NCBI GenBank assembly: GCA_013140715.1
Contig: JABFSG010000024.1
Coordinates: 1 to 35,979 of the forward strand
Length of the DNA stretch: 35,979 bases
Reading direction: 5' to 3'
Origin: Nitrospiraceae bacterium
GTDB taxonomy: Bacteria > Nitrospirota > Nitrospiria > Nitrospirales > Nitrospiraceae
Positions 1 through 35,979 of the stretch are shown piece after piece. A model generated the notes under the pieces. It made no database searches. It was not told the DNA's origin and worked only from the letters and a program-made list of their open reading frames with translations. Numbering within the stretch: position 1 is the first letter of the stretch; each line of letters begins with the position of its first letter. A program made the translations under genes and the position numbers.

Positions 1-191
1 CGTCCTATTCATTCGGGTTGGACGATCAGGAATGGGTTGTGGCGTTCGAGAGCGATAAGCCGGAAGACTTTCTGGACCTCGTGATGGCGCTTCGCGAAAC
101 CGAAGGCTCACGCTACACGTTGCGCGATACCCCGATTTTCACCTGCGTTCGCAAGAGCCTGAAGGAAATGCTCGACACGCTCGGCGGGTAA
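1..191 (+). CDS. Chlorite dismutase/HemQ-family haem protein, C-terminal fragment
   Basis: Only the last 62 codons are in the window, read from base 3 to the TAA at 189-191. The visible stretch runs from SYSFGLDDQEWVVAFES through DFLDLVMALRE and ends with RYTLRDTPIFTC followed by a charged helix. This looks like the C-terminal ferredoxin-like half of the Cld/HemQ (coproheme decarboxylase) family, where the strand containing DTP-F lies near the haem pocket. Family members either decarboxylate coproheme in haem synthesis or split chlorite; the fragment lacks the residues needed to choose, but the DxPIFTC tail resembles the haem-biosynthesis branch more. The stop codon directly abuts the first hairpin repeat. 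Family assignment is from memory of the motif and no search was made. Confidence 0.6.
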   Translation, partial: SYSFGLDDQEWVVAFESDKPEDFLDLVMALRETEGSRYTLRDTPIFTCVRKSLKEMLDTLGG

Positions 192-290
192 TCTGGTTTA
201 TTTGGTTGAGCTGGTTTGTTTGGTTCATCTGGTTGGTCTCGTTAAACTAACTGACGAGAAAAACCAAAGAAACCAGACAGACCAGATAAC
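192..290. repeat. 9-nt-unit hairpin repeat (TGGTTYRTY class), copy 1
   Basis: Left arm of TGGTTTATT, TGGTTGAGC, TGGTTTGTT and TGGTTCATC units, right arm of the complementary AAACCAAAGAAACCAGAC type, ending in ATCTGG...CCAGAT. It starts one base after the first A of the upstream stop codon. It could act as a transcription terminator for the preceding gene, but there is no classical GC stem plus T-run. Confidence 0.8.
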
Positions 291-378
291 CGCTGACCCA
301 ATCCTTACGTTTCACGGCCCCTACCATAGCGTATTCCCCGCTTTGACAGCCAATTCTCCCGTATGATAGCTGTAGTGG

Positions 379-470
379 ATCTGGATTATTTGGTTTGTTT
401 AGTTGGTTTGGTTCGACACACGAAAGAAACCAAACAAACCAAATGAACCAAACAAACGAGAGAGACCAGA
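379..470. repeat. 9-nt-unit hairpin repeat, copy 2
   Basis: Begins ATCTGGATTATTTGG and returns as AAACCAAACAAACCAAATG, ending four bases before the start codon at 474, so it forms the whole proximal 5' leader of the next gene. A TTGACA hexamer at 343-348 lies just upstream, but no -10 box sits at a normal distance from it (TATGAT is only 13 bp away). Confidence 0.75.
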
Positions 471-473
471 CGA

Positions 474-686
474 ATGGCCGACAACAATGCGCTCTTCGCA
501 ACCCGGTTTTCAGACGGGTCGGTGAGCCTCTACATCGACGAGGAATATGCGATTGAGCGAGGGGTAGATCCTGCCACGCTCACGCGAATCGAGATACCGC
601 GAGACCTCTTCGTCAGCGGAACCGTTCAAGAAATTCGCGAATACGTCGCGCTCTATCTGGAATCGCATCATTCCGGTACGGCGTAA
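474..686 (+). CDS. Small uncharacterised protein (70 aa)
   Basis: I do not recognise this protein. It is 70 residues, acidic, without signal peptide or membrane segment. It opens with a beta-rich stretch (LFATRFSDGSVSLYIDEEYA) followed by a predicted helix near the C-terminus (VQEIREYVALYLESHH). The ATG follows GAGAGA, a weak purine-rich ribosome-binding region inside the repeat. Both flanks are 9-nt hairpin repeats (379-470 and 692-782), so the gene sits as a cassette-like unit between two copies. Normal GC-rich third positions support coding. Function unknown. Confidence 0.6.
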   Translation: MADNNALFATRFSDGSVSLYIDEEYAIERGVDPATLTRIEIPRDLFVSGTVQEIREYVALYLESHHSGTA

Positions 687-691
687 CAAAG

Positions 692-782
692 CAGGTTTGT
701 TTGGTTCATCTGGTTTATTTGGTCTATCTGGTTCAACCAAATAAACAAAACAAACTAAACAAACCAAAGAAACCAAAGAAAC
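692..782. repeat. 9-nt-unit hairpin repeat, copy 3
   Basis: A clear foldback with its turn at GGTTCAACC near 730-738. The left arm has TGGTTCATC, TGGTTTATT, TGGTCTATC units and the right arm AACCAAATAAACAAAACAAAC. It fills the whole gap between the stop of the 70-aa gene and the ATG at 783, so it is both a possible terminator and the leader of the next gene. Confidence 0.8.
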
Positions 783-1973
783 ATGACTTTAGTCGCATCG
801 CCGCCATCGCCCCTGACCGCTGAGACGATCCGATCGGTCATCGATACCATGCCCGTGCAAGGGCGGATCATGCTGAAGCTGATCCTGCTCCAGTACTTCG
901 ACATAACGGACGAAGAAATCCTGTACATCGTGACAGACCGGCCCGATCCCCGTTGCGTCGCCGGAGCCAAGCCCACCAACACGACCATGACGAAAGAATC
1001 GATTACGGTGGTCACAGACCGGCGCAACCAATATCGCCGACAGGTGCGGCTCAAGCGGGAACGGACCTGGCTGCAGTGCGATTGTCTTCGGAAGCTCGCG
1101 CAGCTGCGGGAGTCCTTCGCCGACCGCGCTCGCAGCCTCCTGGCCGAACGTTTCGCCGTTCCTGCCGACAGACTCGAGACCTTGCGCGCTGCCGCACGAA
1201 CCGTGCTTCCCAGGCCGGCCATCCGCCTGCTGGAAGAGCGTTGGGATGCCGATGAGATCTCGGCTGACGACTATCAGCAGCAATGGCTCAGCGTCGAATT
1301 CCAAACCCAGCTTCGCATGGCTGAAAAATATCGCAAACGACTCGACCTGGCGGAACGAGAGCGGCAGAGCGCAATCTCTTCGCCTCTGCAAGATCACGAG
1401 ATCGGACATGTGTGGGGCATTCCCGCCGGCAGTCTGGCTGCCCGCAAAGTGAAGTATCTCACGCAATATCTACAGGCCCTCCAGGCAACGTTACAGAACA
1501 GCGCTGCAGCTACGACAACCGCACCATTGGATCTGTGGAAGGAAACCTTCTCGGTGCTCGCAGCTCAGCCCATTGAACGTTCCATGTCGACTTACGACGG
1601 GTTGGAAAAGACCGAGTCCGCGCTCATCGACAAGCTGACCGCCTTGGTCTGGGGCAACCTGGCCGAAGAAGTAGAAGTCAAGTTCTGGACCTCTCTCGTC
1701 TTCGGAGCCAGCTCCAATGCCATGCATTCAGAAATCACCAGGAATTTATTTGGACTGCAGCGGCTCGCGACCATTCTCAACGACATGGATCACTCTCCCG
1801 AAGCAGTGGATGAAGAACTACTCAAACGGTCCGCTCCCACACCAAAGCCCGAGGACAATCTGCTTGAAGCCCCTGCCGAACCTCCGACAAAAGAATTGAG
1901 TGAAATGCAGGTTCAGATCCTCAACAGCATGAGGGGAGAAGATGTGACTGGAAGACCTTCTGATAAGTGGTAG
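783..1973 (+). CDS. Uncharacterised helical cytoplasmic protein (396 aa)
   Basis: No family recognised. The protein is 396 residues, highly charged and mostly helical, with no signal peptide or transmembrane segment. Residues 20-50 (IRSVIDTMPVQGRIMLKLIL, then ITDEEILYIVTDR) could be a small helical domain. A Lys/Arg-rich central region includes a CxC pair in WLQCDCLRKL, and long coiled-coil-like stretches follow (QLRMAEKYRKRLDLAERERQ). The C-terminal 60 residues are acidic and Pro-rich and look disordered. The ATG directly follows the A-rich right arm of a hairpin repeat, with no Shine-Dalgarno sequence. The TAG is followed by a different imperfect inverted repeat, so it appears monocistronic. 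Confidence 0.75.
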   Translation: MTLVASPPSPLTAETIRSVIDTMPVQGRIMLKLILLQYFDITDEEILYIVTDRPDPRCVAGAKPTNTTMTKESITVVTDRRNQYRRQVRLKRERTWLQCDCLRKLAQLRESFADRARSLLAERFAVPADRLETLRAAARTVLPRPAIRLLEERWDADEISADDYQQQWLSVEFQTQLRMAEKYRKRLDLAERERQSAISSPLQDHEIGHVWGIPAGSLAARKVKYLTQYLQALQATLQNSAAATTTAPLDLWKETFSVLAAQPIERSMSTYDGLEKTESALIDKLTALVWGNLAEEVEVKFWTSLVFGASSNAMHSEITRNLFGLQRLATILNDMDHSPEAVDEELLKRSAPTPKPEDNLLEAPAEPPTKELSEMQVQILNSMRGEDVTGRPSDKW

Positions 1974-1990
1974 CATTCCTCGTGAAGCGA

Positions 1991-2092
1991 CATTTGGAAT
2001 GTTGAATGATGAACGTTTAATTGTCGGAATCGGAACTCGATCTGATGACTTCCGAACATTCAACACTCAAAATTCATCACTTAACATTCGAC
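1991..2092. repeat. Imperfect inverted repeat (GGAATGTTGAATGATG class)
   Basis: The left part GGAATGTTGAATGATGAACG is mirrored on the right by CCGAACATTCAACACTC and AATTCATCACTTAACATTC, giving a loose foldback of about 100 nt. It lies between two codirectional genes and overlaps the predicted -35 box of the next gene. It belongs to the same style of word-like intergenic repeat as the AACTCAGAAC class seen later. Confidence 0.5.
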
Positions 2093-2115
2093 AGTTCAAC
2101 AAATTGAGGTATAAT
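2087..2115 (+). promoter_or_regulatory. Predicted sigma-70 promoter TTCGAC-17-TATAAT
   Basis: A perfect TATAAT at 2110-2115 is preceded by TTCGAC at 2087-2092 with a 17-bp spacer. Transcription would start near 2122, only about five bases before the ATG at 2127, which implies a nearly leaderless message. Sequence match only. Confidence 0.5.
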
Positions 2116-2126
2116 ACCTCCACATT

Positions 2127-2564
2127 ATGGCCAGACTGTCCGACATCCAGCCACTGCGTCAGCATCACCGAACCGCACGCTTCCTGACTCTGCTACTCCC
2201 TCTCCTCGCCTTCAGCCTGATACCACTATCTGTTCACGCATCCGGCCTTCAGGAGATCACTGAAATCCTCTCGCATCCCGAGCAATATGACCGCCAAGAA
2301 GTGGTGGTGACCGGCCAGGTGACCAACGTTCAACTCGCGACGAACCGGGAAGGTCAACCGGCTTATGGATTTCTTTTGAAGAGTCAGGCAGGCACTTTAA
2401 AAGTCATTAGCCTCGGCCAGATCGAAGTTCGAGACGGCGATCAGGTGATTGTGGATGGAATTTTCTCCCACCACCGCCAGTCGGGACGCACGATTATCTA
2501 CAACGAAATCAAAGCCCTCTCGATCAAGCCGATGAGTCGACTCAATCCCGATCTGGTTGGTTAA
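2127..2564 (+). CDS. Exported OB-fold-like protein (145 aa)
   Basis: The N-terminus has basic residues, a hydrophobic run (FLTLLLPLLAFSLIPLSV) and a plausible signal-peptidase site at VHASG near residue 39, so the mature protein should be periplasmic. The mature part (about 105 residues) opens with EITEILSHPEQYDRQEVVVTG followed by alternating beta strands (GQVTNV, GFLLKSQAGTLKVISL, GDQVIVDGIFS). This is typical of small OB-fold modules such as those near cytochrome c maturation CcmE or nucleic-acid-binding tRNA_anti-like domains. No ligand can be named. The last residues (DLVG) and the stop are encoded by the beginning of the adjoining 9-nt repeat. A strong TATAAT box lies 12 bases upstream. 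Confidence 0.65.
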   Translation: MARLSDIQPLRQHHRTARFLTLLLPLLAFSLIPLSVHASGLQEITEILSHPEQYDRQEVVVTGQVTNVQLATNREGQPAYGFLLKSQAGTLKVISLGQIEVRDGDQVIVDGIFSHHRQSGRTIIYNEIKALSIKPMSRLNPDLVG

Positions 2565-2652
2565 ACTGGTTTTTTTGATTCATTTGGTTTGTTTGGTTGA
2601 TCTGGTTAGTTTCGTTCGACCAAATAACAAAACAAACCAAACAAACGAAACA
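2551..2652. terminator. 9-nt-unit hairpin repeat, copy 4, between convergent genes
   Basis: Units such as TGGTTTGTTTGGTTGATCTGG fold back on CCAAATAACAAAACAAACC. It lies exactly between two convergent genes (stop at 2564 and stop at 2662), the position expected for a bidirectional terminator. The repeat starts within the coding end of the left gene. Terminator role is inferred from position and foldback. Confidence 0.5.
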
Positions 2653-2661
2653 ACAGTCTTT

Positions 2662-3540
2662 TTATCGTTCTCGCGGATACTTCAGCGCCCACATGAGCAG
2701 CCTGTCCTGAACTCGGTCCGGCAACCACTTCACCATCCAGGCACGTAACTTGGCGTCCGTTCCGACAAGATAGCGGGTGCGAGGTTGAGACGACGTCAAC
2801 GCATGATGCACCGCTCGGACCACTGCGTCCGGTGGAATCGCTCGTTGGGCCGCTTGAACGATCGCTTCACGAATTCGAACGACCGCTTCGCCATAGAGGG
2901 CCTTCGCTTCTTCGCTGGCCGAGGCTTCAAGCTCCCCGGCCGCCATATCGGACTTCTCCCAAATCGGCGTGGCGATTGCACCCGGTTCGATAATCGAAAC
3001 CTGAATCCCCCAGGGCTGCAGTTCCATTCTTAACGCATCGGTCAAGGCCTCCAACGCAAACTTCGAGGCGGAATAGGGGCCTAAGAGCGGAATCGTACCG
3101 CGCCCGGCAATCGATCCCATATTCACGATTCGACCGCGGCCCCGGCGCAGCAACGGCAGAAATGCCTGCGTGACAGCGATCTGCCCGGTCACATTGACCT
3201 CAAGCTGTTTGCGAAGCAGCGACAAGGAAATGACTTCGAGAGGGCTCCCGATCGCGATCCCGGCGTTATTGACCAGCCCGCCAAGGCCACCCTCCCCGAC
3301 AATCTGTTGTACCACCTCGACAGAGCGCGCGATCGACGTCTCATCAGTCACGTCAAGCCTGATGGGAATGAGTAACGGCCCACCCTTTGCGGCAAGCGCC
3401 TCCCCTGCCCGAGGATCGCGCACACCGGCAAACACTGTCATTCCACGGCTCGCACAATCGAGCGCGCAGGCCGCACCAATGCCGGTCGAGGCCCCGGTCA
3501 CAACAACAGCCTGCTGGTTGATTTGGTTTGTTTGGTTCAT
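2662..3540 (-). CDS. Short-chain dehydrogenase/reductase (SDR)
   Basis: Classical SDR of 292 residues. The NAD(P)-binding motif TGASTGIG is at residues 15-22, NNAG at 91-94, the catalytic Ser at 143 and YSASK with Tyr156 and Lys160. The fold should use NAD(P)H to oxidise or reduce a hydroxyl/keto group; the substrate cannot be read from sequence. The C-terminal YLVGTDAKLRAWMVKWLPDR stretch is common in SDRs annotated as oxidoreductases of the retinol-dehydrogenase-like group. The start codon lies inside a 9-nt hairpin repeat, so the first nine residues (MNQTNQINQ) are repeat-encoded; no other start leaves an intact Rossmann motif. Both gene ends are flanked by repeat copies (2551-2652, 3514-3615). 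Confidence 0.85.
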   Translation of the reverse strand: MNQTNQINQQAVVVTGASTGIGAACALDCASRGMTVFAGVRDPRAGEALAAKGGPLLIPIRLDVTDETSIARSVEVVQQIVGEGGLGGLVNNAGIAIGSPLEVISLSLLRKQLEVNVTGQIAVTQAFLPLLRRGRGRIVNMGSIAGRGTIPLLGPYSASKFALEALTDALRMELQPWGIQVSIIEPGAIATPIWEKSDMAAGELEASASEEAKALYGEAVVRIREAIVQAAQRAIPPDAVVRAVHHALTSSQPRTRYLVGTDAKLRAWMVKWLPDRVQDRLLMWALKYPRER

Positions 3541-3615
3541 TTAGTTTGTTTAGTTCATTTGGTTTGTTCAATTCAACCAAAAAACCAAACAAACCAAATG
3601 AACCAAATAAACGAC
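3514..3615. repeat. 9-nt-unit hairpin repeat, copy 5
   Basis: A long foldback with TGGTTTGTTTGGTTCATTTAG units returning as AACCAAAAAACCAAACAAACC. Its left end overlaps the first nine codons of the SDR on the minus strand. It lies in the divergent gap between the SDR and the Ppx/GppA gene. Confidence 0.8.
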
Positions 3616-3655
3616 AGCACCTGCCCAAATGTAACCGAGAATTAACCGGCCGCCC

Positions 3656-3685
3656 TTGACAGTCCAAGGTCCTTCTCACTATGGT
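3656..3685 (+). promoter_or_regulatory. Predicted sigma-70 promoter TTGACA-18-TATGGT
   Basis: A perfect -35 hexamer TTGACA at 3656-3661 and TATGGT at 3680-3685 with an 18-bp spacer. It faces the Ppx/GppA gene and would give a leader of about 100 nt that contains the CTTCAGCCT repeats. Confidence 0.5.
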
Positions 3686-3732
3686 TTCTGAGCGTAACTA
3701 CGCAGGTAGATAGACTGAAGTGTCTGGAGCCC

Positions 3733-3784
3733 CGCCTTCAGCCTAAAAGCCTTCAGCCTATGCCCGCAGCCTTCAGCCTGAACC
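3733..3784. repeat. CTTCAGCCT direct repeats
   Basis: Three copies of (G)CCTTCAGCCT at about 3737, 3750 and 3770 in the leader of the Ppx/GppA gene, with spacings of roughly 13 and 20 nt. A further AGCCTTCAGCCTAACC copy is found at about 34479, just before the NtrC-type gene, so the word is dispersed. The last copy ends some 14 bases before the ATG at 3795. Confidence 0.6.
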
Positions 3785-3794
3785 CCTGAATTCT

Positions 3795-5345
3795 ATGGCC
3801 AAGATCGCGGTTATCGACGTCGGAACCAACTCCATCCATATGGTGCTGGCAGAGATCCAGCCGGACGCCAGTTACAAGATTCTCGATCGTTTCAAAGACA
3901 TGACGCGACTCGGAGACGGCGCCTTTGCAACCCACCGCCTTTCCGACGCATCGGTCACCCGTGCGCTCGCTGTCATTCGCCATCTCGTCACTCTGGCCAA
4001 GAACAAGGGATACGAGCGCATCATCGCCGTTGCCACCAGCGCCGTGCGCGAGGCAAAGAACGGCGGGGACTTCATCGATCTCGTGGCTGAACAGACGGGC
4101 CTGGCCATTCGCGTCATCAGCGGCACTGAAGAGGCTCGGCTGATTTTCCTGGGCGTCAAAAACAACGTGCCCATGACGGAACAGCCGACTCTCTCGGTGG
4201 ATGTCGGCGGTGGATCGGTTGAACTGATGGTCGGGAATCGTGACCAACTGCTCCATGCCAAGAGTCTCAAGCTGGGCGCCATTCGGCTGGCAGATGAATT
4301 CCTCAAACGCACGCCCCCTTCCGAGGGAATGCTCCATTCACTCGAAGAGCTGGTGAAGGTTCAGTTACAAGGCGCCCTCGATTCATTCAAAACGAAGCGA
4401 TTCGACTCCATGATCGCCACCTCCGGCATGGCGGGCAACCTGGCTGAAGTCATCCATTTTCGGCGAACCAACCGCCCGCTCCCACAAATCAATCTCGCCA
4501 CGATTTCATTGAAAGACGTGAAAGAGATCGAGCAGGTGTTCCGGCAATCCACCATCAAGGCCAGGCTGGCGATCCCCGGATTAGACCCCAAACGAGTCGA
4601 TACCATCTATCCCGCCACCGTCGTCCTGCGTCGGCTGATGGAGCTCTCGCAGCGAGACGAACTCATCCTCTGCGACAAGGCCATCCGGGAAGGCGTCATC
4701 TACGACTTTATCCAGCGCCACCGTGAACGGCTCAAAGCGGAAGCGGAAATCCCAGATTTGCGGCGGCGCAATATCATGGCGTTAGCCCGCCGCTGTCACG
4801 CTCCGGAAACCCACAGCCTCCATGTCGCAGGCTTGGCCCTGCGCCTCTTCGACCAGACCGCTCGCCTCCATCGCTTGGGACCGACCGAGCGGAGCTGGCT
4901 GGAGTATGCCGCAATACTGCACGACGCCGGCTACCTCATCAATGAGCGGCAACACCACAAACATGCCTACTATCTGATCACCAACAGCGACATCGGGGGA
5001 TTATCCGGCGAGGAGATTCAGGTGGTTGCGAACGTCGCCCGCTACCATCGGCGCGCAGTGCCTCAACTGAAGCACGAAGGATTCCGCTCCCTCTCTCTGA
5101 AATCCAAACGAATTGTGCGCATCCTCTCTGCGCTGCTTCGGATCGCCGACGGCCTGGATCGCACACATTTCTCCGTCGTCCGCACGCTCGATGTGAGACT
5201 CGGAGCCACCGTCACTATCGTGCTGCACGTAACCGGCGATGCAGAGTTGGAAACCTGGGCCGCCGCAGGACGGGCAGATCTCTTCGAACGGGTCTTTCGC
5301 CGCCGCCTCAAATTTTCCGTTATCGCGCAAGAAGAGGTCGCATGA
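3795..5345 (+). CDS. Ppx/GppA phosphatase with C-terminal HD domain
   Basis: Exopolyphosphatase/guanosine pentaphosphate phosphatase of 516 residues. It has the ASKHA-fold phosphate loop DVGTNSIH at residues 8-15, SGTEEARLIFLGV at 109-121 and the second loop DVGGGSVELMVG at 136-147. The C-terminal third carries an HD-type region with ILHDAGYLI at 374-382 and a His-rich patch HHKHAYYLI. This matches the length and layout of two-domain Ppx proteins that release phosphate from polyphosphate ends or hydrolyse pppGpp; activity cannot be assigned between the two. The stop overlaps the next start by four bases (ATGA), so it is cotranscribed with the thymidylate-kinase-like genes. Predicted promoter at 3656-3685. 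Confidence 0.88.
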   Translation: MAKIAVIDVGTNSIHMVLAEIQPDASYKILDRFKDMTRLGDGAFATHRLSDASVTRALAVIRHLVTLAKNKGYERIIAVATSAVREAKNGGDFIDLVAEQTGLAIRVISGTEEARLIFLGVKNNVPMTEQPTLSVDVGGGSVELMVGNRDQLLHAKSLKLGAIRLADEFLKRTPPSEGMLHSLEELVKVQLQGALDSFKTKRFDSMIATSGMAGNLAEVIHFRRTNRPLPQINLATISLKDVKEIEQVFRQSTIKARLAIPGLDPKRVDTIYPATVVLRRLMELSQRDELILCDKAIREGVIYDFIQRHRERLKAEAEIPDLRRRNIMALARRCHAPETHSLHVAGLALRLFDQTARLHRLGPTERSWLEYAAILHDAGYLINERQHHKHAYYLITNSDIGGLSGEEIQVVANVARYHRRAVPQLKHEGFRSLSLKSKRIVRILSALLRIADGLDRTHFSVVRTLDVRLGATVTIVLHVTGDAELETWAAAGRADLFERVFRRRLKFSVIAQEEVA

Positions 5346-5641
5346 GCGAGCAACCCCTTCCCATCAAGACTCCCCATCCCTATCCCGGAAAACTGATCAT
5401 TGTCGAAGGCATCGACGGGTCCGGGAAAAGTACCCAACTGCTCTTGTTGCACAAGTGGCTGGAGTCGAAAGGCTACCGAGTCTTTTTTACGGAGTGGAAC
5501 TCTTCGGAACTGGTCAAAGAGACGACGAAACGGGGCAAGAAAAGCAAAAGCCTGACACCGACCACGTTCAGCCTGCTGCACGCAACTGACTTTGCCAGCC
5601 GGCTCTATCATGAGATTCTCCCCCTCTCAAAGCCGGCATGA
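5342..5641 (+). CDS. Thymidylate-kinase-like protein 1, N-terminal part (frameshifted gene)
   Basis: This frame encodes the first part of a P-loop nucleoside monophosphate kinase resembling dTMP kinase: Walker A EGIDGSGKST at residues 22-31, then LLHATDFASRLYHEIL. The reading frame then fails. The paralogue at 6038 continues HEIIPALRSGFIVLADRY, whereas here the frame gives ILPLSKPA and stops. Adding one C to the five-C run at 5620-5624 would restore ILPPLKAGMIVLADRY and join this ORF to 5638-6090. It is therefore one gene broken by a one-base deletion, either real or a homopolymer sequencing error. The start overlaps the Ppx/GppA stop by four bases. Confidence 0.75.
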   Translation: MSEQPLPIKTPHPYPGKLIIVEGIDGSGKSTQLLLLHKWLESKGYRVFFTEWNSSELVKETTKRGKKSKSLTPTTFSLLHATDFASRLYHEILPLSKPA

Positions 5642-6090
5642 TCGTCTTGGCCGACCGCTACATGTACACAGCCTTTGCGCGCGACGTGGTCCGCGGTGTC
5701 TCTCCTGAATGGATTCGCAAGCTCTATAGTTTCGCCATCGCACCGGACATGGCCTTCTACTTCAAAGTCCCCATCGAGGTGGCCATTTCGCGGCTCCTCG
5801 GCGGCACCCGCGGACAACTCAAGTACTACGAAGCAGGCATGGACATGAATCTGAACCAAGATATGACCGAGAGCTTCCGCATCTTCCAATCGAACATTCT
5901 GGCCCAGTACGAGAAAATCGTCGATGAATGTCAACTCATCACCATGGATGCGACGAAAGACATCGAGGCCCAGCAGAACGAGATGCGCCGGCTGGTCGGC
6001 GAAGCGCTCAAAGACTACAAACCACGCAGGGGGACCCATGGTCGACGCACGGTATTTTGGCGACGGTTTGACGTACCTAAATCCGAATGA
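5638..6090 (+). CDS. Thymidylate-kinase-like protein 1, C-terminal part (frameshifted gene)
   Basis: Continuation of the broken kinase in the next frame. It begins MIVLADRYMYTAFARD, which contains the DRY motif expected in the middle of dTMP-kinase-like proteins and so cannot be a natural N-terminus. The first ATG of this frame happens to overlap the upstream stop as ATGA, so translational coupling could in principle make a separate polypeptide, but it would lack the P-loop. The remainder (ILAQYEKIVDECQLITMDAT) aligns with the second paralogue. The tail overlaps the next gene by 53 nt. Best read as the 3' part of one gene of about 250 codons. Confidence 0.7.
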   Translation: MIVLADRYMYTAFARDVVRGVSPEWIRKLYSFAIAPDMAFYFKVPIEVAISRLLGGTRGQLKYYEAGMDMNLNQDMTESFRIFQSNILAQYEKIVDECQLITMDATKDIEAQQNEMRRLVGEALKDYKPRRGTHGRRTVFWRRFDVPKSE

Positions 6091-6781
6091 CCTCAAGGGA
6101 AAACTCATTGCCATCGAAGGCACCGACGGGGTCGGACGCTCCACACACATCGAGATGTTGCAGGAGTGGCTGGAGGTGCAGGGCTACGGCGTGCTCACGA
6201 CCGGCTGGACCAGGTCCAACCTCATGTCGAAGACGATCGAAATGGCCAAGGAGGGCAACATTCTCGACCGGTGGTCCTTCAGCCTGCTCTACGCCACCGA
6301 CTTTGCCGATCGCTTAGAACACGAAATCATCCCCGCGTTACGCTCCGGCTTCATCGTCCTGGCTGACCGGTATATCTACACGGCCTTCGCACGGGATTTT
6401 GTGCGAAGCGGGAATCGCCAGTGGGTGCGCGACGTGTTCGGGTTTGCCTTAGTCCCAGATCTCGTCTGCTACTTACGCATCGACGTCGAAACCCTCGTGC
6501 TGCGCGTCATCGAAACCAAGGGGATGAATTTCTGGGAATCGGGGATGGACCTGCGGCTCGGCGGCGATCTCTACGATAGTTTCAAGAAGTACCAGTCACT
6601 CCTGATCGAAGAGTTCGACAAAATGGCCGAGGAGTTTCACTTCGAAGTGGTCGATGCCAGAAAATCGCCGGATGAGATTCAAACCGAGCTGCGCAGCAAA
6701 ATTCAGCCGCTGCTCACTCCACACCTGAGAACCCCAGAGCTGCCCTCAGACCGCACCATCCAGCCAGCGCCGACCAGCTAA
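6038..6781 (+). CDS. Thymidylate-kinase-like protein 2, Walker A Lys replaced by Arg
   Basis: 247-residue paralogue of the preceding kinase. The start at 6038 is chosen because AGGGGG (6029-6033) lies at a good distance and because homology with protein 1 begins there; an in-frame ORF extends to 5924 but that part is an overlap with protein 1. The P-loop reads EGTDGVGRST at residues 27-36, so the invariant Walker A lysine is Arg34. The DRY motif is present at 110-112 in LADRYIYTAFARD. Real dTMP kinases are about 210 residues and use the lysine to bind phosphates, so this copy may be inactive, regulatory or altered in specificity. The tail is followed immediately by a hairpin repeat shared with the convergent sixA gene. 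Confidence 0.8.
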   Translation: MVDARYFGDGLTYLNPNDLKGKLIAIEGTDGVGRSTHIEMLQEWLEVQGYGVLTTGWTRSNLMSKTIEMAKEGNILDRWSFSLLYATDFADRLEHEIIPALRSGFIVLADRYIYTAFARDFVRSGNRQWVRDVFGFALVPDLVCYLRIDVETLVLRVIETKGMNFWESGMDLRLGGDLYDSFKKYQSLLIEEFDKMAEEFHFEVVDARKSPDEIQTELRSKIQPLLTPHLRTPELPSDRTIQPAPTS

Positions 6782-6866
6782 TCTGGTTTGTTTGGTTCAT
6801 TTGGTTTCTTTGGTTCTTAGAATCAAACCAACTAAATAAACAAAACAAACCAAAAAAACCAGATCA
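6781..6866. terminator. 9-nt-unit hairpin repeat, copy 6, between convergent genes
   Basis: Foldback with ATCTGGTTTG at the left end and AAACCAGAT at the right, and inner units TGGTTCATT, TGGTTTCTT against AACTAAATAAAC. It starts in the stop codon of the kinase gene and ends in that of sixA, the second convergent pair with this arrangement. A bidirectional terminator role is inferred. Confidence 0.55.
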
Positions 6867-7367
6867 ACCCTCCCCGATGCCTCGCAACTGACCGGGAGTT
6901 AACCACCAACGAAGGATGCCTCGGCCTGGCTTCGGTGGGATTGCAAGTTCGATCAGGCAGGCGCCGGCTTTCTTGAAGGGAAAGGCCTGCGAGGACTTTC
7001 CGGTGAGGAGCACACTCGCGACCATCCCCAAATTCGGTTCATGCCCGACGCAGAGCAGGCAGGACTCCGGCGGCATATCGTGAAGGATCGAGAGGAGCCG
7101 ATTGGGAGATGCATCCGGCAAGAGTTCATCAATAATATTCATTGCAGAATGGACTTGCAGCGAGCGATGTACAATCTTCGCCGTCTCAATCGCCCGGATT
7201 AAGGGACTCGACCAGACATGAGTCGGCTTAATCTTGAGCCGGTTCAACCCAGCCGCCACCTCACACACTCGCTGCTTGCCCCTCACCGTCAGTGGGCGAT
7301 TCCCATCCGCCCCCGTCCATTCATCCCGCTCCACCGCAATCCCATGCCGCAACAAGATACAGTCCAT
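6864..7367 (-). CDS. sixA: Phosphohistidine phosphatase SixA
   Basis: Histidine-phosphatase superfamily protein of 167 residues, the usual SixA length. The RHG signature with catalytic His8 is at residues 7-9 (MDCILLRHG), the conserved Arg lies in SSPLIRAIETA at 53-63, and the second catalytic His is His109 in CVGHEPNL. SixA removes phosphate from histidine in phosphorelay or PTS-type proteins. The start at 7367 gives the family N-terminus directly and has AAGGA four bases upstream; the frame stays open to 7478 but the extra residues (NQLNKPNKP) are translated 9-nt repeat. It converges on the thymidylate-kinase pair. Confidence 0.85.
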   Translation of the reverse strand: MDCILLRHGIAVERDEWTGADGNRPLTVRGKQRVCEVAAGLNRLKIKPTHVWSSPLIRAIETAKIVHRSLQVHSAMNIIDELLPDASPNRLLSILHDMPPESCLLCVGHEPNLGMVASVLLTGKSSQAFPFKKAGACLIELAIPPKPGRGILRWWLTPGQLRGIGEG

Positions 7368-7380
7368 GGGTCCTTGTCTC

Positions 7381-7433
7381 TCTGGTTTGTTTGGTTTGTT
7401 TAGTTGATTTGGTTCGAAAAACGAAAGAAACCT
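7381..7433. repeat. 9-nt-unit repeat, copy 7 (short)
   Basis: One arm of TGGTTTGTTTGGTTTGTT and TAGTTGATT units followed by GGTTCG and only a short return (CGAAAGAAACC). It lies about 14 bases upstream of the sixA start, so sixA, like the SDR and the 70-aa gene, is bracketed by repeat copies. Confidence 0.7.
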
Positions 7434-7557
7434 GAATCGAGCATGCATCTCACTTTGTATACCCGTCATGATGTACAAAATAACATACAGAGGTCAATCC
7501 ACAACGATTCGCCGGCAGGACGCGCGCAGAGTTTGATGACTGGAGGCTGAAGGTCAG

Positions 7558-7595
7558 GAAACTCCGAACCCAGAACTCAAAACTCAGAACTCCTC
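7558..7595. repeat. AACTCAGAAC-class repeat
   Basis: Tandem words AACCCAGAACTC, AAAACTCAGAACTC. The same word family recurs at about 8000, 9240, 9330, 18670, 18760 and 27170. The rest of 7434-7612 shows no gene or recognised site. Confidence 0.6.
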
Positions 7596-7612
7596 ATCAC
7601 GCTCCTCGGACT

Positions 7613-7649
7613 GCATCCATTCCGATTCCATCGTAATCAAAAGCGATCC
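7613..7649 (+). promoter_or_regulatory. Phased GAATC/GATTC operator, site A (predicted enhancer)
   Basis: Half-sites GCATC (7613), GATTC (7624), TAATC (7634) and GATCC (7645) alternate in orientation at 11, 10 and 11 bp. Together they make two GAATC-N6-GATTC-like dyads two helical turns apart. This is the most degenerate of four copies and lies 121 bp upstream of the GG of sigma-54 promoter A, the normal place for an enhancer bound by an NtrC-type activator. Confidence 0.6.
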
Positions 7650-7769
7650 AGTCCTGACTCCGCATTCTTACCGACAGGGCAATCTCCTCACACCAATCAC
7701 ATGCGCCTAGCTCAGACAAATCAGACGGTTAGCGCAAACAGTTCGTGATGTTTTCACGCACAAACAATC

Positions 7770-7785
7770 TGGCATATCACTTGCT
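7770..7785 (+). promoter_or_regulatory. Sigma-54 promoter A
   Basis: TGGCATA-TCAC-TTGCT: GG at 7771-7772, ten bases, GC at 7783-7784. This is a near-consensus -24/-12 element (TGGCACG-N4-TTGCW). Transcription should begin near 7796, 33 bases before the ATG at 7829. Confidence 0.8.
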
Positions 7786-7828
7786 GAGAGATGGTCACTA
7801 GCAAGGATCTTACAGCAGGGAGGAAATT

Positions 7829-7921
7829 ATGATGGACGTGGCCTTTCCCATTACATTCTTCGCAATTCCTCTCTTGGCAGTCATCGTCTGCTTCGTCGTA
7901 ACCTGGATTTGGGGAGACTGA
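7829..7921 (+). CDS. Small single-pass membrane protein (30 aa), sigma-54 driven
   Basis: An ORF of 30 codons preceded by GGGAGGAA (7818-7825) at ideal distance from ATG, and 33 bases downstream of the predicted sigma-54 start site. The product is almost entirely one hydrophobic helix (FAIPLLAVIVCFVVTWIW) with an acidic end (GD), so it should span the inner membrane. No family is recognised; such tiny proteins often accompany larger membrane complexes. Adding one G to the GGGG run at 7911-7914 would extend the frame into a charged tail (LIWRDEREKRAAQ), but that tail is dispersed repeat sequence also found near 9170, so I keep the short form. Confidence 0.6.
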   Translation: MMDVAFPITFFAIPLLAVIVCFVVTWIWGD

Positions 7922-8098
7922 TCTGGCGAGACGAGCGTGAAAAGCGAGCTGCGCAAGAGCTCGAGATTCGAAGCTCAGAATTCGAAGTCCCGAAAACTCA
8001 GAACACAGTGCTCAAAACTCAATACTTCCAATCCAGCTCGTCCCGTTCCTCTCATCCATTTCAAATTTCTAATTCATAATTCAGCACCAAGAACTTCT
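7922..8098. repeat. Composite intergenic repeat, copy 1
   Basis: An ordered string: GCGAGAC, then GAAAAGCGAG, GCGCAAGA, TCGAG, TTCGAAG, then AACTCAGAAC words, then TCCCGTTCC and AATTCATAATTCA. The same order is found at 9165-9362, so the two are related. No gene was found here. Confidence 0.6.
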
Positions 8099-8150
8099 AG
8101 TCCTACACCTCGCGCCTTTCGCGCACGTCCCGCTATTCTCGCCGTGAACT

Positions 8151-8187
8151 GAATCCATTCTGATTCAATCAGAATCATATTCGATTC
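8151..8187 (+). promoter_or_regulatory. Phased GAATC/GATTC operator, site B
   Basis: Four exact half-sites: GAATC (8151), GATTC (8162), GAATC (8172), GATTC (8183), at 11, 10 and 11 bp. The two dyads GAATC-N6-GATTC are both perfect. It lies 110 bp upstream of the GG of sigma-54 promoter B. The best-conserved copy in the window. Confidence 0.75.
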
Positions 8188-8296
8188 AGCTCAGAAGTTG
8201 TTTCCGAAGTCACAGCGAGCAAGACGTGTCCCGGCAGCAGGAGAAAAATCCAATAAATCAGCGGATAGGCACCGAAAAGCCCCGAACTGGAACTAT

Positions 8297-8312
8297 CGGC
8301 ACGTTGATTGCT
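8297..8312 (+). promoter_or_regulatory. Sigma-54 promoter B
   Basis: CGGCACG-TTGA-TTGCT: GG at 8298-8299, ten bases, GC at 8310-8311. Only the first T of the consensus is missing. Predicted start near 8323, 34 bases before the ATG at 8357. Confidence 0.8.
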
Positions 8313-8356
8313 GTGAGTGTGAAACATAGCCACCGCAACCAACCTTGCAGACATAC

Positions 8357-8845
8357 ATGATGAATTCTGCTCTCCTCTCAATCAGTGTCGCGCTGTTATG
8401 GTCACTGGTCGTGGCCAACCCAGGCAATGCAGCCCAGACCGAGCGGAGGCAGGATATACCCAATCTAATGGCGGCAGAAACGAACAGAACAGCGGTGGCA
8501 CCAGCCATACAGGTATCGAATCCGGCAAATCCTTGCGCCCTGGCCGGAAAGGGTGGGACAAGAGCGCTCTGTGGGAACCGTGGCCTGCTCGACTCAGGAA
8601 CAATCGCGCCGGAGAAGTCTCAATACCTGAGCGCAGTCATCATCACAACAGTGATCATCATGCTGATCGTACTGGCTGTGTTAGCGGTATTGTCTCTCGC
8701 CCTGATCCTCTTGGCTTCATGGGCCAGGCGGCTTCCACCCAGGCCTGAGGAAAGCGGAGAGGCTAACCTTCCCGATCTTTCATTGCCCGAAGATACTCGA
8801 CCAGAACCTGTATGGACGTATCACCCCACTATGCAAGAACGGTAG
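8357..8845 (+). CDS. Exported membrane protein with C-terminal TM helix (162 aa), sigma-54 driven
   Basis: No family recognised. The N-terminus is a signal peptide (LLSISVALLWSLVV, with a likely cut after GNA near residue 25). Residues 27-88 form a small periplasmic segment with two Cys (60 and 72). A long hydrophobic helix covers 91-121 and is followed by ARR and an acidic, Pro-rich cytoplasmic tail, giving a single-pass topology with the N-terminal domain outside. The start could be 8357 or the adjacent ATG at 8360; a TTG at 8345 is in frame but less likely. No strong Shine-Dalgarno sequence is seen. It is the second gene placed directly behind the operator/sigma-54 module and ends at a hairpin repeat. 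Confidence 0.65.
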   Translation: MMNSALLSISVALLWSLVVANPGNAAQTERRQDIPNLMAAETNRTAVAPAIQVSNPANPCALAGKGGTRALCGNRGLLDSGTIAPEKSQYLSAVIITTVIIMLIVLAVLAVLSLALILLASWARRLPPRPEESGEANLPDLSLPEDTRPEPVWTYHPTMQER

Positions 8846-8847
8846 GG

Positions 8848-8948
8848 GCTGGTTGGTTTGGTCTATTTGGTTTGTCTGGTTGATCTGGTTTGTTTGGTTT
8901 CTTTCGTTTTTTTGGCCAAACAAACCAGATCAACCAAATAAACCAAAT
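8848..8948. terminator. 9-nt-unit hairpin repeat, copy 8
   Basis: The arms GGTTGATCTGGTTTGTTTGG and its exact complement CCAAACAAACCAGATCAACC pair perfectly over 20 nt, with further imperfect pairing outside. It begins three bases after the stop of the 162-aa gene. This is the strongest hairpin of the series and a plausible terminator. Confidence 0.6.
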
Positions 8949-9164
8949 TCTATCCGTCGCGGCGAGATAGGAAACATGCCCCAAGATATTGAGCCTAGTC
9001 CATACCCCCAAAAGATCTGTTGCAATAACTATCAAAGAGGTCTAGCTAAGAGCGACCCGTTACGTGCGCATAGATCTTTATCTGCGCAGTGTGACAGATT
9101 TCTCGCACTAGACTTTCAACGGAGCCGGCCATGAATGGCACCTCAGGCTTCCAAGCAGGCTGCG

Positions 9165-9362
9165 GAAGACTACGCCGCGCGAGACTGGCGGGAAAAGCGA
9201 GACGCGCAAGAATTCGAGTTCGAAGGCTGAAGACCGAAGAACGAAAACTCAGAACCCAGAACTCAGCACGGGCTTCATTCCTATCCGTCCCGCCCATTCC
9301 ACATTCCTCATTCATAACTCATCACTCACAACTCAGAACTCAAAACTCAAAACTCAAAACTT
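9165..9362. repeat. Composite intergenic repeat, copy 2
   Basis: Same ordered words as 7922-8098 (GCGAGAC, GAAAAGCGAG, GCGCAAGA, TTCGAG, then AACTCAGAAC words and ATTCATAACTCATCACTCAC). It occupies much of the 650-base gap between 8949 and 9595. I see no convincing gene, promoter or operator in the remainder of that gap. Confidence 0.6.
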
Positions 9363-9595
9363 CAGATCCCGCACCCCTAACCATGCCTATCAGTTCCTGC
9401 ACAAGCAATGGCATCGACTCGGGTTAAGCTCCTGGCACGTTCTCTCTGCTCACGATCTCATCACTCGCATCACAGGCAGCAGCACACGCGAGGAAAGGTT
9501 CTTAGTGCCGCTCCTTTCCCAACAATCTCAACTCTCCACGCAATCGCGCATGATCACTCGTACGGACTAATTAATAGATGGAAGAATGAGCCAAC

Positions 9596-12181
9596 ATGCC
9601 TTTCATTCTAAGCCTAAGAAAATGTTTCAGACTACTTCAACATGCCCAACGATTTCTTGAACGTCCTCTGACCAGGCGCGCGATTTTCAGATCTAGCATT
9701 GCTTCAATCGTCAGTGCTCTAACTCTAACTTACGTGAAGAGTTATGCGGACGTGACGGTTCCTGGCACGCACCCCAACGGCCATGGAATTCTTTTGGCCG
9801 ATTTTTGGAGAAGACTTCCACCAACTATCCATACGAACGACGGCATCCAACGCACACTGGACCAAAGCCGTCTATTGCTCACATTCGTGGGTAAGCTCAA
9901 TTTGGTCGAGGTTCAGCTGCTACTAGAGCAAGCCGACCACGATCTGCGCGTAGAAGATGTCGGTAAGGGCAACTTACTGCACAAGCATAAACGCCAGGGG
10001 TTCAAAGTAAACCACACGCCAAATCAAGTATGGGTACGAACTCAAAGCAAGAACCCAATTAGTGATCAAACAGTCACGGCGATAGACCAGGTATTCAGCT
10101 CAAACCAAACGCCCGTTAGCTGGGTCGGGCCGGCTTACCGGTATTCCGGAACGAGAGACCAAGTTGGCGTGGTATGCGTATTGCCGAATGTGATTTCAAT
10201 CCTTCCAGGACAAGGCATCGATTCGACTGGTCTTGACACTGATTTTCGCAAGGAATTTAATCTGGTGTTGGCTAAGAAACTGACTCAATATTTGGCAGGA
10301 TTTCGTTACTATTATATCCCGACGACTGTGCTACTCCGTCCCACTCAATTATCCATTTATGACATCCAACAACGGCTCTCCAAGGACCCAAAATTTAAAC
10401 CTCTCGTGGCTCAGGCAAATTTTGACTTTCTGCCGCTTATCTCACCAGCTCAGGCATCATTCGAACCTAGCGATCCGCTCTATCAAAATTCTGGACAATG
10501 GAACCTTGTCAAGATAGGGGCTATCGGAGGGTGGAATAGCGGAGCCATTCCAATTCTTGGAGAAACAGTCGTCGTCGCCGTGATCGATGATTCAGGGGTT
10601 GAGTATTTCCATGAAGACTTTGCTCCAGTAAACGAGTCATTCGTGCAAGGAGCGACATTTTCTGGTTCTAGCGACCCTCCTGACATTAATGAGACGCCCC
10701 TTGATCAACCAGGGGCAGGAGGACGTAGCGATTCTGGATTCCACGGAACAGCCTGTGCCGGGATCATAGCAGCGCGATATAACATGACGGGAATAGCCGG
10801 ACTTGCCGGAGGCTGCCAGCTCATGTCCTTACGCGTCTGGGGATATCAATCGGTTCTCGTTGCTGCCGCCATCAACTATGCTTCCGGAGTAGGTGCGGGT
10901 ACCACAGTCGGAACAAGAAGCTCTACCCCTCAGGCGAACGTCATCAGTATGAGTTTCGTCGATGATCCGATCTCGCTGGACCCTACCACCGGTATTGGCC
11001 CTTTGGAGAGTGCCGAAATAAGGACCGCTTTATCCAAGGCATTTGACGACCGCAAGGTCGTGTTATGCGGAGCAACGGGAGATTCGGGTCAGACGCCACC
11101 CTACTACCCAGCTGCAGATCCCCATGTCATCGCGTGTGGAGCTTCGAATACATTGGACAATCGAGTTATATCGACCTGGCAGTCTGCCTACGGAGGACAG
11201 CTTTCTGTTGTCGCTCCCGGTATAGACATTCCCACCACCGACCTGACAGGAATCAATGGCAGAAGCCCTAATAACTACTCCCCTACCTTCTGGGGGACGT
11301 CAGCTGCTACACCCCACGTGGCAGGCTTGGCCGCGCTGTTGATGGTCAAATATTCCTCCCTCAAGGGCAAACCAGATTCCGTCCGAAAGATTATCGAACA
11401 GACTGCCGAAAAGGTCGGTCAGGTGACGTTGGGCTCTTCGACTGCAAGCCTTACGTATAGCGACACGCCGAATAAACTGCATGGCGATTGGAATCAGGAA
11501 ACAGGATACGGTCGCATCAATGTCGATAGGGCGCTGCGCTTTGCCGACATGACCATCAAAAAACACCCAGATGATACAGGTCTTGAACCGTTCACCCCTC
11601 CGAGCTATGACTTTAGCCTGTCGGATCTGGTCGTCAGGACTGCCGAGGATGTAACCTTGGCAAACTTCGATAGCATAAACTCCATTGGCTCGAAGGTACT
11701 CATAACTGGCGTGGACCATTATCTCTACGTCCGGGTCACTAATCTCGGACCAGAAGCGGCGCAGGATGTCACCGTCTCTGTGCGTATTACAAAGAAGCGA
11801 GCGAACCCGTTCACCCTAAACGATTGGACTAATACCACCAGCCCTACGACTCACATTAAATTAGAGAAGCCTGGAGGGGGCGCCCCCTTGTTTCCCCTAG
11901 TCCCGGCAGGGTCCGGGTTTCAGGCGCTGGCGAAATTTCTGATTCCGACAGCTGTTGTCACAACTATCTCGGCATGGATTTCGTCTAGTGAGAGCCCCCG
12001 CGCTTTGGCACAGGTCACATCGCAGAATGACTATGCATTTTCTGAAACAAAGGATTGGACAAGCGGAGATCTGCTCTTGCGAAAAAATAACCTCATACAG
12101 GCGACCTTGTCAGTGGGCTCCGGTAAAACGTCAGGCGACACCACGCCACCAGGCGCGCCATGCAATCTGAGGGTGCACTGA
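9596..12181 (+). CDS. Exported S8 (subtilisin-like) serine peptidase
   Basis: 861 residues. The full catalytic triad is visible: Asp331 in VVAVIDDSGV, His383 in GFHGTACAGIIAA and Ser569 in GTSAATPHVAGLAALL, so it should be an active subtilase. The N-terminus has TRRAIF at 26-31 followed by a hydrophobic stretch ending near KSYA, which could be a Tat-type or a long Sec signal. Residues 50-300 form a large N-terminal region of unknown fold, possibly a propeptide. After the catalytic domain (about 315-650) comes a CARDB-like beta region (YLYVRVTNLGPEAAQDVTV, about 705-725). No membrane anchor at the C-terminus. It heads the gene group that continues with the secreted protein, TpsA/TpsB, CHAT and DUF928 genes. 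Base composition is lower in GC than in the kinase genes, hinting at separate ancestry. Confidence 0.88.
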   Translation: MPFILSLRKCFRLLQHAQRFLERPLTRRAIFRSSIASIVSALTLTYVKSYADVTVPGTHPNGHGILLADFWRRLPPTIHTNDGIQRTLDQSRLLLTFVGKLNLVEVQLLLEQADHDLRVEDVGKGNLLHKHKRQGFKVNHTPNQVWVRTQSKNPISDQTVTAIDQVFSSNQTPVSWVGPAYRYSGTRDQVGVVCVLPNVISILPGQGIDSTGLDTDFRKEFNLVLAKKLTQYLAGFRYYYIPTTVLLRPTQLSIYDIQQRLSKDPKFKPLVAQANFDFLPLISPAQASFEPSDPLYQNSGQWNLVKIGAIGGWNSGAIPILGETVVVAVIDDSGVEYFHEDFAPVNESFVQGATFSGSSDPPDINETPLDQPGAGGRSDSGFHGTACAGIIAARYNMTGIAGLAGGCQLMSLRVWGYQSVLVAAAINYASGVGAGTTVGTRSSTPQANVISMSFVDDPISLDPTTGIGPLESAEIRTALSKAFDDRKVVLCGATGDSGQTPPYYPAADPHVIACGASNTLDNRVISTWQSAYGGQLSVVAPGIDIPTTDLTGINGRSPNNYSPTFWGTSAATPHVAGLAALLMVKYSSLKGKPDSVRKIIEQTAEKVGQVTLGSSTASLTYSDTPNKLHGDWNQETGYGRINVDRALRFADMTIKKHPDDTGLEPFTPPSYDFSLSDLVVRTAEDVTLANFDSINSIGSKVLITGVDHYLYVRVTNLGPEAAQDVTVSVRITKKRANPFTLNDWTNTTSPTTHIKLEKPGGGAPLFPLVPAGSGFQALAKFLIPTAVVTTISAWISSSESPRALAQVTSQNDYAFSETKDWTSGDLLLRKNNLIQATLSVGSGKTSGDTTPPGAPCNLRVH

Positions 12182-12215
12182 ACACAGGACAGCACATAAT
12201 AATGGAGGGCTTTCA

Positions 12216-13127
12216 ATGAGATTAACAAAGGAACTTTGGACCATGGTTTTTATTCTTGGAGGAATGCTGTCTCCAATGCAATCACCAGCTTATACAGGGC
12301 TGACCGTCCAAGTGAACGGCTCCACGTACAGCCCGCTCACTTGCTCCACTCTTCCAGCACCCTACAACACAGCCCCTATTCTGAGCGAATGCGACGGATC
12401 TGCACGTACATATGGCAATGTCACAATCGAAAAGCACAACGACGCAGCCGGCGTGGCGTGGCTTGATATTTCCGATTTAAATAACGCCGATAGGATCTAC
12501 CTAAAGAACGCGGTCATAAAGTCCACGATCAACAAGCCTACGAATTGCAACAGCACTGGCTCAAACTATACCAACTGCCAAAACATCCTGTTGTCAGCTC
12601 TTTTTTCAGGAGGCCCTACCCCAACAACAACCGTTTCCGTGGACTTCTTCAGAAGCGTTAATTGGGAACTGATGAGACCGTCAACGTCTTCAGGCGCCTT
12701 GGGAAGCTATTTCAGAGTTGACGGATGGGTTGAAGGCAATCAAGTCATCGCTGCACAACAAAAATCTATCACGTGCTCCAACCCGAGCACACAGTGTTGG
12801 GCTTTCAATTGGACCCAGGGACCACTCACATTTTCTTACCCTTCCCTGCCAAGCGACCGCGAACTAAAGACCAAGATCTGGTTTGGAATGGCCACTAAGA
12901 GCTCCGATGTGCTGCGAATAATTTCGCTGGGGGTGTATAACCCATCTGGTTCAGGAGGGGAAAGTTCCACTGGGGACTCTGCCACTGACCCAACTATCGT
13001 TCGCGAAAGTGATGAAGGTTGCACTCTCTGCTGCCAAACATGTCCAGAAGAAAATGGAAAAGGGAGGGGCCATACTCATCACAAGGATAACCAAAAGCAC
13101 GACACAAAAAAGAAAGTCCCCAATTAG
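12216..13127 (+). CDS. Secreted protein of unknown function with Cys/His-rich tail (303 aa)
   Basis: Not recognised. A signal peptide is likely (MVFILGGMLSPMQSPAYT). The mature part is rich in Thr, Ser, Asn and short beta strands, with scattered Cys pairs suggesting disulfides outside the cytoplasm. The last 45 residues change character: CTLCCQTC, then a Gly/Lys/His-rich tail (GRGHTHHKDNQKHDTKKK) that could bind metal or polyanions. GGAGGG lies 6-11 bases before the ATG, a strong ribosome-binding site. It starts 34 bases after the S8 peptidase gene on the same strand, so the two are probably cotranscribed. It may be a substrate or partner of that peptidase, which is inference. Confidence 0.65.
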   Translation: MRLTKELWTMVFILGGMLSPMQSPAYTGLTVQVNGSTYSPLTCSTLPAPYNTAPILSECDGSARTYGNVTIEKHNDAAGVAWLDISDLNNADRIYLKNAVIKSTINKPTNCNSTGSNYTNCQNILLSALFSGGPTPTTTVSVDFFRSVNWELMRPSTSSGALGSYFRVDGWVEGNQVIAAQQKSITCSNPSTQCWAFNWTQGPLTFSYPSLPSDRELKTKIWFGMATKSSDVLRIISLGVYNPSGSGGESSTGDSATDPTIVRESDEGCTLCCQTCPEENGKGRGHTHHKDNQKHDTKKKVPN

Positions 13128-13394
13128 CTTCCAGGAGAACAGCGTCCAGGCAGCAGATTTTCCTACCAATCCGATGCCATAGGGGGGGGGTACCGGCTCG
13201 ATACTCGGCTCGAACCAAGTCAGGTAAGTTAACCCTAGATGAGTAGAAAAAGTATTGGATACCCACGATCCTTCATAGCTTCTATGCTGCGAGTTTGGGC
13301 GAACAAGGCGTGGATAGGCGGTACAGCATTTGTCTTTAAAGAGCGCCGAGAACAAGTTGAGGCCCCCAAGAGCAGACAGTCGAAAGGATTTACC

Positions 13395-16300
13395 ATGACA
13401 AGTCGGCTTATGCTTCTGGGCGTTTCCCGTTTCACATACTCCTACGCTACCCTGCTTATTATCAGCCTTGGCTTGCTGCTTCCATTCTCCGCCAGCACTG
13501 CACGGGCCCAAGCCACACCCCCGATCACTTCATCCGGCTTACATACCCAAATTAGCGATCCTATCGCAGTTGGGGGACGAACTCAGTACGACATCACCGG
13601 CGGCACCAGACCGGACGGAGGATTGAATCTCTTTCACAGCTTTGGCAACTTCAACGTTCCGGACAACAACATCGCGAACTTCCTCAACTCTGGATCAATT
13701 GACCTGCACGGTACCCCGCTCCCTTCAAATTTGCCGACTGCCAACATTCTCGGCCGTGTAACCGAACAGCAGAGTCCGTCGATGATCTTTGGAATGATTC
13801 AGACCAACGGAACGGGTGGGTTCAGTCATGCCAATCTCTTTCTGATGAACCCTCACGGTTTCCTCTTCGGGCCTAATGCCACGCTGAACGTTGACGGAAT
13901 GGTGGCCTTCACCTCAGCAGATTATCTCCGGCTCACTGGTGATGTGCAATTCAACGCGGTGCCTGACGTAGTGGCCGATGCCCTACTGACCGCCGCACCG
14001 ATTGCTGCCTTTGGATTTCTGGGCTCAAACGCGGCCTCGATTGCAATCGAGGGTGGCAATCTAGTAGTCGCTGACGGGAAGACTCAAGCGTTCATAGGCG
14101 GACCCAGTTTTTTTACAACGGACACTGGATCCACGGTTCCCAGCGGAGTGAGCATGTCGGGAGGGAGCCTGTCGGCGCCGAATGGGCTGATTTATATGGC
14201 GACAGTAACATCACCCGGCGAGGTCTCAGTACCAACCCTATCTGGTGCTCAACTAGGAAACCCTGGGTCGCCATCTTCCAATCCAGCTGTCATCCAGATT
14301 CGGAGCGGAGAGTTTGTGATGGACCACGCATCTCTCAACGCGACCAACGCCACGAATACGGCCCAATCTGCGATCGAAATAACCGTTCAAGGCGCGATGA
14401 CGCTTATGAATGCCAGTTCTGTTTCGTCTGAAGCTTTAGCTTCTGGACACGGAAGTAATGTGCATATAACTGCCCAAGCTCTCCAGGTAGATGGGTCGTC
14501 CATAAAAAGCACAACAACGGCTGGTGGGCACGGCGGCGACATCTCTATCGCCGGTCAAACCATCGGCCTTGTCAATGGAGGTCAGGTTGCCAGTACCGCG
14601 AAGGGTGTCGGAGCTGGCGGTACGATCAGCATCACCGATACGGAGTCGGTCACTATTTCAGGATTCGACAGTACGTTTACGCTCACAGGCATACCCAATC
14701 CAGATGGATTTGTGACCTCTGGGGCATTCACCCTCAGTTCATCGAGCGGGGCTGGCGGCAACATCACGATCACCGCACCAATAGTATCCCTTGAAGGTGG
14801 AGGTTCGCTTGTTACTTCCACAACGGGATCGGAGCAAGGAGGACACTTGACCGTGACAAGCGATCAAGTGACCCTCACTAATGGCGGGATAATCCGCAGC
14901 CTGAGCGGAGAAACAGATTCTATTACTCTAGAACATAGAGGCTCCGGACACGGAGGGGACATTAGTATTACCGCCACAGAATCAGTTCTTATGACAGGGG
15001 GGAGCCTCGATGTCTTCACTGCAAGCGGCATCTTTAGCGACACCGTCGGAAACGGAAAGGGTGGCGATCTCAGCATCACAGCCCCCAATGTGGATGTAGA
15101 GAACTCCGCTTTCCTCGTTACATCCTCACAAGGGACTGGGACAGCGGGGCACATCACAGTAGAAGCTGCCAACCAACTCAGGGTAACAGGAATAGATGAG
15201 ATCTTCGGTGTTGGCGCGGCAATTTCATCCGATGCCCGAGGAGGTCCGCTCGATGGAGACGGCAGTGGATCGATTGATATCCACACAGCAGCCCTCAGGG
15301 TAGAAGATGGAGGATCCATCGGAACCACTACGAATACTTCACATACAGCAGGCGATATCACCATCACTGGAGACAATTTCACCATTCACCGTGGAGCCAT
15401 CAGTTCCGGCAGCAGCCAGTCCGGCTCAACCGGAACCATTACCCTAAACGCCAGTGAAACGATCACAATCTCCGAACCGTTTGATCCCAATTTTCCTATC
15501 GTCGTTGCAAACATCCAGGAGGGATCGGGAGGTCAAGGGGACATCGTGATCCAAGCAAGAGAGATCTTCATAACTAACGGTGCCGAAGTGTTCAGTTCGA
15601 GCGAGGGAGCGGGAACTGGAAAGGTGACTCTCGAAGCGACTGACTCTATCACCGTATCCACAAACGGAGTTGTGCGAGCATTCGGAGGGACAACCGCGGA
15701 TCGACCGGCGATTGAACTCCGAGCTTCTGACATCAGACTTGACCAAGGGTTGCTCTCGAGTCGAACTAACAATGATTTTGATGGCGGCTCAGTTACCCTG
15801 AATGCGACCGCTGGGAACCTTACTCTTGCTAACGGAAGTCACATTTTGACAAATACTCAATTCAGTAGTGGGAATGCGGGCTCCATAACCGCGAGCGCCA
15901 CGGATTCGATTGTACTCTCCGGGGGATCGACCATGGAAAGCAGTAGTTCCTCAGTCGCCACTGGTAATGGCGGAGCCGTAACATTGATCGCCGGCAATCA
16001 AGTGAATTTGTCCGGAACAGGAACAGCGCTACAGAGCACCACGGGCGGCAGCGGCAATGGCGGCAACATTAGCGTCACTGCTGGACAATCATTGATGATG
16101 AACAACGGATCCAGTATCTCTGCCAGCAGCACCGGCGCTGGCAACGCAGGCGATATCAATATCACCGCAACCAACGGACTCACGATGCACAACAGTTCGA
16201 TCACAACACAAGTGATCCATACCGGCACCGGCGGTAGTGCTGGCGGCGGCAACATCAAAGTGACGACATCCGATTCAGCCACGATATATATGAGCAACAG

Positions 16301-16853
16301 CACAATCAGCGCCTCGGTCTCCGACGGTCCCGGCGGCGGCGGGAATATCTCAATTGATCCGCAATTCGTGATCCTGCAAAACAGCAATATTCTGGCTCAG
16401 GCTGCCCAGGGTTCCGGCGGTACGATCAAGATCATCGCAGGCTTGTTTCTGCCGGATGCTAACAGTGTCGTCAATGCGGATTCCGGAACTGGCGTGAATG
16501 GCACTGTGACGATTCAATCGCCGAACGCCCCAGCCAGCGGCCAGATCCAGCCATTGGGACAAACACCGTTGCAAGCGACGTCGCTGCTCAACCAAAGCTG
16601 TGCAGCATTGGCCGGTGGGGAGTTCAGCAGCTTCACCGTGGCGGGACGGGGCAGCTTGCCGACAGAACCAGGTGGCTGGCTCTCAAGTCCATTAGCGACA
16701 CTGAATGCAGGTACGGGGCTCGCGGCGAGGGGCGAGGGGGAAAGACTCGTGGCGCAAGGCGAAGCCCCCCTACTCTCCTTGCGGCAGATCGCGCCGGCCG
16801 GTTTCCTGACCCAGACCTTTGCAGTGGATAGGTCCGCAGGCTGTCAATCATGA
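13395..16853 (+). CDS. TpsA-type filamentous haemagglutinin exoprotein
   Basis: 1152 residues from the ATG at 13395, chosen for AAAGGA just upstream and for giving a normal signal peptide (ATLLIISLGLLLPFSASTARAQA). The TPS secretion domain follows at about 45-190, with NLFHSFGNFNVPDNNIANFLN-like residues and NLFLMNPHGFLFGPNATLNV, the classical haemagglutination-activity motifs recognised by a TpsB partner. The middle is a long beta-helix of repeats of the GG-NI-I-A type. The C-terminal segment has one Cys and SSFTVAGRGSLPTEPGGW, the closing motif I associate with cyanobacterial-type TpsA proteins. It should be exported through the TpsB encoded next (ATGA overlap). The in-frame extension to 13239 lacks a ribosome-binding site. 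The preceding gap carries a run of nine G at 13182-13190. Confidence 0.88.
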   Translation: MTSRLMLLGVSRFTYSYATLLIISLGLLLPFSASTARAQATPPITSSGLHTQISDPIAVGGRTQYDITGGTRPDGGLNLFHSFGNFNVPDNNIANFLNSGSIDLHGTPLPSNLPTANILGRVTEQQSPSMIFGMIQTNGTGGFSHANLFLMNPHGFLFGPNATLNVDGMVAFTSADYLRLTGDVQFNAVPDVVADALLTAAPIAAFGFLGSNAASIAIEGGNLVVADGKTQAFIGGPSFFTTDTGSTVPSGVSMSGGSLSAPNGLIYMATVTSPGEVSVPTLSGAQLGNPGSPSSNPAVIQIRSGEFVMDHASLNATNATNTAQSAIEITVQGAMTLMNASSVSSEALASGHGSNVHITAQALQVDGSSIKSTTTAGGHGGDISIAGQTIGLVNGGQVASTAKGVGAGGTISITDTESVTISGFDSTFTLTGIPNPDGFVTSGAFTLSSSSGAGGNITITAPIVSLEGGGSLVTSTTGSEQGGHLTVTSDQVTLTNGGIIRSLSGETDSITLEHRGSGHGGDISITATESVLMTGGSLDVFTASGIFSDTVGNGKGGDLSITAPNVDVENSAFLVTSSQGTGTAGHITVEAANQLRVTGIDEIFGVGAAISSDARGGPLDGDGSGSIDIHTAALRVEDGGSIGTTTNTSHTAGDITITGDNFTIHRGAISSGSSQSGSTGTITLNASETITISEPFDPNFPIVVANIQEGSGGQGDIVIQAREIFITNGAEVFSSSEGAGTGKVTLEATDSITVSTNGVVRAFGGTTADRPAIELRASDIRLDQGLLSSRTNNDFDGGSVTLNATAGNLTLANGSHILTNTQFSSGNAGSITASATDSIVLSGGSTMESSSSSVATGNGGAVTLIAGNQVNLSGTGTALQSTTGGSGNGGNISVTAGQSLMMNNGSSISASSTGAGNAGDINITATNGLTMHNSSITTQVIHTGTGGSAGGGNIKVTTSDSATIYMSNSTISASVSDGPGGGGNISIDPQFVILQNSNILAQAAQGSGGTIKIIAGLFLPDANSVVNADSGTGVNGTVTIQSPNAPASGQIQPLGQTPLQATSLLNQSCAALAGGEFSSFTVAGRGSLPTEPGGWLSSPLATLNAGTGLAARGEGERLVAQGEAPLLSLRQIAPAGFLTQTFAVDRSAGCQS

Positions 16854-18640
16854 CCCATCGCGCTGGGAAACCAGCGCCTCCCCGCTTCCTTTGGTTTGTG
16901 AGACAACTTTACTTCTGCATCGGTCTCGCCATGACCATGCTGCTGACAGCCACTTCAGTCTTCGCACAGACTGCCGTCGACCCCTTGGGGCGCTCCGGTG
17001 AACCGCCAGGCCCCCTGAAGGAAGAGTTTCAGCGGCCCTTACCACCTCCAAGCCCCGTGCTTCCCATCGTGCCGCTCCCGCCTGAAACAGGAGTGCCGAT
17101 ACAGCCTGGTACGGTACGGGTGTTTGTCAAAGACGTGCTTGTAATTGGCAACACGGTTTTTTCTGATGCCGAGATTTCCGAGGTGACTTCCTCTTTTAAG
17201 GACCGGGTATTGCTGACCGAGGATCTCGAACGGCTCCGGCTGGCCCTGACGCTCCTCTACGTCAACAGGGGCTACCTGACCTCCGGCGCAATCATCCCCG
17301 ATCAGGATGTCCTCTCTGGTGTCATCACGGTGCAGATCATCGAAGGGAGGTTGACCAGGATCGACGTAGAAGGGAACCGCTGGTTCAGATCGTCCTACCT
17401 GCGCGACCGCCTCTCTCTCGGTATCCGCACACCTGTGACGCTCGACCCCTTGCAGGAACAGCTAAAACTCTTGCAGCAGGATCGCCGGATCGAACGCATC
17501 AACGCGCAACTTCAGCCCGGCGATCAGAAAGGCGACAGCCTGTTGCATGTGCGGGTGAAGGACAAGAATCCGTTTCATACCTCAATGGAGATTAACAACT
17601 ATTCGACGCCGCTGGTTGGAGAAATCCGGGGGACCGGCACACTGACCCACGACAATCTAACAGGGAATGGGGATCCCCTCAGCCTCAGATACGGCCAGTC
17701 GAGTGGTGCCTTTCCCATCGTAGACGCTTCCTATGCTCTCCCCTTCAACCGATATGGGACGACCTTTTCGCCCTACTACCGGCGCTATGACTTTAAACTC
17801 ATTGAGCCGCCCTTTGATTCCCTGAATATCAGAACCAATACGGAGATCATCGGCATGAGTCTTCGCCATCCGATTTATAAGACCGTGACCGATGAGGTAG
17901 CTCTTTCAATCATCGGAGAACATCTGTTTAGCCAGCGATTTGTGTTCGGGAATGTCCCCTTTGACTCTTTTCCCGGTTTTCAAAACGGTGCAGCGACTGT
18001 ATCTGCGCTCCGCTTCGCACAGGACTGGACCCATCGCACGCTCGATACCGTACTGGCTGTCCGCTCGCGATTCAGCGTAGGCCTGAATGTCCTGGGCGCA
18101 ACCATAAATGCGAACCCCAACACACCAGACGGGCAATTCTTTTCCTGGTTGGGTCAGGTGCAGGCAATCAAACAGTTCGGTGAAAATTTGCTCGATATGC
18201 AGCTCCTCGGTCGCATGGATCTGCAATTCACCAACTCGCCTTTGTTTCCGCTTGAGCAGGTCGCCCTCGGCGGCCGGTACACTGTACGAGGCTACCGTCA
18301 AGTGACAACCCTGCGAGATAACTCGTTCAACGCCTCGGTGGAGCCTCGCTTCCCATTGTTTCGTTGGGGAAACGGCGAGCCGATGATTCAATTCGCTCCC
18401 TTCATCGACCTCGGGCATGGATGGAGCCTCGGCGATAATCGCCCTGGCCCAACGGATCCTTTGAGCAGTTTCCCCAACACGCTCGCCAGCGTGGGTGTCG
18501 GTCTCCGGTGGAATATTCTTCCGAACGACAGAGCCAGTTTTGAAGTCTATTGGGGGCAACAATTGAACCATGTGCCTCGCATCAGCAACACAATTCAGGA
18601 TCATGGAGTGCATTTGGGCTTTGTTGCGAACCTCTTCTGA
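16850..18640 (+). CDS. TpsB-type two-partner secretion outer-membrane transporter (ShlB/FhaC family)
   Basis: 596 residues. A signal peptide ends near SVFAQ (residue 40), then comes a Pro-rich linker (PLPPPSPVLPIVPLPPE). Two POTRA domains lie at about 91-165 (VRVFVKDVLVIGNTVFSDAEI) and 168-240. The rest (about 245-596) is an Omp85-type 16-strand barrel with VRGY at 479-482, the conserved loop-6 motif, and an aromatic C-terminus (VANLF) for insertion by the BAM complex. Its POTRA domains should bind the TPS domain of the upstream TpsA and thread it across the outer membrane. The start overlaps the tpsA stop by four bases, implying coupled translation. Length and domain order are normal for the family. 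Confidence 0.9.
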   Translation: MTHRAGKPAPPRFLWFVRQLYFCIGLAMTMLLTATSVFAQTAVDPLGRSGEPPGPLKEEFQRPLPPPSPVLPIVPLPPETGVPIQPGTVRVFVKDVLVIGNTVFSDAEISEVTSSFKDRVLLTEDLERLRLALTLLYVNRGYLTSGAIIPDQDVLSGVITVQIIEGRLTRIDVEGNRWFRSSYLRDRLSLGIRTPVTLDPLQEQLKLLQQDRRIERINAQLQPGDQKGDSLLHVRVKDKNPFHTSMEINNYSTPLVGEIRGTGTLTHDNLTGNGDPLSLRYGQSSGAFPIVDASYALPFNRYGTTFSPYYRRYDFKLIEPPFDSLNIRTNTEIIGMSLRHPIYKTVTDEVALSIIGEHLFSQRFVFGNVPFDSFPGFQNGAATVSALRFAQDWTHRTLDTVLAVRSRFSVGLNVLGATINANPNTPDGQFFSWLGQVQAIKQFGENLLDMQLLGRMDLQFTNSPLFPLEQVALGGRYTVRGYRQVTTLRDNSFNASVEPRFPLFRWGNGEPMIQFAPFIDLGHGWSLGDNRPGPTDPLSSFPNTLASVGVGLRWNILPNDRASFEVYWGQQLNHVPRISNTIQDHGVHLGFVANLF

Positions 18641-18662
18641 GCAGGCGCGAGGCGGACAAGAA

Positions 18663-18786
18663 TGTTCTGAGTTTTGAGTTCTGGGTTCTGAGTTGGCATA
18701 TTTGGAATGAGAAACGATGACGGAGAAATTGTGAATTCTGAGCGCAAACCCAAAACTCAGCACTCAGAACCCAGAACTCAGAACAT
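18663..18786. repeat. AACTCAGAAC-class inverted repeat
   Basis: The left arm TGTTCTGAGTTTTGAGTTC and the right arm AACCCAGAACTCAGAACA face each other about 50 nt apart, between tpsB and the CHAT gene. The right arm ends at the CHAT start codon (ATG at 18785). It might terminate or attenuate transcription between the two genes. Confidence 0.65.
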
Positions 18787-21094
18787 GAGAGATCTTCTGC
18801 TCAGACTTTCTCTGACAGTCATCCTCGCAGCTGGGCTCGTGATGGCCCAAACCTCCGCGACGGTTTCCGCCGTCGAGCCTTCTACGGACAGTTTGATGCA
18901 GCAGGGGCTTCAGGCCTACCAACGGGGATCCTTCGATCAGGCGCTGGACGCTTGGAAGCAGGCGGCAGACCTCTTTGAGCGAGCCGGTAAGATCGGAGAA
19001 GAGAGCCTAGCCCTGGAGCAGGCAGCGCAGGCGTCTGAATCGCTGGGCCAGGTCAGTCAGGCCCTGCAGCAACTGGAACTGGCTCTGACCCTGGCGCAAC
19101 AAACAGGAGACCGTGCGCGGATCGCCACTATAATGGAGAGTCTCGGCCGTACCTACCTGGCGGCGCACAAACCTGACGCGGCAGTGCAGTACCTGACCCA
19201 ATCCTTGGCTATGGCACAAGCCGAGAACGATCGACGCCTCATCGCTGCCATTCACAACGATCTCGGCATCACCTACGCCGCTCAACAGCATGACACGGAT
19301 GCGCTGGCTTCCTTCGTCACCAGCGCGCAAGAAGCCCAAGCGGTCGGAGATCGACCTCTGACTGTGCGGGCTTCCATCAATGCGGCCCGCATGGCCTTGA
19401 AGCTCAATCAACCGGATCACGCGCGGAACTGGCTGGACCGCTCACTCGATGCCCTGAACAATTTCGAGCCTTCGCACGACAAGGCCATGAATCTCATTCA
19501 GGTGGGGCTGGGCTACCAGAAACTCCGTGCCTCAATGCCTGCCATGAACGCACCCCTGCTGTTGCGCGCGGCCGGCGTCCTGTTGGAAGCGGCGGCTGTG
19601 TCACAGCACGTCGGAGACGAGAGAATGCGCTCCTATGCGGAGGGCTACCTCGCTCACCTTTATGAAACCGAACATCGCTACGACGAATCGCTGCACCTGA
19701 CGAGACGCGCGGTCTTCTCCGCCCAATCGGCCAACGCGCCGGAGTCGCTCTTCCGCTGGCAGTGGCAACTTGGCCGTCTGCTGGCAGCGACAGGCAAGCT
19801 GGATGAGGCCATCGCCTCCTACGGCCATGCCACCACGACCCTGCGCCCCATCCGCGTAGAAGTCTCCTCTGCATGGGGGGATGATTCATTCGCCGGAGAA
19901 GATTCAGTTCGCCCCCTCTTCTTTGAGCTAGCCGACCTGTTGCTCCATCGCGCCGCTCTGACGGATGACTCGCAAGGAGCCGAGCAGTATCTCCGCCTCG
20001 CGCGCGATGCGATCGAGACCTACAAGGCCACTGAGTTACGGGATTACTTCCGGGACGACTGTGTGGATACGCTCCAAGCGCGGATCACGAAACTGGACCA
20101 GCTGGCAGCCGGAACAGCGGTGGTCTATCCCATCGTCTTTGCCGATCGGTTGGAACTGCTGGTCAGTCTCCCCAATGGGCTGAAACGGTTGTCGATCCCC
20201 GTCTCGTCCGCCACCCTCACACAGGAGGTGCGCGCCTTTCGCAAGACGGTTGAAAAACGAACGACGCGCGAGTATCTCCCCCATGCTCAACAACTCTACG
20301 CCTGGTTGATCCGCCCGCTCGAGCCGGACTTGGCCTCCTTCCGGATCGATACCCTCGTCTTTATCCCGGATGGCCCACTCCGTACTGTGCCGATGGCCGC
20401 GCTCCATGACGGAACCCAGTTCCTCATCGAGAAGTTTGCGGTGGCGACGACACCGGGCTTGAATCTGACCGACCCGAAGCCGATCGATCGAGGCAAAGTT
20501 CGGCTGTTGTCGAGCGGGCTCACGAAAGCCGTTCAAGGATTCCCTTCCCTCCCCTTCGTGGAGGAAGAAATCAATGCCATCCGCACGCTCTACCAAGGGG
20601 ATCAACTCTTGAATGCCGAGTTCTCGACTCCGCGCCTTGAACAGCAGTTACAAGACCAGCTCTATGGCATCTTGCACATTGCCACCCATGGCTGGTTTGC
20701 CTCGGACACAACGCAGTCCTATCTCTTAACCTATAATGGAAAACTCACCATCAATGAGCTGGACCAGTTGGTGGGACTCTTCCGCTATCGAAAAGATCCT
20801 CTGGAACTCTTGACCCTCAGCGCCTGCCAGACCGGCACGGGAGACGACCGTTCGGCGCTCGGCCTAGCCGGTGTGGCGATCAAAGCCGGGGCTCGAAGCG
20901 CCCTTGCGACACTCTGGTTCATCAACGATGAAGCCTCGGCTGCCTTGGTCTCCGAATTCTACCGGCAATTACGAAATCCCGCCCGGTCGAAGGCACAGGC
21001 TTTGCGTCAAGCACAGCTGAAGCTCTTGGCAGATCGGGTCTATGAACATCCGGCCTATTGGTCGCCGTTTCTGTTGCTGAATAACTGGCTGTAG
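18785..21094 (+). CDS. Exported TPR-CHAT protein (caspase-like peptidase)
   Basis: 769 residues. The start at 18785 gives a clear signal peptide (LLLRLSLTVILAAGLVMAQT); the ORF is open to 18707 but that part is translated repeat. Residues 35-230 and 285-360 are TPR helices (e.g. LMQQGLQAYQRGSFDQALDA, ALQQLELALTLAQQTGD). The CHAT domain covers about 440-769: the presumed catalytic His635 lies in LHIATHGWF and Cys681 in LTLSACQTGTG, both intact, followed by GLAGVAIKAGARSALATLW. CHAT domains belong to the caspase/separase clan and cut partner proteins. This one should act outside the cytoplasm, unlike the TPR-CHAT of CRISPR-linked systems. TPR-CHAT next to TpsA/TpsB and DUF928 is an association I know from cyanobacteria; its role is not established. 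Confidence 0.85.
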   Translation: MRDLLLRLSLTVILAAGLVMAQTSATVSAVEPSTDSLMQQGLQAYQRGSFDQALDAWKQAADLFERAGKIGEESLALEQAAQASESLGQVSQALQQLELALTLAQQTGDRARIATIMESLGRTYLAAHKPDAAVQYLTQSLAMAQAENDRRLIAAIHNDLGITYAAQQHDTDALASFVTSAQEAQAVGDRPLTVRASINAARMALKLNQPDHARNWLDRSLDALNNFEPSHDKAMNLIQVGLGYQKLRASMPAMNAPLLLRAAGVLLEAAAVSQHVGDERMRSYAEGYLAHLYETEHRYDESLHLTRRAVFSAQSANAPESLFRWQWQLGRLLAATGKLDEAIASYGHATTTLRPIRVEVSSAWGDDSFAGEDSVRPLFFELADLLLHRAALTDDSQGAEQYLRLARDAIETYKATELRDYFRDDCVDTLQARITKLDQLAAGTAVVYPIVFADRLELLVSLPNGLKRLSIPVSSATLTQEVRAFRKTVEKRTTREYLPHAQQLYAWLIRPLEPDLASFRIDTLVFIPDGPLRTVPMAALHDGTQFLIEKFAVATTPGLNLTDPKPIDRGKVRLLSSGLTKAVQGFPSLPFVEEEINAIRTLYQGDQLLNAEFSTPRLEQQLQDQLYGILHIATHGWFASDTTQSYLLTYNGKLTINELDQLVGLFRYRKDPLELLTLSACQTGTGDDRSALGLAGVAIKAGARSALATLWFINDEASAALVSEFYRQLRNPARSKAQALRQAQLKLLADRVYEHPAYWSPFLLLNNWL

Positions 21095-21264
21095 CAGGAT
21101 GCTGAAAAAGAAAGGAAAGGGTAGCCTGGTCGTCCTCCTGCTCGCAGAGCGCGCACGCTCAGAAGGTGCTCGTTCGATGCGCGCAATCGAGGATCGACCA
21201 GGCTACCCTTAGGGTTATGTGAAAACCGCTGCGGCCTTGCTGGACGAACTTTTTGAGCATCTTG
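21095..21264. repeat. Nested inverted-repeat element, MITE-like
   Basis: The outer arms GATGCTGAAAAAG (21098-21110) and CTTTTTGAGCATC (21249-21261) pair at 12 of 13 positions. An inner perfect 16-nt pair AAGGGTAGCCTGGTCG (21117-21132) and its complement (21195-21210) encloses a GC-rich loop. It starts right after the CHAT stop codon and carries no ORF of note. It resembles dispersed non-autonomous palindromic elements. The rest of the gap to 21530 shows nothing I can support. Confidence 0.65.
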
Positions 21265-21530
21265 GGTCGATTAGGTCTTCATGCCATACGGAGTATTTCG
21301 CGTGTGTTTTTTTTCGCAGACACCGACTTTTCCCGCAGCCTGCGCTGGAGAGGCACTGCTGCATCCACGAGGAAAACACCACAGGCCGTCCGGCCCTACT
21401 AAGGTCATGGCCACTGTGTTACGGTGCGGGGACGTATCGTATAAAACGAATTCGTTGAGGATACGAGCGTAGCGACGAAGAACGTTGCAGCAGAAATACC
21501 GAGGAATAATCTAGGAAGAGGGCCTTACCG

Positions 21531-22283
21531 ATGCGACGCAGCATGTTTCTATTAGCAGGATTGATCTTGAGCGTAGGGCTTTGCGATCCGGCCACGACGC
21601 CGGCAGTCGCGGATCAGCCGGCGGTCTTGCAGCCTGGCGCAACGGATGCTGTCCCGCTTCCCCTCTACCAGCCTCCCAAGAAGCTGACCCCTCGTGCTCG
21701 GGTCGGCGGCGGATTGCGCGGGACAGACGGAAACGATCCCGTGCTGGTCGCCTTAGTGCCTGACCATGTCGGGCTCACCGTGAAGAAGACTCCCGTCCTG
21801 AACTGGTTCCTCTCGAAACCAACGACCTACCCGCTGAAATTTACACTCATCGACATCCGATCGGTCACACCATTACACGAAGGCCCGATTCCCACACCGA
21901 CGCAAGCAGGCATCCAGTCCATCAATCTCAAAGATTGGAATCTTGTACTGGAAGCCGACGTGCAATACCGCTGGTATATTTCCGCGATTCGCAATCCAGA
22001 CTCGCCGTCGCAGGATATTGTGGCAGGCGGTGTCATTGAACGCTGCGAGTTCAGTAACTGCCTCGTGGAAATGCAAGTCGATTTGAGCTGCGACCAGCAA
22101 AGCGTGGTGCGGAATGCCTTGCGGGGTTTTTGGTACGACGCAATGGCCTGCCTCTGTGAATTGATCGACGCGAACCCCTCTGACCAGACACTTCGCAGAC
22201 AACGCGCCGCCCTGTTGAATCAAATCGGCCTTTCCGGGGTGGCGGAGTGGGATCTTCGTTCCATGCAAGGGTCGGCAAAGTAA
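21531..22283 (+). CDS. DUF928-like exported protein (250 aa)
   Basis: The signal peptide is short (MFLLAGLILSVGLCDPATTP with a likely cut near AVA). The mature protein begins with a Pro-rich linker and RVGGGLRGTDG, then VALVPDHVGLTVKKTPVLNW, a beta-rich domain (PLKFTLIDI) and YRWYISAIRNP with VAGGVIERCE. This order matches what I recall of the DUF928 family from cyanobacteria, where it lies next to CHAT and haemagglutinin-type genes. Function is unknown. The C-terminal helical part (WYDAMACLCELIDANPSDQT) resembles the short helical tail of that family. AGGAAGAGG at 21512-21520 supports the ATG. It follows the CHAT gene on the same strand but is separated by the palindromic element, so it may have its own promoter. 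Confidence 0.7.
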   Translation: MRRSMFLLAGLILSVGLCDPATTPAVADQPAVLQPGATDAVPLPLYQPPKKLTPRARVGGGLRGTDGNDPVLVALVPDHVGLTVKKTPVLNWFLSKPTTYPLKFTLIDIRSVTPLHEGPIPTPTQAGIQSINLKDWNLVLEADVQYRWYISAIRNPDSPSQDIVAGGVIERCEFSNCLVEMQVDLSCDQQSVVRNALRGFWYDAMACLCELIDANPSDQTLRRQRAALLNQIGLSGVAEWDLRSMQGSAK

Positions 22284-22329
22284 CCTCATCGACAATACCG
22301 TGAAGCGTATCTCGCAGGAAAGTTTCACG

Positions 22330-22405
22330 TTCCAAGTTGCGAGTTTCTAGTTGATCGGAGGTCTTCTGAAACTAGAAACTAGAAACTAGAAACTAGCAAC
22401 CCGAA
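22330..22405. repeat. AACTAGA tandem repeat with foldback
   Basis: GAGTTTCTAGTT at 22341-22352 faces four tandem AACTAGA units at about 22369-22396. It lies downstream of the DUF928-like gene and may act as its terminator. Confidence 0.55.
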
Positions 22406-22489
22406 ACCCTCATCTCTCTTCTCCCTCTAGTCTTTAACTCAGAACCTCCCTCATCCAACTCACCACTGACTACTTACTACTTCACCAGC

Positions 22490-22527
22490 TAATCCAATTC
22501 GATTCAACGGCGAATCGTTTTCGATTC
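22490..22527 (+). promoter_or_regulatory. Phased GAATC/GATTC operator, site C
   Basis: Half-sites TAATC (22490), GATTC (22501), GAATC (22512), GATTC (22523) at exactly 11, 11 and 11 bp, alternating in orientation. It is followed by ATATG as in site D. It lies 153 bp upstream of the GG of sigma-54 promoter C. Confidence 0.72.
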
Positions 22528-22679
22528 ATATGGACTGCTTCCTCTCCCCATAGGGGCCTACCGACAATGCCCTCCATGACGAGCGTCAGCAACTCGTCAC
22601 CCCCTAAATACGCTTCACGGATGCCAAGAATAGCAAGGTCACCGTCGGACTGGCTCCCAGGATAGGCGCATCTCCGATA

Positions 22680-22695
22680 AGGCACGTGGATTGCT
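22680..22695 (+). promoter_or_regulatory. Sigma-54 promoter C
   Basis: AGGCACG-TGGA-TTGCT: GG at 22681-22682, ten bases, GC at 22693-22694. Predicted start near 22706, 210 bases before the first supported start codon at 22916, leaving a long leader. Confidence 0.8.
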
Positions 22696-22705
22696 TGATA
22701 TTCGA

Positions 22706-22860
22706 TTACTTCATGGATGCCGGCGCGAATCGTTCGAACCGTTCCCCGGCGCCTTTCTTTACATGCAGCACCTCCCCGACGGACTGCAACCATGTCGACG
22801 CTGGCCGTCCTTGCAAAAACCCCCTGCGAACGCTGGTCGCGAACCTCTCGCATCGCCTTT
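22706..22860 (+). ncRNA. Putative structured leader RNA, copy C
   Basis: This leader aligns without gaps with the leader behind promoter D (23648 onward) at roughly 70% identity by hand count. Blocks such as CATGGATGCC (CATGGATGCC in both), CCGTTCCCCGG and CTCCCCGACGG are shared. Mismatches fall about equally on the three codon positions, so I do not think an ORF here explains the conservation. The outer stem seen in copy D is only imperfect here. It could be a riboregulator or an sRNA released from the 5' end. Confidence 0.4.
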
Positions 22861-22915
22861 CATAAAACGTTCAGGCAAACCGATGCCCGACCTCGCAATA
22901 TAAGGAGACGCAGCC

Positions 22916-23110
22916 ATGACAACTTCAAACATGGTATTGGCGTTACTGAGTGGATTGGTCTGGATCATGATCTGGATCATCTGGGTGATCATTCTCGACA
23001 TCTTTGGTAGCAACCATCGCAGCCGCGACCGGCAGAACAAGAAGGCTGCGCAGGAGCACGCTGATGAGTACGAAACGCGCGACTCTCATCGCATCAGTCA
23101 ACGATTGTGA
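22916..23110 (+). CDS. Small membrane protein with charged tail (64 aa), sigma-54 driven
   Basis: Unknown family. The strong AAGGAGA at 22902-22908 fixes the ATG. The first 30 residues are one hydrophobic, Trp-rich helix (LVWIMIWIIWVIILDIF). The remaining half is highly charged (RSRDRQNKKAAQEHADEYE) and probably cytoplasmic and helical. Size, topology and the ILDIFG end of the helix resemble the 50-aa protein at 23961 (IDILLGLLG), so the two may be distant paralogues. It is the only plausible gene behind promoter C, following a leader of about 210 nt. Confidence 0.65.
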   Translation: MTTSNMVLALLSGLVWIMIWIIWVIILDIFGSNHRSRDRQNKKAAQEHADEYETRDSHRISQRL

Positions 23111-23175
23111 CCTGACAGATGGACGCGACCACCAGGCTGAAGCACAACCATCCTGGCACGCAACGCTGGCAGGAC

Positions 23176-23396
23176 AGGTCGATCTGGTCTACGTGGTCTA
23201 TCTCGTCTATCTGGTGAGTTGGTTCATTTGGTTGATTGCGTTCTTCGAACCGAACCAACTAACAGGGCATTGATACGTGACTGAACCGGACAACATCCGT
23301 CACCCTACTCCATGGCAAAAGGATCATTGGTGTGTCTTCATTGATTTGGTTCGAAGAACAAGTGAAACCAAGCAGGTCAGATGAACCAGATCAACC
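23176..23396. repeat. 9-nt-unit repeat, copies 9 and 10 (separated arms)
   Basis: The left arm at 23176-23262 (TGGTCTACG, TGGTCTATC, TGGTTCATT units) and the right arm at 23338-23396 (GGTTCGAAGAACAAG, then AACCAGATCAACC) can pair across about 75 nt. The arms are more degenerate than elsewhere. No gene is supported between 23111 and 23487. Confidence 0.6.
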
Positions 23397-23487
23397 CGTC
23401 TGCGCGTCTCGCGAGTTTTTCGCTCAGAACCTCCCTCATTCCTCATTCATAATTTCTCATTTCCCCCAAAGCCTCTCGCCGATCGGT

Positions 23488-23525
23488 AGATCAAATTTGA
23501 TTCAGCACTGAATCCTTTTCGATTC
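23488..23525 (+). promoter_or_regulatory. Phased GAATC/GATTC operator, site D
   Basis: Half-sites AGATC (23488, degenerate), GATTC (23499), GAATC (23510), GATTC (23521) at 11, 11 and 11 bp. The last 12 bases TTTTCGATTCATATG-like are the same as in site C. It lies 97 bp upstream of the GG of sigma-54 promoter D. Confidence 0.7.
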
Positions 23526-23621
23526 ATATGAATTGGTCCCACTCTTCTGTCGGAGCTTCTGCTCCGATCCAATTCTTTAGCAAACGTGAGACTGAACCAG
23601 GGCTGATGCTCATTTCTGATG

Positions 23622-23637
23622 AGGCACATGGCTTGCT
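23622..23637 (+). promoter_or_regulatory. Sigma-54 promoter D
   Basis: AGGCACA-TGGC-TTGCT: GG at 23623-23624, ten bases, GC at 23635-23636. Predicted start near 23648. Confidence 0.8.
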
Positions 23638-23647
23638 AGGTATTCGG

Positions 23648-23810
23648 GGCATGCATGGATGCCAGTGCGAGGTGTTCGACCCGTTCCCCGGAAGGGCTTC
23701 TCACGTTCGGCTCCTCCCCGACGGATTGCAAGCACGCCAACGCCAGCCGTACTTGCGAGAAGATCCGGCGAGCGTCGATCTCGAACACCTCGCAACGGCA
23801 TCCATGAATA
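23648..23810 (+). ncRNA. Putative structured leader RNA, copy D
   Basis: The left arm 23654-23679 and the right arm 23781-23806 are complementary over 26 nt with only two internal unpaired positions (CATGGATGCC, two bases, TGCGAGGTGTTCGA against its complement), closing a loop of about 100 nt. The predicted sigma-54 start lies six bases before the stem, so the RNA would begin with it. It is homologous to the leader at 22706. No ORF is conserved between the two. The coding start downstream is at 23961. Confidence 0.45.
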
Positions 23811-23960
23811 GTCCGGGTAGCAGTCAGTCCAAGCAATCCTTCGGTGCCAGACGAAGAAGGTGCGGCCGGATACAAGGCCATCGGTTACCACGGCAACAGG
23901 TACGACTCAAACAGACCCCTCGCCAATGATCGACTCATCGGTACGAATCACAATGCAACC

Positions 23961-24113
23961 ATGACTCAGGCGATCATGTACTGGGGATCGCTGATTGCCT
24001 TGGTCGGGCTCATCTGGCTGTTGGCGATCGATATTCTTCTTGGTCTCCTTGGTCACGGCAAGCCCAACCGTAATAAGCAGCAAGGACGCAGCTTGCCGGA
24101 GCAACGTGACTGA
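23961..24113 (+). CDS. Small membrane protein with charged tail (50 aa), sigma-54 driven
   Basis: Unknown family. One hydrophobic helix (YWGSLIALVGLIWLLAIDIL) is followed by a basic tail (HGKPNRNKQQGRS). Layout is like the 64-aa protein at 22916. The ATG at 23961 is chosen because the helix begins right after it; the frame is open to a GTG at 23844 but those residues lie in the leader region and have no ribosome-binding site. No strong Shine-Dalgarno sequence precedes 23961 either, so the start is less certain. The RHH-type gene begins four bases after its stop, suggesting one transcript. Confidence 0.55.
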   Translation: MTQAIMYWGSLIALVGLIWLLAIDILLGLLGHGKPNRNKQQGRSLPEQRD

Positions 24114-24117
24114 CTCG

Positions 24118-24516
24118 ATGCCCACGATTATCCAGACAGTGAACGGTTGTAGCCCAACAATGAGGCGTAAAATCTTGGACAAAATGTATATTCCCTTAAC
24201 AGGCATGCAACAGACACCTCTACCAGTCAACCACCTAGCCCTCAATGGAAAGCCCAGACCAGTGCAGCAGTTTGACTCTTCAAAGAAGCTGCCAGTGACA
24301 ATCTCCCTACCTTCAGCACTCATGGAGCGTCTCAGAAATGCGGTCTACTGGACGGGAGATCGCCCCCTCGCGAGTCTGGTGGCTGAAGCAATCGAAAATG
24401 TCGTGACCCAGCTGGAGGATGACAATGGAGGAGCATTTCCTCAACGTGTATCTGCTTTGAGGCGAGGACGACCAAGAAAAGCGACCCCTCGCCCACTCGA
24501 CGATCCATTTTCCTGA
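24118..24516 (+). CDS. Ribbon-helix-helix DNA-binding protein with AT-hook-like tail
   Basis: 132 residues from ATG 24118, which lies four bases after the preceding stop; ATG 24160 is an alternative. Residues 58-100 fit a ribbon-helix-helix fold: strand KLPVTISLP, helix SALMERLRNAVYWTG, second helix PLASLVAEAIENVVTQLE. The C-terminus has RRGRPRKAT at 115-123, an AT-hook-like GRP core. RHH proteins bind operators as dimers, usually as repressors or partition factors. The N-terminal 55 residues have no clear fold. In context it is the second gene behind sigma-54 promoter D and might feed back on that or another site; this is inference. Part of it overlaps in the other frames with the 50-aa gene if a longer start (23995) were used, which I reject. 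Confidence 0.6.
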   Translation: MPTIIQTVNGCSPTMRRKILDKMYIPLTGMQQTPLPVNHLALNGKPRPVQQFDSSKKLPVTISLPSALMERLRNAVYWTGDRPLASLVAEAIENVVTQLEDDNGGAFPQRVSALRRGRPRKATPRPLDDPFS

Positions 24517-25106
24517 TTCCGCTTCTTTAAATAGTTACCCTTCACAGGCCCAACACGCATAATTCAGGCCGCACTCTTGCTGCTTTCACCGGTCTGCTGA
24601 TAGGACGAAGAAACGTGGCGGGATGAGCAGGATGGGCATGGGTCATACCTCTGATATTCGGGATTTAAAGTTTCAAATATCTCGAAGTTCGAGCCTCGCT
24701 CGCCCCGCCAGTCCTGCCCATCTCGTACCCCCATACTCCGCGTACCCCTTTATCCCTCCTATTCCACTCGTCGCGCCTTTCTCACCAGTCTCCCCGTCTC
24801 GCCGATCTATCTCGCACGGCTCTTGCTACTTATCTAGCTCGTCGAGCCGATGAGACACGGGAGACCCCTCCGCCCCACGCCATGTCTATCCATCAACAGG
24901 CTGTTGACAAGGTTACCGCTGAAGCTGACATGAAGAAAGTCAGATCTTCGCTCAACCTCGCCCTCAGCCTTCCTACCCACTCCGTCGGCATGGACATCTC
25001 CTTCCTCTTTCAGATCGTTCTCCACGAGCAGGCTTGTATTGTGATAGATTGCCCCTCGCCCATCACACCTTCCCCTCTCAGATCCACAGGGTTGCTGGAG
25101 GAGCAC
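24517..25106. other. Gene-free region with pyrimidine-rich word repeats
   Basis: No convincing gene. 24665-24860 is pyrimidine-rich with words such as GTCTCGCC and TCGCGCC, the complement of GGCGAGAC words at 7924, 9170 and at the right edge of the window (35948-35965). A weak GG-N10-GC match at 24567-24580 is discussed under rejected items. Confidence 0.5.
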
Positions 25107-27161
25107 ATGCCAGGACTCACAGACCCCCACAAATCCCTCTTGTTCAGCATGCTGACGTTCCTGCTTGTCGCTCAAGCACCCCTCCCGGGTCACACGGAAG
25201 AATTGAGCACCCAGGCCGATCAGACTCTCATTCCGGAACTCCAATTGATCAAGGAGGAAGAAACGGTCAGCATCGCCTCGCGCTACGAGCAACCGATCTC
25301 AAAAGCGCCGGCAAATGTCTATGTCATTACAGATGAGGATATCCGCCACTCAGGAGCGACGGATTTACCGACTGTGCTACGCCGAGTTCCGGGGCTGGAG
25401 GTCATGCAGATGAGTGGGGCCGAATTCAATGTGAGTGCCCGAGGAAACAACCAGCCATTTGCCAACAAGATGCTGGTCCTGGTCGATGGACGCTCGATTT
25501 ATAACGATGTACAGGCCGTCGTATGGTGGAAGGCCATCCCGGTCACACTGCCTGAGATCAAACGCATCGAAGTCTTAAAGGGACCGGCCTCCTCAATCTA
25601 CGGTTTCAATGCTTCCGATGGCATCATCAATATCATCACCAAGTCTCCTGAAGAAATGAAGGGAACCACACTGCAGTTCGGCGGCGGGGAACTCGGCACC
25701 ATCTCAAGCGCTGCCATCCATGCCAATAAGATCGGAAACTTGGGCTATCGCCTTTCCATCGGACGCGACCAAAACCAGCAGTGGAAGGACCGGGATGCAC
25801 TGGCCTTCCGCTCAAGCAAGTTTAATGTCCATACCGAGTATGCCTTACAAAGCGATGCAAAGTTGCTCGTCTCAGGCGGTCTTGTGGATGTTAATCGGTT
25901 TGATGGCCCGATCGGCGAGACCGTGAGCGTAACCACCAGGCCATCCCTCGGTTACGCCAATGTGTCCTACGAGCGCACGAACTTTTTTCTCCGCGGCTGG
26001 TGGTCAGGCTACTGGGATACCTCCACGACCGCGATCAATCCGCTGCTTGCAAACTTCATCCGCCTCACAGATCGGAACGGAAGTTCCACCAATCCCTTTA
26101 TGAGCAATACCTATAACCTTGAAACACAGCATGCTCTGGAGTTTGGCACCTCAAACCGTCTGACCTATGGGGTAAACTACCGGCACAATTCCCTATCAAG
26201 CAGTGCGACGGATGCTTTCAGCCGGGAAAACCGCCTGGGGCTCTACCTCCAAGACGAGTGGCGCGCAACCCAGTCACTGACCCTGGTCGCCGGGCTCCGC
26301 TACGACCTCGATACCTTCATCAATCCCACGGTAAGCCCCCGCGTCGCCCTGATCTATCAGCCTACACCTGAGCACACCTTTCGAGCCTCAGCTTCGGTCG
26401 CATTCAGGCCGCCGACTCTCCTTGAAACCCATGCGGATCAGCAGGCGGTGACCACCGTGCCGACCGGCCTTCCTCTCCCAGCGCCGCCCACCTTCACAAC
26501 GACGACTGCTGTGAACGGTGCGCCGAATCTTGACCCTGAGCAAATCATCTCGTACGAAGCCGGCTACCAAGGGTGGTATTTCAAACATCGGGTCCGGCTC
26601 CGCGCAGATCTGTTTTTCAATCATATCTCGGATCTCGTCACCAACCGCAATTCGTCGGCCTCGACTGCCACATTCGTCAATGATCGTGGACAAGCCGATA
26701 TGTACGGTGGTGAGGCCGGTGTGGAGTTCCTCGCGACACGCTGGCTGACCGGATTTGCCAATTACTCTTATCAAGAGTTTGGACAATCGTTTCTAGGGAC
26801 CGCGCGGCGTGGCGCCCCTCGATTCAAGTGGAACGCTGGGTTGCGTGGAGATTGGGAAAACGGTTTGAGCGGAGACATCTCCTATCACTATGTCGGTGCA
26901 GCGACTTATCCCGTCGCGCAAACATTCACAGCACTGTCTCCCTTTGGAGTGATCGTCCCACCGTCACAAGTCGGCAGTTACAACCTCCTCAATCTCCGAG
27001 GGGCCTATAAGTTCTGGCAACAGAAAGCGGAAGCGGGCTATATGCGTGAGGCAGAAGTCGCGATCTCGGTGTCGAATGCGTTAAACGACAAACACAAGGA
27101 ACACCCGTTAGGCGATACAATCGGCAGCCGGGTAATGGGATGGATCATGGTGAAGTTCTGA
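25107..27161 (+). CDS. TonB-dependent outer-membrane receptor, tandem copy 1
   Basis: 684 residues from the ATG at 25107, chosen for GGAGGAG upstream (25096-25102) and the signal peptide (LLFSMLTFLLVAQAPLPGHTEE); the open frame back to 24882 is not needed. A TonB-box-like EEETVSIASRYE is followed by the plug domain (about 55-170: VYVITDEDIRHSGATDLPTV, LVLVDGRSIY, IKRIEVLKGPASSIYGFNA, GIINIITKS). The rest is a 22-strand barrel ending GWIMVKF. It transports a scarce ligand such as a siderophore, cobalamin or metal chelate with energy from TonB-ExbBD, none of which is in the window. The plug RRVPGLEVMQMSG style is that of the ligand-gated channels near the BtuB/colicin I receptor group. Its closest relative is the next gene. 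Confidence 0.88.
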   Translation: MPGLTDPHKSLLFSMLTFLLVAQAPLPGHTEELSTQADQTLIPELQLIKEEETVSIASRYEQPISKAPANVYVITDEDIRHSGATDLPTVLRRVPGLEVMQMSGAEFNVSARGNNQPFANKMLVLVDGRSIYNDVQAVVWWKAIPVTLPEIKRIEVLKGPASSIYGFNASDGIINIITKSPEEMKGTTLQFGGGELGTISSAAIHANKIGNLGYRLSIGRDQNQQWKDRDALAFRSSKFNVHTEYALQSDAKLLVSGGLVDVNRFDGPIGETVSVTTRPSLGYANVSYERTNFFLRGWWSGYWDTSTTAINPLLANFIRLTDRNGSSTNPFMSNTYNLETQHALEFGTSNRLTYGVNYRHNSLSSSATDAFSRENRLGLYLQDEWRATQSLTLVAGLRYDLDTFINPTVSPRVALIYQPTPEHTFRASASVAFRPPTLLETHADQQAVTTVPTGLPLPAPPTFTTTTAVNGAPNLDPEQIISYEAGYQGWYFKHRVRLRADLFFNHISDLVTNRNSSASTATFVNDRGQADMYGGEAGVEFLATRWLTGFANYSYQEFGQSFLGTARRGAPRFKWNAGLRGDWENGLSGDISYHYVGAATYPVAQTFTALSPFGVIVPPSQVGSYNLLNLRGAYKFWQQKAEAGYMREAEVAISVSNALNDKHKEHPLGDTIGSRVMGWIMVKF

Positions 27162-27283
27162 GTTGTGCGTAATGAGTTCTCAGTTCAATACAGGAGGGAG
27201 AAGTATTGCGTCCTGAGTGCTGAGGGCACGGCTGAGGAAGGCCTGAGGTTGGAAGCCTGAGATAATGGCCTCAAACCTCGAGC
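27162..27283. repeat. TGAGTTCTCAGTT / CCTGAGG repeat words
   Basis: Words TTCTGAGTTGTGCG, TGAGTTCTCAGTTC, CCTGAGTGCTGAGG and GGCCTGAGG, the inverse of the AACTCAGAAC class. It separates the two TonB receptor genes; no hairpin as strong as at 8848 is seen. Confidence 0.45.
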
Positions 27284-27316
27284 ATGCCGGTGGGTTCTAC
27301 GTGGAAAGGCGAGAAG

Positions 27317-29380
27317 ATGGCAGTTGATGCGCACATGACACGACTCACAGAGCCCCAAAAATCGCTGTTGCTCTGTATCCTGCCAGTCGTGTTTGTCGCT
27401 CAGATGCCCTCACCTGGGTACACGGAAGAATCGAGCACTAAGCCCGCTCAGGCTCCCATTCCGGAACTCGAACTGATCAAGGAAGAAGAAACGGTCAGTG
27501 TCGCCTCGCGCTATGAACAGCCGATCTCGAAAGCGCCTTCGAACGTCTATGTGATTACGGATGAGGATATTCGGCAGTCAGGCGCGACAGATCTGCCAAC
27601 GGTTTTTCGACGCATCCCAGGAATGGAAGTGATGCAGATGACGGGAGCGGATTTCAACGTCAGTGTCAGAGGAAATAACCAACCCCTAGCTAATAAGCTG
27701 CTCGTGATAATCGATGGTCGCTCGATTTATGTCGATGCGCAAGCCTCTGTCTTTTGGAAAATGCTTCCCGTCACGTTACCCGAGATTAAACGCATTGAGG
27801 TACTGAAGGGTCCGGCCTCCGCAATCTATGGATTCAACGCGTTTGATGGAATCATCAACATTATCACGAAGTCACCGGAAGAAATGAGAGGCACCACGCT
27901 GCAGTTCGGCGCGGGAGAGCTGGGGACTATCAGCAGCGCGGCCATCCATGCAGGCACGATGGGGAACTTCGGCTATCGCCTTTCAGTTGGCCGAGATCAG
28001 AATCAGCAGTGGAGCGATCGAGATGCCCTGGCTTTCCGATCTCATAAGTTAAACCTTCAAACAGAATATGCCCTCTCTGCGCAGTCCAAACTGTCCATTT
28101 CAGGAGGTTTTGTTGATGTAAACCGATTCGATGGCAATCTCACCGATATTGGTTCCCCCTCCAGTAAACCTTCACAAGGCTATGCTCACGTTGTGTATGA
28201 GCATAACAATCTTCTCCTTCGTTCATCTTGGACAGGCTTCTCCGATCCAATCGATGTGACACTGAACCCTTTAATTGCCAATCTCGTTAGGAACACCGAC
28301 CGAGCCGGGAGCAGCATGGCGTCAAATTTCGCGAATACCTACAATGTCGAGGGTCAACACACCGTACACATTGGTCCCGCCAATCGCTTCACGTATGGGA
28401 TGAACTATCGGCACAACACCTTCTCTAGTAATTACATCTCACAGTTCGGCCAGGAAAACAGATTAGGTATTCACCTGCAGGATGAGTGGAAAGCCACGGA
28501 GACTATTACGATCGTCGCAGGAGGACGCTATGATCTCGACAGTTTTATCCACGCCACGATAAGCCCCCGTCTTGCCGTGCTATACAATCCAATACTTGAC
28601 CACACGTTTAGGGCAGCCCTGTCAGTCGCGTATCGACCCCCAACTCTCTTTGAAACTCATCTGCAGACTCAAACAGTTGTGACTCTACCATCACCCATTC
28701 TTTCACCTCCCACGACTCAATCGATCGGATCAGCAAACCTTGCTCCTGAGGAAATCGTATCGTATGAAGTTGGCTATCAAGGGTGGTTTTTCAAGCACCG
28801 CCTGCGGGTTCGAACTGATCTCTTCTTCAATCACATATCAAATCTCATCAGCACCCGTGGTACTTCTTCAGGTATTAGTTCTTTCGTGAATGATCCAGGT
28901 CAAGCGGATATCTATGGTGGCGAGGCTGGGGTGGAATTTCTTGCCACACGATGGCTAACGGGGTTTGCAAACTATTCGTATCAAGAGATCTGGCAGTCGT
29001 TCTCCGATTCGATGAGACGAGGTGCTCCTCGATTTAAATGGAACGTCGGGCTTCGAGGAGATTGGGAAAGTGGTCTCAGTGGAGAGGTCTCCCTGTATCA
29101 CGTTGGCGCTGCCACTTACCCGCTAGGGCAAGCGCTCACAACCTTTGCTCCATTTTTCCCTCCCGGTGTCACCTCACCATCCGAACGCGTTGACAGCTAC
29201 AATCTGCTTAACCTGCGCACCGGCTACAAATTCTGGCAACAGAGGGCGGAGGCGGGCTATATGCGTGATGCCGAAGTCGCCGTCTCCGCCTTCAACGCCT
29301 TAAACGACAAGCACCAGGAATATCCCGTCGGCAATACGATCGGCAGCCGAGTCATGGGCTGGCTGACGGTGCGGTACTGA
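27317..29380 (+). CDS. TonB-dependent outer-membrane receptor, tandem copy 2
   Basis: 687 residues from ATG 27317 (AAAGGCGAG just before it); 27284 and 27335 are alternatives. A paralogue of the preceding receptor, nearly colinear: the same signal-peptide region, EEETVSVASRYEQPISKAPS, plug motifs IKRIEVLKGPASAIYGFNAF and a closing GWLTVRY. Similarity is highest in the plug and in the C-terminal strands and drops in the extracellular loops (about residues 280-320 and 450-500), as expected for copies that diverged in ligand choice. Third-position GC seems lower than in copy 1. No transporter genes for the inner membrane are adjacent; instead sensor genes follow. Confidence 0.88.
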   Translation: MAVDAHMTRLTEPQKSLLLCILPVVFVAQMPSPGYTEESSTKPAQAPIPELELIKEEETVSVASRYEQPISKAPSNVYVITDEDIRQSGATDLPTVFRRIPGMEVMQMTGADFNVSVRGNNQPLANKLLVIIDGRSIYVDAQASVFWKMLPVTLPEIKRIEVLKGPASAIYGFNAFDGIINIITKSPEEMRGTTLQFGAGELGTISSAAIHAGTMGNFGYRLSVGRDQNQQWSDRDALAFRSHKLNLQTEYALSAQSKLSISGGFVDVNRFDGNLTDIGSPSSKPSQGYAHVVYEHNNLLLRSSWTGFSDPIDVTLNPLIANLVRNTDRAGSSMASNFANTYNVEGQHTVHIGPANRFTYGMNYRHNTFSSNYISQFGQENRLGIHLQDEWKATETITIVAGGRYDLDSFIHATISPRLAVLYNPILDHTFRAALSVAYRPPTLFETHLQTQTVVTLPSPILSPPTTQSIGSANLAPEEIVSYEVGYQGWFFKHRLRVRTDLFFNHISNLISTRGTSSGISSFVNDPGQADIYGGEAGVEFLATRWLTGFANYSYQEIWQSFSDSMRRGAPRFKWNVGLRGDWESGLSGEVSLYHVGAATYPLGQALTTFAPFFPPGVTSPSERVDSYNLLNLRTGYKFWQQRAEAGYMRDAEVAVSAFNALNDKHQEYPVGNTIGSRVMGWLTVRY

Positions 29381-29528
29381 GGAAGAAGTTCTGAAGAGCA
29401 AGATATGGAGAGACGCACGAATCAATCTAGGAATCTGGCCAACATTTCCGTTCGTGACAGGCTGATGACGATGCTGAATAGAATTATTTTTACTCGCAGT
29501 TCAGAACTTCCAGGAAGCTGAGGTCTCT

Positions 29529-31064
29529 ATGGTCACCGAAACACGTCAATATTCCGTCCTCGTCGTGGAAGATAACCAAGACCTCGCCATGGGGTTACAG
29601 GATTTGCTGCAGCATGATGGCTACGCCGTCACCGTTGCCGGTACCGTCGCCGACGCCACCGAGCTCGTTCGAGCCCATCGCTTCAACGCCGTCATTCTGG
29701 ACTTGGGTCTGCCGGACGGCGATGGGCTCGTGGTCTTGAAAGAAGCCCACCACCTGGACCCCTCTCTCCCTGTCGTGATCGTGACCGCCCATATCTCGGT
29801 GGATCGTACCGTGGGATCGTTAAAGGAGGGAGCCTTTGCCTATCTCACCAAACCCTATGAACGGGAAGAGCTTCGCCACATTCTCCGTCGCGCCATCGGA
29901 GTGAAGGAACTGGCCGTAAAGGCCGAACGAACGGAATACCTCCTCAACGAAAGCGAGGAACGTTTCCGCTCGTTGGTGGAATCGGCCTCCGATGCCATCG
30001 TGGTGGCCGATCACCGTGGCTTGATCGTCTCTTGGAACCGATCTGCCTCCACGCTCTTCGGCTATGCCGATGAGGAGGCGATCGGTCAGCCACTCACCCT
30101 GTTGATGCCGGCACGCTACCGCCACGCCCACGAGCAAGGCCTTGCCCGCACTGGATCAGCAGGCAAAGGCTGCAAGATAGGGTCTGTTCTTGAAATGCAC
30201 GGGCTCAAGCAAGAGGGCATAGAATTTCCCATCGAACTCACATTGGCGACATGGAATTCTGCCACAGGCCGTTTCTACAGCGGCATCATCCGGGATATTA
30301 CTGCGCGAAAGAAAACCGAAGACGCGCTGCGCCGTAGCGAGAAACTGCTGCGGGATATCGCGGACAACACCACGGCGGTGATCTACGTCAAATACACGGA
30401 CGGCCGGTATCTCTTCGTCAATCATCAGTTTGAACAGATCTTCAACCTGACCGCCGATCGGATTATCGGTCGCACCGATCATGAGATCTTTCCCTCCGAG
30501 GCAGCGGATGCCTTCCGGGCGAATGACATAATCGTGATCGAACAGAATCGTACGGTGGAATATGAAGAAGTGGCGCCCCATACTGATGGGCCCCATACCT
30601 ATATCTCGATCAAGTTCCCGCTGTGCGACCATACGGGAAGACCCTATGCAACCTGCGGCATTTCCACCGACATTACCGAACGGAAGCGCATTGAACAGAT
30701 TCTCCGCACCCATGAGGAACAACTTCGCCTGGCCCTGACCTCAATAGAGATGGGCACGTGGAATTGGGATCTCCAGACCGGGCGCATCTATTGGTCCACA
30801 CAGGTCGACCGGTTCCTCGGCCTATCGAACAGGGAGCTGCCTCACACGCAGGACGAATGGCTGGTGCTTGTGTATCCGGAGGACCGAGACTCGCTGGAGC
30901 GCTCGATGCGACAGGCGATAGATCGATCAGACGCCACTGTGACATTTGAACACCGCGTCATCAAACAGAATGGTGACTTCCAGTGGTGCATTTGGTCGGG
31001 GGAGATCATTCGAGATCGAGACGGAAAGGCCTTGCACATATTGGGAACGGTCCGCGCCGCGTAA
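29529..31064 (+). CDS. REC-PAS-PAS-PAS signalling protein without output domain
   Basis: 511 residues. An N-terminal receiver domain (about 8-125) has the acidic pair in VVEDNQD, phosphoacceptor Asp58 in VILDLGLPDGDG and the Lys in YLTKPYE. Three PAS domains follow at about 145-265 (SLVESASDAIVVADHRGLIV), 270-390 (TTAVIYVKYTDGRYLFVN) and 395-510 (SIEMGTWNWDLQTGRIYWS). The protein ends at LGTVRAA, just where a PAC tail would normally lead into a kinase, GGDEF or other output domain. A receiver that only carries PAS sensors may be a phosphate-controlled adaptor or a remnant. The stop is eight bases before a 9-nt hairpin repeat. It lies between the TonB receptors and the substrate-binding protein. 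Confidence 0.85.
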   Translation: MVTETRQYSVLVVEDNQDLAMGLQDLLQHDGYAVTVAGTVADATELVRAHRFNAVILDLGLPDGDGLVVLKEAHHLDPSLPVVIVTAHISVDRTVGSLKEGAFAYLTKPYEREELRHILRRAIGVKELAVKAERTEYLLNESEERFRSLVESASDAIVVADHRGLIVSWNRSASTLFGYADEEAIGQPLTLLMPARYRHAHEQGLARTGSAGKGCKIGSVLEMHGLKQEGIEFPIELTLATWNSATGRFYSGIIRDITARKKTEDALRRSEKLLRDIADNTTAVIYVKYTDGRYLFVNHQFEQIFNLTADRIIGRTDHEIFPSEAADAFRANDIIVIEQNRTVEYEEVAPHTDGPHTYISIKFPLCDHTGRPYATCGISTDITERKRIEQILRTHEEQLRLALTSIEMGTWNWDLQTGRIYWSTQVDRFLGLSNRELPHTQDEWLVLVYPEDRDSLERSMRQAIDRSDATVTFEHRVIKQNGDFQWCIWSGEIIRDRDGKALHILGTVRAA

Positions 31065-31071
31065 GAACAAC

Positions 31072-31166
31072 GTTGTTTGTTTTTTGGTTTGTCTCGTTTG
31101 TTTGGTTGAATCAGACCAACTCGATGAACCAAATGAACCAAATGAACCAAATGAACCAAATGAACA
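31072..31166. repeat. 9-nt-unit hairpin repeat, copy 11, with tandem AACCAAATG
   Basis: The left arm (GTTTTTTGGTTTGTCTCGTTTG) folds on GACCAACTCGATGAACC. The right arm ends in four consecutive AACCAAATG units, each supplying an in-frame ATG for the next gene (31124, 31133, 31142, 31151, 31160). Confidence 0.8.
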
Positions 31167-32086
31167 GGCTCTTCGGCGCAGCGGTGGGATGCGTCCTGCT
31201 GCTCGGTCTCTGCACCCTACCCGTTTCCGAATCCTCGGCGATGGACATTGCCGTCCTGCAGTCTTCCGACATCGCGGCCTACCGCGAGGCCGTGGCAGGC
31301 TTCAAGTCTACGGGACCGATTGGGGCGATCTATACGGAATACGATGTGCAAGGCGACGTGGAGTTCGGAAAAAAACTTGCGCGCAAGGTGCGGGCATCGA
31401 ATGCGTCCCTGGTCGTCGCTGTGGGGCTCAAAGCCGCATTGGCAGCGAAGGTGGAAATTGTGGATGTCCCGATCGTCTATATGATGATTCTGGACCCGTT
31501 AAAACATCACCTTACCTCCGCCAACATGACCGGCACGCTCCTGGAGGTTCCTGTAGAGCGACAGCTGAAAATCATACGGATGTTCCTGCCGCCCCTGCGG
31601 CAACTCGGAACACTCTACGATCCCGCCAAAACTGCCTCTCGAGTGAAGGAGGCGGCGCGGCAGGCTTCCCTTACCGGCTTTCAATTGACAGGGCTTCCCG
31701 TCGAGAGTGAAAAGGACCTGCCTCAGCAATTGCGCGCGCTGCTCTCGGATACCGAAGCCCTCTGGCTCATGCCGGATTCCACGGTGTTGACGAACGAATC
31801 CTTACAATTCATCCTTGAATCGGCGCTCGGACACCAAATACCCATCATCGGGTTTTCACCTGAATTCACAAGGCTGGGAGCCCTGCTCAGCATATCCGTC
31901 AACTACGGCGATGTGGGCCGTGAAACCGGACTCCTCGCGAAACGCATTCTCGACGAGGACGGATTACTGCCGCTCAACCCGATGCCGATTGAGCGACTCA
32001 AGATCACCGTCAATCTGAAGACCGCGAAGTTTTTGGGCATTACCTTTTCAAAAGAATTGACGAGTCTCATCCATGAAGCCTACTGA
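31124..32086 (+). CDS. Orphan ABC-type periplasmic substrate-binding protein
   Basis: The mature protein has the two-lobe pattern of the ABC_sub_bind (TrpX/YtgA-like) family: DIAVLQSSDIAAYREAVAGF, then GVGLKAALAAK-like loop residues (VVAVGLKAALAAKV), PIVYMMILDP, LGTLYDPAKTAS, ALWLMPDSTVLTNE and PIIGFSPEFTRLGALLSI. The signal peptide is LFGAAVGCVLLLGLCTLPV with a cut near SSA. No permease or ATPase gene is adjacent; a sensor kinase follows with a 14-nt overlap, so it most likely serves as a periplasmic ligand sensor for that kinase. Five in-frame ATGs (31124-31160) lie in tandem repeat units; the last (31160) would give the shortest natural signal peptide. The N-terminus of the longest form is MNQMNQMNQMNQMNR. 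Confidence 0.8.
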   Translation: MNQMNQMNQMNQMNRLFGAAVGCVLLLGLCTLPVSESSAMDIAVLQSSDIAAYREAVAGFKSTGPIGAIYTEYDVQGDVEFGKKLARKVRASNASLVVAVGLKAALAAKVEIVDVPIVYMMILDPLKHHLTSANMTGTLLEVPVERQLKIIRMFLPPLRQLGTLYDPAKTASRVKEAARQASLTGFQLTGLPVESEKDLPQQLRALLSDTEALWLMPDSTVLTNESLQFILESALGHQIPIIGFSPEFTRLGALLSISVNYGDVGRETGLLAKRILDEDGLLPLNPMPIERLKITVNLKTAKFLGITFSKELTSLIHEAY

Positions 32087-34403
32087 TGCGGACAAACCAT
32101 CGGCTTCGCTTTCTCCCGCGATGGGACTCATGGTGCCTACGTCACTGCCCTCGAAGGGGTTCCCCAGCTTACGCACAAAGTTCGTGCTATTTTTCACCAT
32201 CATTCTCGCCATCGCCTGTTCGACCTTGAGCTGGTACTTCATCGAAAACCGGCGAGAGGCAATGGCCGGCAACCTCCAACAGCTGGGAACGATTCTCCTG
32301 ACGAACGTAGTCCGTAATGAACACTTCCAATACGCAGGCCTCGTGGCAGAAGACCGCACGACGCTTCAACAATTCATTGAAGGCCTCCTAGCCGTCGAAG
32401 AGGTGGTCTATGTGGTTATTACGGGATCAGATGGCACCGTGCTCGCCCAACATATGAAGGCGACAGGCCGATCTTCTTCCAGCCTTGTGCAGCCCGTAGA
32501 CCATCCTCGATACCCGGACAGTCAAATTGCTAAACAGCTCTTACAAGCGCCACGCGCCACCCCTCTGATGACACGCCTGCCCGCCTCACCCGCGCGCAGC
32601 AACCAGTTTGCGTGGGAGGAAGTCGTCTACGACTTTGCCATGCCGGTATTGCGAACCGCAAAAGGAAACACCGCTCTCCCTCCATTCTCTCTTCAGCTGG
32701 ATGAAGACAACGCCGGCTCCTCTCCTGCACAGGCATCACTCGTGTCCGGTATCGTTCAAATAGGATTGACCGATGCGCACTTGAAACGCGAACTGACAAC
32801 GCTGATGACCAATATTCTTCTCTTCACCGCCTTCACCGTCGTCGTGGGCGCCCTCGGGGTCCACTTACTCACCCTCCGCATCACACGACCGCTGAGAGAC
32901 CTTGGCACTGTGGCGAAACAAGTGGCTGAGGGTCACCCGCCCGTGCCCCTCACGCCCTCCACCCGCGACGAAGTCGGCCAACTGACGAGCATGTTTAACC
33001 TGATGACCCACTCGTTACAGGATCGAAGTCTCGCCATCACCGCGAACCTCGCCACCATCAAACGCCAGGTCAGTCAATTGACCGCATTGCATCAAGTCAG
33101 CGCGGCCATCGTCGGGACGCTGGATCAGAGCCAGCTCCTCAACACCATCCTGCAGCTCCTGATCGACAATCTTGGCTATACACGGATGTTCTTGATGCTG
33201 CGGGACCAAGAGCGAAACACGGCATATGTGGCCCAAATCGCCGGAGTCACGCCGGACATTGCGGAAGCTGCCCGCCAACTTGACCTGCCGATTCAAGACG
33301 ATGGCGGCCTCCAGGCAGACCTCCTGATTCATGGGAAGCCCCTGCTCGTCGCAAGCCTGGAGACCATAGCCGATCGAATGCATCCACCGATGCTGGACTT
33401 GGCTCGACGCAGCGGAGTGACGTCTTTCGTCGCCGTGCCGCTCCTGAGCCACAACCAACTGCTCGGCTACCTCGCCGCCGACCGGGGTTCACAACCCTGC
33501 ACGGAGGAAGATCTGCATATGCTGTTGACGATCGCCAGCCATGTCGCCGCTGCCATCGACAACGCCAGGGCCTATTCCCACCTCGAAGAACTCGCGCAAC
33601 ACCAGGAACAGCGTATCGCAGAACGCACAGAGGAATTGTCGATTGCCAACGAGCGTCTGCAGGAACAGGATCGGCGGCGGTCCCTCTTTCTCTCCGTTGC
33701 GTCGCATGAATTGCGTACCCCCATGACCGTCATTCGGAGCTTTGCGGACAATATGCGCGACGGTATTGCCGGGCCGGTGAGCGAACAACAGCTGACGTAC
33801 CTGACGCGCATTGGGCATAACCTGAGCCGACTCACCAGAATCATCAATCAATTGCTCAATTGGTCCCGCCTTGAGTCCAACAACGACATGCTCTGCCTTG
33901 GACCGGTTTGCGTCGAAACCACGGCCATTCTGGTCGCCGAGAGTTTGCGGGCGGTCGCGGCTGAGAAAACGATTGCCCTGGAGATCGCGCATAAGGATGG
34001 GCTGCCGGCGGTCTTGAGCGACCACGATAAACTGGAGCAAATCCTTTGGAATCTCATCGGCAACGCCATCAAGTTCACGCCACCGGGCGGCCGCATCACC
34101 GTCGATTTTCAAACGACCCCGGAGGGATTCGTGCAAACCTCTGTCGCCGATACCGGCTGTGGGATCGACCAGGAGCACATCGCAATGCTCTTCCATGAGT
34201 TCTCGAAAGTGCCGTCTGCCAACCCAACCGCTCAGGGAGCACAGCTTGGCCTGTTCATTACCAAAAGCCTGGTGACGATGCACCAGGGAACCATCTGGGT
34301 GCAGAGTACGCCGGGAGACGGCACGCGCTTTTTTTTCACAATCCCGGTGGCTGCTGGAGGTGGAAAGGCTGAAGCTCCGGAACCTTCAACCTTCCCGACC
34401 TGA
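32073..34403 (+). CDS. Membrane histidine kinase, HAMP-GAF-HisKA-HATPase
   Basis: 776 residues. TM1 is near 33-52 (FVLFFTIILAIACSTLSWYF), followed by a periplasmic sensor region to about 245, TM2 at about 250-275 (ILLFTAFTVVVGALGVHLLTL) and a HAMP domain (LRITRPLRDLGTVAKQVAEG). A GAF domain follows at about 340-500 (HQVSAAIVGTLDQSQLLNTI), then a coiled coil. The HisKA phosphoacceptor is His545 in SVASHELRTPMTV. The HATPase has the N box near 659 (WNLIGNAIKFTPPGG), DTGCGID near 692 and GAQLGLFITK near 720. All catalytic motifs are intact. The start overlaps the substrate-binding protein gene by 14 nt, tying periplasmic sensing to this kinase. The NtrC-type regulator encoded 100 bases downstream is the obvious receiver. 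Confidence 0.9.
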   Translation: MKPTDADKPSASLSPAMGLMVPTSLPSKGFPSLRTKFVLFFTIILAIACSTLSWYFIENRREAMAGNLQQLGTILLTNVVRNEHFQYAGLVAEDRTTLQQFIEGLLAVEEVVYVVITGSDGTVLAQHMKATGRSSSSLVQPVDHPRYPDSQIAKQLLQAPRATPLMTRLPASPARSNQFAWEEVVYDFAMPVLRTAKGNTALPPFSLQLDEDNAGSSPAQASLVSGIVQIGLTDAHLKRELTTLMTNILLFTAFTVVVGALGVHLLTLRITRPLRDLGTVAKQVAEGHPPVPLTPSTRDEVGQLTSMFNLMTHSLQDRSLAITANLATIKRQVSQLTALHQVSAAIVGTLDQSQLLNTILQLLIDNLGYTRMFLMLRDQERNTAYVAQIAGVTPDIAEAARQLDLPIQDDGGLQADLLIHGKPLLVASLETIADRMHPPMLDLARRSGVTSFVAVPLLSHNQLLGYLAADRGSQPCTEEDLHMLLTIASHVAAAIDNARAYSHLEELAQHQEQRIAERTEELSIANERLQEQDRRRSLFLSVASHELRTPMTVIRSFADNMRDGIAGPVSEQQLTYLTRIGHNLSRLTRIINQLLNWSRLESNNDMLCLGPVCVETTAILVAESLRAVAAEKTIALEIAHKDGLPAVLSDHDKLEQILWNLIGNAIKFTPPGGRITVDFQTTPEGFVQTSVADTGCGIDQEHIAMLFHEFSKVPSANPTAQGAQLGLFITKSLVTMHQGTIWVQSTPGDGTRFFFTIPVAAGGGKAEAPEPSTFPT

Positions 34404-34505
34404 GAATTCAGGAGTGTATTTTCTTGAGTGTCTAATTTAGAATTGGGTTCCGTCATACACTTGAGGGCCGGCTAATAGCCTTCAGCCTAACCACCTGGCT
34501 TCCCC

Positions 34506-35945
34506 ATGCGCGCAAAAATTCTCATCGTCGACGACGACCGCGACATTCTCCTCGGACTCGAGAATCGTATCGCCTGGATGGGACACGAGCCTGTCACTGC
34601 CGATAACGGGAAAGATGGGCTGCGGCTCATTGAACAGGGAGACTTCGATCTCGTACTCCTGGATCTGGAGCTGCCTGGTCTATCCGGCCTGGAGGTCCTG
34701 GAACGGGTCAGAGGCGCTTCGCACAGCGACCGGCAAACCAATAGGGACATAAGCCCATCGTTCGGCACACCGCTGATCATCATCCTGACCGCATTCGGCA
34801 CGATCGAGCGCGCCGTGCAAGCCATGCAACTCGGCGCATTCAATTTCCTGACGAAACCGTTCAGCGCCGACCACCTGACTGTCGTGCTCAACAAAGCCCT
34901 GTCCACCATTGCGCTACACCGTCAGGTCAACGTTCTCCGTCAAGAAATCGACGATCGACACGACCACCTTATCGGTGTCAATGCCGAAATGGCAGCGCAA
35001 CTCACCATCGCCAAACAAGCGGCTCCGTCAAACGTGACCGTCCTCCTGCTCGGCGAAACCGGCACAGGGAAGGAAGTTGTGGCCCGCGCCATTCATCGTT
35101 GGAGCCCACGCCATTCGAAACCCTTTGTCGCGGTCAATTGTGCGGCACTGCCCGAGCAACTGCTCGAAAACGAATTGTTCGGTCATGAGAAGGGCTCCTT
35201 CACCGGGGCGGTCAAGCGGGAGCCGGGCAAGATCGAGATGGCAGAAGATGGAACGATGTTGTTGGACGAAATCGGGGACATGCCGCTCCCCTTACAAAGC
35301 CGCCTGCTGCGGGTTCTCCAGGACCAGACCTTCTACCGTGTCGGTGGAACCCAGCCCATTCACACCAATGTGCGCTTCATCGCGGCCACCAATAAAAACC
35401 TGCGACGCGCCATTCAACAGGGCACGTTTCGTGAGGATCTCTACTATCGGCTCGCGGTCATCTCCCTGACGCTCCCCCCCCTGCGTGAACGGATAGACGA
35501 TATCCCTGCACTGGCCCAGCATTTGATCGATCGCGCAGTTGGAATCGTGATTCAGCGCCCCTGCACGCTGAGCGACCCTGCCCTTCAAGCACTGCAACAG
35601 TATCGATGGCCCGGCAACATCCGAGAATTGGACAATGTGCTGACGCGCGCCCTCATCTTGTGTGCCGGGGACAGCATCGAACCAGCGCACCTGTATCTGG
35701 CAGATTCTCCGTTCCCCTCGTCAACTGAAACTGAAACAGCATCGGAACCTCGGCTCTACCATGAGAGCATGGAAGCCCATAGCCGGAAGGTCATCGAAGA
35801 GGCGTTGCGCAGGAATGGATGGAACCAAACACGAGCATCGGAAGAGCTTGGCCTCCAACGAACCTACCTGACGAAGCTGCTTCGCCAGAAAGACATCTCC
35901 GGCAAACAGCCCTCCTCCACTGGCTCCGAAGAAGATGCGCCCTGA
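34506..35945 (+). CDS. NtrC-family sigma-54-dependent response regulator
   Basis: 479 residues. The receiver domain is at 1-130 with Asp53 (VLLDLELPG) and Lys in LTKPFS; it has about 15 extra residues (SHSDRQTNRDISPSF) before the fourth strand. The AAA+ sigma-54 activation domain is at about 155-390: Walker A GETGTGKE 183-190, the sigma-54 contact loop GSFTGA 230-235 (one-residue variant of GAFTGA), Walker B LLDEIGD 252-258, and WPGNIRELDNV. A Fis-type helix-turn-helix occupies about 430-470 (IEEALRRNGWNQTRASEELG, then LQRTYLTKLLR). Every part needed to open sigma-54 promoters is present. CTTCAGCCT words lie upstream at about 34479. It may act on the sigma-54 promoters at 7.8, 8.3, 22.7 and 23.6 kb, but that link is untested. 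Confidence 0.92.
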   Translation: MRAKILIVDDDRDILLGLENRIAWMGHEPVTADNGKDGLRLIEQGDFDLVLLDLELPGLSGLEVLERVRGASHSDRQTNRDISPSFGTPLIIILTAFGTIERAVQAMQLGAFNFLTKPFSADHLTVVLNKALSTIALHRQVNVLRQEIDDRHDHLIGVNAEMAAQLTIAKQAAPSNVTVLLLGETGTGKEVVARAIHRWSPRHSKPFVAVNCAALPEQLLENELFGHEKGSFTGAVKREPGKIEMAEDGTMLLDEIGDMPLPLQSRLLRVLQDQTFYRVGGTQPIHTNVRFIAATNKNLRRAIQQGTFREDLYYRLAVISLTLPPLRERIDDIPALAQHLIDRAVGIVIQRPCTLSDPALQALQQYRWPGNIRELDNVLTRALILCAGDSIEPAHLYLADSPFPSSTETETASEPRLYHESMEAHSRKVIEEALRRNGWNQTRASEELGLQRTYLTKLLRQKDISGKQPSSTGSEEDAP

Positions 35946-35979
35946 GGCGCGAGACAGGCGAGACGGGTGGGACAAAGGG

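Follow-up and report, generated by a model that had tools for sequence, protein, structure and literature searches.

Organisation of the locus

The window, a stretch of 35,979 nucleotides from a Nitrospiraceae bacterium (contig JABFSG010000024.1), carries four operators (A–D), each followed by a sigma-54 element, together with genes for predicted envelope and regulatory proteins (Table 1). Each operator consists of two GAATC-N6-GATTC dyads, the centres of which are 21 bp apart in A and B and 22 bp apart in C and D. An earlier note on this DNA had placed operators of the same design at 7613, 8151, 22490 and 23488. All four coordinates were verified and the overall design holds, but half-sites are degenerate in A and D: all four are exact in B, three in C (the first being TAATC), three in D (the first being AGATC) and only one in A (GCATC/GATTC/TAATC/GATCC). 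Exactly four paired dyads with at least 17/20 matches, namely A–D, occur in the window and none was found in 40 first-order Markov copies of it. Therefore, A–D are not chance occurrences.

Table 1. Operators, promoter elements and genes of the window (R1, sequence model of the operator)
Feature	Coordinates	Strand	Details
Operator A	7613..7649	+	two dyads, N5 linker, degenerate, 17/20; R1 match 28.9 bits
Sigma-54 -24/-12 element of A	7771..7784	+	GGCATATCACTTGC, exact pattern match
30-aa single-helix microprotein gene	7829..7921	+	MMDVAFPITFFAIPLLAVIVCFVVTWIWGD, GGAGG ribosome site
Operator B	8151..8187	+	two perfect dyads, N5 linker, 20/20; R1 match 39.6 bits
Sigma-54 element of B	8298..8311	+	GGCACGTTGATTGC, exact pattern match
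161-aa protein	8360..8845	+	N-terminal signal-like segment, internal hydrophobic segment
Subtilase (Peptidase_S8)	9596..12181	+	PF00082
TpsA-like exoprotein, filamentous-haemagglutinin N-terminal domain	13239..16853	+	TIGR01901 over cut-off
TpsB / ShlB-type outer membrane transporter	16850..18640	+	PF03865, PF08479
TPR-CHAT (caspase-fold protease), signal-like N-terminus	18707..21094	+	PF12770
DUF928 protein	21531..22283	+	PF06051; syntenic marker just upstream of core operator
Operator C	22490..22527	+	two dyads, N6 linker; R1 match 43.6 bits
Sigma-54 element of C	22681..22694	+	GGCACGTGGATTGC, exact pattern match
64-aa class-1 family microprotein	22916..23110	+	AGGAG ribosome site
Operator D	23488..23525	+	two dyads, N6 linker, first half-site degenerate; R1 match 41.6 bits
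Sigma-54 element of D	23623..23636	+	GGCACATGGCTTGC, exact pattern match
Dispersed hairpin repeat inserted behind promoter D	23651..23818	+	mobile-element-like; fold z -3.9
50-aa class-1 microprotein	23961..24113	+	MTQAIMYWGSLIALVGLIWLLAIDILLGLLGHGK..., sequence matches
TonB-dependent receptor 1	24882..27161	+	domain search
TonB-dependent receptor 2	27284..29380	+	domain search
Response-regulator receiver with PAS domains	29529..31064	+	domain search, synteny
ABC_sub_bind periplasmic binding protein	30983..32086	+	PF04392; conserved beside kinase; candidate sensor partner
Histidine kinase (HAMP-GAF-HisKA-HATPase)	32073..34403	+	domain search, genus profile
NtrC-type response regulator, proposed activator	34506..35945	+	receiver, AAA+ with GSFTGA, Fis-type HTH

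Exact sigma-54 elements had also been claimed at 7771, 8298, 22681 and 23623, 97–153 bp downstream, and all were confirmed when scored as exact matches to GGCAY-N5-TTGC. From dyad 2 to the start of the element the distance is 121 bp in A, 110 bp in B, 153 bp in C and 97 bp in D, the unusual spacing in C being due to ~56 extra bases. In the window and genus-wide, the promoter elements fit GG-N10-GC near TGGCAC-N5-TTGC. On both strands together, the genome has 89 exact matches to the sigma-54 pattern, and rpoN is present (PF04552 at G000:C24:18969, E 1.3e-56).

The earlier note expected a small membrane protein gene after each promoter. This stands for A (30 aa), C (64 aa) and D (50 aa), but the product at B is 161 aa long; genus-wide, small membrane proteins are a large class of the targets and not all of them. 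Transcripts would begin at about 7796 (A), 8323 (B), 22706 (C) and 23648 (D). The microprotein genes of C and D begin about 210 nt and about 310 nt past these predicted starts, that of D without a clear ribosome site. A search of NCBIfam with the 30–64 aa products gave no match of weight to known microprotein families. The 30-aa microprotein is conserved at the same promoter class in relatives (L085, L098, L100, L242 and L243), relatives of the 161-aa protein are found at the same promoter (L075, L085, L097 and L098), and the subtilase lies downstream of an operator/sigma-54 pair in L096 and L083. We infer that the targets are envelope genes, encoding microproteins, TonB receptors, a beta-barrel protein, a lipoprotein and secreted proteases.

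Promoters C, D, E and F might instead make a structured small RNA, as in LuxO/Qrr or CbrB/CrcZ, and not microproteins. The D leader does contain a long hairpin (z -3.9), and several relatives have a similar leader start, CATGAATGCC..GCGAGG. However, this hairpin belongs to a dispersed repeat that matches up to 19 times in a single genome, for the most part on contigs that have no connection with operators, and it is outside the regulatory device. Moreover, the C leader has no fold (z 0.26), an Rfam search returned no match, and at many promoters of the same class the hairpin is missing and a ribosome site with its microprotein gene follows directly. On the first three of these grounds we rejected a small RNA or structured leader for C–F, which we consider exceedingly improbable.

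The operator in the genome, genus and family

What had been described as a four-member set is larger: the genome contains seven operators in several spacing classes; an exact sigma-54 element is found after six of them, and the seventh has a weaker one. Single GAATC-N6-GATTC dyads occur at 18 places genome-wide, compared with one for the reversed control. Two further members outside the window were found from the dyad alone and have an exact sigma-54 element 97 and 96 bp away; the chance of two in three such sites having one is p ~2e-6. Extra single dyads on C21, C25, C29, C31, C42, C51, C59 (at 15598), C88, C95 and C100, where R1 gave no second dyad except for a weak match on C95 (E 0.04), are not counted as members.

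R1 was searched across the genomes of the genus (n = 32) and other genera of the family. A strong operator is present in 24 of the 32, and the operator also occurs in three other genera (g2, g7 and g9), with a paired TGAATC-N6-GATTCA as its consensus. Whether the paired motif is enriched with sigma-54 promoters, on which the earlier note had staked its reading, is answered by the genus: an element matching at least 9/11 lies 60–130 bp from 65 of 75 distinct operators, compared with 3.2% of 4920 random positions, orthologous sites being non-independent observations. Distances fall into tight classes of about 74, 97, 111 and 118 bp. The other ten operators have no convincing promoter in the expected range; for two of them (C and G), atypical spacing or a weak element accounts for this.

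Ordinary dimeric repressors, too, typically recognise perfect symmetric dyads. Thus, the operators could bind a repressor or an architectural protein, with the sigma-54 elements served by an activator bound elsewhere. We think this very unlikely. Repressor operators usually overlap the promoter, whereas across dozens of sites the operator is found in tight classes 73–122 bp upstream of the -24 element (153 bp in C), the placement that an enhancer needs. Moreover, alignment of the four sites shows no other obvious, strongly conserved motif between operator and promoter.

A candidate activator and its proposed circuit

The NtrC-type activator design suggested by the earlier note is supported, and for the binding protein, which it had left unnamed, the product of 34506–35945 is now a strong candidate, with orthologues that track the operator. 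As is expected of an NtrC-type regulator, it has a receiver (PF00072), an AAA+ domain (PF00158, E 4e-70), a Fis-type HTH (PF02954) and an adjoining partner kinase; the GAFTGA loop is present as the variant GSFTGA at residue 230 and Walker A as GETGTGKE at residue 183. It is encoded by the last gene of an ABC-binding-protein/histidine-kinase/regulator operon. An orthologue or fragment is found in 22 of the 24 strong-operator genomes and in none of the eight genomes without strong operators (Fisher p 4e-6). When loci were fetched by the regulator protein alone, those of at least 64% identity had an operator and sigma-54 element in 13/17 cases, compared with 0/49 long loci below 60% identity (p 1e-10). 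The recognition helix, LQRTYLTKLL, is almost invariant among the orthologues. By this association, the 34506–35945 response regulator is most likely the cognate activator.

The genome has about 27 sigma-54 activator domains, and another of these activators could share the operator site. The regulon might then be real and served by a different NtrC-type protein encoded elsewhere, the cluster regulator being a mere neighbour. Consistent with this, other Nitrospira genomes encode a paralogue of 58% identity (L162) with an almost identical recognition helix, QRTYLTKLLRQKG, and G004 and G012 contain operators with no regulator orthologue detected. However, the next best paralogue here (C27:49976, 54%) has counterparts also in the operator-less genomes G022, G024, G025 and G030, the 49 loci of other activators are devoid of the operator, and relatives with the operator have it upstream of the operon that encodes the cluster regulator itself. 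We therefore regard a different activator as unlikely. It is possible that the orthologue is truly absent from G004 and G012. The G012 assembly has a completeness of 79% and is split into about 510 contigs; in G004 a contig ends at one operator site and the kinase is likewise missing. In G010 the sole orthologue found is separate from the cluster, on a different contig.

In relatives with the operator, Nitrospira moscoviensis included, it lies between the DUF928 gene and the binding-protein/kinase/regulator operon. In N. moscoviensis, a cultured relative, the orthologous operator follows DUF928 (L157:3716). Since the most conserved operator is upstream of the operon encoding the activator, positive autoregulation of the system is likely.

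Taken together, these data very probably describe a sigma-54 regulon conserved in the Nitrospira family, self-activating and driving envelope genes, with the 34506–35945 protein as its most likely activator. This protein would bind both TGAATC-N6-GATTCA dyads, which are separated by two turns of the helix and placed at enhancer distance from the -24/-12 promoter. The adjoining HAMP-GAF histidine kinase, perhaps reading the neighbouring periplasmic ABC_sub_bind protein as gene order suggests, would phosphorylate the regulator, and its AAA+ ATPase would open the promoter. The circuit would activate its own operon and, in the window, the single-helix microproteins, the TonB receptors and the two-partner-secretion/subtilase/TPR-CHAT cluster; further targets encoded outside the window would be a beta-barrel protein, a putative lipoprotein and, less certainly, a caspase-domain protein. 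More tentatively, this two-component/sigma-54 switch may govern a surface programme in which single-helix microproteins, secreted proteases of caspase fold (TPR-CHAT and the caspase-domain protein elsewhere) and subtilisin type, and a two-partner-secreted exoprotein act as an extracellular system for proteolysis or contact, regulated and so far undescribed, in nitrite-oxidising and possibly comammox Nitrospira, an idea that we hold to be possible but rather doubtful.

Comparison with known systems

Nitrite oxidation and comammox are driven by Nitrospira, and in the literature searched we found no published operator, operator-defined regulon or sigma-54 regulon for the genus; the operator word combined with sigma-54 gave nothing relevant among titles or abstracts. 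The genus-wide operator and the candidate activator make a testable circuit of an anonymous binding protein/kinase/activator/protease/two-partner secretion cluster, and the predicted outputs define at least two families of unannotated 30–60 aa membrane proteins.

In the PrsK/PrsR regulon of proteobacterial PEP-CTERM genes, a TTTACA-containing motif precedes a sigma-54 element (Haft et al. 2006, PMC1569441). Both systems have a conserved motif upstream of a sigma-54 element and scattered envelope targets, and the same comparative logic applies, the phyletic profile of the motif matching that of a kinase/NtrC-type response regulator pair. However, the motif here is the paired TGAATC-N6-GATTCA and the phylum is Nitrospirota. 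The window regulator scores 396.3 bits against TIGR02915 (PrsR), under the cut-off of 502.6, and among the window proteins scanned none matched a PEP-CTERM model. Membership of the PEP-CTERM/PrsR system was rejected on that score and on the different operator motif.

In NtrBC with its glnA-type enhancer, as in the present system, paired dyads lie on the same side of the helix, upstream of a -24/-12 promoter; a receiver-AAA+-Fis HTH activator and autoregulation, which is likely here, are also shared. The recognition word is different, as are the envelope-gene targets, and whereas NtrC enhancer dyads are about three turns apart, those found here are two turns apart. Against NtrC proper (TIGR01818) the regulator scores 407.9 bits, under the cut-off of 558.6. 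It has the architecture of AtoC-like activators but is not an AtoC equivalog (398.4 bits vs 714). The regulon appears to be new and its mechanism of a known kind, with binding and transcription predicted from sequence. The envelope-related targets proposed here agree with the 'bacterial exterior' as a general theme of sigma-54 (Francke et al. 2011, PMC3162934).

Operators in the window and in the genome

Inspection of the sequence placed the four paired dyads and their four sigma-54 elements exactly where the earlier note had put them. The common operator design that it described also holds in outline, and was slightly idealised, since a single half-site of operator A is exact and the first of operator D reads AGATC. 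Randomising the window 40 times with a first-order Markov model gave no paired dyad scoring at least 17/20, and the real window yielded operators A–D with no fifth. The distance of 153 bp between operator C and its element is an outlier, resulting from ~56 extra bases.

Coordinates of the features discussed
Feature	Location	Strand	Remarks
Operator A	7613-7649		half-site score 17/20; element at 7771
Operator B	8151-8187		score 20/20; element at 8298
Operator C	22490-22527		score 19/20; element at 22681
Operator D	23488-23525		score 18/20; element (promoter D) at 23623
Hairpin repeat	23651-23818		inverted ends
Thymidylate-kinase-like gene pair	5342-6781		by exopolyphosphatase gene
TpsA/TpsB, TPR-CHAT, DUF928 block	13239-22283		two-partner secretion pair
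ABC_sub_bind and kinase genes	30983-34403		overlapping
NtrC-type response regulator	34506-35945, end of window		receiver, AAA+ with GSFTGA, Fis-type HTH
Caspase-domain (Peptidase_C14) gene	L007:1784-3556	-	N-terminal hydrolase-like part; behind weak class-3 promoter
Variant operators	L204:2204-2350; L205:5751-5896	-	Nitrospirales NPIRA01, NPIRA02

A search of the whole genome (G000; 105 contigs, 3.58 Mb) located 18 copies of GAATC-N6-GATTC versus 1 of the reversed control, and 89 of GGCAY-N5-TTGC with both strands counted. From the dyad places, complete operators were found beyond the window at C86:12909 and C68:84418 (contig:position), succeeded by the sigma-54 elements GGCACATGGCTTGC at 97 bp and GGCACGTGACTTGC at 96 bp, respectively. 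The top forward matches at E < 1e-5 of R1, a sequence-only operator model with seven sites as input, are exactly the seven operators of G000. The set of operators, previously put at four, thus comprises the four in the window, these two and C59:13824. For G000 alone, the chance that 2/3 out-of-window sites carry an exact element within a 60-bp window is ~2e-6.

The seventh operator, C59:13824, is without an exact promoter. On its opposite side, 73-74 bp off, lies AGGCCTGCAATTTGCT, with 8/11 consensus letters. Operators in G004, G009 and G010 of the genus show TGGCTCGCAATTTGCT at equal distance, and therefore C59:13824 probably belongs to a weaker third spacing class. Its promoter faces a caspase-domain (PF00656) gene in G000 and a different gene in those three genomes; the Peptidase_C14 gene of locus L007 was not found in the other class-3 loci fetched.

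Distribution and promoter coupling

Within the genus, R1 matched 27/32 genomes at E <= 1 and 24/32 at E < 1e-5. Across the order, matches occurred in 31/117 sampled genomes, all of a single family (genera g1, g2, g7 and g9). The paired motif is enriched with sigma-54 promoters: of the 75 distinct operators whose flanks are complete, 65 have an element of at least 9/11 at 60-130 bp, versus 3.2% of 4920 random positions in the same loci, and 52 have one of at least 10/11, versus 1.7%. No combined probability is quoted for the 75, because orthologous sites are non-independent. Spacings fall into classes of 73-75 bp and 94-99 bp, where the linker is N6, and of 109-112 and 116-122 bp, where it is mostly N5. 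These promoters are predicted to be active.

Targets and the hairpin repeat

Class-1 promoters often precede a microprotein family, MTQExxVxxLLxGLVGLIWxxAxDIL (59 aa in N. moscoviensis). Behind class-2 promoters stand a 28-30 aa family, MDxxYAISLGxIPLLAIIICFVVTWIWGD, or alternatively longer proteins with the signal-like start MYKNSALLSIGAALL... or a subtilase (L096). The C86 site precedes a beta-barrel protein (PF13505) gene with a PEGA protein behind it, and the C68 site a putative lipoprotein. Nearly all targets are envelope-type products, fitting the general sigma-54 theme (Francke et al. 2011, PMC3162934).

A long hairpin directly follows promoter D. A sigma-54 small RNA was considered here and rejected: in the genus search the ~165-bp hairpin proved to be a dispersed repeat, a single genome having as many as 19 matches, and copies lie in G013, G005, G021, G011 and others. 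Given this dispersal, it is probably a miniature mobile element inserted behind D. Its position just after class-1 promoters is recurrent. Separately, the word TTCATGAATAATGCGGGTT/CT, found at 10 places in G000 (e.g. C32:17134, C31:131967), resembles the hairpin-repeat ends and may be an insertion-sequence terminal repeat.

Candidate activator and known systems

An orthologue of the regulator (at least 75% identity), or a fragment of such an orthologue, was found in 22/24 strong-operator genomes and 0/8 others (p 4e-6). The exceptions are G012, 79% complete in about 510 contigs, and G004, where the kinase is likewise missing and one operator lies at the end of a contig; true absence is possible in both. 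In a separate test, GTDB loci were fetched by the regulator protein alone. Operator plus sigma-54 element occurred in 13/17 loci (at least 64% identity, over 11 kb) versus 0/49 long paralogue loci (<60%) at equal threshold (p 1e-10); L151, one of the four misses, has an operator version with an indel and a 9/11 promoter. Orthologues show almost no variation in the recognition helix LQRTYLTKLL, and most 50% paralogues have LQRTYLARLI/L. The operators with their count and spacings, their association with sigma-54 elements, and their co-occurrence and synteny with the regulator are observed directly, and we infer that the regulator binds the operators.

A 48-49% paralogue of the regulator retrieved loci L204 and L205, in which the operator has the variant form GTATC-N6-GATAA / GTATC-N6-GATTC and is followed, 95-96 bp downstream, by a sigma-54 element and then by the gene of a conserved 109-aa protein. 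This may be a diverged sister regulon and, if so, would be of use for specificity studies.

The order TpsB, TPR-CHAT, DUF928, operator, (TonB receptor and/or PAS regulator), ABC_sub_bind, kinase, regulator is conserved from this genus to N. moscoviensis. The promoter lies 110 bp (L172) or 201 bp (L159) upstream of the ABC_sub_bind match, and a plus-strand terminator scan from promoter D to the regulator gave weak sites only (33668 and 34399). Taken together, positive autoregulation is the simplest reading of this gene order. The ABC_sub_bind–kinase pairing is conserved across the family. Because the two genes overlap and the cluster scan revealed no ABC permease, a sensory role for the ABC_sub_bind protein is plausible. 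The secretion block is kept across Nitrospira; none of the papers covered by a literature search pairs two-partner secretion, TPR-CHAT and DUF928. The two consecutive thymidylate-kinase-like genes adjoin the regulon in many syntenic genomes.

In its mode of action the system, whose signal and physiological role we infer, resembles NtrC-type sigma-54 enhancer systems. Its closest precedent in kind is PrsK/PrsR of the PEP-CTERM system (PMC1569441), from which both curated model and operator motif differ. Since the regulator falls below the curated cut-offs of NtrC, PrsR and AtoC, and the PrsR motif differs, the regulon is new; the kind of mechanism is known.
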